Below are positions 1 to 64,000 of a stretch of DNA of 64,000 nucleotides, piece after piece (position 1 is the first letter of the stretch; each line of letters opens with the position of its first letter). This DNA comes from Halorubrum ruber. Lineage in GTDB: Archaea > Halobacteriota > Halobacteria > Halobacteriales > Haloferacaceae. The position numbers and the translations under genes are program-made. The DNA lies in assembly GCF_018228765.1 (NCBI RefSeq), contig NZ_CP073695.1, positions 124,001 through 188,000 on the forward strand, read 5' to 3'. A model generated the notes under the pieces. The model was given only the letters and a program-made list of their open reading frames with translations. It had not been told where the DNA came from and did not search any database.

Positions 1-368
1 GAGAGTGACACTGTATCGTCATTGAACAGCGTCATCGTTCGAGTGTCGTATGTTACCGTGGGTGCGGTGAATGTGGGTTTACTGACCTGCCTGCCGTTCG
101 AGCGGCGTTCGAGACAGCCGGTGATGGCTTGGGCGGCTTGGTGGGTGGCGAGGATCGCGTGCTGACTCCCGAGGTCGGTTTCCTCGCGCACGTTGTCGTA
201 GGCGAGGGGTTGGACGTCGCTCTTGGCGTTACACTTCCCCCACGCCATGTCCGTGGCGAGTTGGCACCCACGCTTCCACTCGGAGATGGTTTCCTCAAGC
301 AACTCGCGTTGCTCATCGTCTACCGAGAGACGAGTGATTGCCGTCCGACGCACGTAATCGTCTGCCAC
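1..368 (-). CDS. tnpB: TnpB family RNA-guided endonuclease, N-terminal part (cut by window edge)
   Basis: Translation from GTG at 368 gives an open frame of about 122 residues to the window edge, beginning VADDYVRRTAITRL. It contains the stretch DNVREETDLGSQHAI and then ITGCLERR, typical of the N-terminal region of haloarchaeal TnpB (OrfB, IS1341-type). The family is an RNA-guided DNA nuclease with a RuvC-like core that works with a reRNA from the element's right end. The catalytic part lies outside the window. GTG at 368 is chosen because a TATA box sits about 25 bp upstream and an in-frame stop lies just before it. Whether this copy is intact cannot be judged here. Confidence 0.8.
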   Translation of the reverse strand, partial: MADDYVRRTAITRLSVDDEQRELLEETISEWKRGCQLATDMAWGKCNAKSDVQPLAYDNVREETDLGSQHAILATHQAAQAITGCLERRSNGRQVSKPTFTAPTVTYDTRTMTLFNDDTVSL

Positions 369-389
369 AGTTTCAATGTGTGTGAGCGG

Positions 390-400
390 CTATTTATAAG
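390..400 (-). promoter_or_regulatory. TATA box of tnpB
   Basis: On the minus strand CTTATAAATA lies about 25 bp before the GTG start at 368, which suggests a leaderless transcript. Confidence 0.55.
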
Positions 401-491
401 CTGGTGTTTGTTACAGATACGAACCCGCTCCTCTCCTCCCTACTCACTCCCTTCGGTCGCTCCTTGAGGAGGGGGACTCCGCGCTACCGCT

Positions 492-806
492 TCAGTTGAT
501 CGGCCAGTGGACGTACAGCAGGTCGATCGAGTCGACGCCGAGCCGGTCGCGGCTGGCGCGCGCGGTCTCGACGGCGTCGTCGTACGAGAGGTTGTCCGTC
601 GAGAGCTTCGTCGCGACGAACAGGTCCTCGCGGTCGACGTCGCTGCGGTCGATCCCGTCGCCGACCGAGGCCTCGTTGTCGTACCCCTGCGCGGTGTCGA
701 CGTGGCGGTAGCCGGTCTCGATCGCGTGCGCGACGCCGGCCGCGCACTCCTCGCCGTCGGCCAGTTTGTACGTCCCGTACCCGAGTCGGTCGAAGGTGCT
801 CGCCAT
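492..806 (-). pseudogene. Aldo/keto reductase, truncated by the TnpB element
   Basis: From ATG at 806 the protein reads [15 protein letters not shown], then [14 protein letters not shown] (the family motif with the catalytic Asp and Tyr), then [10 protein letters not shown] and a stop. That is about 104 residues, against roughly 270-280 for a complete AKR. The NADPH-binding C-terminal half is absent. The frame ends exactly where element sequence begins near 487, so the gene was probably cut by insertion; the missing part may lie beyond the left end of the window. An upstream TTG at 836 is an alternative start, but ATG 806 matches the usual AKR N-terminus better. Confidence 0.7.
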
Positions 807-976
807 GTGGTCTCGTGCGGACGGCGACGCCCTCAACGTACCGGTCCCCGAACCGCGAGACCGCGGGGCACCTCCTCGGGTGAGGCGGGGTCGGTCTCCC
901 TGACCGATTCGGCCGCCAACCGCGCTAAACGGACGCCGCGCCGAGTACAGTTATCACTGCTAATATTCGGGGAGCA

Positions 977-987
977 GTTATTATCCC
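977..987 (+). promoter_or_regulatory. Possible TATA box of htrII
   Basis: TTATTATCC lies about 30 bp before the ATG at 1014. It sits in an AT-richer stretch (950-990) with two similar CAGTTAT words at 948 and 975, which could be regulator or BRE sites. This is an inference from position only. Confidence 0.3.
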
Positions 988-1013
988 GATACGATCCCTG
1001 TCGATCGGTACAC

Positions 1014-2708
1014 ATGCAAGCGGGATCGTCCTCCGGCATCCGGTCGAGTTACGGCGCGAAGCTCGCGCTGTCTTTGATCGGGGTCATGGGGGTTTCAGTT
1101 TCATACGGTGTCATCGTCTACCTCCGCGCGGAGGAGGCCGGCGCCGCGGGCGCAGCGGTGCGCTCGGGGCTCGTCGGGATGACGCTGTTGACGGTGATCG
1201 GGCTCGCGCTCATCGGCGTCACGGTCGGATCGAACACGGTCATCTCCCTGCGGCAGCTCACGGCCAAGGCCGAGCGGATGGCCGAGGGGGACCTCGACGT
1301 GCGACTGGAGACGGGCCGAGCAGACGAGATCGGGCGGCTGTTCCGGGCGTTCGACGAGATGCGCGGCTCGCTGCGCTCGGAGATATCCGACGCGGAAGCG
1401 GCTCGCGAGGAGGCGGAGCGGGCGCGACGGGAGGCCGACGCGCGCGCAGAGACGGTCGAGCGGAAGGCGACCGAGTACGAGTCGGCGATGCGGGCGCTCG
1501 CCGACGGCGACCTGACCCAGCGGGTCGACTCCGACGTCGACAACGAGGCGATGGCGCGCGTCGGCGTCGCGTTCAACGAGATGGCCGACGAGTTAGAGGA
1601 GACCGTCGCGTCCGTCGCGACCGTCGCCGAGGACACCGCCGACGTGGCCGGGACCGTCGACGACCGCACGGAGGACCTGCGGGCGACGACCGGGACCGTG
1701 AGCGAGGCGGTCGAAGAGATCGCCGAGGGCGCGCGCACCCAGCGCGACGACCTGCAGGCGGCGACCGACGAAGCCGAGAACCTCGCGTCGTCGGCCGAGG
1801 AGGTCGCCTCCACCGTCACCGACGTGGCGGAGACGGCGGAACACGCCGCCGAGGTGGGCGAGGAGGGCCGCGAGGCGGCCGAGGAGGCGCTCGCGGAGAT
1901 GGACGCGGTCGAGGAGACGACGGCGGAGACGACCGCGGAGGTCGAGGCGCTCGCGGAGGAGGTCGAGGAGATCGGCGAGGTCGTCGACACCATCTCGGAG
2001 ATCGCGGAGCAGACGAACCTGCTCGCGCTGAACGCCTCCATCGAGGCGGCCCGCTCCGGCGCAGAGGGCGCCGGCTTCGCGGTCGTCGCCGAGGAGGTGA
2101 AGGCGCTGGCCGAGGAGACGCAGGAGTCCGCGAGCGAGATCGAAGCCCGGATCCGCTCCGTCCAAGAGCGGGCGGAGACGGGCGCCGACGCGATGGCGCG
2201 CACCGAACAGCGGATCTCCGCCGGCGTCGACACGGTCGAGACGTCGATCGACGCCCTCGAACGCCTCGCGGAGGCTTCCGAGCGCACCGACACGAGCATG
2301 ACCGAGATCACCCGCGCGACCGAGACGCAGGCCGACTCCGTCGACGCGGTCGTCGGCCACGTCGAGGACGTCTCCGCGATCAGCGCGCAGACGGCCAGCG
2401 CGGCCGGCGACGTCACCGGCGCGGTCGACGAACAGGAGCAGACCCTCGGGGCGGTCGAAAACGCGGCCGGGTCGCTCTCCGACCGCGCGCTCGCGCTGCG
2501 CGACGCGGTCGACGACTTCGAGTTCGCGGCCGAGGACGGCCTCGGCGCCGCGAGCGGCGGAACTGGCCGGGGGACCGCGGGCGACGGCGTCACCGGCGAC
2601 GGGGCCGCGGTCTCCGACGGAGGGACGACGAGCGGCGAGGAGACCGACTTCGACTTCTCAGGCGGCGGGAGGCGCGACGACGCAGCCGCCGGGGAGGAGG
2701 TGAACTGA
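1014..2708 (+). CDS. htrII: Sensory rhodopsin II transducer HtrII (methyl-accepting, short-loop type)
   Basis: This 564-residue transducer relays the sensory rhodopsin II signal to CheA/CheW. Two membrane helices (about 14-37 and 52-75) are joined by a short Ala/Gly loop, as in Natronomonas HtrII and unlike Halobacterium HtrII with its large serine-sensing domain. A HAMP segment follows (76-130, with [17 protein letters not shown]), then a second HAMP-like segment, a long Glu/Ala-rich coiled coil and the conserved kinase-control tip [18 protein letters not shown] (332-349). The C-terminus is Gly/Asp-rich. ATG 1014 places TM1 near the N-terminus; the open frame extends upstream to 507 but without family resemblance. 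It is followed one base later by sopII, so the two are co-transcribed. Confidence 0.9.
2696..2703 (+). promoter_or_regulatory. Strong Shine-Dalgarno for sopII
   Basis: GGAGGTGA lies inside the last codons of htrII, six bases before the sopII ATG at 2710. It is a near-perfect anti-16S match and supports translational coupling. Confidence 0.7.
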
Positions 2709-2709
2709 G

Positions 2710-3480
2710 ATGCTCGTCGACACCGCCGTCTGGGCGTGGATCGGCGCCCTCGCGATGGGCGCCGGGACGATTCCGCCGCTGCGGGCGTGGGTCTCCCGGT
2801 CTTCGGAGGCCGACGAGTCGCACGCGGTCTACTACGGCACCCTCGCCGGGGTCACCGGTATCGCGGCGATCGCGTACCTCCTGATGGCGCTCGGCTTCGG
2901 CACCGTCTCGCTGTCGGCCGGGGAGCTCGACGTCGCCCGGTACGTCGACTGGCTCCTGACGACGCCGCTGCTGCTCTTCTACCTCGGCCTGCTCGCGCGG
3001 CCGTCGCGGCGCGTGCTCGCCGGGCTGATCGGCGTCGACGTGGTGATCATCGCCGGCGGTATCGCGGCCGCCGCGACGACCGGGACGGTCTCGTGGGTCG
3101 CCTTCGGCGTCGCCGGGGCCGCGTACGTCGCGCTCGTCTACGGGCTCCTCGTCTCGCTCCCCCGGTCGGCCTCGGCGGAGGGCGACCGGGTCCGCGCCGT
3201 CTTCGGCACGCTTCGGAACATCACGGTGGTGCTGTGGACGCTGTACCCGGTCGTGTGGCTGCTCGCGCCGACCGGCTTCGGCCTGCTGACGCCCGCGACG
3301 GAGATGCTCGTGTTCGTCTACCTCGACGTCGTCTCGAAGGTCGGCTTCGTCGTCGTCGCGGTCGCGGGCGCCGACGCGCTCGACCGCCTCGGCGCCGACA
3401 GCGGACTGGATGGCGGAGACGAGTTCATCGCCGCCGACTCCGGGAGCGAAGAACAGACGACCGTCCTCGGCGACGACTGA
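2710..3480 (+). CDS. sopII: Sensory rhodopsin II (phoborhodopsin)
   Basis: A 256-residue seven-helix retinal protein. The retinal Schiff-base lysine is K210 in YLDVVSKVGF and the counter-ion is D80 in RYVDWLLTTP. Residues 41-63, the helix-F segment RNITVVLWTLYPVVWLLAP and helix G match sensory rhodopsin II better than SRI, halorhodopsin or bacteriorhodopsin. SRII senses blue light and drives a repellent response through HtrII, encoded immediately upstream. The residue before the lysine is Ser (S209), where Natronomonas SRII has Thr204, which bonds to a helix-F tyrosine (Y179 here). The last about 30 residues form an acidic cytoplasmic tail. Confidence 0.88.
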   Translation: MLVDTAVWAWIGALAMGAGTIPPLRAWVSRSSEADESHAVYYGTLAGVTGIAAIAYLLMALGFGTVSLSAGELDVARYVDWLLTTPLLLFYLGLLARPSRRVLAGLIGVDVVIIAGGIAAAATTGTVSWVAFGVAGAAYVALVYGLLVSLPRSASAEGDRVRAVFGTLRNITVVLWTLYPVVWLLAPTGFGLLTPATEMLVFVYLDVVSKVGFVVVAVAGADALDRLGADSGLDGGDEFIAADSGSEEQTTVLGDD

Positions 3481-3527
3481 GCCGCGGGCCGTTTCTCCCC
3501 CTCCGCCTCTTCCTTCCGCCTTTCCTT

Positions 3528-4606
3528 CTACTCCCCGTCCGCGACGAGGTCCTCGTAGCGCGCGCCGGTCTGTTTCAGCGTCTCGGTCGAGTAGAGCCGT
3601 TCGTGGGCGAAGGGGAGGTGCTCGGCCGCCAGCTCGTCGATCTTCTCGTCGACCGCCTCCGCCTCGCGGCCGTGGATCATCGTGAACAGGTTGTACTCCC
3701 ACTCCTGCTCGGGGCGGCGCGGCCGGTGGTAACAGAGGGTGACGTACGGGAGGCTCCCGACCGCCTCGCCGCGCTCGTCGAGCTCGTCGTCAGGCACGTC
3801 CCAGACCACCATACAGTTGTTCGTGAACCCGGTGACGACGTGGTTGACGACGCAGCCGATCCGCTTGATACAGCCGTCCGCGAGCAGGCGCTCGACCGCC
3901 GCGAGCACCTCGTCGACGGTCGGGTCGACGCCGGACCCGCTCGCGCCGATCTCGCTCGCCACGTCGGCGTAGGGGGTCGCGGACAGCGGGAAGCCGTCCT
4001 GGATCGCCAAGAGGAGGTCGGCCTCCAAGTCGCTCAGGTCCCCGCGGGCGTCCTCGGAGATGCGGGTGGCTGAGACCGCGGTCTCGTCGAGCGATTCTCT
4101 CGCAAATCGGTCCGCGTTGACCACGGGAAACTCTAAGTCGATGTAGTAGTCCGTCAGCATCGGGAGCGCGAGCACCTCGCAGCCGGTGCGCGCCTCGATC
4201 TCCGCGAGGATCTCGTCGCGCTTCTCGCGGGAGCCGGCGGTGACGACGAACCACTGGTTCCACTCGTGGTCGCGGCGGTAGTTGTGGTTCACCTGCCGGT
4301 AGCCGTTGATCACCTCGGCGACCTCATCGAAGCGGTCCTCGGGGGCGCGCACGGCCGCCAGCGTCGAGGAGCCGATGACCGGGGGTTGAGCACCGCGCCG
4401 AACCGCCGGAAGACGCCGCGCTCGCGGAGGTCGCGGACGCGGTCGAGGACCGTTTCGGCGTCGACGTCGATTCCCGTCTCGGCGCTGATCTCGCGGGCGA
4501 CCCGCTCGAAGGGGCGCTCCTCGACGGGGAAGCCGCTCTGGTACTCGTCGATGAGGGCCGCGTCGACCGCGTCGAGGTCGGCCCGCCAGTCGGCGTCCAG
4601 ACTCAT
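3528..4606 (-). CDS. ahbAB: Siroheme decarboxylase, AhbA-AhbB fusion (one-base frameshift in sequence)
   Basis: Two overlapping frames (4606 to about 4381, then about 4381 to 3528) form one protein of about 359 residues if one C is restored in the run at 4381-4385. Both halves have the AsnC/Lrp-like winged-helix plus alpha/beta fold of siroheme decarboxylase. The first half carries VFRRFGAVLNP and HEWNQWFVV; the second carries DGCIKRIGCVVNHVVTGFT and YNLFTMIHG. The family converts siroheme to 12,18-didecarboxysiroheme in the alternative heme pathway, and fused halves are usual in haloarchaea. It was formerly annotated as an AsnC regulator. The break falls where VLNP should continue PVIGSS. 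The neighbouring sopII gene is convergent. Confidence 0.78.
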
Positions 4607-4695
4607 TACGCGAGTTAGGGGGCGCGCGTACGTACCGGTTTCGGAGGGTCGTCGAGCGTCAGCGGGACGCGTGTCGTCGGAGACGAGCGCGCGTC

Positions 4696-4854
4696 TCAGT
4701 CGTCCGCGGGAGCGTCGCCCGGCGTCGGGGCGAACGCCCGGGCGCTCTCTTCCAGCTGCGTCGTCGAGCAGCCGCCGACGGTCGCGGCCTGTTCGAGCGT
4801 CAAGGTGCGGGAGCGGTACAGCGTGAGCGCGGTGGCGACGGATTTGGACGTCAT
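4696..4854 (-). CDS. Small haloarchaeal HTH-like protein (DUF7317-like)
   Basis: ATG at 4854 opens a 52-residue frame beginning MTSKSVATALTLYRSRTLTL and continuing with EQAATVGGC. It resembles small haloarchaeal proteins with one helix-turn-helix-like motif (TLEQAATVGG); the DUF7317 label is from memory. A TATA-like GAGTTATATG lies about 27-30 bp upstream (4880-4893), supporting a leaderless start. The tail is short and acidic. The function is unknown; a small DNA-binding role is only a guess. Confidence 0.55.
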   Translation of the reverse strand: MTSKSVATALTLYRSRTLTLEQAATVGGCSTTQLEESARAFAPTPGDAPADD

Positions 4855-5169
4855 CGGGTACAACCAGTTAGTAGATGGACGAACATATAACTCTGACGCT
4901 ATTTAGACCCCGATACAAACTGTAATTCGGATAGAACCGTTTGAACGTATATATAATCCTCTCTATATCGTACATTCGTCCTGTTATAGTATGCGAACCA
5001 GTACCACGGATCCGGCGGGATCGACCTCGCCGTCCCGGCTCGTCGCTCGCGCGCGACGGGTCGGCAGGTCGGTTCGGGTCCAAGTCGGCGGGGCGGAGCC
5101 GGTCCGTTCCGTTCCCGGCGCGCGGGAGTCGAACGGGGGACTTTTCGTCGGAGAACCCGAACGGCACGT
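4855..5169. other. AT-rich intergenic region
   Basis: Positions 4885-4990 are much richer in AT than the surroundings, with several TATA-like words (for example GTATATATAATCC near 4943). Short frames cross it (75 aa on plus from 4991, 99 aa on minus) but neither looks like a protein and the plus one runs into the next gene. Promoters for both flanking genes probably lie here. Confidence 0.4.
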
Positions 5170-6291
5170 ATGGCTCAGGCGACTCAGGAGTTCGGCGACT
5201 GGCCCCTCAAGCGGCTGATGACCGAGGTCTGCGGCTCCGGCCACAAGTCGGCCGACGACCTGACGCGCGCGCAGGCGACCGAGGCGTTCGAGCGGATCCT
5301 CGCGGGCGAGCCGGACCCGACGACGCTCGGGGCGTTCTGGCTCTCCAACCGCTGGAAGCGAAACACGCCCGAAGAACTCGGTGCGTACGTCGACGTGATG
5401 TGCGACCGCGTCGAGTACGCGGAGCCCGACGTCGACCCCGTCGACTGCGGCGCCAACTACGACGGCAAGGGCCGGACCGCGATCCTCGGCGTCGCCGCGG
5501 GCGCGGTCGCGGCCGCGGCCGGGACCCCTGTCGTCGTCCACTCCGGCGACCGCGTGCCGACCCAGAAGCAGGACTCGTACAAGCACGTCCTCGACGAGCT
5601 CGGCGTCCACACCGAGCTGACGCCGTCGGACTCCGCCGACATGGTCGACGAGACCGGCTTCGGCTTCTACTACCAGCCCGCGTTCAACCCCGCCATCGAC
5701 GACCTGTTCGACCGGCGCGACCAGATGGGCGTCCGGACGTTCGTCAACACGGTCGAGACGCTGGCGAACCCCGCGGGCGCCTCGACGCACCTCGGCTCCT
5801 TCTACCACCTCGCGTTCGCGAAGAAGGTGGTCGATACGTTCGTGGAAAGCGAGTTCCACGACCTCGACCGCGTCTTGATGTTCCAGGGAATGGAGGGGTA
5901 CGACGACGTGCGCCCCGGCTACACGAAGGTCGCCGAGTGGGACGCGGCGGGCGACGCGGGCGGCGACGCGAGCGAGGGCAACGCCGAGGCGGCCGGCAGC
6001 GAGGGTGCGAGCTTCACCGACTTCGAGATCGAAACCGCCGAGTACGGGATGGACCTCGAAGAGGACGACCTCGCGGTCGACGATGTCGCGGCCGAGTCGG
6101 CCGCGATCACCGAGGCGGTGCTGGCCGGCGAGCGTGACGGCGCCTTCGCGGACGCGGTCGCGGTCAACGCCGCGCTCCGGATCTACGCGGGCGAGGACGC
6201 GGACTCCATCGAGGAGGGCCTCGACGCGGCTCGCGAAGTCATCGACGACGGCTCCGCGTACGAGGTTCTAGAGGAACTGCGGGAGTTCTGA
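5170..6291 (+). CDS. TrpD2-like glycosyl-transferase-fold protein (anthranilate phosphoribosyltransferase family)
   Basis: This 373-residue protein has the two-part fold of nucleoside phosphorylase/TrpD proteins: a helical N-domain (FGDWPLKRLMTEVCG, then TLGAFWLSNRWK) and an alpha/beta domain. The GTGGD phosphoribosyl-diphosphate loop of true TrpD is missing. In its place stands CGANYDGKGRT followed by a helix and VVVHSGDRVPT, which resembles the TrpD2/YbiB branch, whose E. coli member binds nucleic acid. A real tryptophan-pathway role is therefore doubtful. Residues about 258-285 form a Gly/Ala/Glu-rich insertion. There are no trp genes nearby. ATG 5170 has no upstream in-frame alternative that adds family sequence. 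Confidence 0.65.
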   Translation: MAQATQEFGDWPLKRLMTEVCGSGHKSADDLTRAQATEAFERILAGEPDPTTLGAFWLSNRWKRNTPEELGAYVDVMCDRVEYAEPDVDPVDCGANYDGKGRTAILGVAAGAVAAAAGTPVVVHSGDRVPTQKQDSYKHVLDELGVHTELTPSDSADMVDETGFGFYYQPAFNPAIDDLFDRRDQMGVRTFVNTVETLANPAGASTHLGSFYHLAFAKKVVDTFVESEFHDLDRVLMFQGMEGYDDVRPGYTKVAEWDAAGDAGGDASEGNAEAAGSEGASFTDFEIETAEYGMDLEEDDLAVDDVAAESAAITEAVLAGERDGAFADAVAVNAALRIYAGEDADSIEEGLDAAREVIDDGSAYEVLEELREF

Positions 6292-6346
6292 GAACCGTCG
6301 CGTCCTCGGGATTCAGTTTGTGATCGAGCGATATTGCTGTCGGACA

Positions 6347-6488
6347 TTTATAAATAATCGAGGCTCTACGACAAATTCCTCCAAAGCCCCAGCCGCTCGC
6401 CTATAAATAGATAATAGCAGATCGGTGGCGAACACCTCCAAAGCCCCAGCCGCGAGGCGGTACGTGATCGATAACTCTCCGGTGGACG
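6347..6488 (-). repeat. Tandem 54-57 bp tail/TATA modules downstream of RNA element copy A
   Basis: Reading on the minus strand, the tail word CTGGGGCTTTGGAGG of the RNA element recurs at 6435-6449 and 6378-6392, 54 and 57 bp from the copy at 6489-6503. The last two modules are followed by TATTTATA-type words (6402-6409 and 6347-6356). The same period is seen after copies C and D. Confidence 0.65.
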
Positions 6489-6726
6489 CCTCCAAAGCCC
6501 CAGCCGCGAGGCTGACGCACGCTCGCTGCGGTCCTCGTCACTCACTTCGTTCGTTCCTGCGGTCCTTACGTCGCCTGCGTCAGCCTCGCGGCTGCCCCTT
6601 TGAGTCCCACCCCGCCCCGCACAGCACCTCACGCCTCCCCAGCCTCGTCGGCCTCCCTACGGTCGGCCGACTCCCTCGCGCGTGCTGCTTCGCGGCCAAG
6701 GGCCGCTCGCAGGCACGCGCCACCGC
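6489..6726 (-). ncRNA. Structured RNA element, copy A
   Basis: Minus-strand copy of a four-member family. Helix 1 has GCGCGTG / CACGCGC, a bulged C, CTGC / GCAG, a tandem GA internal loop and the hairpin GCGGCC-CTT-GGCCGC. Helix 2 pairs plus-strand 6647-6653 with 6665-6671. Helix 3 is a perfect 19 bp stem (6501-6519 with 6576-6594) on a base of CTCAAAG / CTTTGGAG separated by a GGG/GGG loop. The linkers GAGGCTGGGGAGGCGTGAGG and GGGACTCAAAGGGGCAG are shared with the other copies. The open frames crossing it on both strands are spurious. Confidence 0.7.
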
Positions 6727-6733
6727 GTCAGTT

Positions 6734-6743
6734 CTTTATAAGT
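6734..6743 (-). promoter_or_regulatory. TATA box of RNA element copy A
   Basis: CTTATAAAGA on the minus strand lies just upstream of the conserved GCGGTGGCGCG start of the element. Confidence 0.5.
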
Positions 6744-6767
6744 ATTCGTCGAGGCGCGGTCAACTAC

Positions 6768-7607
6768 TTATAAGTCGCGATCGGGCGCGGGCGGCATCGC
6801 CCGCTTGTGGGCGCTGCGCTCGTAGAGGTCGACCACGCGGTCGACGGCTTCTGCCGGGACGTCGAGTTCGCGGACCGTCGCCGCGCGCGAGAGGCCGCCG
6901 TCGACGTGGACCGCGAGGATGGCGTCGACGGTGTCGTAGTCGAGCCCCATCTCCTCGGCGTCAGTCTGGCCCTCCCACATACCCGCCGTCGGCTCCTGCA
7001 TCACGAGGTCGCGGTCGACGCCGACGTGCGCGGCCAGCTGGCGGACCTGCTGTTTGTAGAGGTTCCCGATGGGGTTACAGTCGACCGCCTGGTCGCCGTA
7101 TTTCGTGTAGTAGCCGGTCATCGCCTCGGCGCGGTTTCCGGTGCCGAGGACGACCCGATTTTCGGCGTTGGCGACGAAGTAGTTCAGCACGGCGCGGGTG
7201 CGGACGTAGACGTTGCCCGCGGCCGTGCGGTCCTCCGCCGCCTCCGGGACGGCGTCGAAGAAGGTCTCCGCGATCGGCTGGATCTCGATCACGTCGTACT
7301 CGACCCCGAGGTCGTGAGCGACGCGCTCCGCGTCGCTCATCACGTCCGCGTCGTTCACGGCCGAGGGCATCGTGAGCCCGTGGAGGCCGTCCTCGCCGAG
7401 CGCCTCGACCGCGAGGTGCGCGGTGAGCGTCGAGTCGATACCACCCGAGAGGCCGAGGACAGCGCCCTCGGCGCCCGCGTCGTCGACGACGTCGCGGATG
7501 AACGAGACGATGCGCTCGCGGGTCGCTTCCAGCTCCTCCTCCGAGAGGCGGAGATCGAGCGGGGGGTCGTCCGACAGCAACACCGACTGCTCCGAGGTCT
7601 GACTCAT
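6768..7607 (-). CDS. nadE: NAD+ synthetase, ammonia-dependent
   Basis: The 279-residue protein is an N-type ATP pyrophosphatase that amidates nicotinate adenine dinucleotide to NAD+ in the cytoplasm. The PP-loop is LGLSGGIDSTLTAHLA near residue 53, and the NaAD/ATP-binding region contains GTGNRAEAMTGYYTKYGD and later NLYKQQVRQLA. It has no glutaminase (nitrilase) domain, so ammonia is the likely donor, as in most archaeal NadE. The stop codon TAA is part of an ACTTATAAGT word of the neighbouring repeat region. Start ATG 7607 gives the usual N-terminal length. Confidence 0.93.
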   Translation of the reverse strand: MSQTSEQSVLLSDDPPLDLRLSEEELEATRERIVSFIRDVVDDAGAEGAVLGLSGGIDSTLTAHLAVEALGEDGLHGLTMPSAVNDADVMSDAERVAHDLGVEYDVIEIQPIAETFFDAVPEAAEDRTAAGNVYVRTRAVLNYFVANAENRVVLGTGNRAEAMTGYYTKYGDQAVDCNPIGNLYKQQVRQLAAHVGVDRDLVMQEPTAGMWEGQTDAEEMGLDYDTVDAILAVHVDGGLSRAATVRELDVPAEAVDRVVDLYERSAHKRAMPPAPDRDL

Positions 7608-7676
7608 GAGCGAGTAGAGGTGCCGAGGCGACTAATACCTCCCCGTCGGCGCCGGGAACTGGACGCGCGTCGGGTT

Positions 7677-8339
7677 CTACAGCAGTCCTTCCTCTTCGGC
7701 CAACAGCAGCCCCTCCAGCGTCGCGTCGTTCGTCGGCGGCTCCCGGGCGATTTCGAGCGCCTCGTCGACCGGGACCGACCGCGGGGCGAGAAACTCGTTG
7801 CTGTCGTGGTCGACGTCGACCGGCTCTAACCCCTCCGCGAACACGTAGCCGCGCGTGTGACGCAACACGCCCGTCGAACACCACACCTCCTGGAGCAGCG
7901 ACGTCGACGAGGGCTCGAAGCCGGTCTCCTCGGCGAGCTCGCGCGCGCCCGCCTCGGTGTACGACTCGCCGGACTCGACGATTCCGGCGGGGAGTTCCAG
8001 TTGGGTGTTCCGCACGGTGGGCCGGTACTGCTCGACGAACAGCACCCGGTCGTCCGCGACCGCGACGATCACCGTCGCGGGCGACAGCTCCGCCCAGTAG
8101 TAGTTCTTCTCCGTCCCGTCGGGCTGCTCGACGCGGTCGTAGCCGCCGACGAACCACCCCTCGTCGTACTCGACGACGACCTCCTTCACCGGCCACTCGG
8201 GCTCGCCCGGCAGCGAGTGGTTGCGGCCGTCGGCGAACGCGGGGAGGTCGCGGAGGTCGGCCGCCGGGGCGTCGGGGTCGGGGGCGGCGGGGTCGTCGGA
8301 GGCGTCGCCCGCGTCGGAGTCAGCGTTCTCGCGCGTCAC
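7677..8339 (-). CDS. Nudix hydrolase, ADP-ribose pyrophosphatase type
   Basis: A 220-residue protein. The Nudix box lies at 119-141 (GIVESGE, then REL-EE-G) and matches GX5EX7REUXEEXGU fully. Upstream, VLFVEQYRPTVRNTQLELPAG is the signature of ADP-ribose/sugar-nucleotide pyrophosphatases, so hydrolysis of ADP-ribose or a similar dinucleotide is likely. The N-terminal 35 residues are a low-complexity Asp/Pro/Ala tail. GTG 8339 is chosen because it overlaps the stop of the upstream gene as GTGA; the longer frame to 8465 only adds antisense-like Arg/Pro sequence. It is co-transcribed with the small membrane protein upstream. Confidence 0.82.
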   Translation of the reverse strand: MTRENADSDAGDASDDPAAPDPDAPAADLRDLPAFADGRNHSLPGEPEWPVKEVVVEYDEGWFVGGYDRVEQPDGTEKNYYWAELSPATVIVAVADDRVLFVEQYRPTVRNTQLELPAGIVESGESYTEAGARELAEETGFEPSSTSLLQEVWCSTGVLRHTRGYVFAEGLEPVDVDHDSNEFLAPRSVPVDEALEIAREPPTNDATLEGLLLAEEEGLL

Positions 8340-8719
8340 GGGCGGACCACCTCCGCGTGGTACACCTGGCCGTCGCGGCGCACCCGCACGCCGGTCTCCG
8401 TCGAGGCGTTCGGCACCTGCCGGGTGAGCGCGTCCACCTCGTCGAACGGCGTGTGCGTGAACCACTCCTTCATCCCGTACGGACCGGTCTGGTACCCCGC
8501 CGACCGACCGTCGTCGCTCTCTATCGCGCCGATCAGGTACGGGTACCGCCTGTCGGAGACGTTGTTCACGTCGGCGGCGGTGCCGTTCGTCTCGATCGGT
8601 TCGACCGTGAGGTAGTAGGGATCGCCGCTCCCGAGGTAGCTGGGGAGGGCACCGAGCGCGAGCAGCGCGACGACGACCAGAGCGATGGCGATGAAGACGT
8701 TCCGGGTGACCCGGCGCAT
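8336..8719 (-). CDS. Conserved haloarchaeal membrane-anchored protein
   Basis: A 127-residue protein with one N-terminal membrane helix (about residues 8-25, IAIALVVVALLALGALPSYL) followed by an outside-facing soluble domain with GYQTGPYGMKEWFTHTPFDEV. I do not recognise a named family. Its stop overlaps the start of the Nudix gene by four bases, so the pair is an operon, conceivably linking a surface or membrane step with nucleotide-sugar turnover. That link is speculative. Confidence 0.6.
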   Translation of the reverse strand: MRRVTRNVFIAIALVVVALLALGALPSYLGSGDPYYLTVEPIETNGTAADVNNVSDRRYPYLIGAIESDDGRSAGYQTGPYGMKEWFTHTPFDEVDALTRQVPNASTETGVRVRRDGQVYHAEVVRP

Positions 8720-8813
8720 GGTCGCCGTAGGGGGCGGCGGGGAATACCGGTTTCGACCGACGAGATGCCGGTCGGCGAGGTGAGCGCCGAACCGGGCGCC
8801 GCGCGGCGACGCG

Positions 8814-8820
8814 TTTTATA
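8814..8820 (+). promoter_or_regulatory. TATA box of the 8843 gene
   Basis: TTTTATA centred about 26 bp before the ATG at 8843; consistent with a leaderless mRNA. Confidence 0.5.
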
Positions 8821-8842
8821 CCGCGGCGCCCCTGCCGACGGT

Positions 8843-9799
8843 ATGGAGTATCGGTTCGAGCTGGCGCTTTGCGCCGCGCTCGAATCCCCGGACCGAGTCG
8901 TCGCCCGCCAGCTCGGCGCGGGCGTCGAGACGCCGGGCACGCGGATCGTCGACGTCTGCCTGCTGTCGCCGGGCCCCGACTTCGACGACCGCGCCGCCGT
9001 CAGCGCCGAGCGGATCCCGGACCCCGCCATCGAGGCCGCGGTCGGCCCCGGCGAGGCCGTCCCCGTCCGCGACGCGTTCGACCTCCCGCCGGATCGGGCC
9101 GCCGCCGTCGTCGAGCGCGCGGTCGAGGTCGGCTACCTCGAACGCGAGCGGCGGAACGGGCGGCCGGTCGTGCGCGCGACCGCGCGCTACCCGGACGACT
9201 GGGTCGGGGAGCTCGTCGCCGTCGAGAACAAGCCCGACCTCGGGACGCCCGGCGACCTCGAGGCGCAGCTGCGCTACGACGCCGCGCTCGGCCTGTTCGA
9301 CGAGGTCGTCCTCGCGACCGCCTCCTACGTCACCCGCGCGCACCTCAACCGGATCCCCGACGCGGTCGGCGTCTGGCGGTTCGATCCGGAGACGGGGGAG
9401 CGCGAGGTCGTCCGCGAGCCGACGCCGCTCGACCCAGACGCGCCCGGCGTTGAGATCCGCGCGGAGCGTCCCTCCCGCACGGAGGTCGCCTTAGTCGACC
9501 CCGAGGCCAAGGCGCGCAAGCGGCGCCGGATCGCCGAGCGCGCGTACGGGAAGGGGTGGCGCCCCGACCCGCCGGCGTGCGCGCACGGCGAGGCGACCGC
9601 TGACGGCCGGCCGCGCTGCGCGCACTTCGACCGCGTGGTCGACCCCGGCCGCGAGTGCGGGAGCGGGTGTCCGGCCTTCGAGCCCGCCGACCCGCCGGCG
9701 GCGGACCGAGAGGGGCTTCGAGACGAGCGGACGGCGTGGGTCGCGGACCCCGACGGGGGCGGCCCGCGCCGCCAGTCCGGGCTCTCGCGGTACCTGTGA
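8843..9799 (+). CDS. DUF5787-like protein with nuclease-like core and cysteine cluster
   Basis: A 318-residue haloarchaeal protein. A helical N-terminal part with a winged-helix look (VVERAVEVGYLERERRNG, about 90-107) is followed by ELVAVENKPDLGTPGDLEAQ (123-142), where E128 and K130 fit the (D/E)xK half of a PD-(D/E)xK nuclease core, then a Rossmann-like strand EVVLATASYV. The C-terminus has a CxH...C...C cluster (CAHGEA, RCAHF, ECGSGCPAF) able to bind zinc or an Fe-S cluster. The DUF5787 name is from memory. A nuclease role is an inference. The stand-alone promoter suggests a monocistron. Confidence 0.6.
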   Translation: MEYRFELALCAALESPDRVVARQLGAGVETPGTRIVDVCLLSPGPDFDDRAAVSAERIPDPAIEAAVGPGEAVPVRDAFDLPPDRAAAVVERAVEVGYLERERRNGRPVVRATARYPDDWVGELVAVENKPDLGTPGDLEAQLRYDAALGLFDEVVLATASYVTRAHLNRIPDAVGVWRFDPETGEREVVREPTPLDPDAPGVEIRAERPSRTEVALVDPEAKARKRRRIAERAYGKGWRPDPPACAHGEATADGRPRCAHFDRVVDPGRECGSGCPAFEPADPPAADREGLRDERTAWVADPDGGGPRRQSGLSRYL

Positions 9800-9804
9800 G
9801 AACG

Positions 9805-9812
9805 CTTATACG
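9805..9812 (+). promoter_or_regulatory. TATA box of the CBS-domain gene
   Basis: CTTATACG centred about 27 bp before the ATG at 9835, giving a leaderless transcript. Confidence 0.5.
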
Positions 9813-9834
9813 GCGAGGGCGGGTGTTTCCGGAT

Positions 9835-10242
9835 ATGGACGAGATCGAAGACGTCTTTGTGGCGCGGCTGATGTCGACGGGCCTCCACACGGTGACGCCG
9901 GACACGCTTGTCGAGGACGCGGCCGCGGTGCTGCTCGAGAACGACATCAGCTCGGTGCTGGTCGTCGACGACGACGGCGACCTCGTCGGAATCTTAACCT
10001 CGACGGACTTCGTCGACATCGTCGCGAAGAGCCAGCCGAAGGCCGAGACGACCGTCGAGCGGTACATGACGCCCGACCCGATCACCGCGGGCGCACAGGA
10101 CGACGTCGCGGCCGTCGCCGCGACGATGCTCGAACACGGGTTCCACCACGTGCCGGTCGTCGACGGGAAGACCCCCATCGGCATCATCACCACCTCCGAC
10201 TTCGCGGCGTACGTCTCCTCGCCGGAGTCCGTCTCGGCGTAG
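9835..10242 (+). CDS. CBS-pair domain protein
   Basis: A 135-residue protein made only of two CBS repeats: LMSTGLHTVTPDTLVEDAA with SSVLVVDDDGDLVGILTSTD, then YMTPDPITAGAQDDVAAVA with HHVPVVDGKTPIGIITTSDF. Such stand-alone pairs bind adenine nucleotides and act as energy or ionic-strength sensors for partner proteins. No partner is evident; the neighbours are unrelated. ATG 9835 is preferred over the longer frame because a TATA box lies at the leaderless distance and the upstream residues have no family similarity. Confidence 0.82.
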   Translation: MDEIEDVFVARLMSTGLHTVTPDTLVEDAAAVLLENDISSVLVVDDDGDLVGILTSTDFVDIVAKSQPKAETTVERYMTPDPITAGAQDDVAAVAATMLEHGFHHVPVVDGKTPIGIITTSDFAAYVSSPESVSA

Positions 10243-10364
10243 CGCCGCCTCGGAGCTGTCGGCCGGCTCGGTGCGTCGAGGCGGTCGCATCCGAGGCGTC
10301 CGCGACGGCGACAAGTGCCGCCACTTCCTGTGTCCGTATTACCCCGGAGCGCGTACCGAGGTCC

Positions 10365-11729
10365 GTGTCCGATCACCTACACCTCAACCTCTTCACCATG
10401 TCCTCGGTCGAGCACGTCTCGCCCGGGTCGTGGCGGTACCCCGGCGACCGGTCGGCGGACTACGCCGACCGCGAGTACTGGACCGAGGTCGCGCGCACCG
10501 CCGAGCGCGGCGGCTTCGACGCCGTGTTCTTCGCGGACGTGCGCGGGATCTACGACGTGTACGGCGATGATCGAGAGGTCGCCGTCGAGAAGGCGGTTCA
10601 GACCCCCGCGAACGACCCGCAGCTCGTCGTGCCCGCGATGGCGGAGGTCACGGACGACCTCGGCTTCGCGGTGACGCGCTCGACGACGTACACCCACCCC
10701 TACCAGCTCGCGCGGGAGTTCTCGACGCTCGATCACCTCACCGATGGGCGAATCGCGATCAACGTCGTCACCTCCTACTTAGAGTCGGCCGCCGAGAACC
10801 TCGGCCTCTCGGAGCGGATGGACAAGGAGACGCGCTACGACCGCGCCGACGAGTTCCTCGACGTCTGTTACAAGCTGTGGGAGGAGTCGTGGGACGACGA
10901 CGCCGTCGAGGTCGACCGCGAGGCCGGGCGGTATTCGGACCCCGAGAAGGTCCACGCCATCGACCACGAGGGCGACCACTTCTCGGTGCCGGGCCCGCAC
11001 GGCTGCGAGCCGTCCCCCCAGCGCACTCCGGTCATTTACCAGGCCGGCTCCTCCGACCACGGCCGGTCGTTCGCCGCGCGCAACGCCGAGGCCGTCTTCG
11101 CCAGCCAGCCGACCGAGGAGGGCGTCGTCGAGTACATGGACGACGTGAAATCGCGCGCGGCCGACGCCGGCCGCGACCCCGAGAGCCTCCGCTTCTTCAT
11201 CGGCGTGGTGCCGGTCGTCGGCGAGACGCAGGCGCTCGCGGAGGCGAAGCACGCGGAGTACAAGCGCCACGTCGACGTCGAGGCGACGCTCGCGCTCCTC
11301 TCCGGCTTCCTCGATATGGACCTCTCGGAGCTCGACCCCGACCAGAAGGTCGAGCACATCGAGACGGACGCGATCCAGGGGACGATGAACGCGTTCACGA
11401 AGGCCCAGCCCGACCGGGAGTGGACAGTCCGCGAGGTCGCGGAGTTCTGCGGGCTCGGCACCACCTCGCCGACGATCGTCGGGACCCCGGAGGTGATCGC
11501 GGACGAGCTCCAGCGCTGGCACGAGGAGGTCGGCGTCCACGGGTTCAACGTCAAGGAGGTCGTCCGTCCGGACTCGCTCGTCGACTTCGTCGACCTGGTC
11601 GTCCCGGAGCTGCGCGAGCGCGGACTGGTCCCCCCAGCCGACGCGGAGCCACCGGGCGAGACGCTCCGCGAGCGGCTCCTCGGCGAGGGGCAGACGGAAC
11701 TCCGCGCGGACCACCCCGCCCGGCAGTAG
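10365..11729 (+). CDS. LLM-class flavin-dependent monooxygenase (NtaA/SnaA/DszA type)
   Basis: The 454-residue protein begins at GTG with LHLNLFTMSSVEHVSPGSWR. It has a bacterial luciferase-like TIM barrel: GFDAVFFADVRGIYDVYG near 50, RSTTYTHPYQLAREFSTLDHLTDGR (the flavin/phosphate region), INVVTSYLESAAENLG and PVIYQAGSSDHGRSFAARNAE. These are hallmarks of the FMNH2-dependent nitrilotriacetate/alkane-sulfonate/dibenzothiophene monooxygenase branch. The substrate cannot be told from sequence. There is no flavin reductase gene beside it. Downstream lies a hairpin-rich intergenic region and the convergent dut gene. Confidence 0.82.
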   Translation: MSDHLHLNLFTMSSVEHVSPGSWRYPGDRSADYADREYWTEVARTAERGGFDAVFFADVRGIYDVYGDDREVAVEKAVQTPANDPQLVVPAMAEVTDDLGFAVTRSTTYTHPYQLAREFSTLDHLTDGRIAINVVTSYLESAAENLGLSERMDKETRYDRADEFLDVCYKLWEESWDDDAVEVDREAGRYSDPEKVHAIDHEGDHFSVPGPHGCEPSPQRTPVIYQAGSSDHGRSFAARNAEAVFASQPTEEGVVEYMDDVKSRAADAGRDPESLRFFIGVVPVVGETQALAEAKHAEYKRHVDVEATLALLSGFLDMDLSELDPDQKVEHIETDAIQGTMNAFTKAQPDREWTVREVAEFCGLGTTSPTIVGTPEVIADELQRWHEEVGVHGFNVKEVVRPDSLVDFVDLVVPELRERGLVPPADAEPPGETLRERLLGEGQTELRADHPARQ

Positions 11730-11879
11730 CGCGCGGAGACCGCTCGGACCTGACTCGACCGAACGCCGTCGCGTGGTTTCGCGGCTCGTATTAGCGAGCT
11801 GTTGTGAACGAATTGCCGCTAACTAATACGACAACGCTGCCGCCCCCGGCACGCTTAAGTGTCTACCACCGCTTGTCTC

Positions 11880-11970
11880 AGGTGACGCTTCGCTTGGAGG
11901 GCCGAAGCGTCAGCGGGGACCTACAGAACGACACGCCCGTGCCACCTTTTCCCGGCACGGGCGTGCCGTT
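11880..11970 (+). ncRNA. Candidate two-hairpin RNA between the monooxygenase and dut genes
   Basis: Hairpin 1 (11880-11922) pairs AGGTGACGCTTCG with CGAAGCGTC and ACCT across a 7-nt bulge and is followed by ACA. Hairpin 2 (11927-11943 with 11954-11970) is 17 bp with one A.C mismatch and loop ACCTTTTCCC. A TATA-like GCTTAAG lies upstream (11853-11859). From memory, the Haloferax H/ACA guide sR-h45 lies between a monooxygenase and a dCTP deaminase-like gene. The synteny fits, but I see no clear K-turn or guide pocket, so a terminator or other RNA is equally possible. Confidence 0.35.
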
Positions 11971-12012
11971 CGTTCCTTTACTCACCGAGCGAGCCGCTCG
12001 CACAGCCGCGGG

Positions 12013-12068
12013 CAACGACCGTTCCGCGCCGACTGGGACTCAACGACCGTTCCGCGCCGACCGAGACT
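12013..12068. repeat. 28 bp tandem duplication
   Basis: The unit CAACGACCGTTCCGCGCCGA plus eight bases occurs twice head to tail (12013-12040 and 12041-12068) with two differences. Confidence 0.85.
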
Positions 12069-12100
12069 GTACGTAGCCGGCCCGCAGAAGACGCCGTTCT

Positions 12101-12574
12101 TCAGAGGTTCTCCCGCTGGTACGCGCCGTCGTACGTCCCCTCGTGGTCGGCCTCGGCGAGGACGAGCTGCGCGATCCGCGCGCCCGGCTCGATCTCGATC
12201 GGGTGGCCGATGTCGAGTCGCCCCTCGCCGACCCCCTCGTAGCCGGCGTCCCACACCGCGGTGTCGAGGGTACAGGCGTTACGCAGCAGCGTCGAGCGCG
12301 GGAGGACGAACCCGATCCGCTCTTCCGGGATCCGCACCGGCTCGCCGTAGCGGACGACGTAGCTCCCGCGTTCGAGCCGGTAGCAGTCGCCACGGGGCTC
12401 CAGCTCCCGTCGCTCGGCCACGCGCTTTCCGTCGCGCCCGAGCCGGCCCGGTTCGGTCTGTGCGAACACCGCGTCGAGGGTGAGGTCGACGCCGTTCGGC
12501 TGTCGCTGCGCGTCGTCGAGGTCGGCGCCGGCCGCCTCCAGCGCCGCCGCGACCGCGGCTCCCGAGTCGAACAT
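12101..12574 (-). CDS. dut: dUTP diphosphatase / dCTP deaminase-family protein
   Basis: A 157-residue protein of the trimeric dUTPase/dCTP deaminase superfamily. Family motifs include NGVDLTLDAVF, the Ser-containing catalytic segment VLPRSTLLRNACTLDTAVWD, GYEGVGEG and the strand ARIAQLVLAEAD. It is shorter than bona fide dCTP deaminase (about 195 aa) and resembles haloarchaeal deoxyuridine 5'-triphosphate nucleotidohydrolase, which keeps uracil out of DNA. Whether it also deaminates dCTP, as the Methanocaldococcus enzyme does, cannot be told. ATG 12574 has a TTTTG promoter-like word about 30 bp upstream; a TTG at 12601 is less likely. Confidence 0.78.
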   Translation of the reverse strand: MFDSGAAVAAALEAAGADLDDAQRQPNGVDLTLDAVFAQTEPGRLGRDGKRVAERRELEPRGDCYRLERGSYVVRYGEPVRIPEERIGFVLPRSTLLRNACTLDTAVWDAGYEGVGEGRLDIGHPIEIEPGARIAQLVLAEADHEGTYDGAYQRENL

Positions 12575-12816
12575 GCGCGTCCGGAACCGCGGGCGAGGCA
12601 AAACGGTGTCGCCCGCGGCGCGCGACGAGGAGGGACGAATCAGCCGTTTTTGCCGCGACCGTTGAAACCCTCGATTTCGTCCGTTTCAGGCGATTAATGA
12701 CCTAAAATACACTGGACGGCTACGTATTTCACGGTGCGTGGTATCACGCGGAGATCACAGCGAGAGTTGCCGCATCGAGGGATCTAACACGGTCGATCTT
12801 CGGGAAACTCGCGGGT

Positions 12817-12824
12817 TTTATATC
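12817..12824 (+). promoter_or_regulatory. TATA box of acnA
   Basis: TTTATATC about 30 bp before the ATG at 12850. Confidence 0.55.
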
Positions 12825-12849
12825 CACGGGACGGCCATCTTGGCGTGAT

Positions 12850-14835
12850 ATGGGACAAACGATTACGGAGAAGATCCTCGATGACCATCTCGTCGAGGGC
12901 GAGCTGACGCCCGGCGAGGAGATCGGCATCGAGATCGACCAGGTGCTGACGCAGGACACGACGGGGACGATGGTGTGGCTGCAGTTCGAGGCGCTCGACT
13001 TAGACGAGGTCCAGACGGAGCTGGCCGCGCAGTACTGCGACCACCAGACGTACCAGTTCGACTTCAAGAACACCGACGACCACCGCTTCCTCCGCTCGGC
13101 GGCCGGCACGTACGGCGCGTACTTCTCCCGGCCCGGGAACGGCATCTGCCACCAGGTCCACAAGGAGAACTTCGCGGCGCCCGGCAAGACGCTGCTCGGC
13201 TCCGACTCGCACACGCCGACCCCCGGCGGGCTCGGCCAGCTCGCGATCGGCGCCGGCGGGCTCGACATCGCCGTCGCGATGGGCGGCGGCCCCTACTACG
13301 TCGAGATGCCCGAGGTCGTCAACGTCCACCTCGAAGGCGAGCTCCCCGAGTGGGCGACCGCGAAGGACATCGCGCTCCACCTGCTCGGCGAGCTGACCGT
13401 CAAGGGCGGCGTCGGCAAGATCTTCGAGTACACCGGCCCCGGCGCCGAGCAGCTCACGATCCCCGAGCGCACCACGATCACGAACCTCGGCACCGAGCTC
13501 GGCGCCACCTCCTCGATCTTCGCGACCGACGAGAAGACGAAAGACTGGCTCGCGCGCCAGGACCGCGAGGAGGAGTACGTCGACCTCCAGCCCGACGACG
13601 ACGCCGAGTACGCGGAGACGATCGAGGTCGACTTAAACGAGCTCGAGCCGCTCGTGGCCGCGCCGTCGATGCCCGACAACGTCGCCCCCGTCAGCGAGTA
13701 CGAGGGCACCGACGTCGAGCAGGTCATCGTCGGCTCCTGTACCAACGGCGCCTACGAGGACATCCTCCCCAGCGCGAAGATGCTGGAGGACCGCGAGGTC
13801 GCCAAGCAGACCGAGATGATCGTCGCGCCCGGCTCGAAGCAGGCCTCCGAGATGCTGGCCCGCGAGGGCTGGACCGCGGAGATGATGGCGGCCGGCGTCA
13901 ACTTCTCCGAGGCGACCTGCGGCGCGTGCATCGGCATCGGCCACGTGCCCGCCTCCGACTCCGTCTCGCTGCGCACCTTCAACCGCAACTTCGAGGGTCG
14001 CTCCGGCATCGAGGACGACTCCGTCTTCCTCTGCTCGCCCGAGGTCGCCACCGCGGCGGCCATCACCGGCGAGATCGTCGACCCGCGCGACCTCGCGGAC
14101 GAGCTCGGCGACCTCGAGGCGCCCGGCCTCGAGATGGGGACGAAGTACGGCCCCGGCATGGGAGAGTCCGACTCGGATATCATCTCGCCCGACGAGGCGA
14201 TCGACGACGGGCTCGTTAAGGGCCCGAACATCGGCGACGTGCCGCTGAAGGACGACATCGACGTGGACGGCGGTGAGGCCCTCCTCAAGATGGAGGACAA
14301 CATCACCACCGACCACATCATCCCGGCGACCGCGGACATCCTCAAGTTCCGCTCGAACATCGAGAAGCTCTCCGAGTTCACGCTCTCGCGCGTGGACGAC
14401 ACGTTCGCCGACCGCGCGCTCGCCGCCGACGGCGGCGTTCTCGTGGCCGGCGAGAACTACGGCCAGGGCTCCTCGCGCGAACACGCCGCGCTCTGTCCGA
14501 TGTATCTCGGCATCGAGGCCGTCTTCGCCCAGAGCTTCGCCCGCATCCACAAGGCGAACCTCTTCAACTTCGGGATCGTCCCGCTGGCGATCGACGAGGA
14601 GACGTACGAGAAGATCGAGCAGGGAGACGACCTCGCGATCGTCGACGACGTGCCCGCGGGCGTCCGCTCCGGGCAGGAGGAGTTCACCGTGAGCGTCAAC
14701 GGCGAGTGGGAGTTCACCGCCGACCTCGACGCCTCCGAGCGCGAGCGCGATATCCTCGCGGCCGGCGGCAAGCTCTCGTGGGTCAAACAGCAGCACGCCG
14801 ACGGCGGCTCCGGCGCGGCGCCGGCCGACGACTGA
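12850..14835 (+). CDS. acnA: Aconitate hydratase
   Basis: The 661-residue protein interconverts citrate and isocitrate in the TCA cycle. The cluster ligands are the Cys of GSCTNGAYED and the two of TCGACIGIG. Substrate-binding motifs include GSDSHTPTPGGLG and the swivel-domain GENYGQGSSREHAA near residue 535. The compact size and the domain order (Fe-S domains 1-3, linker, swivel domain) fit the archaeal/mitochondrial-like branch used by haloarchaea. It is monocistronic with its own TATA box and is followed by a T-run terminator. Confidence 0.93.
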   Translation: MGQTITEKILDDHLVEGELTPGEEIGIEIDQVLTQDTTGTMVWLQFEALDLDEVQTELAAQYCDHQTYQFDFKNTDDHRFLRSAAGTYGAYFSRPGNGICHQVHKENFAAPGKTLLGSDSHTPTPGGLGQLAIGAGGLDIAVAMGGGPYYVEMPEVVNVHLEGELPEWATAKDIALHLLGELTVKGGVGKIFEYTGPGAEQLTIPERTTITNLGTELGATSSIFATDEKTKDWLARQDREEEYVDLQPDDDAEYAETIEVDLNELEPLVAAPSMPDNVAPVSEYEGTDVEQVIVGSCTNGAYEDILPSAKMLEDREVAKQTEMIVAPGSKQASEMLAREGWTAEMMAAGVNFSEATCGACIGIGHVPASDSVSLRTFNRNFEGRSGIEDDSVFLCSPEVATAAAITGEIVDPRDLADELGDLEAPGLEMGTKYGPGMGESDSDIISPDEAIDDGLVKGPNIGDVPLKDDIDVDGGEALLKMEDNITTDHIIPATADILKFRSNIEKLSEFTLSRVDDTFADRALAADGGVLVAGENYGQGSSREHAALCPMYLGIEAVFAQSFARIHKANLFNFGIVPLAIDEETYEKIEQGDDLAIVDDVPAGVRSGQEEFTVSVNGEWEFTADLDASERERDILAAGGKLSWVKQQHADGGSGAAPADD

Positions 14836-14876
14836 GCGCGCTGTCCACCGAGCGAAGCCAGTTCAGACCTCCGAAT

Positions 14877-14888
14877 TCGCTTTTTTTC
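14877..14888 (+). terminator. T-run terminator after acnA
   Basis: Seven consecutive T residues (14881-14887) follow the gene by about 45 bp, a typical archaeal intrinsic terminator. Confidence 0.6.
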
Positions 14889-15026
14889 GCCGGACCCACC
14901 TCGTAGCGGCGGCTACCGACTTGCGAATTGGCGACGCTTTCGGCTGTGATCGATTCCGGGAGTGAGTATCGCAGATCGGTAGCGGCGATTCAGTATTTAA
15001 ATAATCGCCAGCGGCGCCAACGGTCG

Positions 15027-15034
15027 TTTATAAA
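15027..15034 (+). promoter_or_regulatory. TATA box of RNA element copy B
   Basis: TTTATAAA just before the conserved GCGGTGGCGCG at 15042. A second AT word (TATTTAAATA) lies near 14994. Confidence 0.5.
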
Positions 15035-15041
15035 TGCCGGT

Positions 15042-15317
15042 GCGGTGGCGCGCGCCTCCGAGTGGCCGCCGAAGGCGGCCGCGAGGAGCGCGTGCGAGGG
15101 AGTCGGGCGCAACGAGGGCGACCGAAGGGAGCCCGAAGGCGCGCCCGACGAGGCTGGGGAGGCGTGAGGTGCGGGTGCTGTGCGGTGCGGGGCGGGACTC
15201 AAAGGGGCAGTCGCGAGGGCGAAGCACGCCGTAGCAAGCACCGCAGCGAGGGAGCGAAAGCGACCGAGTGAGGAGCGCAGCAAGGCGCGCGAGCCGTCGC
15301 GACTGGGGCTTTAGAGG
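15042..15317 (+). ncRNA. Structured RNA element, copy B
   Basis: Helix 1 has GCGCGCG / CGCGTGC with one G.T, a bulged C, CTCC / GGAG, tandem GA and the hairpin GGCCGCC-GAA-GGCGGCC (15064-15080). Helix 2 is GTCGGGCGC with GCGCCCGAC (15102-15110 with 15141-15149). Helix 3 is shorter here, CAGTCGCGA with TCGCGACTG (15208-15216 with 15297-15305), on the same CTCAAAG / CTTTAGAG base with the GGG/GGG loop. The linkers match copies A, C and D. The Pro/Ser/Arg-rich frames crossing it are spurious. Confidence 0.7.
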
Positions 15318-15390
15318 TCGTCAGCGCAACGCGGTTGACTGTTTATAAACGGCCGATAGCAACACCGCGCTCCGCTTTATAAACGACCAC
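15318..15390 (+). repeat. Short TATA-bearing tail after RNA element copy B
   Basis: Two TTTATAAA words (15342 and 15376) lie 34 bp apart after the element. This is a shorter, degenerate version of the modules seen after copies A, C and D. Confidence 0.45.
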
Positions 15391-15493
15391 ACTCACGACG
15401 TACTACACCCACTCCAGCTGTCGATTACAGTTCTTCCGATCACGACACGCGTCTCGTCGCCGACGTAGCGCCGCCGCTCTATACGTGGGATCG

Positions 15494-15503
15494 AAACGAA
15501 AAA
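15494..15503 (-). terminator. T-rich terminator after rpsG
   Basis: On the minus strand GGTTTTTCGTTTCG lies about 40-50 bp beyond the rpsG stop, marking the probable end of the RNA polymerase/ribosomal operon. Confidence 0.5.
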
Positions 15504-15544
15504 CCGCGAGACGCGTCCCGTCGGTCCGAACGCTGAAACCGGCG

Positions 15545-16198
15545 TTAGCGGGCCGCGGCGGCGACGCGCTCGCGCTCTTCCTTCTGCGAGATGGAGTAGG
15601 AGCCCTCGACGTCGTAGTCGGCGGCGGCGACGAGCTCGTTGGCGAGCGCCTCGGCAGCCGCGGTCGTCGACTTGTACGTCGCGCTGGCGACGGCGTCGGA
15701 GATGAACAGCAGCGCCTGATCGACGCGGCGCTGGGGCGCGACGTCGACCGCCTTCGGGACGGAGATGCCGCCGTACTTCAGGCGGACGGTCTCCTCGCGA
15801 GGCGCGGCGTTCTCGACGGCCCGGACGAGCACCTGGACCGGGTTCTCCTCGGTCCGCTCGTGGACGATGTCGAAGGCGTCGCGGACGATCCGCGTCGCCT
15901 GCTGCTTCTTGCCCGTGTTCTCGTCGGTCTGCATCAGGCGGTTGATCAGCCGCTCGACGAGAGAGATCTCGGACTTCTTGAACTGTTTCGACGCGTGGCG
16001 ACCCATCGTGTGCGCGATGGGCGTCACGGTCATGTAGCGCTTCGTCGAGGGGTCCTCGTAGGCGATCTCGGTGACGTCCCAGACGCCGAACAGCTTGGCG
16101 TTCTCGTTGGCGGCCTCGCTGGAGGCGGGCGCGTCCGGGTCCGGCTCGTCGGCGGCGACGTCCTCCTCGGACGGCGCCTCGGTCTCCTCGCCGCTCAT
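15545..16198 (-). CDS. rpsG: 30S ribosomal protein uS7
   Basis: A 217-residue uS7 that nucleates assembly of the 30S head. Archaeal features include [43 protein letters not shown] and [10 protein letters not shown] near the C-terminus. The N-terminal about 28 residues form a very acidic haloarchaeal extension. Its ATG overlaps the rpsL stop by four bases. In most archaea fusA (EF-2) follows rpsG; here the operon ends instead, and RNA element copy B comes next. Confidence 0.95.
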
Positions 16199-16623
16199 CT
16201 GACCGGCTTCTCCGCGTTGCCGCGAACCAGTTCGATCATCGACACGCCGTTGACCTTCTCGACCTTGTAGTTGACGCCGGAGAGGTCGCCCATCGCGCGG
16301 CCCTTCGCGCCGCCGATGCCGGCGATGGTGACCTCGTCGTGCTCGTCGATGAAGGAGATCGCGCCGTCACCGGGACAGAACGCGGTGACCTGCTTCCCGT
16401 TTTTGATGAGCTGAACCCGGACGCACTTTCGGATCGCCGAGTTCGGCTGCTTTGCCTCGATGCCGACCTTCTCGAGGACGATGCCGCGCGCCTGCGGGGC
16501 ACCTTCCAGCGGGTCGGACTTCTTTTTGAGCCCGCGCTCGCGCCGAGCGTACTCGGAGTCGGACCAGCGGCGCTTCTGCCGGTCCTTTTTGAGCTTACGG
16601 GCCGCGTACTTGCCGTTCGCCAT
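16195..16623 (-). CDS. rpsL: 30S ribosomal protein uS12
   Basis: A 142-residue uS12 of the archaeal/eukaryotic type, part of the decoding centre. Conserved segments include [20 protein letters not shown] and [17 protein letters not shown]. It precedes rpsG with a four-base overlap. A CTTAAG box about 30 bp upstream gives it its own promoter in addition to any read-through from nusA, which matters because an unrelated lipoprotein gene separates it from nusA. Confidence 0.96.
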
Positions 16624-16648
16624 CGTACGCCTACTTCCGAACGGAGCT

Positions 16649-16656
16649 ACTTAAGC
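16649..16656 (-). promoter_or_regulatory. TATA box of rpsL-rpsG
   Basis: GCTTAAGT on the minus strand about 28-30 bp before the ATG at 16623. Confidence 0.5.
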
Positions 16657-16828
16657 GTCGTCTTTCTCCGTCGCGAAACGGCCTCAGATCCCCCGAGCGG
16701 TACCTCTCGACGGATCTGAGAGTGTTTCACGCAGATCCGTGATCGAAAACGACGGACGCTCGCTCCCGCTGAGCCGATAAGCCGGCGAGAGCGCCTGTCG
16801 TTCGATCGCGATCGAGCGCGTCCGAGCG

Positions 16829-17641
16829 TCAGCCGCTCGTCTCCTCGCGCGCCGTCTCGACCCACCCCGGCTCCGACACCGTCGCGCCGAGGTCCCGGTA
16901 GTCGATGTCGACGTCGACGGTCGCCTCCTGCCCGTCGTGCTCGCCCGCCCACGACTGGACGAGCCGCGGCACCACGCCGGACTCGTACACGTGAACGGTC
17001 GCTGACGCCGTCTCGACGGTCTCGGGGATGTTCCGGTCGCCCTCGAAGGCGTCGGCCGCGAACCGCGCGGTCGGCTCGCCGCGCACCTCGCCGCCGCCGT
17101 CGCTCGTCGGGTTCCACAGGTTCAGCCCCTCGTACTCCGTCTCGCCGCCCTCGGTCTGCCCCTCGACGCGGATTCCTGTCACCACCTCGGAGCGCATCGC
17201 CGACTCGAACTCCGCCGCCGACCGGTCCGTCGACTGGCGGGCGTACCGCGTCCCGTCGGCGGTCCGCCGGCGGATGAACGCCGTCCCGTCGGCGACGTAC
17301 AGCTCCGAGACGTCCGGCTCGTCGGTCTCGGTCACCTCCTGTCGCACGTACTGGCGCCCGTTTTCGAGGTCGTACCGCGACTCGTACTCCTGTGAGGGGA
17401 GCCACGGGCTCGGCTCCGCGTCGCCCTCGTGGCTCGTCGCCGCCGTCGACGAGAGTGTGGCGCCCCCGGCGTCGACGAGCGCGTCGGCGTGTCGCTCCGC
17501 GAGCGTCGCGACGTCGAGGCCGTCCTCCGCCCGCCAGTCGGCGTCGGGGAAGGGTCGCTCCGCCGAGTCGCCGCCGAGACAACCGGCGGCGCCGACCGCG
17601 GCTCCGGCGCCGACCCCGGCGAGGAAGCGTCTCCGGTTCAT
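16829..17641 (-). CDS. Tat-exported lipoprotein of unknown function
   Basis: A 270-residue protein. The N-terminus NRRRFLAGVGAGAAVGAAGC has a twin-arginine motif and a lipobox Cys at 20, so it is a Tat-exported, lipid-anchored surface protein as is common in haloarchaea. The mature part (ERHADALVDAGGATLSS, later VHVYESGVVPRLVQSW) resembles haloarchaeal proteins with a LolA/LppX-like beta fold, but I cannot name a family with certainty. It lies on the same strand inside the otherwise conserved nusA-rpsL gap, 46 bp after nusA, which is unusual for this operon. Confidence 0.75.
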   Translation of the reverse strand: MNRRRFLAGVGAGAAVGAAGCLGGDSAERPFPDADWRAEDGLDVATLAERHADALVDAGGATLSSTAATSHEGDAEPSPWLPSQEYESRYDLENGRQYVRQEVTETDEPDVSELYVADGTAFIRRRTADGTRYARQSTDRSAAEFESAMRSEVVTGIRVEGQTEGGETEYEGLNLWNPTSDGGGEVRGEPTARFAADAFEGDRNIPETVETASATVHVYESGVVPRLVQSWAGEHDGQEATVDVDIDYRDLGATVSEPGWVETAREETSG

Positions 17642-17686
17642 ACGACGAGAAACGGGCGGGGCGGCAAAAGGGCGCGGGTTCCCGGC

Positions 17687-18106
17687 TCAGGTCAGCTGGA
17701 CGTCGTCGATGTCGTAGTGCCGCTCCGCGAGCTGGCGGGCAGTCTCGATGTTCGCGCCCTCCGCGCCGATGGCGACGCCCCGGTCCGCTTCGTCGACCTC
17801 GACGTACGCCACGCGGTCGTTCTGCTCGGAGATGGTGACGGCGTTGACGGCCGCCGGCGCGAGCGCGCTCGCGACGAACGCCTCGGCGGTGTCGGCGTCC
17901 TCGACCAGTTCGATCGACTTGTCGAGCCGCCGCTCGGCCTCCGCGACGGTCTCGCCGCCCTGGCCGATCGCGCTCGCCATCTCGCCGGCCGGGACCACGA
18001 ACACGAGCCGGTCGCCCTCCACGAGGCAGTCCGTCGGCGTGACCCCGGTCAGCTCGTCGAACCGACCGATGTACTGCCGCGCCTCGTCGGAGAGCTCGAC
18101 GTACAT
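17687..18106 (-). CDS. nusA: NusA-like transcription factor, KH domains only
   Basis: The 139-residue archaeal NusA consists of two KH domains and lacks the N-terminal RNA-polymerase-binding and S1 domains of bacterial NusA. KH loops are visible at GEMASAIGQGGETVAEAERR and GVAIGAEGANIETARQLA. It binds nascent RNA and is thought to modulate termination or rRNA transcription. Its position after rpoA'' is standard; the genes share one base at 18106. Confidence 0.92.
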   Translation of the reverse strand: MYVELSDEARQYIGRFDELTGVTPTDCLVEGDRLVFVVPAGEMASAIGQGGETVAEAERRLDKSIELVEDADTAEAFVASALAPAAVNAVTISEQNDRVAYVEVDEADRGVAIGAEGANIETARQLAERHYDIDDVQLT

Positions 18107-20790
18107 TAGTCGTCGCTCACGACGCGCGACCCCATCCGGAGGTCGACGTCGCCGGTCCCCATCGAGATGGGCTTGCCGGCGATGACGTTCTCGATGACGC
18201 CGTCGAGGTCGTCGTACTCGCCGTGGATCGCGGCGTCGAGCAGGTGGTTGACCGTCACCTCGAACGCCGCGCGCGCGAGCACCGAGTCCTTGTTGCCGGA
18301 GATGCCGTGCCGGCCGATCGATTCGATCTCGCCGTTGTTCGTCATGATGTCGGCGACGAGCATGAGGTGGCGGACGTTCACGTCGTCGAGCCCCTGCTCT
18401 TCGAGCGTGTTCTTCGTCTCGTCGATGATCGTCTCGCGGGCGGCCTCGACCCCGAGGTTGCGGTAGATCTCGTGGATGTTGTTACACGTCGTCCGCGAGG
18501 CGTCGACGCCCTCGATGTCGAGGGTGTCGCCGAACGCCGACCCCTCGGTGTAGAGGACGAACTCCTCGTCGCCGTCGATCTCCTCTTTGCGGATGACGAC
18601 GCGCTCGATCTCCTCGATCCCCTTGAACACGATCTCCCGGAGCTTCTCGACGAGCTGGAGCAGCTCGCGGTAGCTCGGCTCGTTGGGACCGAACTCGATG
18701 ACCGTGCCGGCCTGCCGGGCGTCGACGCCCAGCGAGTCCTCGATCGTCTCGGCGATGATCTCCGCGACCTCCGTCGCGTCGGAGTGGGTTGGCCACCGCT
18801 CCAAGAGCGTGTCGTCGTTTAAGTCGATCCGGACCAGCATGTCTGCGACGTTCGTCGACACGTCGCCGAGCGCGAGGATGCGCGTGGCCTCGATCGACCA
18901 GACGACCTCGTGAGCCTTCTCGCGGTCGGTCGCGTACTCGCCGTCGAGGTGGACCGTCATCATCGGCGTGTCCGGCGTCTTCCGGGCGTCCACCAGCTCG
19001 ATGAGCCGGGGGAGCCCCTGCGTGACGTCGATTTCTGCGACGCCAGCGTAGTGGAACGTGTTCATCGTGTTGTGCGTCACGACGCCTTCTGCCGTGGTGA
19101 ACGTCTCCAGTCCCTCGACGGAGAAGTCGTACACGTGGTCGTGTTCCGTCGGTACGGCTTCGATCGACTCGATGCGGTCCCACACAACGTCGCCATCGAC
19201 CGCCTGACGGAGTTCGTCGAGCGCCTCCGAGTCGACGCCGGCCTCCTCCGCTTCGTCAACGAGCCGTCGGAGCCGGGAGCGGCCGATCCGCTGGCGGTTC
19301 GACGCCGCGTTTACCTGTCGGCTCGGAATGCCGGCGTCGGACGCGACCTCGCGGAGCGCGTCACCGAAGTTCGGAACCTGATCGGTGGCGTCCGGCCCCG
19401 TCTCATCGATTTCGGCGGCCGCGGCGTCGAGTTCGTCCCCCCGCTCGCCGACCATCCCGATCCGGTCGGCGAAGCGCTGGACGTGTTTCTTCGGCACGCG
19501 GAGCGTCCGCGACGCGTCCTGTTCGCCGAGTGTCGCGTACACGTCGAAGCGAGCGAGCAGCAGCGCGATTCCCGCGGTGAGCCGGTCGCTCGTCGAACTG
19601 GAACGGACCGCGCTTTCCGCGACGTTGCCGTCGCCGCTGAAGTACCCACGGAGCAGCCCCCGGACGAACTCGTCGTTCGCGCCGAACGCGAAGCCCGGAA
19701 CGATCTTCCGCTCGTCTTCCGTACACGCAGCGCGCAGGAAGTCGGCGAGGATCGTCCCGTTCACGCGAACGTCGTAACCGCGGGCGAACCCGCTGTCGTT
19801 CTCGTACTCGTTCACCGAGAGGTCGAACCGGTCGGCGAACGTTCGAATCCCGTCTTGGAACGTCTCGTCGACGTTCGAGACGGAGACGTAGTGGTCCGTC
19901 AGCGACCCTTCCGCGAGCCACGCGCCGACGAAGAACCCGGTATCCGCGTCGAGCGGGAAGCGTTCCGGGAGACCGACCGTCCCGCCGGTCGGATAGACGG
20001 TCTCTTCGTCGAGGTCTCCCGCGTCGAGCGCGTCGCGCTTGTTGCGGAGCTGATCCGCTCCGACCGGAGCGGTGTCGACGCCGCCGTCAGCGAGCGTCGA
20101 GGTGTACCAGTAATCGGTTGCTGGGAGGTACTCCCGGAGGTCGACCTCGTCGTCGCCGTCGCTCTCGTACGATCCGACGACCGGGAGCCAGTCGCCCGTT
20201 TCGAGCTCGTTGCCGGTGACCGGGACGACCTCGTTGTCGCGTCGGGTGACGAACGAGTGGGCCTTCGTCGCCCGGATCGTCCGACCGGACTCGAGTTCGA
20301 ACCGAAGCAGCTCGTCCGGCGCGTCGTGGCGACTGACCTCTTCGACGGGCTTCCAGCGCACACCCTCGTCGCCGTCGAGGCTGAGCGTCTCCAGCCCGTC
20401 GGGCGCGAGCCCGACCTCGTGGTCGTCTACTGACCGGGACTCGCGGGACGTGAGTACCTCGTCGACGAGCGGACCGATCTCGACGATGTCGGTCGTTCCG
20501 TTCCGCCGAACCACGACGCGCTCGTCGTGCGGGACGCTCATCTGCGTCCCGGGCTCGCCGATCGACTGCGCCGAGACCGTCCCGACCGGGTCGAGCGGGT
20601 CGACCCGCGTCTGCTCGTAGCGGTTCACGACGCCCTCGACGATATCGGTCGCCTGTTCGATGGTAACTTCGCCGGCCTCCTCGGCCTTCCGGTCGATGGC
20701 GTCGTACACCTTCGTCTTGAGTCGGCGGGGGAGCTCGGTCGCCTCCACGACCGCCTCCATGTCGTCGGTGACGCCGTCGTACTCAGTCAT
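18106..20790 (-). CDS. rpoA2: RNA polymerase subunit A'' (Rpo1C) with intein
   Basis: An 894-codon precursor. The extein parts, residues 1-84 and 575-894, join to a normal 404-residue A''. They include [12 protein letters not shown] followed after splicing by [18 protein letters not shown], the conserved trigger-loop region of the largest subunit, and [19 protein letters not shown] near the C-terminus. A'' forms the C-terminal third of the large subunit and pairs with A' encoded just upstream (8 bp overlap). A 490-residue intein (separate entry) interrupts it. Correct splicing is needed for a functional polymerase. Confidence 0.95.
19069..20538 (-). other. Intein with LAGLIDADG homing endonuclease in rpoA''
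   Basis: Intein residues 85-574 of the precursor. It starts with Ser (S85, after GEPGTQM) and ends VVTHN, followed by Thr. Splicing blocks: A at [15 protein letters not shown] at [12 protein letters not shown] (170-180, TxxH), F and G at [13 protein letters not shown] and EGVVTHN. The endonuclease has two LAGLIDADG-like motifs, [12 protein letters not shown] (286-297) and [12 protein letters not shown] (379-390), with acidic residues E294 and D387 in place, so it may still cleave. It sits in the most conserved stretch of A''. Confidence 0.92.
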
Positions 20791-23716
20791 CGGACTCCAC
20801 CCCCGGCCCGCCGGCCTTGTTGAGCCCTGGCCCGGCGTGCTCCGAGAGGTTCGTCGGCGGCTCGCGCTCGCCGAGGAACCGCTCCTTCTCCTCGTCGGAG
20901 GCGAACTCGGCGTCGACGACGCGGTCGACGATGCCGTCGACGTCGATGCCGTCCTCCTCGCCGGAGGAGACCTTCACCGGCGAGGTGCCGTCCTCGCCGA
21001 ACTCGAACTGGACGATCCGGCCCGAGGTGTCCCGAACCGTGCCGTCGTACTGCGCCTCCAACTCGGAGAGCGCGTTGATGAGCCGCCGCTGGAGGTAGCC
21101 GGACTTGGAAGTCCGGACCGCCGTGTCGACGAGCCCCTCGCGGCCGCCCATCGCGTGGAAGAAGAACTCCTGGGGCGTGAGCCCGCCGCGGTAGGAGTTC
21201 TCCACGAAGCCGTGCGCCTCCGAGGAGAGGTCGTTCGGCCGGTAATGCGAGAGCGTCCGGTCCTCGTAGCCGCGGTTGATCCGCTCGCCGCGGACCGCCT
21301 GCTGGCCGACCGAGCCGGCCATCTGCGTCAGGTTCAGCATCGAGCCGCGGGCGCCCGAGCGGGCCATCACGACCGCCGGGTTGTCGTCGCCGAAGTGCTG
21401 GTCGGCGATCTCCCCGGCCGAGTCGCGGGCCTTCCCGAGCGTCTGCATGATCTTCATCTCGAGCGTCTCGTCGACGCCGCGGCCCGGGAGCGACTCAAGC
21501 TCGCCGGCCTCGTACGTCTCGATGAGCTCCTGAACGCGGTCGTAGGCGCTCTCGATCGCCTCGTCGACCTGCTCTTCGGCCTCCGGCGGGATCGACTCGT
21601 CGTCGATCCCGATCGAGAACCCGAAGTTCATGATCGCGCGCATCGCCAGCGACGCGATCTCGTTGATGAACACGCGGGCGCGGGTCTCCCCGTACTCCTT
21701 GGTGAGCGTGTCGACGACCTCGCCGCCGAACGCGCCGACCGCGTCCTCGTCGATGGTCCCCTCGATCAGCTGGCCGTCCTCGATGACGACGCTGTCGCCG
21801 GCCGAGGAGGTAAAGGAGAGATCCAGATCGTCTGGGAGCAGCTCCGAGAACAGCGTCCGGCCGGTCCAGAACTCGCGGCCGTCGTCGTCGACGCCGTCCG
21901 CCTCGGGCAGCTCGTCCACGCGCGTGGCGCGCAGCAGGTCCAGCGCCTGCGTCTCCGTGAACTCGGGGTTCGAGTGGGTGAGGAGGTAGGTGCCGGAGAT
22001 GTGGTCCTGGATCGCGCCGATGATGTTCCCGCCGAAGCGGGGCGAGAGGATCTGCTCTTGGACGCGCATAAGGACGCGGGCCTCGGCGCGGGCCTCCTCG
22101 TTCTGGAGCGCGTGCATGTTCATCTCGTCGCCGTCGAAGTCGGCGTTGTACGGCGGACAGACGACGGTGTTGAGCCGGAACGTCTTGTACGGCATCACCA
22201 CGACCTCGTGGGCCATGATGGACATCCGGTGCAGCGAGGGCTGGCGGTTGAAGATCACGATGTCGCCGTCGACGAGGTGGCGGTTTACCTCCCAGTCGGC
22301 CTCGACTTTTTCGGCCAGCTCCTCGCAGTTCTTCTCGGTCACCTTCAGCCGGCGACCGTCGGGGCGGCGCACGTAGTTGGCGCCGGGGTGGGCCTCGGGG
22401 CCGTTCCGGACGTACTGGCGCGCCTCCTCGACGTTGCGCTCGGTGACGTTGAGCGTCTGGGTCATCTCCTTCGCCACGCGGTCGGGCACGCCGACCTCGT
22501 TCAGCGAGAGCGTCGGGTCCGGCGAGATAACGGTACGAGCGGAGAAGTTGACGCGCTTCCCGGAGAGCGATCCGCGGAAGCGGCCCTCCTTCCCCTTCAG
22601 CCGCTGGCTGAGGGTCTTGAGGGGGCGGCCGGAGCGGTGTCGCGCCGGCGGCGTCCCGCTGATCTCGTTGTCGACGAACGTGGTGACGTGGTACTGTAAG
22701 AGCTCCCAGAGGTCCTCGATGATCAGCTGCGGGGCGCCCGCCTCGCGGTTCTCCATGAACCGCTGGTTGATCCGGATGATGTCGACCAGCTTGTGCGTGA
22801 GGTCGTCCTCGGAGCGCTGGCCGTTGTCCAGCGTGATGGAGGGACGGGTGGTCACCGGCGGCACCGGCAGCACCGTCAGGATCATCCACTCCGGGCGGGA
22901 GTGCTCGGAGTCGATGCCGAGGACCTCGAGGTCCTCGTCCGGAATGTCCTCGAACCAGTCGCGGATGTCCGAGGGCATCAGCTTGTTCATGTCCTCCTCG
23001 GTGAGGTCGACGTCTAACGCCTTCTCGATGGCGCGGCGGTCCTCCTTGCGCGGGCGGAACTCGCCGGCCATGATCTCGTTGATCCGGTCGACGGCGATGT
23101 CGGTCTCGTCGGCGAGCTCCTGCGGCGAGGTGCCCGGGTCGTCCGCCTCCTCGTCGGGCTGCATCGCGGCCGCGATGCGCTCGGAGTAGTCGCCCGAGAG
23201 CACGTCCTGGACCTCGTAGTACGTGGTCGGCTTCTCGTGTTTGATGTCCGCCTGCGGCTCGCCGCAGAACGGACAGGTGGACGCCTTCCGGGCCTGCCGG
23301 ACGGCGGCCTTCAGCACGTCGTGCTCGTCGTCGCCCAGCTCCTTCGCCCGCTCGTAGCGGTCGCGGAACTCGTCGCGCTGCGCCTCGTCCAAGGCGAGCT
23401 TCCCGCACTCGCGGCACGTCGAGCGGAGCAGCCGCCGGATGAGCTTGGTGAAGCCCACGTGGATGACCGGGGCGGCCAGCTCGATGTGGCCGAAGTGGCC
23501 GTTACAGGAGCCGGAGTGGGAGCCGCAGGTTCGACACTCTAAGCCGGGGTCGATGACGCCCAGTCGCGGGTCCATCAGCCCCATGTCGATCGGATAGCCG
23601 TCGTCGTCGTACGTGTCGGCCGTGATCACCTTCGTCGCGGACATGTCCCGGTACGTCTCCGGGTCCATGAGGCCGAAGTCGATCCCGCCGAGCACTTTCG
23701 GTGTTTGCGTTGACAT
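20783..23716 (-). CDS. rpoA1: RNA polymerase subunit A' (Rpo1N)
   Basis: A 977-residue N-terminal two-thirds of the largest polymerase subunit. The catalytic Mg2+ loop is [13 protein letters not shown]-terminal zinc sites are [17 protein letters not shown] and the CRECGK...CPFCG pair, and the bridge-helix region contains [21 protein letters not shown]. It lies between rpoB' (adjacent, no gap) and rpoA'' (8 bp overlap). It is intact in this sequence. Confidence 0.97.
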
Positions 23717-25545
23717 CTAAATCGCGTCCTCCAGTTCGAGTTTCGGTCGGATGCCGAGGGCGATCATCTCGTCGAGCAGGAGCTTGAACGCGTAGCTAAC
23801 CTCCAGCTCGTGGATGTCGTCCTCGTCGCCCGTCACCGGGTCGTACACGCGGCGCTGCTCGCGGTCCTCGACGGCGACGAGCCCGGTTTCCGCGGAGACG
23901 TGGACCGTCTCGGCGTCCGAGGACTCTAACAGTCGCTCGTTGAGCACCATCGACGCGCCGTGGCCGATGATCGTGTCGCGCTCCATCTCCCCGACGCGCA
24001 GCCCGCCCTCGCGGGCCCGCCCCTCGGTCGGCTGGCGCGTGAGCACCTGGACCGGCCCGCGCGAGCGGGCGTGGAGCTTGTTCGACACCATGTGGTACAG
24101 CTTGTGGTAGAAGATCGTCCCGACGAAGATCTCGGCGTCGATCTTCTCGCCGGTGACGCCGGAGTACATGACCTCCTTGCCGGAGGATTCGAAGCCGTGT
24201 TCCTCTAACTGGTCACGGAGCTCCTCCTCGTCTTCGCCCTGGAACGGCGTGCCGTCGACCCGCGAGCCGCGCAGCGAGCCGACCTTGCCGCCGAGCATCT
24301 CCAGCACGTGGCCGACCGTCATCCGCGACGGCAGCGCGTGCGGGTTCATCACGAGGTCGGGGACGACCCCTCTTCGGTAAACGGCATGTCCTCCTGGGGC
24401 GCGAGGTGGCCCACGACGCCCTTCTGGCCGTGTCGGGACGCGAACTTGTCGCCCAGCTCGGGGACGCGCTGGTCGCGCACCTTCACCTTCGAGAGCTTGG
24501 AGCCGTCCTCGCCCTCCATCAGCGTCACGGTGTCGACGACGCCCGACTCGCCCGAGCGCATCGTCACCGAGGTCTCGCGGCGCTTCTGCGGGGAGAGCCC
24601 GCCCATGTCGTCGGGCTCCTCAAGGAAGCGCGGCGGGCTGGTCTTGCCGAGCAGCACCGAGGACTCGTCGACCTTCGTCTCGGGGTTGACGAGGCCGTCC
24701 TCGTCGAGGTGCGTGTAGGCGTCCTCGCCGCGGGCGCCGCGCACGTCCTGTTCGGGGATCTCGAAGCGGTCCTCCTGACCGCCGGGGTAGCGGCGCTCCT
24801 CGCCCTCGTAGGTCCGGAAGAAGTGCGAGCGGGTGAGCGCGCGGTCGACGGAGCCCTGATTCATCACGAGGGCGTCCTCGATGTTGAAGCCCTCGTAGGA
24901 CATCACGGCGACGACGAAGTTCTGCGCCGCCGGCCGCTTGTCGAAGCTGATCTGGTCGGACGTCTGCGTCTTCACCATCGCCAGCTGCGGGTAGTGGAGG
25001 AGGTGCTGACGCGTGTCGGGCCGGATCCGGTAGTTCGCGGAGGGGAGCCCGAGCGACTGCTTCATCATCCCCGCGCCCATCGTAATCCGGGGCGAGGCGT
25101 TGTGCTCGGGGTACGGGATCATCCCCGCGCCGATGCCGAAGACGAGCTGCGGGTCGATCTCGAGGTGCGTGTGGTCCTCGGTCACGTCCTCCTCGTCGAC
25201 GGCGACGAGGATGTCCTCCTCCTCCTCGGCGTCGATGAACTCGACGTAGCCGCGCTCGACGAGGTCCTCGAACTCCACGTCGCCGCGTTCGAGCGCCTCG
25301 ATCTCCTCGTCGCCGAGGAGCGGCTCGCCGTTCTCGACGACGATGAGCGGGCGCCGCGCCCGCCCCGCGTCGGCGTTGACGATGACCTCGCGGGTCCGGT
25401 CTTTCACCGAGACGTTCACCATCTCCGAGACGTCGCCGCGGCGGCGCGCCTCGCGGATCTGTTCGGCGAGCTCGTCCGGGTTCTCGTGGGTGCCCACGAG
25501 GCTCCCGTTGACGTACACCTTCGCTTCGCGTTCTGCTTGTGCCAT
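23717..25545 (-). CDS. rpoB1: RNA polymerase subunit B' (Rpo2C), one-base frameshift in sequence
   Basis: Two frames (25545 to about 24367 and 24352 to 23717) make one 609-residue B' subunit if one C is restored in CCCC at 24367-24370 on the plus strand. The first carries [20 protein letters not shown] and [13 protein letters not shown] (the nucleotide-binding region). The second begins at [21 protein letters not shown] and ends with [15 protein letters not shown]. The join should read [20 protein letters not shown] but reads EEGSSPTS-stop. Since the gene is essential, a sequencing or assembly error is far more likely than a pseudogene. Start ATG 25545 lies two bases after the rpoB'' stop. 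Confidence 0.9.
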
Positions 25546-25547
25546 GA

Positions 25548-27112
25548 TCAGTCGTCCGCCGTCTGTCGTTCGACGCCCTCGATGCCGGGGATCCCCTCGA
25601 CACCCATCGACGCCAGTTCTCGTTTCAGCCCCTGTTCGTCCTCGACCGTCTGTGACAGCTCCATCGCCTGCGCGAAATTCTTCACGAGCCCGCAGTTCGG
25701 TCCCTCCGGCGTCTCGGAGGGACAGATGCGACCCCACTGGGTCGCGTGGAGGTCCCGCGCCTCGAAGTGCGGCTGCGACCGCGACAGCGGCGAGCGCAGG
25801 CGCCGGAGGTGCGAGAGCACGCCCATGTAGTCCGTCCGGTCGACGAGCTGGGAGACGCCCGAGCGGCCGCCGACCCAGTTCCCGGTCGCGATCGGGTGTT
25901 CGAGCCGCTCGGTCAACACGTCGGAGCGCACGACGGTGTTGACGGTGAGCTGCCGGTTCCGCATGTTGGCGCGTTCGAGCTGGTACTTCACGTCGCGCGC
26001 CAGCTTGTTCAGGGCGGTGCGGAACAGGTCGCGCATCAGGTCACCGGAGACCTTCAGGCGCTTGTTCGCGTAGTGGTCCTTATCGTCGGCCTCCCGGCGG
26101 TCGAGGGCGAGCTCGAAGCACGCCTCGGCCATCCGGCAGAGGTAGTACGCCTTGTTGATCCGCACGTCCTCCTCGTCGACGCCCTCCTCGTGGAGGTGCG
26201 GCAGGAGGTAGCGGTCGATGACGTAGTTCGCCCGCTTGAGCTGGTAGTTCTTCCCCTGACCGGAGGCGACGCGCTCGCCGAGGGTCTCGATCGCCCCTCG
26301 GTCGTCTGGACGTCGGCCTCCTCTAAGTTCTCCAGCATGAACTTCACGATCTCGGGGTCGTCAGAGACGCGGTGGACAATCTCCTCGTCGGACTCGAGTC
26401 CGAGCGCCCGGACGAGGGTCACGAAGTCGATGGAGCCGGAGACGGAGGGGAACGACACTTCGAGCAGCCCCTCGCGGTTGCGCTCACAGAGTACCAAGGC
26501 GCGGTACCCGCGGCGCTGGGAGAACGTCTTCGCGACCTGAATCTCGTCGCCGTACTTCGAGTCGTACTCCGCGAGGATCTTGTTCGGCGCCAGGTCCTCC
26601 GAGGTCATCAGCACGCGCTCGGAGCCGTTGACGATGAAGTAGCCGCCGGGGTCGACGGGGTCCTCGCCGATGTCGATGAGCTCCTCGTCGGAGAAGCCCG
26701 CCATGTTACACTTGTTCGAGCCGACCATGATCGGCATCCGGCCGACCTTGGTCTCGGTCGTGTCGACGACCTCCTCGGGCTCGTCCTCGCCGCCGCGCAC
26801 GATGGACATCTCCATGAACACGGGCGCCGAGTAGGTGATGTTTCGGAGCCGCGCCTCCTGTGGGTACAGCAGCTCCTCGGAGCCGTCGGCCTCGCGGACG
26901 CGCGGGGTGACCATCCGCACGTCGCCGAGCTCGACGTACACCGGCTCCTGACCCTCCTTGTCGCCGATGTCCGTCTCGATGGTCTCCTTCTCGTCGACGA
27001 CTTCCTGCATGCCGCGGTCCAGGAAGTTGTTGAACGAGCGGAAGTGGTGTTCGGCGAGCCGTTCGTCCGAGAAGTACTCGCGTGAAACCACGCGTCGGTC
27101 TTGCCTGTTCAT
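25548..27112 (-). CDS. rpoB2: RNA polymerase subunit B'' (Rpo2N), one-base frameshift in sequence
   Basis: Frames 27112 to about 26294 and about 26294 to 25548 make a 521-residue B'' if one C is restored in CCCC at 26294-26297 (plus strand). The N-terminal part has [20 protein letters not shown] and [21 protein letters not shown]. The C-terminal part has [37 protein letters not shown] and [18 protein letters not shown]. The break follows [11 protein letters not shown]'' corresponds to the N-terminal half of bacterial beta. It overlaps rpoH by four bases. Confidence 0.9.
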
Positions 27113-27339
27113 GAGACGACTAATCGGTACACGACCGCCTCGTCGGTCGTTCGGGAGTCGCGAACGATCTTCACCACGTCGCCGACCTCGGCCTCGTCGG
27201 GGAGCGCGGGATCCGTGCGTTTGATCTTCGGTAAGTTCGTTTTCTTCACGTCGTACTCCGCCAGGACCTCCTCGACCTCTTCGGGGTCGTCGAGGAGAAC
27301 GTGGTCCGGGACGAGTTCGTGTTGGCTTACGTCTACCAT
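27109..27339 (-). CDS. rpoH: RNA polymerase subunit H (Rpo5)
   Basis: A 76-residue archaeal Rpo5/eukaryotic Rpb5 C-domain homologue. Typical sequence is [30 protein letters not shown], then TDPALP and [11 protein letters not shown]. It forms part of the lower jaw. It is the first gene of the rpoHB''B'A'A''-nusA operon, and its stop overlaps the rpoB'' start. Confidence 0.95.
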
Positions 27340-27379
27340 GGGTGCTGGTGGTGGGGAGAAGCTATCACGAGATACTACA

Positions 27380-27392
27380 GATACGTATATAC
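27380..27392 (-). promoter_or_regulatory. Promoter of the RNA polymerase operon
   Basis: GCGTATATACGTA lies about 42-54 bp before the rpoH ATG, leaving a short 5' leader of roughly 20 nt. A C/A-rich CCACCACCAGCACC run precedes the ATG. Confidence 0.5.
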
Positions 27393-27577
27393 GCCAGCGG
27401 CATAAGAGTTACCAAGCGCTGCCGCGCGCGGCTCACGGGCCGGGGCGTTCGACACTCCCACACACGCGAGGTCGACACAAAAGCATACCGGCCGCGACCG
27501 CGATTGCCCCCTCGGCGTCGCGGCTCGGACGCCCCAATTCCCTGTCACCGACCCGCACTCCCGTCAGGGATGACAAG

Positions 27578-27586
27578 CCTTATTTG
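27578..27586 (+). promoter_or_regulatory. Possible promoter of the tRNA-Asp pair
   Basis: CCTTATTTG lies about 33 bp before the first tRNA-Asp. Confidence 0.4.
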
Positions 27587-27615
27587 CCAGACAGGGGTAC
27601 GAACTGATGCGACAA

Positions 27616-27688
27616 GCCCGGATGGTGTAGTGGCCCATCATACGACCCTGTCACGGTCGTGACGCGGGTTCAAATCCCGCTCCGGGCG
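27616..27688 (+). tRNA. tRNA-Asp (GUC), copy 1
   Basis: 73 nt with a full cloverleaf. The acceptor GCCCGGA pairs with TCCGGGC, followed by discriminator G. The anticodon loop is CTGTCAC in a CGACC/GGTCG stem, giving GUC. The T arm is CGGG-TTCAAAT-CCCG. CCA is not encoded. It is identical to copy 2. Confidence 0.95.
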
Positions 27689-27717
27689 TCCCCCGTTTCG
27701 GGGCGCTGTCGCTGTTT

Positions 27718-27790
27718 GCCCGGATGGTGTAGTGGCCCATCATACGACCCTGTCACGGTCGTGACGCGGGTTCAAATCCCGCTCCGGGCG
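27718..27790 (+). tRNA. tRNA-Asp (GUC), copy 2
   Basis: Identical to copy 1; the 29 bp spacer contains a CCCCGTTTCGGGG hairpin. It is followed directly by an array of hairpin units that end in its own 3' tail. Confidence 0.95.
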
Positions 27791-28250
27791 TTTTCGACGA
27801 ACAACACGGCGAGCGTAGCGAGCCGTTCGTCGAAAACGGTCGCAAAAGGGATTTGAATCTGAGGACGAGCGAACGCAGTGAGCGAAGTCCTCCGGGTTCA
27901 AATCCCGCTCCGGGCGTCTTTCGCTGCCGCAAAACGAACGAGGAGCGGCAGCGACGAGTGAGTACTGCGGCAGCGAAGCGTCGAGGGATTTGAACCCTAT
28001 CAGTCGCGCGCAGCGAACGGAGTGAGCGAGCACGTCTGATTTCGGTTCAAATCCCGCTCCGGGCGTTCTGTCGACGCCGACTACGAGCGAGGAGCGGTAG
28101 CGACGAGCGAGTCCGGCGTCGACGAATACAGACGAAGGGATTTGAACCAGAGAGTGAAGCGAGCGAAGCGAGCGGAACGACCGAGGTTCAAATCCCGCTC
28201 CGGGCGTCTTTCGCTGCCGCAAAACGAACGAGGAGCGGTAGCGACGAGCG
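27791..28250 (+). repeat. Hairpin array ending in tRNA-Asp 3' tails
   Basis: Three units (27791-27916, 27917-28065, 28066-28206) plus a partial fourth. Each unit has a first hairpin (for example CGCTGCCGC with GCGGCAGCG, or GTCGACGCCG with CGGCGTCGAC), then GGGATTTGAA, a variable stem-loop, then TTCAAATCCC within a 22-25 bp copy of the tRNA-Asp 3' end (through GCTCCGGGCG). Units 2 and 4 begin with the same 20 bases. No convincing protein is encoded. Confidence 0.85.
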
Positions 28251-28254
28251 CGCC

Positions 28255-29259
28255 CTACAGGTCCAGTTCAGCCAGCAGGTCGTCGACGAGCGACTCCGTT
28301 TTCGCGTCCGGGTCCTCGTCGGTGGCGACGGGCGTCCGGCCGTCGTACGTCTCGTGGACCATGGAGACGCCCTCGGCGAGCGTGTCGAGGCCGTAGCCGC
28401 CCTCCAGCACGTACGCGTCGGCGGCGCCGACGTCGTCGGCGAGCGTCCGGATCCGATCGGTCAACAGCGCGTACCCCTCGGAGGAGACGCGCATCCGCGA
28501 GATGGGGTCGTGGCGGTGCGCGTCGAACCCCGCCGAGACGATCAGCAGGTCGGGGTCGAACCGGTCGACCGCGGGCGCGATCCCCTCGTCGACGGCGTAC
28601 AGGTAGTCGGCGTCTCCGGCGCCGGCCGCCAGCGGGAGGTTCGCGGTGGTCCCCTCGCCGTCCCCCTCGCCGGTCTCGTCGAGGTCGCCCGTGTCCGGGT
28701 ACAGCCCATCCTCGTGGATCGACGCGTAGAACACGTCGCCACGGTCGTAGAAGATGTCCTGCGTGCCGTTCCCGTGGTGGACGTCCCAGTCGAAGATCGC
28801 GACGCGGTCGGCGAGGTCCTCGTCGAGCGCGGTCTGGGCCGCGACGGCGGCGTTGTTGAAAAAGCAGAACCCCATCGCGTCGTCGGTGACGGCGTGGTGG
28901 CCCGGCGGGCGGCCGATGGCGAACGGCGTCCGTCGACCGGTCGAGCCGTCGAGCGCCTCGCGGGCGGCCCACTGGGCGAGCCCGGCGGAGGTGAGCGCAG
29001 CGTCCCACGTCCCGTCGCTGGCGACGGTGTCGGGGTCCCAGCTCCCGCCGCCGTCCGCCACGAACGACTCCAGCTCGTCGACGTAGTCGGCGTCGTGGAC
29101 CGCCGTGACCGCCGCCTTCTCCGCGGGGTCCGCCTCGACGTACTCGACGCCGTGTCGCTTCGTGAGGCCGCGGCGGATCGCGCGGAGCCGGTCCGGGTTC
29201 TCCGGGTGTCGCTCGCCGGTGTCGTGGTCGAGACACCGCTCGCTGTAGCCGAACCGCAT
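28255..29259 (-). CDS. Histone deacetylase family protein (HdaI/AcuC type)
   Basis: The 334-residue zinc hydrolase has all key motifs: the active-site pair in RPPGHHAVTDDAMGFCFFNN, zinc ligands in AIFDWDVHHGNGTQDIFY, the third ligand in SAGFDAHRHDP and the C-terminal GGYGLDTLAEG. It begins DHDTGERHPENPDRL, typical of the class. It would deacetylate lysine or small acetyl compounds. It starts at the base after the histone stop codon, so histone and deacetylase are co-transcribed, as in Haloferax (HdaI). A role in chromatin is suggested by context only. Confidence 0.85.
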   Translation of the reverse strand: MRFGYSERCLDHDTGERHPENPDRLRAIRRGLTKRHGVEYVEADPAEKAAVTAVHDADYVDELESFVADGGGSWDPDTVASDGTWDAALTSAGLAQWAAREALDGSTGRRTPFAIGRPPGHHAVTDDAMGFCFFNNAAVAAQTALDEDLADRVAIFDWDVHHGNGTQDIFYDRGDVFYASIHEDGLYPDTGDLDETGEGDGEGTTANLPLAAGAGDADYLYAVDEGIAPAVDRFDPDLLIVSAGFDAHRHDPISRMRVSSEGYALLTDRIRTLADDVGAADAYVLEGGYGLDTLAEGVSMVHETYDGRTPVATDEDPDAKTESLVDDLLAELDL

Positions 29260-29691
29260 CTACTCGAAGAGGGCGAAGTACGTCTCGATGTCCTCGGCCT
29301 GTACCGTTCGTCGGTCCGCGTGGCGGGCCAGCGTCGCGGCCGCGCTCGCGACGTTGTCGGCGTAGTCCTCTAAGATGTCGGCCAGCGCGACCCGCGCGTC
29401 GACGCCGACCCGGTACCGGTCGTCGATCCGGAGCCGAGCGATCCGGTCGATGGGCGCGACCGGCAGCGTGAGGTCTTCCCGGCTGACGACCTGCTCGACG
29501 CCGAAATCCGCGGCCATCAGCGTCTTTCGACCGTCGGCGGTCGCCCGCTCGGCCGCGTCGACGGCCAGCTCCGCGCCGTGCGACTGGATCCGTCGCGCGA
29601 GCTCCTCGGCGGCGTCCGCGCTGACGCGGAGTTCCCCCGCGTTCCGCCGGATGATCCCGTCGACCGGCGCGAACGGCAACTCGACACTCAT
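29260..29691 (-). CDS. hstA: Archaeal histone, tandem (doublet) type
   Basis: A 143-residue protein with two histone folds in one chain. Fold 1 (about 5-66) runs LPFAPVDGIIRRNAGELRVS to RKTLMAADF; fold 2 (about 75-143) runs LPVAPIDRIARLRIDDRYRV to RRTVQAEDIETYFALFE. The haloarchaeal doublet mimics a histone dimer. In several halophiles it acts more as a global regulator than as a genome-wide packager. ATG 29691 fits the usual N-terminus (MSVELPFAP); the frame extends to 29739 without family sequence. It is upstream of, and adjacent to, the HDAC gene. Confidence 0.88.
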   Translation of the reverse strand: MSVELPFAPVDGIIRRNAGELRVSADAAEELARRIQSHGAELAVDAAERATADGRKTLMAADFGVEQVVSREDLTLPVAPIDRIARLRIDDRYRVGVDARVALADILEDYADNVASAAATLARHADRRTVQAEDIETYFALFE

Positions 29692-29788
29692 ACACACAGA
29701 CGCGTCCGTGTATCGTATAACGCTTTCCGTTAGCCGCATCCCCGCCGGATCCGGACGGGGACCGCCGGGGCCAGAAGACGCGTCCGCC

Positions 29789-31291
29789 TCAGAACACGTC
29801 GTCCGCGTCGATGGTGCCGTCTCGCTCCGGCCCGCGGACCGTTACCTCCTCGCCGAGCCGGAGGCTCGCGTCGGTGTCGACCGTCCTCGTCCGCTGGCCG
29901 TCGTCGAGGACGACCGGGTCGCCGGTCTGGACGACCGTCCCGGTGAACTCGACGTCCTCGCCCGACGCCTCCGCCGTCGCGGCCGCGGCGCCGCCGCTCG
30001 CGCTCCCCGCTTCGCCCTCGCCGCTCTCGCCGGCGACGGCCTCGGCGGCCGCCTTCCGTCCGTCCTCGGCGAAGGCGCCGAGACCGGTCTCGTCCGCGTC
30101 GCGGTCGTCGCTCCCGCCGGCCTCGTTGCCTCCAGCGGCGCTCGCGGCCGACGCCCCGTCCGCGACGCCGGCCGCCGCGTCGCTCCCCTCGTCGAGGACG
30201 GTGACGGTCGAGCGCCAGTTCGCGGACGCCTCGAGGTCGTCCTGCCAGCCGTCCTGGATCTCGACGTCGGTGAAGACGACGCGGTCGGCGAGGTCGATCT
30301 CGCGGTCGGCCTTGTCGCCCCACAGCGCGACGCGGATCTCGCCCGTCTCGTCTTTGATCCGGACGTTGCGCACCTGCCCCTCGCTGCCGTCGTCGCGGTC
30401 GAAGGTGCGCACCGGGTCCGTCTCGATGACGCCGCCGCCGACGTCGACGGTTTCGCCGATCTCCAGGTCGGCGATGTCCGTCGTCTCCGGGACGTACTCG
30501 ACGTCCTCGTCGACGCGCTCGACGGTGCCGCGGTCGCCGACGTGGAGCTCCAAGTCCCCGTCGCGCTCGCGGACGTAGCCGTCGCCGACCTCGACGACCT
30601 CGCCGGCCTCGAACTCCTCGGCGAGGTCGGCCTTGCCGTCCCACAGCGTTACGCGCACGCGCCCCGTCTCGTCGCCGACGGTGAGGTTCGCTACGCGCCC
30701 CTCGCTGCCGTCGTCGCGGTCGAACGTCCGGATCGAGTCAGTGTCGAGCACCTGTCCGACGAGGTTGACGTCGGAGGCGCCGAGCGTGAGGTCCTCGACG
30801 CGGTAGGTGTCGAGTACCTGCACGTCGACCTCGGCGTCCTCGTCGGGTTCGACCTTGTCCGCGCTCACTTCGAGCCCGCTGTACCCCTCCTTCGGGCGGC
30901 CCATGACGCGGAGCACCTGTCCGACCTCCAACTGCTCCTCGGCGGCGGCAGCCATCTCGTCCCACAGCGCGACCCGGACAGAGCCCGAGGCGTCCGCGAC
31001 GTCGATGTTACACACGCGGCCCTCCTCGGCCTCCTCGTCGTCGCGCTCGAAGGTTTTGACCTCGCCGATGGCGGTCACCTTGCCGAGGAACTTCACGTCG
31101 TTCATCCCCGGCTCGATGTCGGCGATGGTGTCGGCCTCCTCGTCGCGCAGCTCGTGCGCGATGAGCATCGCGGCGGTCTCCTCGTCGGCGAGCCCGCCCA
31201 TCTGCTCGACTTTGTCCTCGACAGCGGCCTCGAACTCCTCGAACTCGACATCCGTGTCGAGGTCCTCGTACACCTCCTCTATGGCTCCCAT
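29789..31291 (-). CDS. rpa2: Replication protein A, large OB-fold subunit (RPA2-like)
   Basis: A 500-residue single-stranded DNA-binding protein. Three OB folds are recognisable by repeated strand patterns: residues about 60-150 (VKFLGKVTAIGEVKTFERDD, RVALWDEM), 170-265 (VNLVGQVLDTDSIRTFDRDD, RVTLWDGKADL) and 280-375 (VIETDPVRTFDRDD, RVALWGDKA). A low-complexity Ala/Gly/Asp linker and a small C-terminal beta domain follow. This matches the stand-alone essential RPA2 of Haloferax, which also lies beside the histone gene. It protects ssDNA in replication and repair. ATG 31291 has a CGCTTATCT box about 30 bp upstream. Confidence 0.85.
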   Translation of the reverse strand: MGAIEEVYEDLDTDVEFEEFEAAVEDKVEQMGGLADEETAAMLIAHELRDEEADTIADIEPGMNDVKFLGKVTAIGEVKTFERDDEEAEEGRVCNIDVADASGSVRVALWDEMAAAAEEQLEVGQVLRVMGRPKEGYSGLEVSADKVEPDEDAEVDVQVLDTYRVEDLTLGASDVNLVGQVLDTDSIRTFDRDDGSEGRVANLTVGDETGRVRVTLWDGKADLAEEFEAGEVVEVGDGYVRERDGDLELHVGDRGTVERVDEDVEYVPETTDIADLEIGETVDVGGGVIETDPVRTFDRDDGSEGQVRNVRIKDETGEIRVALWGDKADREIDLADRVVFTDVEIQDGWQDDLEASANWRSTVTVLDEGSDAAAGVADGASAASAAGGNEAGGSDDRDADETGLGAFAEDGRKAAAEAVAGESGEGEAGSASGGAAAATAEASGEDVEFTGTVVQTGDPVVLDDGQRTRTVDTDASLRLGEEVTVRGPERDGTIDADDVF

Positions 31292-31577
31292 ACGCGTACC
31301 TCCGTACTCTGTGAGTTCGTAGATAAGCGTTGCCGTCGGTCCGGGCTCGCGCCGGAGTCCGCCCGACCTGCGGAGCGACCGGTTCGGGTCGCGGTCGCGG
31401 CTCGAAGGCGTCTCATAGAGGCGCATGGGGCCCGTTGGTACAAAAGGTGTTCATCCCGCGCCGCGAGTGCGCGTTCGTCTACTCCACCCTTCGTCCCGCG
31501 CCGCGTGCGTGCGGACCGCAGGCACGCGGCCGCCGGACCGTAACCGTCTTAAGTTCTACCGCGGTACGTGGAGATGA

Positions 31578-31650
31578 GTCCTGGTAGGGTAGTGGACTAT
31601 CCTCTTGGCTTGCGGAGCCAGGGACCGGAGTTCAAATCTCCGTCAGGACG
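31578..31650 (+). tRNA. tRNA-Arg (GCG)
   Basis: 73 nt. The acceptor GTCCTGG pairs with TCAGGAC (one G.T), discriminator G. The anticodon loop TTGCGGA gives GCG (Arg, CGC codons). The T arm is CGGAG-TTCAAAT-CTCCG. CCA is not encoded. A TATA-like CTTAAG lies about 30 bp upstream (31548-31553). It is followed by its own hairpin array. Confidence 0.92.
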
Positions 31651-31883
31651 CTCACTTTGCGGCTGCCTCGCTTCGCTCGGCAGCCGCTGCGTTCGGTCCT
31701 GACTTGCCTCACGCTCGCTTCGCTCGCGTGAGACTCCGTCAGGACGTTTCTTTTAACACAACGCTGCGAGCGTAGCGAGCAGCACGTGCTGAAAGAAACT
31801 CCGCGGAGATTTGAGCAGGAAAGTCGCAGCGGCCGAGCGAAGCGAGGCCGACCGTCTTTCCGAGTTCAAATCTCCGTCAGGAC
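31651..31883 (+). repeat. Hairpin array ending in tRNA-Arg 3' tails
   Basis: Two units. 31651-31746 has hairpins CGGCTGCC / GGCAGCCG and TCACGC / GCGTGA and ends in the last 13 bases of tRNA-Arg (CTCCGTCAGGACG). 31747-31883 has a CGCTGC / GCAGC hairpin, then GAGATTTGA, a stem-loop, and GAGTTCAAATCTCC leading into the same tail (23 bp copied). The design is the same as after tRNA-Asp, but with this tRNA's own sequence. Confidence 0.82.
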
Positions 31884-31959
31884 GTTCTTTAGTCATAATC
31901 TCACGACGATTGCGAGCAGTGTGTCGGTCCTACGCGACACGTTAGGTGATGTTGGTTGT

Positions 31960-32220
31960 GCGGTGGCGCGCGCCTCCGAGCGGCCGTTTTTAAACGGCCG
32001 CGAGGAGCGCGTGCGAGGGAGTCGGTGGTTCGGAGCAACGCGGAGGACCACCGACGAGGCTGGGGAGGTGTGAGGTGCTGTGCGGAGCGGTGCGGGGTGG
32101 GACTCAAAGGGGCAGCCGGGAGGTGGGCGCAGGCGACGTAAGCACTGGCGGGAGTGAGCGAAGCGAACGACCGAAGCGCGCAACGAGCGTGCGCCCACCT
32201 CCCGGCTGGGGCTTTGGCGG
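31960..32220 (+). ncRNA. Structured RNA element, copy C
   Basis: Helix 1 has GCGCGCG / CGCGTGC, a bulged C, CTCC / GGAG, tandem GA and the hairpin CGGCCGTTT-TT-AAACGGCCG (31981-32000). Helix 2 is GTCGGTGGT with ACCACCGAC (32021-32029 with 32047-32055). Helix 3 is a perfect 19 bp stem (32113-32131 with 32190-32208) on the conserved base. There is no clear TATA box just upstream, unlike copies A, B and D, so this copy may be silent or read through from tRNA-Arg. Confidence 0.68.
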
Positions 32221-32425
32221 TGTCCGCCGCCGATCCGTAGTTGATTATTTATACGCGAGTGACTGATGATTTGGCTGTGTAGGCCGTCGATTTGTGGTCA
32301 ACTATTTATAAGTGTCCGGCTGGAGGTTAGGCGGCCGTCATCGCCGCTCCTCGGTCCGTTATTTATAAGCGAGGTGTCGGAGATTGAGCGGAAGTCACCG
32401 AACCGATATCAACTATTTATAAATG
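32221..32425 (+). repeat. Degenerate 57-57-54 bp TATA modules after RNA element copy C
   Basis: TATTTATA words occur at 32246, 32303, 32360 and 32414, that is spacings of 57, 57 and 54 bp. Between them lie partly conserved blocks (a CTG-GG-G-TT-GGCGG-like start and CCGAT before the TATA). No gene is seen here. Confidence 0.65.
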
Positions 32426-32491
32426 ACCGACCGCCAGTGCGACGCACCGTACCCTCGCTTAGTAGCCGACCCGAACCACCCACTCTACGTC

Positions 32492-34348
32492 TTAATCGTG
32501 CGGGTGGAAGCGGTCCATCGCTTGGCGGACCGCGTCGGTGTCGCCGATGAACGTCACGTGGTCGCCGATTTCGAGGACGGTGTCCGCGGAGGGGACGTGG
32601 TTCTCGCCGTCGCGGCTGACGACGGCGACGAAGGTGCCGTCGGGGATCTGCGCGTTGAGGTCGCGGATCGTCTTGCCCGCGAACTCCTTCGAGGTCACCT
32701 CGACCTCTTGGACGTCGTGGCTGTCGCCGAGCTCATTCATCCAGTGGGTGAGCGCGGGTCGCTCGATCTCGTCGTCGATGGCGACCGCGGTCGCCGTCGA
32801 GGCGTCGATGCCGGTGACGCCGATGCTGTCGAAGGCGTCGACGTTGTCCGGGTCGTTCACCCGCGAGTACACCGAGGCGACGTCGAACTTGGTGATCGCG
32901 AGCTGGCACGCGAGGAGGTTGATGTCGTCGTCGCTCGTCGTCGTGATGAACCGCTTGGCGTCCTCGATGTGGGCGCCGCGCAGCGTCTCCGTGTCACTGC
33001 CGTCCCCCTCGTAGACGGTGTACCCCTCCGAGCGCGCGCGCTCGGCGACGTCCGGGTCCGACTCGACGACCACGACGTACTCGCCCCTGTTCTCCAGTCG
33101 CGTGGCGAGCGCCTGACCGACCCGACCCCCGCCGATGATTATCGTACGCATTGGTGACACTCCGAGGAACTCTCCGATCTGCCGCGCGAGCCCCGCCTCG
33201 ACGAGGACCGTCGCGAAGATGACCGCGAACACCGTGCCGACGAGCAGTTCGCCGGCGGCGATACTGCCCGCGAGCTCCAACTCGATGGCGAACAGCGTCG
33301 CCACGCTCGCCGGGATGATCCCCCGCGGTCCGACGCTCGCGATGAACAGCCGCTCCGGCCGGGTGAACCGCTCGACGCCAACGGTCGCGAGGAACGCCCC
33401 CAGCGGCCGGAGAACGAGCATGATGACGGCGACGAGCGCGACCACGCCGAGGCCGAGCCCCGCGATCGCCTCGACGTCGATCAGCGCCGCGAGCGAGATG
33501 AACACGAACGAGAGGACGATCGAAGTGGTGTTCTCCGCGAACTTCTCTATCTCCTCGCGGTTGTCGATCCCGAGGTTCCCGAGGAGGATCCCGCTCGTCG
33601 CCGCCGCCGCGATGCCAGCCTCCGCGGCGACGGCCTCCGCGGCCGCGAACGACCCGATCGCGGCCGACAACACGAGGAACTGCGACGCCTGCACGTCGCG
33701 TTCGGGGACGAGGTCGCTCTCCAGCAACACGTAGATGATGACGGTGGCGAGCAGCCCCGCGGCGACGCCGACGCCGAACCGCTGGAGGAAGGATAGCACC
33801 GTCGCGGGGACGCCGAGGTCGTCGAGCAGCAGCGTCTCGAAGATGACGACCGCGACGATCGCGGCCGTCACGTCGTTGACGATCCCCTCCGTCTCCAGCG
33901 CGGTCGCGACGTGGTCCCGGACCCGGACCACGTTGAGGATCGGCGTGATGACGGTCGGCCCGGTCGCCACCAGCAGCGCGCCGATCAGCAGTGCGATTTC
34001 CCACGTGCCGTCGGTGAACGCGCGGACCGCCGCCGCGGTGCCGAGGAACATCACGACCGCGCTGATCGTCACCAGCCGGAGCGACACCGTCGACGCGCGC
34101 CGGATCCGGTCGAACTGAAGCGCGAACGCCCCCTCGAAGACGATGATCGCGACGCTGAGCCCGACGATGATCTCCAGTCCGTCGCCGAACGTCTCCAGCG
34201 TGACCAGCCCCAGCAGCTCGGGTCCCAACACCACCCCGATCGCGAGGTAGAAGATGACGCTCGGCACCCGGAGCCGGTGAGCGAGGAGCTGGACCGCGAG
34301 CCCCGACACGAGTACCACCGCGATCACCGGCAGCAGGCTACTGGACAC
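32492..34348 (-). CDS. Cation:proton antiporter with TrkA (RCK) domains
   Basis: About 618 residues. The N-terminal about 400 residues form a CPA-type (NhaP/KefB-like) antiporter with some 12 helices, including ALLVATGPTVITPIL, EGIVNDVTAAIVAVVIFE and VGPRGIIPASVATL. A TrkA-N Rossmann domain follows (TIIIGGGRVGQALATRLENRG, then VVVESD), and then TrkA-C (DGTFVAVVSRDGENHVP). The fused cytoplasmic domains suggest gating by NAD(H) or nucleotides. A role in Na+ or K+ export and pH homeostasis is expected for a halophile; the ion is not determined. GTG 34348 is a judgement, since the open frame continues to 34456. Confidence 0.82.
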   Translation of the reverse strand: MSSSLLPVIAVVLVSGLAVQLLAHRLRVPSVIFYLAIGVVLGPELLGLVTLETFGDGLEIIVGLSVAIIVFEGAFALQFDRIRRASTVSLRLVTISAVVMFLGTAAAVRAFTDGTWEIALLIGALLVATGPTVITPILNVVRVRDHVATALETEGIVNDVTAAIVAVVIFETLLLDDLGVPATVLSFLQRFGVGVAAGLLATVIIYVLLESDLVPERDVQASQFLVLSAAIGSFAAAEAVAAEAGIAAAATSGILLGNLGIDNREEIEKFAENTTSIVLSFVFISLAALIDVEAIAGLGLGVVALVAVIMLVLRPLGAFLATVGVERFTRPERLFIASVGPRGIIPASVATLFAIELELAGSIAAGELLVGTVFAVIFATVLVEAGLARQIGEFLGVSPMRTIIIGGGRVGQALATRLENRGEYVVVVESDPDVAERARSEGYTVYEGDGSDTETLRGAHIEDAKRFITTTSDDDINLLACQLAITKFDVASVYSRVNDPDNVDAFDSIGVTGIDASTATAVAIDDEIERPALTHWMNELGDSHDVQEVEVTSKEFAGKTIRDLNAQIPDGTFVAVVSRDGENHVPSADTVLEIGDHVTFIGDTDAVRQAMDRFHPHD

Positions 34349-34788
34349 GTCTACCGGATATACGCGCCCCGTCTCCCTTAGTGTACTGGTGGGCGTGCCG
34401 GTCGGCCGGACCGGGGCGACAGGGAAAGCACGGTATTGTATCACACACACAAACAACTATTAATTCGGTTCCGTTACTCGGTGGTACCACGCCCGGCTGG
34501 TCCCCCACCGCCGGGTCGAACCCATGACCGTCCGCGACCCCATCCCCACGTTCGCCCCCCGCCGGAGCGTCCGGAAACGGGCCCGCGGACCGGTCGCCGC
34601 TCTCCTCGGCGCCGTCGCCGCGTGACCCCCGACGCGGGGACGGCCGACTCGTCCGCCGTGACGAGCGCCGTCTTCTCCCGACGCCCCGAGACCCCGCTCC
34701 GCCGTCAGTGTCCCGCTGCGCGCGGGCAGAGGCGGCCGAACCGACACCCTGCGAGGCGTCCGCCTCGCACCGCACCCACGATCCGACG
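34349..34788. other. Intergenic region, no clear gene
   Basis: An AT-rich block (34435-34465) with CA/TG repeats and ACTATTAAT could hold promoters for either side. A 33-codon frame, 34524-34625 on plus (MTVRDPIPTFAPRRSVRKRA...), ends in an Ala/Leu tail; I cannot support it as a real gene. The rest holds nothing I recognise. Confidence 0.35.
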
Positions 34789-35076
34789 ATGAACGCAGAC
34801 CGATCCCCCTCCAGACGCACCGACCACCCCGACTACCCCGACCCGAACGCGGGCCCGCACCCGGCCGAACCGCTCCCGTCGCGCGGCGCGATGATCGCCT
34901 TCGCGGCGCTGCCGGTAATGACGATCGCGGTCCTCTCGTTCCCGGTCGCCGCCGCGGTCGCGCTGGCGGCCCTCTGCGGCGCCGTCGCCGGCGCGGCGCT
35001 TCACCGACGGCACCCGAGCGCGGTCGACCGGACGTTCCGCCTGCCGGACGACGACGGCACCGTCCGAGAGGCCTGA
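34789..35076 (+). CDS. Small membrane protein, unknown
   Basis: 95 residues from ATG 34789. A Pro/Asp-rich N-terminus (PDYPDPNAGPHPAEPLPSRG) is followed by one or two membrane helices (about 36-72, MIAFAALPVMTIAVLSF and an Ala-rich second half) and a charged tail ending REA. The layout resembles small haloarchaeal membrane proteins of unknown role. The start is chosen at the first ATG after low-complexity sequence; the frame is open to 34708. It is probably a single gene. Confidence 0.5.
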   Translation: MNADRSPSRRTDHPDYPDPNAGPHPAEPLPSRGAMIAFAALPVMTIAVLSFPVAAAVALAALCGAVAGAALHRRHPSAVDRTFRLPDDDGTVREA

Positions 35077-35111
35077 CGTATCCGGCGCGGGCGAGTGCCT
35101 CCGCCTCCTCT

Positions 35112-35159
35112 CCGCTGACCTTCCCCTCCACTTCCCCGCTGACCTTCCCCTCCACTTCC
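35112..35159. repeat. 24 bp tandem duplication
   Basis: The pyrimidine-rich unit CCGCTGACCTTCCCCTCCAC plus four bases occurs twice in tandem, just before the gene at 35221. Confidence 0.85.
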
Positions 35160-35220
35160 CCCACCGCTTTCCCGACCCCAGAACTCGCCATTTATCACTC
35201 GCCGCCGCCGACCGCGAGGC

Positions 35221-35916
35221 GTGACCGACCGCGACTCCGCTCCGGACCGAGGCGCGCGCGACGCCCTCTCCGCGTCAGTCGCGATCACCGCCGGCGCCGC
35301 GCTGTTCAACGAGGGGCAGTTCCTCGCGGCCCGCGACGTCTGGGAAGGTGAACGACAGCCATCGGACGGCGACGATAGCGACGCCGACAGTGACACTCCC
35401 GACGACGTCGAGCGACTGCTCCGGGGGCTGGCCGCGACCGCGGCGGCGACGCACCGCGCGAGCGACGGCGACCGCTCCGGGGCGGCGGAGCGCGCGGACA
35501 ACGCCGTCGCGGCGCTGGCGAATATCTCCGATCCGCGCGGAGTCGAGCTGGGGCCCGTCCGGGAGTGGGCGGAGCGGCTCGCTGCGACCCCGGGAGACAC
35601 GGGAGACACGGACGCGGCGACCGCGCCGCGGATCCGGATCGACGACGAGACGCCGACGTTCGACGACCTGTCGCTCGCCGCGGCCGGGGTCGCGGCGCCG
35701 GCGCTGGCGAGGGGGGGCGAGCCGGGCGACGCAGCGGTACTCGCGACCGCGGCGGAGTTCGCTCGCGAGGAGCGGGGGACTGGACGGACCGAGTTCGCGG
35801 AACTGCTGTTCGCGTACCTCCGGGCGCCGGATGCGCGGCCGCAGGTGGCCGCGCGGCTGGGCGATCACGTCGAGCGCGAGGCGCGGAAGCGGCGCGACGT
35901 CGACGGCCTGTTTTAG
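35221..35916 (+). CDS. DUF309 family protein
   Basis: A 231-residue protein from GTG 35221. The segment ALFNEGQFLAARDVWEGE (27-44) matches the DUF309 signature (FN-G-Y--AH-VWE), with the usual His replaced by Arg. A helical middle (LLRGLAATAAATHRASDG) and a haloarchaeal C-terminal extension follow. The function of the family is unknown. A CATTTATCAC box lies about 25-30 bp upstream, consistent with a leaderless GTG start. Confidence 0.68.
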   Translation: MTDRDSAPDRGARDALSASVAITAGAALFNEGQFLAARDVWEGERQPSDGDDSDADSDTPDDVERLLRGLAATAAATHRASDGDRSGAAERADNAVAALANISDPRGVELGPVREWAERLAATPGDTGDTDAATAPRIRIDDETPTFDDLSLAAAGVAAPALARGGEPGDAAVLATAAEFAREERGTGRTEFAELLFAYLRAPDARPQVAARLGDHVEREARKRRDVDGLF

Positions 35917-35957
35917 CCGATTCGGCCCGAGAAGCGGGCAACGGCCCGTCGAGCCGG

Positions 35958-36860
35958 TCAGGCGTCGTCCGGGTCGGCGGGGAAGTTGGGTTCGGCGGGC
36001 GACTCGGGTGCGGGCCGATCGGCGTCCGACGCGAACGAGTCGTCGTCGTAGCGATCGCCGTTCGTCTCGGTGTCGCTGTCGGACTTGGGTTTGCCCTCGA
36101 AGGTGTAATCGGCGGAGTTGTCGGCGGGGTCGTAGCCGAGCGCCTCGCGGGCGCGCTCGATGGAGTAGTAGCGACGGTCGTTGTTCGAGATGCCGTACAC
36201 GATCTCGTAGCCGTACTCGGCTCGGAGACAGCGGTCGAACAGGTGCGCGCAGTCGCGGTGCGAGAGCCACATCGCCTGCCCCCGCTCGTACTCTCGGGGC
36301 GGGTGGTCCTTGGTGAGGTTGCCGATGCGGACGCAGACGACGCTCATGTCGAACTCGTCGTGGTAGAAGCGCCCGAGCGACTCGCCGGCCGCCTTCGAGA
36401 CGCCGTAGAGGTTGCCGGGGCGGGGGAGCTCGCTGCCGTCGAGCCGGTAGTCGTCCTCGGGGCGGTAGAGGTCGGGGGTCCGCTCGTCCGTCTCGTAGCC
36501 GCCGACGGCGTGGTTCGAGGAGGCGAACGCGAACCGCTCGACGCCCGCCTCGGCGGCCGCGCGCATCACGACCTGCGTCCCGTCGATGTTGTTCCGGAGG
36601 ACAGAGTCCCACGGCGCGGTCTTCCGTGGGTCGCCGGCGAGGTGGATCACCGCGCCGACGTCGGCGACCGCCTCGCGGACGGCGCGCTCGTCGGTGATGT
36701 CGGCGACGTACCGGTCGGCGTCGGTGACCCCGTCGGGCACCTTCGCGGCCGGGAGCGGCTCGCGGTCGAGGAGCCGCCAGTCGTACTCGTCGCCGAGACC
36801 GCGGAGGATGGCCTGTCCCACCCGTCCGCCGGCGCCCGTCAGCAGGACCGGCTCGTCCAT
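35958..36860 (-). CDS. azf: NAD-dependent glucose-6-phosphate dehydrogenase (archaeal Zwischenferment)
   Basis: A 300-residue extended short-chain dehydrogenase. The NAD-binding motif is LLTGAGGRVGQAIL near residue 6, with D31 as the adenine-ribose acceptor suggesting NAD+. The catalytic YxxxK is in GNLYGVSKAAGE, and SSNHAVGGYET precedes it. It closely resembles Haloferax Azf, an unrelated replacement for classical glucose-6-phosphate dehydrogenase that feeds the oxidative pentose phosphate pathway. The C-terminal about 45 residues (after SADYTFEGKP) are an acidic, disordered tail longer than expected. A CATATATG box about 28 bp upstream supports a leaderless start. Confidence 0.85.
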   Translation of the reverse strand: MDEPVLLTGAGGRVGQAILRGLGDEYDWRLLDREPLPAAKVPDGVTDADRYVADITDERAVREAVADVGAVIHLAGDPRKTAPWDSVLRNNIDGTQVVMRAAAEAGVERFAFASSNHAVGGYETDERTPDLYRPEDDYRLDGSELPRPGNLYGVSKAAGESLGRFYHDEFDMSVVCVRIGNLTKDHPPREYERGQAMWLSHRDCAHLFDRCLRAEYGYEIVYGISNNDRRYYSIERAREALGYDPADNSADYTFEGKPKSDSDTETNGDRYDDDSFASDADRPAPESPAEPNFPADPDDA

Positions 36861-36885
36861 TCGACTCTACGTGGGCGGGAGAACG

Positions 36886-36893
36886 GCATATAT
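36886..36893 (-). promoter_or_regulatory. TATA box of azf
   Basis: CATATATG on the minus strand, centred about 29 bp before the azf ATG. Confidence 0.5.
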
Positions 36894-36981
36894 GACACGG
36901 TTCGACCGGTGGGACCGAATCGGGTGCGGAAAAGCGGGACGGCAGACAGAGGAGCGGTGCGAGACCGCCGGAACGCGGCGG

Positions 36982-37332
36982 TTACAGCTTCTGCCGTGAG
37001 ACCTTGACGCCGGTCGGAGTGACGATGATCTGGTCGTCGCCCTTCTGGACGATGTCGCCGTCGACCTCCTCGACCACCTGACGGAGCTCGTCGTAGACGT
37101 GTTCTATCGTCCGGTCCGACGTGGAGTGGCGGGTGATGTCAGCGATGACGAAGTCGCCGTCGTACACCGCGTCCTTGATCGGGATGACGTCGCTCTGGTC
37201 GCCGATCTCGGCGAAGTGTACCTGCGTGCCCGTCTCCGCGTGCGCGTCGGCGAAGTCGTCCGCGTCGAGCTCGACGTAATCGTCGACGGAGCGGCTCCCA
37301 CCCCCGCCGAGGATCTTGCTCATGATGCCCAT
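36982..37332 (-). CDS. sepF: Archaeal SepF, FtsZ membrane anchor
   Basis: 116 residues beginning MGIMSKILGGGGS, an N-terminal membrane-targeting amphipathic segment, then a linker and the SepF core (VIPIKDAVYDGDFVIADITR, then a helix EHVYDELRQVVEEVDGDIV and strands QIIVTPTGVKVS). In Haloferax SepF tethers FtsZ2 and is essential for division. ATG 37332 gives the MGIM start seen in orthologues; ATG 37323 is an in-frame alternative. Confidence 0.85.
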   Translation of the reverse strand: MGIMSKILGGGGSRSVDDYVELDADDFADAHAETGTQVHFAEIGDQSDVIPIKDAVYDGDFVIADITRHSTSDRTIEHVYDELRQVVEEVDGDIVQKGDDQIIVTPTGVKVSRQKL

Positions 37333-37407
37333 ACACACCACACGACGAGGTTAGACATTAGTTCTTACGTCAGACGCACCCGAATCGGGCGCTCGGATCC
37401 CGGGGGG

Positions 37408-40199
37408 TCAGTCCAGCCGGTCCTGCCACTCCTGGACCCGCGAGAGCAGCTCCACCGGGGGGGTCTCCGCGACGTCGACGTCGCTCAGCTCCTCGATCAC
37501 GGCGCGGGTCTCGGGGTCGAGTCGGTCGGCGGCCGCGGGCGCCGCAGACTCTGCGGTCTCCGCGCGCTCGCCGGAACCGGCCGCCATCGACCCGCTGTCC
37601 GCTCCGTTTCGGCTCCCGCCGGAGTCCGAGGCGTCGGCCGTTGTCGCCCCGTCCGCCGCCGCCCCCTCATCGCCCCCGAGAACGACCCCGACGAGAGATC
37701 GAAGACGACCTGCTGCGTGTCCCCTGTGCCGTCGGCGCCCGAGCCCGCACCGTCGCCGGTCCCCCCGCTCCGCGAGCCGCGGGCCTCGATCGCCTTCTCC
37801 TCCCGGAGCCGGTCGAGGACCTCGTCCGCGCGCGAGACGACGGGGTCGGGGACGCCCGCGAGGTCGGCGACGTGGACCCCGTACGAGCGGTTCGTCGGGC
37901 CGTCGCGGACGGTGCGGAGGAAGGTCACTTCGCCGTCACGCTCGTCGACGGCGACGTGGACGTTCGCGACGCGCGGGAGGTGGTCGGCCAGCGTCGTCAA
38001 CTCGTGATAGTGGGTGGCGAAGAGGGTCCGCGCCCGGACCTCGTTGTGGAGGTACTCGGTCGCGGCCCACGCGATGGAGATGCCGTCGTAGGTGGCCGTG
38101 CCGCGGCCGACCTCGTCCAAGATCACGAGGGAGTCCTCGGTCGCCGAGTGGAGGATGTTCGACAGCTCCTGCATCTCGACCATGAACGTCGAGCGGCCCT
38201 GCGCCAGCTCGTCGAGCGCGCCCACGCGGGTGTAGATGCCGTCGACGAGCCCCACCTCGGCGGCGCGGGCGGGGACGAACGACCCGGCCTGCGCGAGCAG
38301 CTGGATCAGCGCGGCCTGGCGCATGTACGTCGACTTCCCGCTCATGTTCGGGCCGGTGACGATCAGGAAGCCGCGCTCGGCGTCGAGCCGGAGGTCGTTC
38401 GGGACGAAGTCGGTCGTCCCCTCGACGACGGGGTGGCGCCCGGCCTCGACGTCGAGCCGGCGCTCGTCGGTGAGCTCCGGGCGCGTCCAATCCCGCTTGG
38501 CGGCGTGGGTCGCGAGCGAGGCGAGCGCGTCGAGCTCCGCGATCGCCCGCCCGGCGTCCTGGAGCAGCTCGGCGCGCTCGGCGACGCGCTCGCGCAGCGC
38601 CTCGAACAGTTCGTACTCCAGCTCGCCGCGGGCCTCCTCCAGGCGGAGGACCTCCCGCTCCTTCTCGTCGAGCTCGTCGGTGACGAACCGCTTCGAGTTC
38701 TTCAGCGTCTTGATCTCCCGGTAGTGTTCCGGGACCTGATCCGCGACCGACTTCCCGACCTGAATGTAGTAGCCGTCCGTCTTGTTGCGGTCGACGGTGA
38801 CGTGGCTGAGCCCGTGCTCTCGCTTCTCGCGCTCCGCGAGCCCGTCGAGCCACGACTTCGCGGACTCGTGGCGCTCGATCAGCTCGTCGAGCTCCTCGTC
38901 GTACCCCTCCTTCAGCAGTCCGCCGCCCGTCTTCGCCTTCGGCGGGTCCTCCGCGAGCGCCTCGGCGAGCTCATCGCGCAGGTCGGCCGCGGCGTCGCGG
39001 TCGACGCGGTCGAGGACGGCGGCCGCGGGCGAGTCGGCGAGCGCGGTCCCCCCTATCGCGTCGGCGAGGTCCGGGAGCAGCGCGAGCGTGTCGCGGACCG
39101 AGAGCAGTTCGCGCGCGCCCGCGCTCCCGCTCGTCGTGCGCGCCGCGAGCCGTTCGAGGTCGTACGCGTCGCCGAGCACCTCGCGGAGCCGGTCGCGGGC
39201 GAGCGCCGCAGACGCCAGCGCCTCGACCGCGTCGAGGCGGTCGGCGAGCGTCTCGCGGTCGCGCCGCGGGCGGGTGAGCCACTCGCGGAGCAGGCGCCCG
39301 CCGGCGGCCGTGACGGTGTGGTCGACGGTGTCGAACAGCGATCCGTCGGCGTCGCCCCGCATCGTCTCCGTGATTTCGAGGTTGCGCTGCGTGGTCGCGT
39401 CGACGTCAACGCGGTCGTCGGCGCCGTAGGCGGTGAGGCGCGTCATCGAGGCCAGCACGCCTGCACCCGTCTCCTCGACGTACGAGAGGACCGCGCCCGC
39501 GGCCCGGACCGCGAGCTCGGAGTCGAGCCCGACGCTGTCGGTCGTCTCGCGGCCGAACTGCTCGCGCACGGCGTGCTGCGCGCGGCCGGTCGCGAACGCC
39601 TCGCCGTCGAAGGCGGTCACGCGCCCCGAGAGGTCCTCGCGGACCGCCCCGAGGAGGTCGTCGTCGTTGCGGACCTGCGGCCCGGGAAGCACCTCCGCAG
39701 GGTCGAACCGGTACAGCTCGGCGCGCAGGTCGCCGCCGTCGTCGACCGTCGTCGCGAGGAACCGCCCCGTGGTCACGTCCGCGAACGCGAGCCCGTAGGG
39801 GCCGTCGGCGTCGGAATCGGTCCCCTCGTACCGCACCACCGCCGCGAGGTAGCGCGCGTCGTCGTCGCTCGTCTCGAGGACGGTGCCGGGCGTGACGACC
39901 CGGACGATTTCGCGGGCGTGGTCGCCGCCGTCGGTCTCGTACTGGTCGGCGACCGCGACGCGGTAGCCGCGCTCGACGAGGGCGTTCACGTACGGCGTCA
40001 GCTCCGACAGCGGCACGCCCGCCATCGGGTACGACGAGCCGTGGGAGGACTTCTGCGAGATGCTCAGGTCGAGCTCGTCCGCGACGAGCTCCGCGTCGTC
40101 CGCGAAGAACTCGTAGAAGTCGCCGCACTGCATCGCGAGGACGTCCGCGTCCGTCTCCGCCTTGAGATCGAGGAACTCCCCGACGATCCCCGTTGCCAT
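37408..40199 (-). CDS. mutS: DNA mismatch repair protein MutS (one-base frameshift near C-terminus)
   Basis: About 930 residues if one C is restored in the run at 37673-37677 (plus strand). The N-terminal mismatch-binding domain includes MQCGDFYEFFADDAE, with the Phe-x-Glu reader. The ATPase has Walker A GPNMSGKSTYMRQ and Walker B LVILDEVGRGTATYDG, with a TFMVEMQELSNIL loop. After the frameshift (SSGSFSG) the correct frame continues to an acidic linker and the C-terminal helix ELLSRVQEWQDRLD, the usual MutS1 end. The uncorrected frame adds a spurious Arg/Pro tail ending at 37497. It recognises mismatches together with MutL, which is not in the window. Confidence 0.9.
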
Positions 40200-40257
40200 A
40201 TGTCCGTACTCCCGCCGTGTGAGCGTAAAACCCTGCGGGTGTCGGGCCGAGCTGGAA

Positions 40258-40812
40258 CTATCCGATCCGGTTGCGGCGCGTCACCGTTCGGTGGACCAGA
40301 CCGGAGACGCCGAACACGAGCGCGAAAAGCGTCGCGTACGCGTACCCCGAGACCGCGCCGAACGGGACGGTACCGACCCACGCCGCCGTCGCCAGCAGCC
40401 CGCACACGACCGCGAGCCCGACGTAGTACTCGCTCCAGAGGATCTCGTTGTCCGAGACGATCTCCAGGTACACCTCCAGCTGGCGGCTCTCCTCGGTGAG
40501 CGACACCAACCCCCGGTCGGACTCGTAGTCGATGAAGCCGCTGGCGGCCAGCTTCGGGAGGTGCGACTGGTGAAGCGCCGTGTACACTCGCTTGCGCTGC
40601 TTGTACGTCACTTCGGGGATCTCGAGGTCGTTCTCCCACGCCGCCAGCTGCTCGGCGATGTCGCGGACGCGCGCCTCGGCGCCGTTAGTTTTCAGATACT
40701 TGATCACGTTCCGACGCCGCGCGTTGCTCAGCGCCGTGAACACCTCGTCGCGCGACGGACCGTCCGCGTCAGCGAGCGAGCGCTCTTCCGACCCAATGAG
40801 TTGCGGTGTCAT
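40258..40812 (-). CDS. Winged-helix regulator with two membrane helices (DUF7344-like), copy 1
   Basis: A 184-residue protein. The N-terminal wHTH (DEVFTALSNARRRNVIKYL ... VYTALHQSHLPKLAASGFIDY ... GLVSLTEES, about 22-112) is the haloarchaeal DUF7344 type. It ends in two membrane helices (about 130-147 and 152-172). It is probably a membrane-tethered transcription factor; targets are unknown. A paralogue with the same layout lies at 42087, and the two flank the 298-residue gene between them. The region upstream is unusually AT-rich. Confidence 0.72.
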   Translation of the reverse strand: MTPQLIGSEERSLADADGPSRDEVFTALSNARRRNVIKYLKTNGAEARVRDIAEQLAAWENDLEIPEVTYKQRKRVYTALHQSHLPKLAASGFIDYESDRGLVSLTEESRQLEVYLEIVSDNEILWSEYYVGLAVVCGLLATAAWVGTVPFGAVSGYAYATLFALVFGVSGLVHRTVTRRNRIG

Positions 40813-41125
40813 GGCTCACCCATTTGTATTGTAAGTAGATTAAGCCGACATTACATATCACTTTCTGTTAGTGTGGCAGCGAGTGCGATCGCAATAAATC
40901 CGGTTCGAAGAAGACTCAGAAAACAGTTTGAAAGCCGATATAATGGTGATTTTGAAATAAAGGCGCTATTTAGCGAGCTGATTTTGCCCGATATCATAAT
41001 TATTCTGTAACGATCGGATCGGGGATGAGGCCCGCGGCGGCAGTAGCGGCGTACGCGGCGGCAGTAGGCGGCGCACGCGGTGGTAGGCGGCGCATACATA
41101 GGCGGGTAGGCGCCGTTCGAGCGGT
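40813..41125. other. AT-rich intergenic region followed by GC repeats
   Basis: 40813-41010 has far lower GC than the rest of the window, suggesting acquired or regulatory DNA. A 45-codon frame from GTG 40873 to 41010 ends ALFSELILPDIIIIL and uses AT-rich codons; it may be a gene remnant. 41034-41096 holds three degenerate repeats of about 21 bp (GCGGCGGCAGTAG-like). Confidence 0.45.
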
Positions 41126-42022
41126 ATGAACGCGTCACGAGACACGGCCGCAGGTCGCCTTCGAGAGCCCGCGCGCGTCGCCGTCGATCGACTCCGACAG
41201 CCCGAGTACACCGGGGAGAACCGCTGTCTCCCCTGTACGATCGTCAACGTCGGGATCGCGGCGGTCGGGGCGACCGCGGTGGCCGCGGTCGGTGCCCCGC
41301 TCCTCGGCACGGCCGGGTTCGGCGCCGCGCTCGCGGCGATCTGGCTGCGCGGCTACCTCGTGCCGGGTACGCCCGAACTCACGAAGCGGTACCTCCCCGA
41401 GCGCGTCCTCGCGCTGTTCGGGAAAACGCCCGGTTCGAGGGGGATAACCGCCCGTCCGTCGGGCGAGGTCGATCCGGAGACGTACCTGCTCGACGCCGAC
41501 ATCCTCGTCGAGACGCCCGCCGGCGACGACTTCGCGTTCGCGCCCGAGTTCGCGTCGGCGTGGCGGGCGGCGGCGACGGGCGAGCCGAGGGACACTGGCG
41601 TCGACGGGGACCGAAGCGACCGCGATGACGTGGCGGCGCTCGCGACGCTTACCGGGATCGACGCCGACGAGCTGGCGATCGACTGGTACGAGGGCGTCGG
41701 GTTCGCGTACGCGGGCGACGAGAAGATCGGTCACTGGGAGTCGCGCGCGGCGTTCCGGGCGGACGTCGCGGCCGACCGAGTGCTGACGGCGACCCGCGGC
41801 GACTGGACGACGCTGGCGCTCGCGGACCGCAGCGCGGTGCTCGGCGCGCTCAGGCTGTTCGTCGATGAGTGTCCGAGCTGCGCCGGCGAAGTCGGGCTCG
41901 AAGAGCGCGTCGTCGAGTCCTGCTGTTCGAGCTACGACGTGGTCGCCGGACGATGCGCCGGCTGCGACGCGCGGCTGTTCGAACTACGCCTCCCCGAGTC
42001 GGTCGCGGCCGCCGCCGAGTAG
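41126..42022 (+). CDS. Haloarchaeal membrane protein with C-terminal cysteine cluster, unknown
   Basis: A 298-residue protein. Residues about 1-35 are basic and include CLPC at 35-38; two adjoining hydrophobic segments (about 39-75) form a membrane hairpin. The central part is acidic and soluble (DDFAFAPEFASAWRAA, LAIDWYEGVGFAYAGDEKIGHWES). The C-terminus carries a zinc-ribbon-like set: CPSCAGEV, ESCCSSYDVVAGRCAGCDARLFEL. I do not recognise a named family. It lies between two membrane-bound winged-helix regulators that point towards the minus strand. Confidence 0.6.
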   Translation: MNASRDTAAGRLREPARVAVDRLRQPEYTGENRCLPCTIVNVGIAAVGATAVAAVGAPLLGTAGFGAALAAIWLRGYLVPGTPELTKRYLPERVLALFGKTPGSRGITARPSGEVDPETYLLDADILVETPAGDDFAFAPEFASAWRAAATGEPRDTGVDGDRSDRDDVAALATLTGIDADELAIDWYEGVGFAYAGDEKIGHWESRAAFRADVAADRVLTATRGDWTTLALADRSAVLGALRLFVDECPSCAGEVGLEERVVESCCSSYDVVAGRCAGCDARLFELRLPESVAAAAE

Positions 42023-42086
42023 GGGAGACCGACGGTTCGGATACGAGAGCGGAGTACGACGGAGAAGGAGTCCTTTTTCGAGCCCG

Positions 42087-42665
42087 TCACCGGAGCCGAA
42101 GCTGCCGGAGCACCGAGAAGCGGTTGACCCACAGCTGGACCGCGCTGGCGGCGGCGAAGGCGCCGAGTCCGAGGCTGGTCCAGAGGATCGGGTCGACGGC
42201 CGACACGAGCGGGACGTCGAGGAGCGCCGCGAGCACGACGAGCAGCGAGCCCACGGCGAGCGCGCGGTAGAGTTCCGACCACGTCGCGCCGCCGGGCGCG
42301 AGGATCTCCGTGTAGAGCCGCACGTCGCGCGCGCGTCGCGAGAGCTCGATGGTCTGCGTCTCGCGGTCGTACGTTATCACGCCCGCGGCCGCCAGCTTCG
42401 GGAGATGCGTCTGGACCAGCGACGTGTACACGCTCTCGCGAGCGCGCTTCGGCGGCGGGCTCTCGCCGGTCTCGCGGCCCGCGACGAGCGTCGACAGCTC
42501 GTTGACCGAGACGGGCCCGCCGACGGAGCTGAGCTGTTCGATCGCGCGCCGTCGGCGCTCGTTCGCGAGGATGGAATACACTTGTTCGGCCGGTAACACG
42601 TCGTTTCGGAGTTTCATGAGGTAGGGGTCCGAAGGCCGCGCTCGGCGGCGTCCGGGTTCTGTCAC
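42087..42665 (-). CDS. Winged-helix regulator with two membrane helices (DUF7344-like), copy 2
   Basis: 192 residues from GTG 42665. The wHTH part has QVYSILANERRRRAIEQL, VYTSLVQTHLPKLAAAGVITY and TIELSRRARDV, and two membrane helices follow (about 137-155 and 160-178). It is paralogous to the 40258 gene. GTG 42665 is preferred because CATATACC is centred about 24 bp upstream (leaderless); ATG 42617 is the alternative. It is divergent from the surface-protein cluster beginning at 43012, so it may regulate it; this is only a positional inference. Confidence 0.68.
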   Translation of the reverse strand: MTEPGRRRARPSDPYLMKLRNDVLPAEQVYSILANERRRRAIEQLSSVGGPVSVNELSTLVAGRETGESPPPKRARESVYTSLVQTHLPKLAAAGVITYDRETQTIELSRRARDVRLYTEILAPGGATWSELYRALAVGSLLVVLAALLDVPLVSAVDPILWTSLGLGAFAAASAVQLWVNRFSVLRQLRLR

Positions 42666-43011
42666 TCAGTGCGACTGATGAGGGTATATGTATGCGCTCG
42701 ATACCCGTGGGAGCCGCCGATCGAGGGGGGAAAGTACGGCGTCCCTGTCGGATCCGACCCAACAAGTACGGTCTCCGTGCCGCGTTCGGCGGCAGCGGTA
42801 CGGCGCACCTACCGGCAATAACCACCGGAGTAGGGACGCCGGACCGTCGGTCGAACGGACTCTTTGACCTGCGGCGTGAGACGTTCTATCGGTTGGAATC
42901 GGGCGTTCGACGGTGACGTGGATGTTCGTAACTACGTGGGTACCCCCCGGAGGAGAGAGTAACCGATTCGGTCAGCCCAGCGCGGACGGGGGGCGAGTCG
43001 GGAGAGAAACC
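42666..43011. other. Divergent intergenic region before the surface-protein cluster
   Basis: It holds CATATACC (42685-42692, minus-strand promoter) and an alternating run of short GC inverted repeats, for example CCGTCGGTCGAACGG. No clear plus-strand TATA box was found before 43012. No gene is supported here. Confidence 0.35.
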
Positions 43012-44529
43012 ATGAGCCAAGACACAAACGACACAATCGGACTCTCGCGGCGCAAGGTGCTCGCGGGCCTCGGCGCCGTCGGCGTCGCGTCCGCGGGCGC
43101 GGGACTCGGTACTACGGCGTACTTCAACGACACCGAGTCGTTCACTAACAACACGCTCACCGCGGGCGAGCTCGACCTGAAGCTGGATTACAAGTCGACG
43201 TACCTCGGCGGTCCCGGCCGTTTGGACGACATTCGGGCGATGGGGTACGCCGGCGGCGACGAAGAGTTCTTAGCGCAGGATCTCGGCGACGGACAGTACC
43301 TGATCGGCCAAGCGCCCAGCCCCGGGGACATGCAAGAATGGGAAAACTACGTGCAGGACGACGAGATGTTCGACTTCTGTTCGCCCGAGGCGGACGAGTT
43401 CCTCGTCAACGGCGACGGGATCCCGATCTTCACGCTCGACGACGTGAAGCCCGGCGACTCCGGCGAGGTCACGATCAGCATTCACATCTGTGACAACCCC
43501 GCGTACCTCTACCTCGCGGGCGAGCTGACCGAGAACGCGGAGAACGGTCAGTCCGAGCCCGAACTGGAAGACGAGGGCGAAGACACCGACGGAGTCGGCG
43601 AACTCGCCGACGCCATCGAGGTCTGCGTCTGGTACGACGAGGACTGCGACAACGTGTACGAGCCCACCGGCACGGGCCAGCAGCAGGAGCTGGAGGTCGC
43701 CTTAGTCAGCGACGTTTCCGGCTCGATGGGCGGATCCGCGCTCTCCTCGCTGAAGACGGCCGCGACCAGCTTCGTCGGGAACCTCTCGTCGCCCGACGAG
43801 GCCGCGGCGATCTCGTTCAATTCCGGCGCGTTGACCGACCAGGAGCTGACGACCAACTACCAGGCTGTTCAGAACGCGATCAACAACTACACCGCGGGCG
43901 GCGGCACCTCGATCGCCGCCGGTATCATCGAGGGCGAAGACGAGCTCCTCAACGGCACCATCGCCACGCCGGGCGCGTCGAAGGTGATGATCCTGCTGAG
44001 CGACGGGCAGTCTAACGAGACCGCCGCGACCGACGCCGCGACCGACGCCAAAAACAACGGGATCCGCATCTTCACCATCGCGCTCGGGAACGCCGACACC
44101 GGTCTGTTGGAGAGCGTCGCCAGCTCTTCCGACGACGCCTTCGTCGCGCCCGACCCGTCCGACCTCGACACCGTCTACGCCGAGATCGCGCAGATCGTCC
44201 TCGCGGGCGAACAGAAGATCCTCTCCGGCACGATGAGCGAGGTCTTCGCGGAACTGGCCGACGGCGAGGCGCTCGACGGCAACCGCCAGGAGGAGGGTCG
44301 GCAGCCGTACCCCGGCGCGACCACGCAGTGCATCGGCTTCGAGTGGACGCTCCCGGCGGAGGTCGGCAACGAGATCCAGACCGACTCCGTGAGCTTCGAT
44401 CTGGCCGTCTACGCCGAGCAGTCGCGGCACAACGACAACCCGCAGGTGGCGTTCAACGGGACCGACGTGAACAGCACCAGCCCCGGTCCCGCCCCCAACG
44501 GCACCGGCAACGTGAGCGATCCGAACTAG
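43012..44529 (+). CDS. TasA-like surface protein with inserted von Willebrand A domain, 1
   Basis: A 505-residue secreted protein. The signal IGLSRRKVLAGLGAVGVASA followed by TTAYFNDTESFTNNTLTAGE (about 9-53) is the SipW-cognate type seen in TasA/camelysin proteins. The TasA-like domain runs to about 215 (LDDVKPGDSGEVTISIHICDNPAYLYL), is interrupted by a vWA domain (about 226-400, metal site D234-x-S236-x-S238 in VSDVSGSMGG) and resumes at 405-475 (MSEVFAELADGEALDGNR, FEWTLPAEVGNEIQTDS, VYAEQSRHND). The tail is Asn/Ser/Thr-rich with glycosylation sequons. It likely assembles into surface or matrix fibres after processing by the peptidase at 50076. Confidence 0.75.
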   Translation: MSQDTNDTIGLSRRKVLAGLGAVGVASAGAGLGTTAYFNDTESFTNNTLTAGELDLKLDYKSTYLGGPGRLDDIRAMGYAGGDEEFLAQDLGDGQYLIGQAPSPGDMQEWENYVQDDEMFDFCSPEADEFLVNGDGIPIFTLDDVKPGDSGEVTISIHICDNPAYLYLAGELTENAENGQSEPELEDEGEDTDGVGELADAIEVCVWYDEDCDNVYEPTGTGQQQELEVALVSDVSGSMGGSALSSLKTAATSFVGNLSSPDEAAAISFNSGALTDQELTTNYQAVQNAINNYTAGGGTSIAAGIIEGEDELLNGTIATPGASKVMILLSDGQSNETAATDAATDAKNNGIRIFTIALGNADTGLLESVASSSDDAFVAPDPSDLDTVYAEIAQIVLAGEQKILSGTMSEVFAELADGEALDGNRQEEGRQPYPGATTQCIGFEWTLPAEVGNEIQTDSVSFDLAVYAEQSRHNDNPQVAFNGTDVNSTSPGPAPNGTGNVSDPN

Positions 44530-44649
44530 CTCCTCGGAGCGACGCGGCCCCGGACGACACCTTCGTCCGGTTCCCGGCTCGGCGCCTTCGGGCGGCCGAC
44601 GCGGCGGTTCGCGACCGCCGCCGGGAGTTCCCTTCGGGGATGATACACA

Positions 44650-45975
44650 ATGAACGACGACAAAATCGGACTATCGCGGCGCAAGATGCTGGTCGGACTC
44701 GGTGCGGTCGGCGTGGCCTCCGCGGGCGCGGGCCTCGGCACCACGGCGTACTTCAACGACACGGAGACGTTCGAGAACAACACCCTGACTGCGGGCTCGC
44801 TCGACTTGTTCGTCAACTACGACGCCTCGTACGACAGCGACGGGACGGTAGTGAACCAGGCCGAAACGGCGGCCGGTGAGCAGGACGGCACCCCCGCGGG
44901 AATGTTCTACGACCTTGAAGACGTGAAGCCCGGCGACTCCGGCGAGGTGAAGTTCTGCTTCGAGATCGTCGACAACCCCTCGTACATGTGGGCGTGCGGT
45001 GACCTCTCGCAGGCGGAGAACGGCATCAACGAACCCGAGTCGGCCGTCGACGACACGCCCGACCTCGGCGAGCTCGGCGACTCGATCGTTGCGAGTCTCG
45101 CCTACTGTGACGAGGACGGCGAACCGCTCGCAGACGGAGAGATCGTCTCCGGCTCGCTCGTCGACGTCATCGCGGCGATCTCCAGCGGCGCGGCCCTCGA
45201 CGGCGACGGGATGGCCGGCCTCGTTCCCGGCGAGCAGGCGGAGTACGCCGACGTGGTCGAGCCCGACGAGGGCGAGGCGTTCATCACCGGCCCGTGCGTG
45301 TGCCTCTCGTGGGAGATCCCGACGACGGTCGGCAACGAGATCCAGTCGGACTCGCTGACGATGAACTTCGAGTTCCACGCGGTCCAGTCGCGCCACAACG
45401 ACGGCACGGCGAACCCGTGTGAACCCTCTATCACGACTACGACCGGCGAGGGCTTCGCCAAGCAGGAGGAGTTCGACACCGAACAGGAGACCTCCTTCGC
45501 CCGCGGCCGCTTCGGTGGTCAGAACACGTGGGAGGTCGCGGTCGGCCCCGACGTCGGCAGCGCCGACACGGCCAACTACGTCTGGACGCCCGGGAACCCC
45601 GTCCCGTTCAGCTACACCTACGACGGCAGCGGTAACGCCTCGTTCACCCTTGACGGCGTGAACGTGGCTAGCACGATTCCCGCCCCCAGCGGGAAGCTCG
45701 GCATCACGACGAAGGCCGACGAGGCGACCGTCTCCGTGACGGACCTCGCACTGGACCTGGACGGCACCCCCGTGTCGCTCAGCGGTCCCGACGCGATCTC
45801 CGCGTCGAATGACGACGACGGTTCCGACCGCGATGTCACCTACCTCGTGTTCGACACCGACGCCGCGGACGTCGCGAACGCGTTCACCATCAGCGGCAAC
45901 GTGGAGGTCAACCTTCAGGGAGACTACGACATGACCGCAGAGGAGGGCGTCGCCTTCGACATCAGCGTCGAATAA
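44650..45975 (+). CDS. TasA-like surface protein with extra C-terminal beta domain
   Basis: 441 residues with the same signal (IGLSRRKMLVGLGAVGVASA, then YFNDTETFENNTLTAGS). The TasA-like domain is uninterrupted here (to about 255; LEDVKPGDSGEVKFCFEIVD, SWEIPTTVGNEIQSDS, FHAVQSRHND), which shows where the vWA domain was inserted in its paralogues. A second, beta-rich domain follows (about 265-441, SFARGRFGGQNTWEVAVGPD); it may be the type NCBI calls choice-of-anchor W, but I am not sure. The leader before the ATG has a GGGAGTTCCC-like hairpin shared with the next paralogue. Confidence 0.72.
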   Translation: MNDDKIGLSRRKMLVGLGAVGVASAGAGLGTTAYFNDTETFENNTLTAGSLDLFVNYDASYDSDGTVVNQAETAAGEQDGTPAGMFYDLEDVKPGDSGEVKFCFEIVDNPSYMWACGDLSQAENGINEPESAVDDTPDLGELGDSIVASLAYCDEDGEPLADGEIVSGSLVDVIAAISSGAALDGDGMAGLVPGEQAEYADVVEPDEGEAFITGPCVCLSWEIPTTVGNEIQSDSLTMNFEFHAVQSRHNDGTANPCEPSITTTTGEGFAKQEEFDTEQETSFARGRFGGQNTWEVAVGPDVGSADTANYVWTPGNPVPFSYTYDGSGNASFTLDGVNVASTIPAPSGKLGITTKADEATVSVTDLALDLDGTPVSLSGPDAISASNDDDGSDRDVTYLVFDTDAADVANAFTISGNVEVNLQGDYDMTAEEGVAFDISVE

Positions 45976-46123
45976 GCGTCGCCGAACGCGCAACGTCCGC
46001 CCGATCGCGGGCGGGACTGCGCGCTCGCGACGAATTCCGACCACCACCCATTCCGGACCCGCGCGGGCGGCCGGGACGACGGTTCGACTCCGTCGGTGGG
46101 ACTCCCCTCGGGGATTCACAATC

Positions 46124-47827
46124 ATGACAGACAACAAGAAATTCGACACGATCGGACTGTCGCGGCGCAAGATGCTGGCGGGCCTCGGCGCGGTCGGCGT
46201 GGCCTCCGCGGGCGCCGGCCTCGGCACCACGGCGTACTTCAACGACACCGAGTCGTTCGACGGGAACACCCTCACCGCGGGCCAGCTCGACCTGCTCGTC
46301 GACTGGCAGCAGACGTACGACTTCGGCGAGGGGCACCAGTTCGTCAGCGCGCACCCGGACCACGACGGCGACGGCGAGCAGTCCGTCGAGATCGACGGCG
46401 AGGTGTTCAGCTACAGCGACTTCCCGGACGAGGACGACACGGACAGCAACGGGGCGAACCTCCCGGTGCTGACCTGCGACAACATCCCGCCGCTCTCGGA
46501 GGCGGACTTCGGCACGGACCCCGTCACGGGCGAGGAGATGGAGACGCTGGTCCAGCTCACCGACGTGAAGCCCGGCGACTCCGGCGAGATCACCTTCTCG
46601 CTCCACCTCTGTGACAACCCCGGTTACATCTGGATGCAGGCGGGCAACGTCAGCGAGGACGGCGGCGCCGGCACCGAACCGGAAATGCTCGTCGACCCCG
46701 ATAACCTCGGCGACCTCGGCGACGCGATCCAGGCGACGCTCTGGTACGATGAGGACTGCGACAACGTGTACGACGGCGCGGAGCCGGTCGACATCATGCT
46801 GACGCTCGACTTCTCGGGCTCGATGCTGTACGACGGGTTCGGGGGTTTGGTCAACACGGACGACATCGCGATCAACGGGACCACCTACAATGAGACGACG
46901 AAGATCGACCTCGTCGAGCTCGGCACCCGGCAGTTCATCGACTTCCTCCAGAACGCGAACGCTGACGTTGAGGTCGGCGTCGCGTACTTCGACGGCGAGA
47001 AGTCCGGCGACAACGAACCCCGGACCGGGATCTTACAGCCCCTGACCGACGATCTGTCCGTGGTCGACGGCGCGCTGTCGGGCCTGCGGCAGAAGCTCGC
47101 GAACGTCGTGAGCGGCGGCGCCGGCTCGACCCCGTTCGACGGCGACGGTGACCCGAACCCGTTCGCGGGCGGCGGTATCGCGACGGGCACGTACATCGGC
47201 GAGGGCGTCGACGACGCGCAGAGCGAGCTCGCGAACGGGCGCCCCGGCGTGGCGAAGCAGAATATCGTCCTCTCGGACGGCGAGTCGTTCAACGGGACGG
47301 GCTCGACGACGTTCTCTTCGCCCACCGCGGCGGCCGACGACGCCCGCGCGGCGTCGCCCAGCCCCGCGACCGACGTCTACACGATCAACGTCAACGGCAG
47401 CGCCAGCACCCTGCTGGCGATGGCCGGCCCCGCCGGCGGGGCGGGCGGCGATCCGCTGTTCTTCAACGACCTCGACGACCCGCTGAACATCCCGACGGTG
47501 TTCGGTAACCTCGCGGCGCAGGCCACGCAGGAGAAGGTCATCATGGAGGACACGCTCGCGAGCGTCCTCGCCGAGCTCGCCGACGGGGACGGGATCCCGC
47601 TCGACGGCAACCGTGCGACGCTGTACGACGAGCTCACGGACCCGGCCGACGACCCGGACCGCGACGCGTTCCGCGGCGACGGCGTGATGCACTGCGTCGC
47701 GCTCGAGTGGGAGCTGCCCCTCGAAGTGGGCAACGAGATCCAGGGCGACACGCTCGCCTTCGATCTGGGCTTCTACACCGAGCAGGCGCGTCACAACGAC
47801 GGCGCCGGGCCGTCGCAGGCGGCCTGA
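46124..47827 (+). CDS. TasA-like surface protein with inserted von Willebrand A domain, 2
   Basis: 567 residues. The signal is IGLSRRKMLAGLGAVGVASA, then AYFNDTESFDGNTLTAG. The first TasA-like half runs to about 218 (LTDVKPGDSGEITFSLHLCD, LWYDEDCDNVY). The vWA insert (about 222-480) has metal-site residues D229-x-S231-x-S233 in LDFSGSM and a large loop region. The second TasA half has LASVLAELADGDG, EWELPLEVGNEIQGDT and YTEQARHNDG. It is a paralogue of the 43012 gene with a longer vWA domain. It is expected at the cell surface, as a fibre subunit or metal-dependent adhesin. Confidence 0.75.
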   Translation: MTDNKKFDTIGLSRRKMLAGLGAVGVASAGAGLGTTAYFNDTESFDGNTLTAGQLDLLVDWQQTYDFGEGHQFVSAHPDHDGDGEQSVEIDGEVFSYSDFPDEDDTDSNGANLPVLTCDNIPPLSEADFGTDPVTGEEMETLVQLTDVKPGDSGEITFSLHLCDNPGYIWMQAGNVSEDGGAGTEPEMLVDPDNLGDLGDAIQATLWYDEDCDNVYDGAEPVDIMLTLDFSGSMLYDGFGGLVNTDDIAINGTTYNETTKIDLVELGTRQFIDFLQNANADVEVGVAYFDGEKSGDNEPRTGILQPLTDDLSVVDGALSGLRQKLANVVSGGAGSTPFDGDGDPNPFAGGGIATGTYIGEGVDDAQSELANGRPGVAKQNIVLSDGESFNGTGSTTFSSPTAAADDARAASPSPATDVYTINVNGSASTLLAMAGPAGGAGGDPLFFNDLDDPLNIPTVFGNLAAQATQEKVIMEDTLASVLAELADGDGIPLDGNRATLYDELTDPADDPDRDAFRGDGVMHCVALEWELPLEVGNEIQGDTLAFDLGFYTEQARHNDGAGPSQAA

Positions 47828-48043
47828 TCGGGGGTTTCGGACCCATCGCGACGTGACGGTCGAAGCCGATCGACGGTGGATCCGATCGGGCGACCGCGGT
47901 GGGGTACGACGCCCGTACCGCCGGGTACGGTCACCGGACCGGTCGGGTATGACGCGTATACATACGACTACGGCGACGGTAGAGAGGGCAGAGACGGGGT
48001 ATCACATCGACGACACGGCCGTTCGGAGCCGCAACGACACACA

Positions 48044-48832
48044 ATGACACAGAAGGAATCAGGACTTACGCGGCGGGAGGCACTCGCGGGCGTCGGAGCC
48101 GTCGGCTTCGCGGCCCTCGGGGCCGCCTCCGGACGGCCGACGGGAACGGACAGGTGGGGTGAGTACACGGACTACACCTACGCGCAGACCGACCGGCCGT
48201 GGGACCTGCTCGTCGGCTGGCGGCAGACCGAGAACGGGACGGTCGTCGATTCGAGCCCGACGGACGCCGAAGACGACGTTGAGGCGGCCGGAATCCGTCT
48301 CGTCGACGTCGACAACGCCCTGCCCCACGACACCGGGACCGCGAGCGTGGGCCTCCGCTTGGAGGACCCCGCGGGCGTAGCGCCCGACGGCGTCCGGGTG
48401 TGGCTGAAGATCGGCCCGGCCCTCGACGGCCCCGACGTGAGCGCGGTCGACCGCGCGCTCGCCGACCGCATCCGGCTGGAGGTCCGGTACGACACCGGCC
48501 TCCTCGGGGTCGGCGCGTGCGCGGGCGCCGAGAGCGACTTCGCCGGCTACGGCGAGCTGATCGCCGCCGGCACGCTCGCGGAACTCAACGCCGACCCGGT
48601 GGCGACGGGGATCGAACTCGATCCCACGCTGCTCGGGAACGGCTGTCTCACGACCGAGGAGCGCCGCTGTCTGACCTTCACCTGGGAGTTCGACGGGGAG
48701 GGCGGTAACGCCGGACAGGGCGGCGCCGTCGACTTCGACGTGCGGTTCGCCGCGGACGACTGCTCGGCCGAGGGGAACCCCTTCGCGATGAGCGCCTCGA
48801 CCGGCGGCGACACCACCGAGGTGGGACAATGA
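48044..48832 (+). CDS. Exported TasA-like accessory protein
   Basis: 262 residues. The signal GLTRREALAGVGAVGFAALGA resembles the others but has the Tat-like pair RR and no FNDTE segment. The mature protein begins WGEYTDYTYAQTDRPWDLL and has SVGLRLEDPAGVAPDGVRVW and LTFTWEFDGEGGN, echoing the conserved strands of the paralogues (DVKPGDSGEV, FEWxLP-EVGN). It overlaps the next gene by ATGA, so the two are translated together. It may be a minor or capping subunit of the same assembly; that is an inference. Confidence 0.6.
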   Translation: MTQKESGLTRREALAGVGAVGFAALGAASGRPTGTDRWGEYTDYTYAQTDRPWDLLVGWRQTENGTVVDSSPTDAEDDVEAAGIRLVDVDNALPHDTGTASVGLRLEDPAGVAPDGVRVWLKIGPALDGPDVSAVDRALADRIRLEVRYDTGLLGVGACAGAESDFAGYGELIAAGTLAELNADPVATGIELDPTLLGNGCLTTEERRCLTFTWEFDGEGGNAGQGGAVDFDVRFAADDCSAEGNPFAMSASTGGDTTEVGQ

Positions 48833-50076
48833 CCCCCGGAGACGATTCGGGACGGCGCCCGAGCGGGCTGAGCCGCCGCCGGCTGCTCGCCGGGATCGGC
48901 GGCGTCGGCGCGGTCGGGATGGCGAGCGGCATCGGCACGGGCGCGTACCTCGCGGACCGGGAGACGTTCGCGAACAACGTCTTCGGCGCCGGCGAGGTCG
49001 GGCTGACGGTGGACGGCGAACCCACGGACGGGACCGTCACCGTCGGTCCGTTCGCGGTCGACCGGACGACGTTCGACGGGCGCCCAGACCCTGAGGGGTT
49101 CGAAATCGGTGCGTCGGCGAACCCGGTCCGGGTGTGGCTCGCGACGGAGTGCCCGGACGGCGACCGGCTCGGGAACGCCCTCGAAGTCGAGGTCGTCGTC
49201 GACGGCGAGTCGCTGACGGGCGGCTACCGGCCGCTCGTCGAGGTCGAGCGCCTCCTCGCGACCGGGGTGCGGATCGACGACGGGTGCCTCGCGGCCGGCC
49301 CCGACGGCGGTTCGATCGCCGTCGAGGTCGCCCCGTACCTCCCGGCGGGCTCGCCCGACGTGGGCGGGGAGACGACCGAGCTGACGGTCCGGCTGTACGC
49401 CGAGCAGTGTCGCCACGTCACGGAGGAGCAGGCGAACGCGCCGGGAGCGAACCCCTTCGCGGATGTCGTCTGCGACGAGACGGAGACGGAGTGCCCCGAG
49501 TGCGTCCCGTTCGGCAAGGCCGACTTCGGCGGGTCGACCGCGCCGGGCGACGTCCTGTCGCTGGAGATGATCCTCGACGGCGCGGGGCCACACGAGATCG
49601 AGATCACCGAGGTCGAGACGAAGGACGACGGCGAGGTCGTCGGCGTCGCGTTCCGGGTTCAGGACGCCGACGGGAACCCGGGGCCGGACATGTGCTCCGT
49701 GGCGGTCAAGGGCGGACCGGACCGCGACCCCGAGGGCGTCGATATCGATCCGGTGGCTCCGGAGACGGGGGCAGTCGTGTTCGCGCCGCAAAAACCCGGA
49801 GAGGATAAGCGGTACGGGGTCAGCAACGTCACGATCAGCGTCTGCGCCAGCGACGGTAACGGTGAAGAGGAGCACGGCGACGACCGCACCGATGACGGCG
49901 GCAGTAGCGGGACCGGTAACAGCGGCGAAAACGGCAACAGCGGCAAAAACGGCAACAGCGGCAAAAACGGCCGAAAAGACAGCGGAACGTCCGGGAACCC
50001 CGACGGCAAATCCGCGAACGCCGGCGGCGACGGTCGAAGCGACGGCGGCGGAATCGACGGCACGGAGGCGAACTGA
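48829..50076 (+). CDS. SipW-type surface protein with glycine/asparagine-rich tail
   Basis: 415 residues. The signal is GLSRRRLLAGIGGVGAVGMA, then GAYLADRETFANNVFGAGEV, the SipW-cognate pattern. Two beta regions follow: a TasA-like one to about 205 (VRVWLATECPDGD, VRLYAEQCRHVTEEQA) and a second (CVPFGKADFGGSTAPGDVLS to VTISVCASDGN). The last about 75 residues are a Gly/Asn/Ser/Lys repeat region (GNSGENGNSGKNGNSGKNG), probably an extended cell-wall linker. It overlaps the peptidase gene by one base (TGATG), which ties protein and protease together. Confidence 0.68.
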   Translation: MTPGDDSGRRPSGLSRRRLLAGIGGVGAVGMASGIGTGAYLADRETFANNVFGAGEVGLTVDGEPTDGTVTVGPFAVDRTTFDGRPDPEGFEIGASANPVRVWLATECPDGDRLGNALEVEVVVDGESLTGGYRPLVEVERLLATGVRIDDGCLAAGPDGGSIAVEVAPYLPAGSPDVGGETTELTVRLYAEQCRHVTEEQANAPGANPFADVVCDETETECPECVPFGKADFGGSTAPGDVLSLEMILDGAGPHEIEITEVETKDDGEVVGVAFRVQDADGNPGPDMCSVAVKGGPDRDPEGVDIDPVAPETGAVVFAPQKPGEDKRYGVSNVTISVCASDGNGEEEHGDDRTDDGGSSGTGNSGENGNSGKNGNSGKNGRKDSGTSGNPDGKSANAGGDGRSDGGGIDGTEAN

Positions 50077-51116
50077 TGACAACTATACTCACATCACCAC
50101 GGACGAAGCGCGCGGCGAACGTACTCGGGATCGTCCTGCTGATCGCGCTCGTCGCGCCGTTCGCGGCCTACGCGGCCCCCGAGGTCGTCGGCGCCGACGA
50201 GAGCTTCGTCGTGCTCACGGCGAGCATGACGCCCGCCATCGCGCCGGGCGACGTGGTTATCGTCGCCGACCGCGACCCGGCCGCGATCGCCGAGGGGGAC
50301 GTGATCACGTTCATGCGGGGCACCAGCGAGGTGCCGGTGACGCACCGCGTGATCGACGTTGTCGACGAGGGCGGGGCGCTCGCCTTCGAGACGATGGGCG
50401 ACGCCAACGAGGGGCCGGACCCCGGGCTCGTCTCGGCCGGGAGCCTCGTCGGTGTCGTGACGTTGACGATCCCGTACATCGGGTACGTGATCCAGTTCGC
50501 GGGCACCCGGGTCGGGTTCGTGGCGCTGGTGCTGCTCCCGTTCGGCCTGCTCGCGGTCACCGAGGTCTGGTCGATCGTCCGTGGCCGCGACGGCGCGGAG
50601 TCGCCGGCCACCGCGACCGCCGATCCGGACGGAGAGCCGGTCGGCGGAGGGGACGCCGAGACGGCGGCGTTCGAGTTCGCAGCCGAGCCCGATCCCACCC
50701 CGACGGCCGCAGCGACCGCCGCGAGCGGTTCCGGTGGCGTCTCGGTCGACGCGGTCGGCGGCGCGGCGGCGGTACTCGCCGTCTTCGCTCCGTACGCGGC
50801 GTACGTCGCGTTCGAGCTCCGGAGCGCCGCCGCGATCGCGGTTGCTGTGGCGACCGCGACGCTCCTGTTCGGCGCGCTCGCGATGTGGGTGCCGGCGAGC
50901 GGCGTGCTCGACCGGAGCGTTCAGAGCGCCGCGTCGGAGTCGGACGGCGACGCGTCGGAAACGGCCGCCGACGGCGGGGTCTCCGAGAGCGACGCGGATT
51001 CCGACGAGACGGACTCGGCGGCGGTCGCGACTGGCGAAGAGCGCGTGGAACCGGACGAGTCGGCACCGGCACGGACGCCGACAGCACGCCCCGACGCCGC
51101 CGGAGAGGTGGACTGA
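50076..51116 (+). CDS. Signal peptidase I, SipW/Sec11 type
   Basis: 346 residues. An N-terminal membrane helix (about 15-32) precedes the catalytic Ser in VVLTASMTPAI (S50) and His in PVTHRV (H90). GDANEGPD (109-115) supplies the acid. Ser-His rather than Ser-Lys is characteristic of archaeal/eukaryotic Sec11 and Bacillus SipW. A second helix lies at about 146-166, and the C-terminal part has two more helices and a long acidic tail. Its position inside the cluster, overlapping genes on both sides, makes it the dedicated processing enzyme for the TasA-like precursors. Confidence 0.83.
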   Translation: MTTILTSPRTKRAANVLGIVLLIALVAPFAAYAAPEVVGADESFVVLTASMTPAIAPGDVVIVADRDPAAIAEGDVITFMRGTSEVPVTHRVIDVVDEGGALAFETMGDANEGPDPGLVSAGSLVGVVTLTIPYIGYVIQFAGTRVGFVALVLLPFGLLAVTEVWSIVRGRDGAESPATATADPDGEPVGGGDAETAAFEFAAEPDPTPTAAATAASGSGGVSVDAVGGAAAVLAVFAPYAAYVAFELRSAAAIAVAVATATLLFGALAMWVPASGVLDRSVQSAASESDGDASETAADGGVSESDADSDETDSAAVATGEERVEPDESAPARTPTARPDAAGEVD

Positions 51117-51934
51117 TGCCCGCGAACCGCGGGCTCGTCGCGCTCGTCGCGCTGGCCGTGTTGGTGTGGAGCGTCGCGTTCGCCGGCGGGGCCACGGTGG
51201 CGGTCCTCTCGGCGAGCGTCGACGTGACGACGACGTTCGAGACGCCGGAGGAACTGAGCGAGGTCAACGAGTCGAGCGGAAGCGGATTCACCGTGGCGAC
51301 CGTGCCGGTCGAGAACGGGACGACCGCCGTGGGAGGGAACGGGACGTCGGCGGCGGCGAACGGCACGGAGACCGCCGGGAACACCACGGTCCCGACCACT
51401 GAACAGAACACCACGGTCCCGCCCACTGAACAGAACGCCACGGCCCCACCCACTGAACAGAACACCACGGTCCCGCCGACGGACCAAAACGACTCGGCGA
51501 CGACGGCGAACGAAACTAAACCGGACGAAAACGACTCGGCGACGACAACGAACGAAACCGAGACGGACGAAAACGACTCGGCGACGACAACGAACGAAAC
51601 CGAGACGGACGAAAACAACTCGGCGCCAAAGACGAACGAAACCGAGACGGACCAAAACGACTCGGCGCCAAAGACGAACGAAACCGAGACGGACCAAAAC
51701 GACTCGGCGCCAAAGACGAACGAAACCGAGACGGACCAAAACGACTCGGCGCCGGCCGATCCGACGGGAGACCAGTCGAGCCGGCCGAGTGAGGAGACGG
51801 TGACGAACGAGTCGGCTCCGGCGGGGAACGCGACCGTCGAGGGGTCGACCACGCCCGACGCGAACGACGTCGATGCGGTCGCGGTTCGTCACCCCACGGA
51901 TCCGTCGCGGTCCGGCCAGGGAGCGCGAACGTGA
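51116..51934 (+). CDS. Secreted threonine/asparagine-rich repeat protein
   Basis: 272 residues. An N-terminal hydrophobic signal (LVALVALAVLVWSVAFAGG) is followed by a short domain (SASVDVTTTFETPEELSEVN) and a long low-complexity region: first TTVPPTEQN-type repeats, then six 14-residue units like NDSAPKTNETETDQ encoded by exact 42 bp repeats. Many NxT/NxS sequons suggest heavy N-glycosylation. It looks like a stalk or mucin-like spacer at the cell surface. The ATG overlaps the peptidase stop (TGATG), so it belongs to the same operon. Confidence 0.68.
   Translation: MPANRGLVALVALAVLVWSVAFAGGATVAVLSASVDVTTTFETPEELSEVNESSGSGFTVATVPVENGTTAVGGNGTSAAANGTETAGNTTVPTTEQNTTVPPTEQNATAPPTEQNTTVPPTDQNDSATTANETKPDENDSATTTNETETDENDSATTTNETETDENNSAPKTNETETDQNDSAPKTNETETDQNDSAPKTNETETDQNDSAPADPTGDQSSRPSEETVTNESAPAGNATVEGSTTPDANDVDAVAVRHPTDPSRSGQGART
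51486..51755 (+). repeat. 42 bp tandem coding repeats
   Basis: Six full units plus a partial one, starting AAAACGACTCGGCG. Two sub-types (GCGACGACAAC and GCGCCAAAGAC cores) are grouped, showing recent unit duplication. Copy number is expected to vary between strains. Confidence 0.85.
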
Positions 51935-52089
51935 CCGTACCGAGCCGGCAGCGGGAGCGTCTCGGGAAGGGCGACGCACGGTCCGACGGGCGCTGCTCCG
52001 GCCCCGGGGCGAAACTCACCGCGCTGTTGCTGCTCGTCGCGTTGCTTCTCCTCGTGTTCCTCGCCAGCGTCGTTCGGATGTTCGGGTGA
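51931..52089 (+). CDS. Small single-helix membrane protein
   Basis: 52 residues from GTG 51931. The start overlaps the previous stop as GTGA. The N-terminus is basic and polar (MTVPSRQRERLGKGDARSDG, one Cys), followed by one strong membrane helix (about 28-47, LTALLLLVALLLLVFLASVV) and a short end RMFG. The coupling to the surface-protein operon and the clean helix support a real gene. It may be an accessory to the signal peptidase or an anchor of the fibre; no family is recognised. Confidence 0.6.
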   Translation: MTVPSRQRERLGKGDARSDGRCSGPGAKLTALLLLVALLLLVFLASVVRMFG

Positions 52090-52180
52090 ACTCGCAAACG
52101 GCGCGGCCGGGAGGCGGTTCTCAGCCGGTGGCCGCGCCCGCCGGAGTTATGGGCGGTACCGGCGTACGATCAGCCGACGA

Positions 52181-52978
52181 ATGATTGCCCTCGACGCCTA
52201 CGCGTTCGTCTTCGTCGCCGGGCTGATCACGGCGCTGGCGACCGGGATCGGTGCGCTCCCCTTCTTTTTCTTCGAGACGATCAGCGACCGCGGGAACGTG
52301 GCGCTGTGGGGGTTCGCGTCGGGGATCATGCTCTCCGCGTCGCTGTTCGGACTGGTCCAAGAGGGGCTCGCGGAGGGGACGCCAGTCGAGATCGGGGTCG
52401 GGATGCTCGCGGGCGTCGCGCTCGTCGTCCTCGCGCACGAGGTGCTGATGGACGCCGAGATCGATCCCAGAGAGTACGAGGAGGCCGACTTCAAGAAGCT
52501 GATTCTGATCCTCGGCGTGCTGACGGTCCACAGCTTCCCGGAGGGGATCGCGGTCGGCGTCTCCTTCGCGGACCTCGGGCTGTCGGGCGGCACCGCGCTG
52601 TTCGGCTTCACGGTCCCGCTGCTCGCCGTGTTCATGACGGTCGCCATCTCGATCCACAACGTCCCCGAGGGGACGGCCATCTCGATCCCGCTGCGGGCGA
52701 TGGGCGTCTCGAAGTGGAAGATGGTGTGGTGGTCGATCTTCTCCAGCCTCCCGCAGCCGATCGGCGCCGTGATCGCCTTCGCGTTCGTGCGGTACGCCCG
52801 CGATTTCCTCCCGTACGGCTTCGGCTTCGCGGCGGGCGCGATGATCTACCTCGTCCTCTCGGAGTTCATCCCCGAGGCGCTCGAAACGGGCGCCGACCTC
52901 CCGCACGGCGGCAAGCGGGTCCTCGTCGGCGGGATCGCGCTTGGCGTCGCGCTGATGATCCCGCTCGCGTATTTATAA
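52181..52978 (+). CDS. ZIP family metal transporter
   Basis: 265 residues with about eight membrane helices. Helix IV/V metal-site motifs are LTVHSFPEGIAVGVSF and ISIHNVPEGTAISIPL, the His-Pro-Glu-Gly signatures of ZIP (SLC39/GufA-like) transporters for zinc or related divalent metals. The loop between helices III and IV is acidic (DAEIDPREYEEAD). The last codons and stop (TAT TTA TAA) form a TATTTATAA word that belongs to the RNA-element repeat region downstream. Confidence 0.85.
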   Translation: MIALDAYAFVFVAGLITALATGIGALPFFFFETISDRGNVALWGFASGIMLSASLFGLVQEGLAEGTPVEIGVGMLAGVALVVLAHEVLMDAEIDPREYEEADFKKLILILGVLTVHSFPEGIAVGVSFADLGLSGGTALFGFTVPLLAVFMTVAISIHNVPEGTAISIPLRAMGVSKWKMVWWSIFSSLPQPIGAVIAFAFVRYARDFLPYGFGFAAGAMIYLVLSEFIPEALETGADLPHGGKRVLVGGIALGVALMIPLAYL

Positions 52979-53035
52979 GCGGCCGAGGGGGCGACGACGC
53001 GGTAGTTTAAATGAGCGTCACCGGCTGCGACGATC

Positions 53036-53045
53036 ATTTATAAAT
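53036..53045 (+). promoter_or_regulatory. TATA box of RNA element copy D
   Basis: ATTTATAAAT just before GCGGTGGCGCG at 53053. Further AT words occur upstream at 52970 and 53004. Confidence 0.5.
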
Positions 53046-53052
53046 GAACGGT

Positions 53053-53304
53053 GCGGTGGCGCGTGCCGACGAGCGCCCGGTAGGGCGCGAGTCGCACGCG
53101 CGAGGGAGTCAGTCGCCGGAGCGAAGCGGAGGCGACTGACGAGGCTGGGGAGGCGTGAGGCGCTGTGCGGTTGCGGGCGGGTGGGACTCAAAGGGGCAGC
53201 CGTGAGGCGGGCGCAGGCGACGTAAGCACCGCAAGGAGCGAGCAGCGCGAGCGACTGAGGCGCGCAGCAAGCGTGCGCCCGCCTCACGGCTGGGGCTTTG
53301 GAGG
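53053..53304 (+). ncRNA. Structured RNA element, copy D
   Basis: Helix 1 has GCGCGTG / CACGCGC, a bulged C, CGAC / GTCG, a symmetric GA/GA loop and the hairpin GCGCCC-GGTA-GGGCGC (53073-53088). Helix 2 is GTCAGTCGCC with GGCGACTGAC (53108-53117 with 53131-53140). Helix 3 is a perfect 19 bp stem (53197-53215 with 53274-53292) on the conserved CTCAAAG / CTTTGGAG base. Every helix differs in sequence from the other copies but keeps pairing. Confidence 0.72.
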
Positions 53305-53402
53305 TGTTCTCCGTCGATCCGCAATCAATTATTTATAAACAAGAGACTGGGGCTTTAGCGGTGTCATCCACCGATTCGCAGGCGATTATTTATAAACAAT
53401 CA
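53305..53402 (+). repeat. 57 bp tail/TATA module after RNA element copy D
   Basis: CTGGGGCTTT recurs at 53347, exactly 57 bp after its place in the element (53290). TATTTATA occurs at 53330 and 53387, also 57 bp apart. Confidence 0.7.
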
Positions 53403-53416
53403 CCCGATTCGACGGC

Positions 53417-54265
53417 TCACTCCTCGCCCAGCACGGTCGGGTTGACCGCGCCCGGGCCCTCGCCCACGTCGTAGCCGCGCCGGACCGCCTCGGTCATCTC
53501 CTCGACCGCGGCACCGACCGCTCCACGAACCGACTCCCCACGCGCCAGCCGCGCCGCGATCGCGCTCGATAACGCGCAGCCGGAGCCGTGCGTCGCGTCG
53601 GTGTCGATCCGGGGCGTCTCGAAGCGGTCGACGGTCGGCTCGCTCTCACCCCCACCCGCACCCGCTGCGCGAACGAGCGTGTCGACGACGACGCCCTCCT
53701 CGACCGCCTCGCCGTCGAGGTGCCCGCCCTTCACCAATGCCGCGTCCGCGCCGAGCCCGACGAGCTCCCGCCCGGCCGCCTCGGCATCGACCGAGGTCTC
53801 GACCGGCTCGCCGGTCAGCACCGCGGCCTCATCGGCGTTCGGCGTGACGAGCGTCGCGGCCGCGATCAGGTCCTCGTAGGCGTCCTCCGCGGCGGGCGAG
53901 AGCAGTCGGTCGCCGGTCGCAGCGACCATCACGGGGTCGACGACGAGGGGCGCATCGGCGTCCGCGACTGCCTCGGTCACCGTCTCGACGATTTCGGCGG
54001 TCGCCAGCATCCCCGTCTTGATCGCGCCGACGTCGAAGTCGTCGGCGACCGCCGCGTACTGGCTCGCGACGTGGTCGGCCGGGAGCGGGTGAACGTCCTC
54101 GACGCCGCGCGTGTGCTGGGCAGTCGTCGCCGTCACGACCGACGCGCCGAAGACGTCGTGCGCGCGCATCGCCGTCAGGTCCGCCTGAATCCCCGCCCCG
54201 CCGCCGCTGTCGCTGCCGGCGACCGTCAGCGCGACCGGCGGGTCGACCGGATCGTACTCGGGCAT
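53417..54265 (-). CDS. thiD: Hydroxymethylpyrimidine/phosphomethylpyrimidine kinase
   Basis: 282 residues of the ribokinase fold. The substrate-binding N-terminus is LTVAGSDSGGGAGIQADL, then VVTATTAQHTRGV; later TGMLATAEIV, VVDPVMVA, LVTPNADEAAVLTG and the catalytic/anion-hole THGSGCALSSAIAARLA. It makes HMP diphosphate for thiamine. Many haloarchaeal ThiD proteins are fused to a ThiN-like domain; this one ends after the kinase. The start follows an AATATTATTA box at the leaderless distance, so a TPP riboswitch in a leader is unlikely. Confidence 0.9.
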   Translation of the reverse strand: MPEYDPVDPPVALTVAGSDSGGGAGIQADLTAMRAHDVFGASVVTATTAQHTRGVEDVHPLPADHVASQYAAVADDFDVGAIKTGMLATAEIVETVTEAVADADAPLVVDPVMVAATGDRLLSPAAEDAYEDLIAAATLVTPNADEAAVLTGEPVETSVDAEAAGRELVGLGADAALVKGGHLDGEAVEEGVVVDTLVRAAGAGGGESEPTVDRFETPRIDTDATHGSGCALSSAIAARLARGESVRGAVGAAVEEMTEAVRRGYDVGEGPGAVNPTVLGEE

Positions 54266-54280
54266 ACGCGGTGATACAAC

Positions 54281-54295
54281 CTAATAATATTAATT
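54281..54295 (-). promoter_or_regulatory. TATA box of thiD
   Basis: AATTAATATTATTAG on the minus strand, centred about 23 bp before the ATG at 54265. Confidence 0.5.
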
Positions 54296-54388
54296 GGTGG
54301 TGGCCCGGCGATTCGGCCGCGCGGATCGTCCCGCCAACCGCCTGCCGTCGCCGAACAACCTTTTCGGCTCCGCGGCGTAGCGGGCGGC

Positions 54389-55048
54389 ATGGCAACCGAC
54401 TCCGACGCCGCGTCCGGCGCCGACGAGCCCGAGGCGATCACCGTCTACTCCGACTACGTCTGTCCGTTCTGCTTCCTCGGACGGCGGTCGCTCGCGAACT
54501 ACCAAGAGACGCGCGAGGAACCGCTCGACATCGACTGGCACCCGTTCGACCTCCGCGCCGGCCAGCGCGGTCCCGACGGGGAGATAGATCACGACGCCGA
54601 CACCGGGAAAGACGAGGAGTACTACGAGCAGGCGCGCGAGAACGTCCGCCGGCTTCAGGAGGAGTACGGCGCCGACGAGATGCAGCTCGAGCTCGCGACC
54701 GACGTCGACTCGCTGCCCGCGCAGGTCGTCTCGGTCCGCGTGCGCGAGACCGCGCCGGACGCGTGGCTCGCGTTCGACGAGGGCGTCTTCGACGCGCTGT
54801 GGCTGGAGGGGCGCGACATCGGCGACCGCGACGTGTTGGCCGACATCGCGGCCGACATCGACGGACTCGACGCCGCCGTGGTCGACGAGGCGCTCGGCGA
54901 CGACGACCTCCGCGAGCGCGTGACCGACATGTTCGACGCAGCGCGGCGACAGGGCGTCACGGGCGTCCCGACGTTCGCGTACGACGGCCACGCCGCCCGA
55001 GGCGCGGTCCCGCCGGAGCAGCTCGAACGCCTCGTCGAAGGGGTCTGA
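54389..55048 (+). CDS. DsbA family oxidoreductase (FrnE-like)
   Basis: 219 residues with a thioredoxin fold. The active site is SDYVCPFCFLG (CxxC near 25-28), and the cis-proline loop is GVTGVPTFAYDG. The helical insertion contains LDIDWHPFDLRAG and EYYEQARENVRRLQEEYG, the FrnE/DsbA-like 2-hydroxychromene isomerase branch. There is no signal peptide, so it is a cytoplasmic thiol-disulfide oxidoreductase. It is divergent from thiD, with a weak CCTTTTCGG box about 30 bp upstream. Confidence 0.82.
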   Translation: MATDSDAASGADEPEAITVYSDYVCPFCFLGRRSLANYQETREEPLDIDWHPFDLRAGQRGPDGEIDHDADTGKDEEYYEQARENVRRLQEEYGADEMQLELATDVDSLPAQVVSVRVRETAPDAWLAFDEGVFDALWLEGRDIGDRDVLADIAADIDGLDAAVVDEALGDDDLRERVTDMFDAARRQGVTGVPTFAYDGHAARGAVPPEQLERLVEGV

Positions 55049-55072
55049 GGTCGGGGAAAACGGGCGCACCGC

Positions 55073-55939
55073 TCAGTCGTCCGCGCCGGTCCCCGACCCG
55101 GGACGCTCTCCCCCCGCGTCGTCGCTCACTTCTGCGGCGTCGCCCCGCGGGTCCACGACGCGGTACGCGAGCGCGACGCAGCCGAACGCGAGCGCGAAGC
55201 CGGCGACGACGTCGGTGAGCCAGTGGATGCCGAGGTACATCGTCGCGATCACGACCGACAGCGAGAGCGGGACCGCGACCGCCGTCCACCGCGGGTACTC
55301 CTCGCGAGTCAGCACCGCGAACGTCCCCACGGTGACCGAAAGCGAGGTGTGGAGCGACGGGAAGACGTTCGAGTTCTCGTTCACCTCGCTCGCGAGCAGT
55401 ATCACGTCCGGCTGGTTGGTGAACAGCAGCGGCGTCACCATGTCGGGCATCACGTTCCGCGGGCCGTGCGCGAACACCAGCGTGTAGAGGACCAGTCCGA
55501 TCCCGTAGTTGAGCGCGTACGCGACGAGCAGCCGCCTGAGATCCGCGGTTCGAGGCAGCGCGAGGTACGCGATCGCCGGGAACGCGACGAGGAACGCGTA
55601 CCCGTACACGTACACCCGCGAGAAGTACGCGGTCAGCGCGGGCGACGCGAACGTCGCCTGGATCCACGCGACGAACCCGCCCTCCAGCCCGTAGATGAAC
55701 GCCGTCGCCTGAATGCCGAACAGCCTGGAGACGTTCAAAAGCGCCGGGCGGCCGACCGCGCTGGCGAGAAGCACCACGCAGACGAGCGCGACGGCCCGAC
55801 GCGCGTCCCAGAGCCGGTCGCGGAGCCCGCTCCACGTCTCGCGGAGCCGGGCGGGCCCGACAATCGCGACCGACGCGACGGCGAGCATCACCGCGACCCA
55901 CCCCACGACCGACGAGAGGACGGAGAGGAACGGACTCAT
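55073..55939 (-). CDS. PAP2-type phosphatase-like membrane protein
   Basis: 288 residues with about six to seven helices. The PAP2 signature is split: NVFPSLHTSLSVTVGTFA (SxxH) and YLGIHWLTDVVAGFALA (GxHxxTD). The N-terminal arrangement (LEGGFVAWIQATFASPALT, YGIGLVLYTLVFAHGPRN) resembles the AUR1/inositol-phosphorylceramide synthase-like branch. It probably removes or transfers a phosphate on a lipid such as polyprenyl phosphate. Its ATG overlaps the stop of the peptide-binding lipoprotein upstream by four bases. Confidence 0.78.
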   Translation of the reverse strand: MSPFLSVLSSVVGWVAVMLAVASVAIVGPARLRETWSGLRDRLWDARRAVALVCVVLLASAVGRPALLNVSRLFGIQATAFIYGLEGGFVAWIQATFASPALTAYFSRVYVYGYAFLVAFPAIAYLALPRTADLRRLLVAYALNYGIGLVLYTLVFAHGPRNVMPDMVTPLLFTNQPDVILLASEVNENSNVFPSLHTSLSVTVGTFAVLTREEYPRWTAVAVPLSLSVVIATMYLGIHWLTDVVAGFALAFGCVALAYRVVDPRGDAAEVSDDAGGERPGSGTGADD

Positions 55940-57845
55940 TGCCCCCGCGAGAGCAGCCGCCCTTCGCTGTCGAAGCGATACCCGATGTCCCGCAGCGCCG
56001 CCCGAGCGGCCTCGACGTCCAGCGACCCCTCGTCGTCGAAGAACGGGTGAACGGGGTCGGTTCCGTCAGTCCACGCCAGCGAGTCGGGGACCGCGTCCGG
56101 CGACGCCGCGAGCGGAGAGGCCGCCGCCCGCGCGTACCCGTCGAACGCCTCGTCGACGACCGCGGACTTGTCGATCAGCCGCGCGATGACCGCCCGGAAT
56201 CGCGGGTTCGACAGCGGGCTCCGCCGCGCGTTGTAGCCGACGTGGTAGAACGCCGCCGACCGGCCGCTCACGAGCCGCGCGTCGTCCGAGCGGCCGATCC
56301 GCGGGACCGACTGGGGGCCGAGGTTCGAGACGGTCGCGTCCGCGAGCCCCTGGGCGACCGCCTCCACGGCAGAGATGTCCGACGGGGACACCTCGATTCG
56401 GAGCCGGTCGAACGCCGGCTTGCCGTGGTACCGGGGTGGAATCCCCGCTCGCGGGTCCGTCGTCTCCTCCGAGGCCTCCGCGTCGGCGTCGGCCGCCGAG
56501 CGGACGAGGAAGTGGTCGGGGTTGCGCTCGAAGACGACCGACTCCCCGGCGGTCGCCTCAACGAACCGCAGCGGGCCGCTCCCGACCGGGTCGGGGTTGT
56601 TCGTGACGACCGCCTCCGTCGTCTCGAAGTCGAACTCGAACCCCCGATCGTCGCCGCGTCGGTCCGCTCGGACCAGACGTGTTCCGGGAGGATCGGCACC
56701 CGGAGCGCCCGCGCGGCGACCGTCTCGTTGACGTCGGAGACGGTGAGTCGGACCGTCGCGTCGTCGAGGACCCGCTCGTCCTCGACGAGGGAGCTCCGCC
56801 CGCGGAACCGCGGCGTCGGCACCGACGTCTCGACGCTCCCCAGCGAGGTGTCTCGGAGGAACCGGTAGGTGAACGCGACGTCGCTCGCCGTCACGGGCTC
56901 GCCGTCGTGCCACCGGGCGTCGCGGAGCGCGACGTCGACGGTGTTCGCCCCGGGACGCTCCCAGTCGGCCGCCAGCCACGGGACGGTCGACTCGCCGTCC
57001 GTGCGGACGAGCGGGTCGTACAACAGGCCGGTGAACGTGCCGTACTTCCGGTACTCGGCGGCGATCGGGTTCCAGTTCTCCGTGATTCGGTCGTCGGTCG
57101 TCACCAGTCGGAGGGTGGCCCCGCCCTCGGCGTCCGCGCCGTCCGCCGTCGCCGACGAGGTCGTGTTGCCGCCGTCCGCCGTCGCGTTGCCGCCGTCCGA
57201 CCCCCCGTCTCCCGCCGAGTCGGCGTCGGGGACGGCGTCGAGGCCGAGGAGCCCGGTGACCGACACCGGCTGCCGGTCCTGGGTCCACCCCTCGAACCGG
57301 GCCCCCTGGACGGCGGTGAGCGCGTCGGGGAACGCGACGACGGAGAAGGGCTGGAGGTCACACACCGTCTCCTGAAGCGCGTCGACGGCGTCGGACCGGT
57401 CGCTCCCGGCCGCCCGGCGCTGTTCCTCCAGCAGGTCGTCGACCGCGATCTCCGTGAGCCCGAAGGGGTTCTGCCACCCCGGCTCCGCGACGAACTGCGA
57501 GTGCGTCAGCCCGTACAGCGCGTCCGAATCGAACGGCTCCGTCTCCACGAACTGGCCGACGTAGAGGTCGAAGTTCTGGTTCACGAGCACCTTCCGCCAC
57601 AGGTCGGTCTGTCCGACCGTGTTGAGTCGGACGTCGATGCCGACCGCGGTCAGGTGCTCTTCGAGCTGTCTCGCGATCCGGATCCCGTTGGGGTCGCCGT
57701 CGGCCGGCGTGGTGTTGATCTCCAGGGTCAGCTGCGAGTGCGGGTTCCGTCCGGCGATGTTCTCCGTACGACCGAGGCAGCCGGCGCTGGCGGCCGCGAG
57801 GCCGAGCCCTGCGAGCGCCGCTCGTCGACTGATCGGTCGCGTCAT
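55936..57845 (-). CDS. Family 5 peptide/solute-binding lipoprotein (one-base frameshift in sequence)
   Basis: About 636 residues if one C is restored in the run at 56641-56645 (plus strand). The N-terminus ISRRAALAGLGLAAASAGC is a Tat signal with lipobox. The mature part has SBP_bac_5 features: TENWNPIAAEYRKYG, TFTGLLYDPLVRTDGESTV, ARWHDGEPVTASDVAFTYRF and, after the break (AATIGG), PVGSGPLRFVEATAGES, VGYNARRSPLSNPRFRAVIARLID. It would bind a peptide or other solute for an ABC importer, but no permease genes lie beside it. ATG 57845 gives the clean Tat signal; upstream codons in frame are not supported. Confidence 0.78.
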
Positions 57846-57956
57846 TCTTCGTTTCTCCCTGTTTTCCGTCACCGTGTATATCTCTTCTGTGCTGTCGCCG
57901 CGCCGAGAGGTCGCGTCGGCGCGTCGGATCCCCCGCATGCGGCCGCCTCGGCCCCG

Positions 57957-59156
57957 TCAGATCACGTCCGCCAGCGGGAGCGCGAGCCCGATCGCCCACG
58001 CCAGCAGTCCGACGACGGTGACCGGCCGGTCCGCGGCCGCCCGCCCGATCGCGACGACGCCGAGCGCGGCGAGCAGCGCGAACCGGTGGACGATGAGGTC
58101 GGCGGGAACCGCCACCCCGAGCGCCGCGAAGTCGGCGACGAAGCCGCCGCCGAGCCCGACGACGACGGCCAACGCGGCCGCCTCGGGAGTAGATCGCGGC
58201 GCGCGCCAGACGACCAGCGCGGGCAGCCCGACCGCGAGGACGAGGTACAGCGGCGCCGCGATCGCCTTCGGCGACACGCCGGGGAGCGCCGTCTCCAGGG
58301 TCACGCCCGCGAAGCGGACGCCGACGAGGACGACGCCGAGTGCGAGCCCCAGCGTCGCGGCCGCGGCGTGTCGCTCCGCGTCGGCGCGGAGCCGGCGGAA
58401 GAGGTCGACGGCCGCCTCGCGGGTCCGCCGCCCGAGGAGCGCCCCGGCGAGCGCCGCCGTCGCCGCCAGTTCGATCACGGAGAGCCAGCCGTCGCTGTGG
58501 CCGCCGTCGATGCCGCGGTACTCGCGTCGCACGTCGTTCGCGCGGTCCGACTCGATGAACTCGTCCTCCAGCCGCGTCGCGGGCGCGTCTATCTCCGGAA
58601 CGGTGTGGCGGAGCCGGAACCAGTCGTAGTACTCCTCGTGGGCCTGTATCGCGGTGTAGGCGCCGTCGGGCGACTCGTACGCCCGGAGGTGGTCGCGGAC
58701 CCCGAGGTACGCCCCGTCGTGGAGCTCGAACGTCTCTGTGAGCCACACGCCGCCGCTCGGCCCCTCGACGTAGGAGTAGCGGAGCGAACTATGGGCGTCC
58801 CGCCAGTCGCGGCCGACGAACTCCCGGACCTGGTCGTCGCCGGCGGTCGCCGCGGCCTCCTCGGGTTCGGTCTCCTGCCAGTCCGCGGCCGCGTCGCCCT
58901 CGATCGCGGCCCGGGTCGCCGCCGCGTCGGCGTGGAACACCACGTTGATCGCGAGCGTCCGGCCCTCGACGGTCCGGGTCCGGCTGGTGTACGGCCAGAG
59001 CCGGTAGTCGCCGTCGACCGCGATGAGGCGGTCGTCGGCCACGTCGTCGACCGCCGGCTCCTCGGCGACCCCGGCGAAGAACCCGGAGAGCACGAGTCCG
59101 ACCCCGACCACGAGGAGGAGGGCGACAACGACGGCGGCCCGCTTCATGCGCCTCAT
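57957..59156 (-). CDS. Haloarchaeal polytopic membrane protein, unknown
   Basis: 399 residues. One N-terminal helix (about 6-28) is followed by an outside soluble domain (about 30-215; RLWPYTSRTRTVEGRTLAINVVF, SSLRYSYVEGPSGGVWLTE, HEEYYDWFRLRHTV) and then seven or eight helices. The acidic soluble part has repeated aromatic strands and could bind a ligand. I recognise no named family. Both Met1 and Met4 are possible starts. It lies in a minus-strand group with the binding lipoprotein but is separated by about 110 bp. Confidence 0.6.
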   Translation of the reverse strand: MRRMKRAAVVVALLLVVGVGLVLSGFFAGVAEEPAVDDVADDRLIAVDGDYRLWPYTSRTRTVEGRTLAINVVFHADAAATRAAIEGDAAADWQETEPEEAAATAGDDQVREFVGRDWRDAHSSLRYSYVEGPSGGVWLTETFELHDGAYLGVRDHLRAYESPDGAYTAIQAHEEYYDWFRLRHTVPEIDAPATRLEDEFIESDRANDVRREYRGIDGGHSDGWLSVIELAATAALAGALLGRRTREAAVDLFRRLRADAERHAAAATLGLALGVVLVGVRFAGVTLETALPGVSPKAIAAPLYLVLAVGLPALVVWRAPRSTPEAAALAVVVGLGGGFVADFAALGVAVPADLIVHRFALLAALGVVAIGRAAADRPVTVVGLLAWAIGLALPLADVI

Positions 59157-59229
59157 CAGAACCCCGGGACAGAAACGTATTCGGGTGGGATCGCAGCGCT
59201 ACCGCTGGAATCCCGCACGAACTCGGCGG

Positions 59230-59532
59230 TCACCACGTCTCGACGACGCCGTCGCGGACGTCCTCGGCGCACCCCTCGCAGTCGGGGTGACCCGACTCGA
59301 AGCAGGCCGGTCGCCCCTCGGCGTCGACCGGGACTGTCCGGCGCTCCGCGTGGCGGCGGCAGACGATGCGGGCGCGCCCGGAGTCGTCCGTCGGGAGGTC
59401 GAACCGCGCCGCCGCGGCCGCGTCGCCCTCCGGATCGTCGCGCCCCTCGGCGTAGGCGCGTCTGGCCTCCTCGAACTGCTTGCCCGCCTTCCGGAGCTGC
59501 TGGCGGATGACGCGTTCGAGCCGGTCGTCCAT
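59230..59532 (-). CDS. Small haloarchaeal cysteine-containing protein (DUF7091-like)
   Basis: 100 residues. A helical N-terminal half (LERVIRQQLRKAGKQFEEARRAYAEG) is followed by a compact part with four cysteines and a histidine: RIVCRRHAERRTV and ACFESGHPDCEGCAEDV, suggesting a single zinc site. The DUF number is from memory. Function is unknown; a role in RNA or protein binding is conceivable. It is a single gene between the membrane protein and the divergent HIT gene. Confidence 0.6.
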   Translation of the reverse strand: MDDRLERVIRQQLRKAGKQFEEARRAYAEGRDDPEGDAAAAARFDLPTDDSGRARIVCRRHAERRTVPVDAEGRPACFESGHPDCEGCAEDVRDGVVETW

Positions 59533-59672
59533 ACCGCCCGTTTCGGCGCGGCGGATATAGGTCCGTTGGCGGAGCGGGCAGCTGTCGCTCCTCGGCGGGG
59601 GTACGGGGCGGCGAGCACCGACGAACCGCGGCCCGGGAAACCTTGATGAGACGCCCGAGCGATCGCTCGGGT

Positions 59673-60104
59673 ATGTCCGACGACTGTATCTTCTGTTCGA
59701 TCGTCGCCGGGGACATCCCGGCGCGCACCGTCTACGAAACCGACGCCGTGCTCGCGTTCTTGGACGCGAACCCGCTCGCGCGCGGGCACACCCTCGTGAT
59801 TCCGAAGTCGCACGCGCAGCACGTCGGCGACCTCGACGCCGACCTCGCGAGCGACCTGTTCGACGCGGTCGCGTCGCTCACGCCGCGGATCCAGGACGCG
59901 GTCGACGCCGACGGCGCCAACGTTGGCGTCAACGACGGCGAGGCCGCCGGCCAGGAGGTTCCACACGTCCACGTCCACGTCGTCCCGCGGTTCGAGGGCG
60001 ACGGCGGCGCGCCGATCCACGCGGTGGCGGGGGAGCGACCCGACCTCTCGGACGACGAGCTCGACGCCGTCGCCGACGAGGTCGCGGCCGCGATAGACGG
60101 GTAG
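59673..60104 (+). CDS. HIT family nucleotide hydrolase
   Basis: 143 residues. The catalytic histidine triad is VPHVHVHVVP, and the substrate helix contains FLDANPLARGHTLVIPKSH. The N-terminal DDCIFCSIVAGDIPA carries the CxxC of HINT-type proteins (zinc with downstream His). It hydrolyses adenosine phosphoramidate or dinucleotide substrates. ATG 59673 is chosen by homology; the frame opens earlier at 59643. Confidence 0.88.
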   Translation: MSDDCIFCSIVAGDIPARTVYETDAVLAFLDANPLARGHTLVIPKSHAQHVGDLDADLASDLFDAVASLTPRIQDAVDADGANVGVNDGEAAGQEVPHVHVHVVPRFEGDGGAPIHAVAGERPDLSDDELDAVADEVAAAIDG

Positions 60105-60181
60105 GAGGCGCGACGGACCCGCGGCCCGCGCCGCCGCTCGCCTTCGCGGTTTTTACAAACGGCCTCCGGCGAGAGCGGCAC

Positions 60182-61017
60182 ATGCAGGCGACGACGCTCG
60201 CGCTGGTCGGGGCGACCGGCGGCGCGGGGACGACGCGGACCGCTGTCGAGCTGGCGGCGATGGGCGCGCGCGACGGCGACGACGTCGCGGTCGTCGACGC
60301 CGCGTTCACGACGCAGGGACTCTCCGAGTACGTTTCCGGACGGATCGACCCCGACCTCACCGCGCTCCTCACCGAGGATCCGGACGCGGCGCTGTCGGCG
60401 GCGGCGTACCCCCTCGCCGGGACCGGTGCGAGCGCCGACCGGCCCGAACGCGGTAACGGGGGATCGGTGACGGCGCGGACGACGCGCCGAACCTCCCGGG
60501 ACGGGTCGACGCGATACCCGCGAGGGCGCCGTTCGAACGCGTCGCGCGGGCGAAGACCGCGGAGGCCGCCCGGAAGCTGGAGCGCCGGATCGACGAGGCG
60601 GCGACGACGTACGACGCGGTGGTCGTCGACGCCGCGCCGGTCGGGTCGAACGAGGCGGTCGCGGCCGCCACGACCGTCGACCGCGCGGTCGCCGTCAGGC
60701 CGGCGACGGCCCACGGGCGCGACGCGGTCCAGCGGCTCCGCGGGCGGATCGCCGACGTGGGCGGAAGCCTCGACGCGACGCTCGCGGTCGAGCGAGCGGG
60801 GGTCGACGGCGAGAGTGACGAGGACGAGCGCGACGACGGCGCCGGCGGCGTCGTCCGCGTGCCGACGACCGATCCCGCGGTGGCTGCCGCGCCGACCGCG
60901 GCGACGGGAGACGACGCGTACGCGCGGGCGATCGCGGCCGCCTACGAGACCGCGTTCGACGCGTCGCTCGGCGTGGAGTTCCCAGAGCCGGGGCTCGTCG
61001 AACGGTTCACGCCCTGA
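60182..61017 (+). CDS. MinD/ParA-like ATPase with degenerate P-loop (one-base frameshift in sequence)
   Basis: About 278 residues if one G is restored in the run at 60458-60462. The N-terminus ATTLALVGATGGAGTTRTAV is a deviant Walker A without the usual lysines (Thr-Thr-Arg at the end). VAVVDAAFTTQGLSEYVSGR resembles switch I, and after the break YDAVVVDAAPVGSNEAVAAA is the Walker B-like segment, with RAVAVRPATAHGRDAVQRL following. The domain is MinD/ParA-like but may not hydrolyse ATP. Convergent with the HTH gene at 61041. Confidence 0.68.
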
Positions 61018-61040
61018 GATAACTCGAGGAGAGTCCGAAC

Positions 61041-61562
61041 TCAGCGGAGCCCGTCGCCGGCGCCGAGCGCGTCGCCGAGGGGGTCGTCGGCGCCGAGCCC
61101 CTCGCCGAGCGGCGCGGAGCCGGCGACCTGCGCGTCGACCGCCTCCGCGACGGGCTCGACCGGGTCGTGCGTCTCGACGTACGTCGCCAGCGCGAAGTCG
61201 GCCTCGTCGCCGCCGGTGAGCTCGACGGCCTCGCTGCGGGCGGTCCGGCCCGCCAGCCAGTCGCGGACGACGTCGCGGCCGGTCGGCGACAGCGGGCAGA
61301 CGCCTGCGACGCCGCACCGGTGGAGCGCCTTCGCGGCCGTCATCGGGGAGACGCCCGCCTCGCGGGCCGCGTCGCCGACACTCCGCCCGGCGGTGTAGGC
61401 GTCGACGAGCGTGGCGGTCGCCTCGGGCGTACACGGGAGCGACTCGGCGTGATCCGACAGGCGGTCGACGAGCGGCGTGTCCGTGTCGTCCGCGAGCGCG
61501 ACCCCCTGATCGCGCTGGCGCGAGGTCACCTCGACCCCCGCCGCGATCTCCGACAGCGTCAT
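61041..61562 (-). CDS. Haloarchaeal helix-turn-helix protein, unknown
   Basis: 173 residues from ATG 61562. The N-terminal half includes EATATLVDAYTAGRSVGDAA and REAGVSPMTAAKALHRCGV, a plausible helix-turn-helix, then CPLSPTGRDVVRDWLAG. The C-terminal third is acidic low-complexity (GLGADDPLGDALGAGDGLR). It is likely a DNA-binding regulator; no family name is certain. TTTTAACC about 28 bp upstream supports a leaderless start. It is divergent from the tfb gene. Confidence 0.6.
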   Translation of the reverse strand: MTLSEIAAGVEVTSRQRDQGVALADDTDTPLVDRLSDHAESLPCTPEATATLVDAYTAGRSVGDAAREAGVSPMTAAKALHRCGVAGVCPLSPTGRDVVRDWLAGRTARSEAVELTGGDEADFALATYVETHDPVEPVAEAVDAQVAGSAPLGEGLGADDPLGDALGAGDGLR

Positions 61563-61725
61563 GCGAGCAGATGGCCCGGCCGGAGGGTTAAAACCACCGT
61601 ACTGCGGCGCCCTCGACCGCCCGATCACCGACCGATAACCGGTCGGTTCGCGCGCCGCGATCCGGCCGATCGACCGCCGATTCGCCCGGGTTTAAGTAAG
61701 GCATCGGGCCGGAGTTCGACGTGTG

Positions 61726-62751
61726 ATGAGTGACGCACCCTCGACCCGCGTTCGTTCGCCCCGGACCGAGACCGACGATACCGCGACCGCCGACCGCGCT
61801 GCGACCGCTGACCGCGCGGCGACCACGGAGCAGGTCTCGGCGGGCGAGGAGTCCGAGACGCCGGCCGCCGAGGAGAGCGGCGACCGCGAGACGTGTCCCG
61901 AGTGCGGCGGCCGCACGCGCGTCGACGGCGCGGAGCGCGTCTGCGCCGACTGCGGGCTCGTCGTCGAGGCCGACCGGATCGACCACGGCCCCGAGTGGCG
62001 GTCGTTCGACGACGACGATACGAACCCCAAGCGCACCGGCGCCCCCCTGACGCGCTCCCGCCACGACCGCGGGCTCTCGACTGAGATCGGCCGCTCGACG
62101 AAGGTGAAGGGGCGCAAGCGCCGCCGGCTCGCCCGGATGCGGACCCAGCACAACCGCGCGCAGATCTCGACGAAGCGCGACCGGAACAAGGTGTACGCCT
62201 ACACCGAGATCCGGCGGCTCACCGGGGTCATGGGGTTACCCGACAGCGTCCGCGACGCCGCCTGCGCGCTGTTCGACTCGGCGCAAGAGGAGAGCCTGCT
62301 CCGCGGGCGCTCGCTCGAAGGGTTCGCCGCGGCCTGCGTCTACGTCGCCTGCCGCACCGCCGACGTGGCCCGTACCGTCGGCGAGGTGTGCGCCGAGGCG
62401 AAGGCGACGGAGGCCGAGCACCGGGCCGCCTTCGACGCCATGAACCGCGAGCTCGGCCTGCCGATCGCCCCGAGCGGTCCCGCGGAGTACCTCCCGCGGT
62501 TCGCCAGCGACCTCGGCTGCGACCCGGCCGTCGAGCGCCGCGCAGGCGAACTGGCCGAGCGCGCCGTCGAGGAGGGGATCGCGAACGGCCGCAACCCCGT
62601 CGGCGTCGCCGCCGCCTGCCTCTACACCGCGGCCCGCGAGCTCGACGAAGAGTGTACCCAGCAGGAGGCCGCCGACGTCGCCGACGTGACGCCCGTGACG
62701 GTCCGACGGACGTACGTGGACCTAACCGAGGAGTCAGTGACCCACGACTGA
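61726..62751 (+). CDS. tfb: Transcription initiation factor TFB (TFIIB), 3' end altered by TnpB element
   Basis: 341 residues. A non-conserved acidic N-tail precedes the zinc ribbon (TCPECGG...VCADCGLVV; C57, C60, C73, C76), the B-finger/linker (GPEWRSFDDDD, GLSTEIGRSTKVKGRKRRRL) and two cyclin-like repeats (about 140-235 and 240-335; LPDSVRDAACALF, RSLEGFAAACVYVACR, NPVGVAAACLYTAAREL). It recruits RNA polymerase to TATA/TBP. The last residues SVTHD and the stop codon are supplied by the hairpin of the adjoining TnpB element, so the natural end was probably replaced. TTTAAGTA about 28 bp upstream gives a leaderless start. Confidence 0.88.
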   Translation: MSDAPSTRVRSPRTETDDTATADRAATADRAATTEQVSAGEESETPAAEESGDRETCPECGGRTRVDGAERVCADCGLVVEADRIDHGPEWRSFDDDDTNPKRTGAPLTRSRHDRGLSTEIGRSTKVKGRKRRRLARMRTQHNRAQISTKRDRNKVYAYTEIRRLTGVMGLPDSVRDAACALFDSAQEESLLRGRSLEGFAAACVYVACRTADVARTVGEVCAEAKATEAEHRAAFDAMNRELGLPIAPSGPAEYLPRFASDLGCDPAVERRAGELAERAVEEGIANGRNPVGVAAACLYTAARELDEECTQQEAADVADVTPVTVRRTYVDLTEESVTHD

Positions 62752-63999
62752 AGTCGTGGGCTTGTCAGTGGACTCCCCTTCTGTCGTCGAATCGACGCTG
62801 GCGGTGAATCCGCCCTTCAGGTTCAGCGTCCCTGACTTTAGCGCACACTGACAGCGTGCGCCTCCATCCGAAGACGTCTGCCCCGAATGGAGTCGTTTCA
62901 ACAGTTTCCGAGCGATGTTCTTGCTCGCGTTGTAATCCGCGTTCAGTTCGTACTCGCACTTCTGACACGCGAACTGGTGTTTCGACCCCCGATTTCTCTC
63001 GTGTGTGAAGCCGCACTTCGAACACCGCTGAGACGTATATGCGGGACTCACCTGCTCGACTTCAATCTCGAGCATCTCTGCTTTGTACTCGACGTACTCG
63101 TACAAGCGTCGGAACGCCCACGCGTGGAATCGCTTCGCACCAGTCATCCGATCCCGGATATCGGTCAAGTTCTCGAACGCGACGTGCGTACATCCGTGAT
63201 CGCGAGCTTCGTCGAGAATCTGGTTCGAAGCACGATGGAGTTCGTTCTGTATCCAGCGGTGTTCGCGGTCGTCCATCGACTGGATCGACAGGTGTGCCGA
63301 CCGCGTGCCCGTCTGTTGCATCGACCCGCGGGTCTTCTCGAACTCGCGGCGTCGATGGTTCATCTCGTCGGCGTTCCCGATGAACGCGCCCGTCGAAGTC
63401 ACGGCGAGCGAGCCGTCCACGTTCAAATCGACGCCAAGGACTGTTCTGTGCTCGGCGTCAGAAGCAGCAGCCGTGGACTGCTCGTGTTCCTCGCGTTCAG
63501 TACGGCGCATCCGCGCGTGGAGGTAGAATGAGTCGGTCGAGCGGTCGTACTGGAGCGTGGACATCCGAAACTCGTAGTCCTCGTTCAGCAAGTACTCGCC
63601 GATCGGTGTTCCCATGGGATCGTCAGGGATCACGTACTCACACTCGACGCGCCCGTTCACTGTTGAAAGAGAGACGTGGTCGCGGTGGAACGTCGCGGAG
63701 CGCTTGTCGTAGACCACGCTCCACGCGTCGAACTGTGGTTGGCTGGTGTTTTCGCCCTTTTTGAGTCGGGCGACACCGCTTTTTGTGGCTTCGATAGCGC
63801 GTCGAATCCCTTTCTGGACGAGGTTCGCAGTCAACTCCGTTTCGTCGCGAAGTTGGTCGTAGAGCGCGTTCTCGGCTTGTTGTTTCGAGGTGACGCAATG
63901 TCCATCTCGATGTCTCCACGCCCACGCTGCGGTCGTGTTCGCACAGTGGAGGAACTGCTCTTTGGTCTGATGGAGGTCGTCGCACCGCTCGTTGGGCAC
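62734..63999 (-). CDS. tnpB: TnpB family RNA-guided endonuclease (N-terminus at window edge)
   Basis: 421 codons are visible, with few N-terminal residues probably missing beyond the edge (the visible GTG at 63999 may not be the true start). RuvC-like residues are D in VLGVDLNVDGSLAVT, E in HVAFENLTDIRDRM and D in YELNADYNASKNIARKL. The zinc finger is CSKCGFTHE ... FACQKCEYELN. Other family marks are NTTAAWAWRHRDGHCV and GAKRFHAWAFRRLYEYVEYK. All catalytic positions are present, so it may be active. Its last codons run through the right-end hairpin (TSVVGH) and overlap tfb by 18 bp in the opposite direction. Confidence 0.88.
   Translation of the reverse strand: MPNERCDDLHQTKEQFLHCANTTAAWAWRHRDGHCVTSKQQAENALYDQLRDETELTANLVQKGIRRAIEATKSGVARLKKGENTSQPQFDAWSVVYDKRSATFHRDHVSLSTVNGRVECEYVIPDDPMGTPIGEYLLNEDYEFRMSTLQYDRSTDSFYLHARMRRTEREEHEQSTAAASDAEHRTVLGVDLNVDGSLAVTSTGAFIGNADEMNHRRREFEKTRGSMQQTGTRSAHLSIQSMDDREHRWIQNELHRASNQILDEARDHGCTHVAFENLTDIRDRMTGAKRFHAWAFRRLYEYVEYKAEMLEIEVEQVSPAYTSQRCSKCGFTHERNRGSKHQFACQKCEYELNADYNASKNIARKLLKRLHSGQTSSDGGARCQCALKSGTLNLKGGFTASVDSTTEGESTDKPTTSVVGH
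62741..62760. other. Right-end hairpin of the TnpB element (reRNA region)
   Basis: CCCACGACT-GA-AGTCGTGGG is a perfect 9 bp stem. In this family the reRNA comes from the 3' end of tnpB and this right end, with the guide taken from flanking DNA, which here would be the tfb 3' end. The tfb stop codon lies in the loop of this hairpin. Confidence 0.65.
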
Positions 64000-64000
64000 G

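Follow-up and report, generated by a model that had tools for sequence, protein, structure and literature searches.

Folded intergenic elements of a large family in Halorubrum ruber and other haloarchaea

The 64,000-nucleotide stretch of the Halorubrum ruber genome analysed here (the window) contains four copies of a folded element whose large family lies between the genes of haloarchaea, with as many as some 190 members in one genome. The fold is conserved and shows very strong covariation. It comprises a 5' module (helices H1 and H2 and a linker) and a 3' module, in which helix H3 is closed by an outer helix, SAAAG-GGG-CNG/CNG-GGG-CUUUS. No coding capacity was seen in the element, and its location is intergenic. 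A first-pass annotation had proposed the four copies (c1-c4, listed below), and these were confirmed by sequence, together with their common linkers and the arms quoted for the three helices (alignment A1). R1, a covariance model of the H3 domain trained on 33 family segments (18 from Halorubrum ruber, where matches are partly by construction; c4 is included, c1-c3 are absent), detected the four copies in the window at E values of 1e-20 to 1e-23, the next-best match having E=0.29.

6378..6449, minus: two more tail-unit starts of c1, with CTGGGGCTTTGGAGG at 6435-6449 and 6378-6392 (pattern search); TATTTATA is present in the c1 tail units
6489..6726, minus: c1 core, comprising H1, H2, linker, H3 and CTGGGGCTTTGGAGG (sequence, alignment A1)
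6489-6608, minus: R1 match in c1 (E 1.7e-22)
6735..6742, minus: upstream box CTTATAAA of c1, 9-16 bp 5' of the core
15042..15317, plus: c2 core, with H3 in a less regular variant (sequence, A1)
15194-15317, plus: R1 match in c2 (E 9.7e-21)
31960..32220, plus: c3 core, without a TATA-like box directly 5' (sequence, A1)
32099-32220, plus: R1 match in c3 (E 2.7e-23)
32206..32439, plus: c3 tail array of four diverged units, with TATTTATA in each (sequence)
53041..53049, plus: upstream ATTTATAAA-type box of c4 (sequence, flank comparison)
53053..53304, plus: c4 core (sequence, A1)
53059..53101, plus: c4 helix 1, GCGCGTGC/GCACGCGC, with an inner GAC/GTC step, GAG/CGA and an apical hairpin (fold, H1 consensus)
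53108..53140, plus: c4 helix 2, GTCAGTCGCC/GGCGACTGAC (fold, re-pairing control)
53141..53182, plus: c4 linker GAGGCTGGGGAGGCGTGAGG and a G-rich stretch (A1); this region holds the cross-family motif GGYTGGGGAGGBGYG
53183..53304, plus: c4 H3 domain, comprising GGGACTCAAAGGGGCAG, helix 3 with an inner tandem-G.A rod, CTGGGGCTTTGGAGG and the closing helix (A2 structure, pair counts)
53183-53304, plus: R1 match in c4, a member of the training set (E 3.4e-23)
53290..53403, plus: two 57 bp tail units of c4, starting at 53290 and 53347

Family size and distribution

Initially described from four copies, the family has 186 members in the 3.02-Mb Halorubrum ruber genome alone, counted as matches to the 15-nt core GACTCAAAGGGGCAG (<=1 mismatch); the reversed-pattern control gave 0. 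The core pattern is present in 47 of 51 congeners, and the 52 Halorubrum genomes range from 0 (four genomes) to 186 copies, with high numbers in most. The covariance-model search of haloarchaeal genomes suggested with the initial description found R1 matches in 231 of 292, the other 61 having none at the stricter filters used, with <=12 candidates per genome scored. Some R1-positive genomes have a single detected copy. The element is also matched by seven plasmid records and by no phage record, which led to the rejection of a phage origin.

The initial failure to place the element in a known RNA family was upheld: Rfam matches in the window were tRNAs only, and six loci gave none at E<=1. A conserved, covarying fold is shared with the ornate and multicopy structured RNAs in Rfam, but none of those families was matched. 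No earlier description of the element was recognised in the accessible parts of the open-licence PMC literature, including PMC12306157 and PMC2841640, where a search for motif strings gave one unrelated plant paper. Conserved haloarchaeal intergenic RNAs without function are reported in the available text of PMC7002113.

Fold, tail units and TATA boxes

The compensating changes first noted among the four copies recur in the wider alignment A2, where both-sided changes occur in 27 of 37 pairs, with a score of 0.508 vs 0.147 for shuffled alignments. None of 500 shuffles reached any covariation measure, although related sequences in the alignment inflate this test; the refuting outcome proposed at first, a wider alignment lacking covariation, did not occur. 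Since RNAalifold misdrew H2 in alignment A3, this helix was tested by re-pairing: its arms pair over 5.06 bp, compared with 2.10 bp after random re-pairing. The closing helix around helix 3 pairs CAAAG-GGG-CAG with CTG-GGG-CTTTG and changes across genera, for instance from CAAAG/CTTTG to GAAAG/CTTTC; shuffling inside one genome is no explanation for such cross-genus changes. Unpaired motifs are invariant across genera, and internal loops, the tandem G.A rod and the linkers are conserved as well.

Downstream of the core, CTGGGGCTTT recurs with a usual period of exactly 57 bp. The tail unit, usually 57 bp long, has the closing helix's 3' strand at its start and is repeated up to 7 times; this repeat and the closing helix are additions to the initial description. 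Halovirus HF2 carries intergenic promoter repeats of 56-58 bp according to the available text of PMC8707807. The tail unit resembles them in its length near 57 bp, TATA box and Halorubrum context, whereas the HF2 motifs quoted there, CTTTAAGT and CGTCTNNTAGAG, are absent from it; identity with the HF2 repeats was rejected because of this difference.

The TATA boxes reported upstream of three copies are indeed present, as TTATAA about 10-16 bp 5' of the core in three of the four window copies, but the idea of an RNA driven by the adjacent box did not hold. The same TTATAA box also ends tail units 3' of the core, and no consistent box was seen in those relatives outside Halorubrum that were inspected by eye. 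At the usual haloarchaeal TATA-to-start distance, the RNA would begin within helix 1. The boxes are poorly spaced as an element promoter, a role rejected for this spacing and for their occurrence at tail-unit ends. For haloarchaea, a TATA box at -26 is given in the available text of PMC8707807.

Fixed loci and stem exchange

Halorubrum ruber was compared with genome G152, in which the flanks are 91-93% identical, over a stretch of 448 kb carrying 35 copies, 3 of them beyond the comparable part. Place and orientation are shared by 26 of 32 comparable copies, and four copies were counted only in G152. Two of the six unshared loci (48630 and 231994) still have remnants in G152, so that presence is conserved better than 26/32; the unshared slots show different genes, remnants or an IS-linked change. 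Neither these six slots nor the locus of c4 yielded a clean insertion whose junctions were exact. An internal deletion between H1 and H3 is seen in G152.

Stems at shared loci are nearly as different as those of paralogues (shared locus/paralogue: H1.82/.75, H2.716/.652, H3.793/.771), as compared for the copies caught by patterns only (H1 13, H2 25 and H3 16 of 26). In 23 of 26 cases the best paralogue is more alike than the orthologue, and the stems assort independently between copies (H1-H2 r=0.013, H2-H3 r=-0.030). The 54-copy comparison leaves out 76947 and 417561 (longer H3) and 929911 (short flank), and several of its 5' anchors are misplaced. Interiors of H3 are inverted in 3 of 235 distinct ones, with 15 ambiguous, and in one more (L098) by eye.

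Many of the between-copy differences are, to judge from sequence comparison, wholesale stem swaps, which qualifies their initial reading as compensating changes. Haloarchaea are polyploid and undergo gene conversion. The pattern points to ectopic gene conversion, but replacement of entire elements or recurrent rearrangement at a locus could also have a part in it.

Gene context, mobility and nature of the element

We give an even chance to the reading that the family is a dispersed, modular element without autonomy, of which one strand folds, probably as RNA, and whose copies are passed on at their loci while ectopic gene conversion reshuffles their modules. The sense strand would fold probably inside read-through transcripts near gene 3' ends, and copies may have spread with the help in trans of a presumed enzyme. 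Once placed, they would stay put, recombination through the invariant linkers would swap whole stems between loci, and selection for the fold would purge unpaired recombinants.

This reading is favoured by the high copy number with a zero control, the occurrence in 231 genomes, the covariation and the H2 re-pairing result, and also by the shared loci with their dissimilar, independently assorting stems, G.T over A.C, the preference for convergent gene gaps over divergent ones, the inverted H3 pairs and the full unit with an inverted H3 beside it. G.T exceeds A.C on the sense strand in clean helices, but unevenly (H1 28 to 22; whole H3 aligned without structure 67 to 153; counted by pair, only 12 to 9). 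This unevenness counts against the modular-element reading, as do the lack of a clean insertion junction and of a mobiliser, none having been found among the families looked for (Y1_Tnp and RVT_1, 52 genomes). Among the three initial guesses (a regulatory RNA, the RNA part of a mobile or defence system, or a structured non-autonomous transposon), the last fits best with the non-coding, intergenic, 0-186-copy element and its inverted H3 pairs elsewhere, and the earlier interpretation is partly supported; no obvious linked gene pointing to a defence role was seen.

Rather doubtful, on present evidence, is a multicopy host RNA family, in which the structured RNA, free-standing or as a 3'-UTR domain, would bind a conserved haloarchaeal protein and regulate neighbours or act in trans, dispersal being a by-product. 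The RNA-grade fold with unpaired motifs invariant across genera, the wide distribution including single-copy genomes and the stable loci agree with it, as does the upstream gene, which in 24 of 35 cases is read in the direction of the element (home-made gene caller). Copy numbers that vary from 0 to 186, the inconsistent promoter and the 61 genomes without an R1 match argue against such a host function.

A REP-like family of DNA palindromes is unlikely; its hairpins, as cruciforms or single strands of DNA, would serve a HUH-type enzyme or a host protein, and correction of the palindrome and rearrangement of the hairpin would keep the arms perfect. It would account for the H3 inversions, the H1-H3 deletion in G152 and the convergent gaps, but internal loops, the tandem G.A rod and linkers exceed a palindrome's needs, and the G.T excess also speaks against it, although single-stranded DNA would allow this too. 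The number of copies does not follow the number of Y1_Tnp genes (Spearman 0.04, p 0.78, 52 genomes): Y1_Tnp is absent from 11 of the 52 Halorubrum genomes, 10 of which carry 8-100 copies, and the genus shows no link between the element and Y1 transposases. As generally outlined, REP/BIME/REPIN sequences are bacterial, high-copy extragenic hairpins of 20-40 nt, singlets and inverted doublets, with a preference for gene 3' ends, a GTAG/CGTC-type tetranucleotide at the hairpin foot and an associated TnpA-REP (RAYT). The haloarchaeal element is similar in copy number, arrangement and 3'-end bias, but its H3 unit by itself measures about 120 nt and contains internal loops, and it adds a 5' module and tails. 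Without a Y1 link, REP/RAYT identity was lowered.

More improbable still is a classical MITE moved by a DDE transposase, in which H3 would be a long terminal inverted repeat, the middle would consist of H1-H2 or just a short spacer, and Halorubrum would have lost the left repeat: in other genera H3 often forms inverted (head-to-head) pairs, 11 of 12 with 27-35 nt spacers and one with 90 (by eye; G349, G271, G172, G202, G230), wider in G255, and in L371 an inverted H3 lies left of a full H1-H2-H3 unit, but the four window copies have no such pair or left H3, no target duplication was seen, the c4 locus and the six slots not shared with G152 showing no clean junction, and no transposase with matching ends was found in an unsystematic look. 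Haloquadratum walsbyi PATE, SMR and MITE, defined in the available text of PMC3119063 by terminal inverted repeats or by palindromes near the ends like those of IS605, are likewise transposase-free haloarchaeal repeats, some with palindromes; the present element is set apart from them, by description rather than by sequence, by its covarying fold and by IS605 ends not being found.

Retro-mobilisation (SINE-like, DGR, retron or group II intron) is unsupported, RVT_1 being found in 0 of 52 Halorubrum genomes while the control matched in 3 of 14. An IS605/TnpB guide RNA was also considered and set aside; no tnpB is annotated in the five plasmid neighbourhoods inspected, whose annotation table is incomplete.

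More tentatively than the modular-element reading itself, a class-wide archaeal RNA element may exist as a recombining population within one genome, with about 180 fixed loci, invariant contact motifs and freely assorting, always-paired stems; one conserved protein might bind it at many gene 3' ends, and the closing-helix strands of the tails might serve as alternative partners. If true, a class-wide archaeal structured element is missing from Rfam, its copies making up ~1.5% of the chromosome (186 copies, each of about 250 nt, in 3.02 Mb). With hundreds of reassorted, paired stems per genome, pairing rules and unpaired contacts would be directly readable. The tail arrays would offer a handle on hairpin-linked tandem duplication, and fixed loci with free module exchange a rare one on ectopic gene conversion in archaea.

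Four intergenic copies of one structured element

The four copies of a structured RNA-like family claimed by the first-pass annotation were all found, in sequence and alignment, in place and as described:

6489-6726, minus strand: copy c1
15042-15317, plus strand: copy c2
31960-32220, plus strand: copy c3
53053-53304, plus strand: copy c4

On the sense strand, each copy comprises, in order, GCGGTGGCGC, helix 1, GCGAGGGA, helix 2, GAGGCTGGGGAGGYGTGAGG, a G-rich stretch, GGGACTCAAAGGGGCAG, helix 3 and CTGGGGCTTTRGMGG. A search of the 64-kb window with R1, a covariance model of the helix 3 domain trained on 33 family segments that included only c4 of the four, retrieved all four copies; the next-best matches had E=0.29 and 0.83. 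All four are intergenic. According to our own gene calls, some of them supported by Pfam, both neighbours of c1, c2 and c4 are directed at the element, while of the two neighbours of c3 the downstream gene alone faces it; a tRNA-Arg lies upstream of c3.

Several other features of the window were recorded. The 3' part of a tRNA (GTTCAAATCCC or similar) reappears 3' of both tRNA-Asp genes and of tRNA-Arg (27800-28230 and about 31790-31890), three times after tRNA-Asp, in hairpins with its own reverse complement around tandem-GA stems. A tRNA-Trp was predicted by ARAGORN at 12505-12600, without an Rfam listing at gathering score. Tandem repeats of 27 and 42 nt within an open frame, together with a longer coding-like stretch present in three diverged copies, occur at 51352-51771 and 43016-47800.

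Fold, covariation and folding strand

The RNAalifold structure of 33 aligned sequences, 28 from Halorubrum and five from other genera, comprises 37 pairs, 27 of them changed on both sides. Pair counts over these sequences gave 98.1% paired cells (78.4% in shuffled alignments), 214 double-change cells (53.5) and a covariation score of 0.508 (0.147), and none of 500 shuffles reached any of the five measures. Sliding the fold by one base reduces pairing to 30-37%. The closing helix, CAAAG/CTTTG in Halorubrum, becomes GAAAG/CTTTC in the five sequences from other genera, and the inner part of the helix 3 fold consists of 2-bp steps alternating with tandem G.A. The outer runs of helix 2 average 5.06 pairs, versus 2.10 with arms randomly re-paired (maximum 2.41 in 500), with 56 of 167 distinct stems scoring 0, at least some of them through a one-base boundary shift. 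Several pairs of the helix 1 consensus carry changes on both sides.

A 55-nt double-hairpin insert (GTTCACGAGAGC..GCTCTCGTGAGCCAATCAGAACGC..GCGTTCTGATGAC) occupies a constant position within helix 3, between GGC and GACGY. It was seen near 417.5 kb of the own genome, near B-coordinates 78220, 253066 and 274.9 kb of the syntenic relative G152, and at loci L361 and L094; five of six double hairpins in the stretches of these two genomes are no more than 260 bp away from the core of an element. The helix 3 interior is flipped between its own arms in three of 235 distinct interiors (L157, L237 and L263), with 15 unclear; L098 also has an inverted interior, judged by eye.

In the 13 outer base pairs of helix 3 (87 arm pairs) there are 25 G.T pairs against 6 A.C mismatches; the ratio is 14 to 0 in helix 2 and 28 to 22 in helix 1. 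Alignment of the whole of helix 3 without structure, by which pairs are forced across internal loops, gives 67 to 153; over the 36 consensus pairs of 229 segments the ratio is 184 to 36. Seventy representatives gave 57 to 20 (p 3e-5, cells not being independent), and counting by pair gave 12 to 9 (p 0.66). These counts moderately support the sense strand as the folding one, and do not tell RNA from single-stranded DNA.

Distribution, separable modules and tails

In the 3.02-Mb, single-contig genome, the conserved 15-nt core matches 87 times in forward and 99 times in reverse orientation, and the reversed control never matches. Of 51 other genus genomes, 47 carry the core (controls 0-2 per genome) and four (G129, G138, G145 and G153) lack it; over all 52, copies range from 0 to 186 (median 57.5). 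These differing copy numbers argue for spread or loss. Among the matches listed, numbering at least 80, the named records belong to Halorubrum species, Haloparvum sedimenti and one uncultured archaeon, and plasmid records carrying the core to Halobaculum (3), Natrinema (2), Halorussus and Halorubrum salinarum. R1 matched the helix 3 domain in 231 of the 292 haloarchaeal genomes searched, representing 63 of 77 genera, and a deeper search of 28 genomes picked for already having matches yielded 1 to 111 per genome. By eye, the helix 3 sequences at 22 loci outside Halorubrum share GGGTGGGACTGAAAGGGGC...ACGYAAGCACYGCA...GAGGAGCGCAGCGAG...GGGGCTTTC. In G243, with one R1 match, and G295, the element (L332, L335) lies between the same two genes, one possibly encoding a tRNA-splicing endonuclease; by eye, elements at L330, L358 and L359 (families f3 and f4) end next to apparently the same flanking gene.

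The 5' module (helix 1, helix 2 and linker), sought as GGYTGGGGAGGBGYG, has matches in 115 of the 292 genomes, from 31 of the 77 genera. Most Halorubrum genomes have about 10-180 matches, G062 has 101, six f6 genomes 29-53 and three f8 genomes 30-35 (controls 0-4); many others have only 1-2, close to control level. No helix 3 follows the 5' module within 300 nt at the six f6 loci inspected, while it does follow at f3 loci L358 and L359, so the 5' module is separable from the 3' module. In four of the five f6 loci L349-L353, a different, conserved-looking 3' part with AGTAGCTAGCT follows. Helix 3 often occurs as a head-to-head pair in G349, G271, G172, G202 and G230 (among the matches listed).

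The Halorubrum tail unit, CTGGGGCTTTGGAGGTGTTCGCCGCCGATCC...TATTTATAARCGAGCGR, is repeated up to seven times, usually with a period of exactly 57 bp and a few steps of 54, 56 or 63 bp; its start (<=2 mismatches) has 360 matches in the own genome and 7 in the control. The box that precedes the core is similar to the unit end, so many Halorubrum copies look flanked by short direct repeats. In G349/G271 and Haloparvum, helix 3 precedes tails of other lengths beginning with the same helix strand (by eye). Sequences ending in GGCTCTGTTGAAA/TTTCAACAGAGCC, perhaps an insertion sequence, break into or adjoin some tails (near 64.1 and 378.9 kb of the own genome and 67.4 kb of the G152 stretch).

Siting, proposed stem exchange and nature of the element

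Within 448 kb of the own genome, an element sits between 13 of the 68 pairs of convergent genes, 19 of the 237 co-directional ones and 3 of the 68 divergent ones (convergent versus divergent, p 0.014), and the upstream gene points to it in 24 of 35 cases (p 0.04). G152 shows the same trend (9/62, 18/228 and 2/63; p 0.03), most of its copies being the same loci. This siting fits gene 3'-end placement or promoter avoidance.

In the matching 400 kb of G152, 26 of the 32 copies that could be compared recur in unchanged orientation, with mean flank identities of 93.3% and 90.6%. Stem conservation does not match flank conservation: identities between orthologues and paralogues are 0.82 and 0.75 for helix 1 (n=13), 0.716 and 0.652 for helix 2 (n=25), 0.793 and 0.771 for helix 3 (n=16), and 0.883 and 0.872 for the linker (n=16). 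Identical or near-identical modules are slightly commoner in orthologues (helix 2 identical in 12% versus 2.4%), and the memory of place is therefore weak, not nil. Similarity in one helix does not predict that in the next (helix 1 versus 2, r=0.013; helix 2 versus 3, r=-0.030). Between the two genomes, the c4 locus shows a single base difference in helix 1 and an entirely different helix 2. Swapping of whole stems through the invariant linkers, a process inferred to be gene conversion, accounts for this pattern.

A search for the c4 locus in 52 genomes returned 30 loci, 13 of which, including our own, hold the core (2-mismatch motif) in constant orientation. Among 16 inspected, L104 has a decayed copy missed by that motif, and the convergent gap in G128 and G115 is just 25 and 19 nt. 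Within one locus the tail array is uniform, and arrays differ among species (six units in G152, five in G154).

No clean insertion was found among the six slots unshared with G152: 61735 and 99978 hold another small gene, 48630 and 231994 remnants, and 64017 and 378411 show rearrangement. The genus genomes searched yielded no reverse transcriptase domain, and Y1 transposase is unlinked to the element in the genus. The tests made assign it to no known family, and its mechanism is only partly supported. Overall, the element is real, class-wide and structured, with no description found in the literature searched; its behaviour is that of a dispersed extragenic palindrome or MITE that has an RNA-grade fold.
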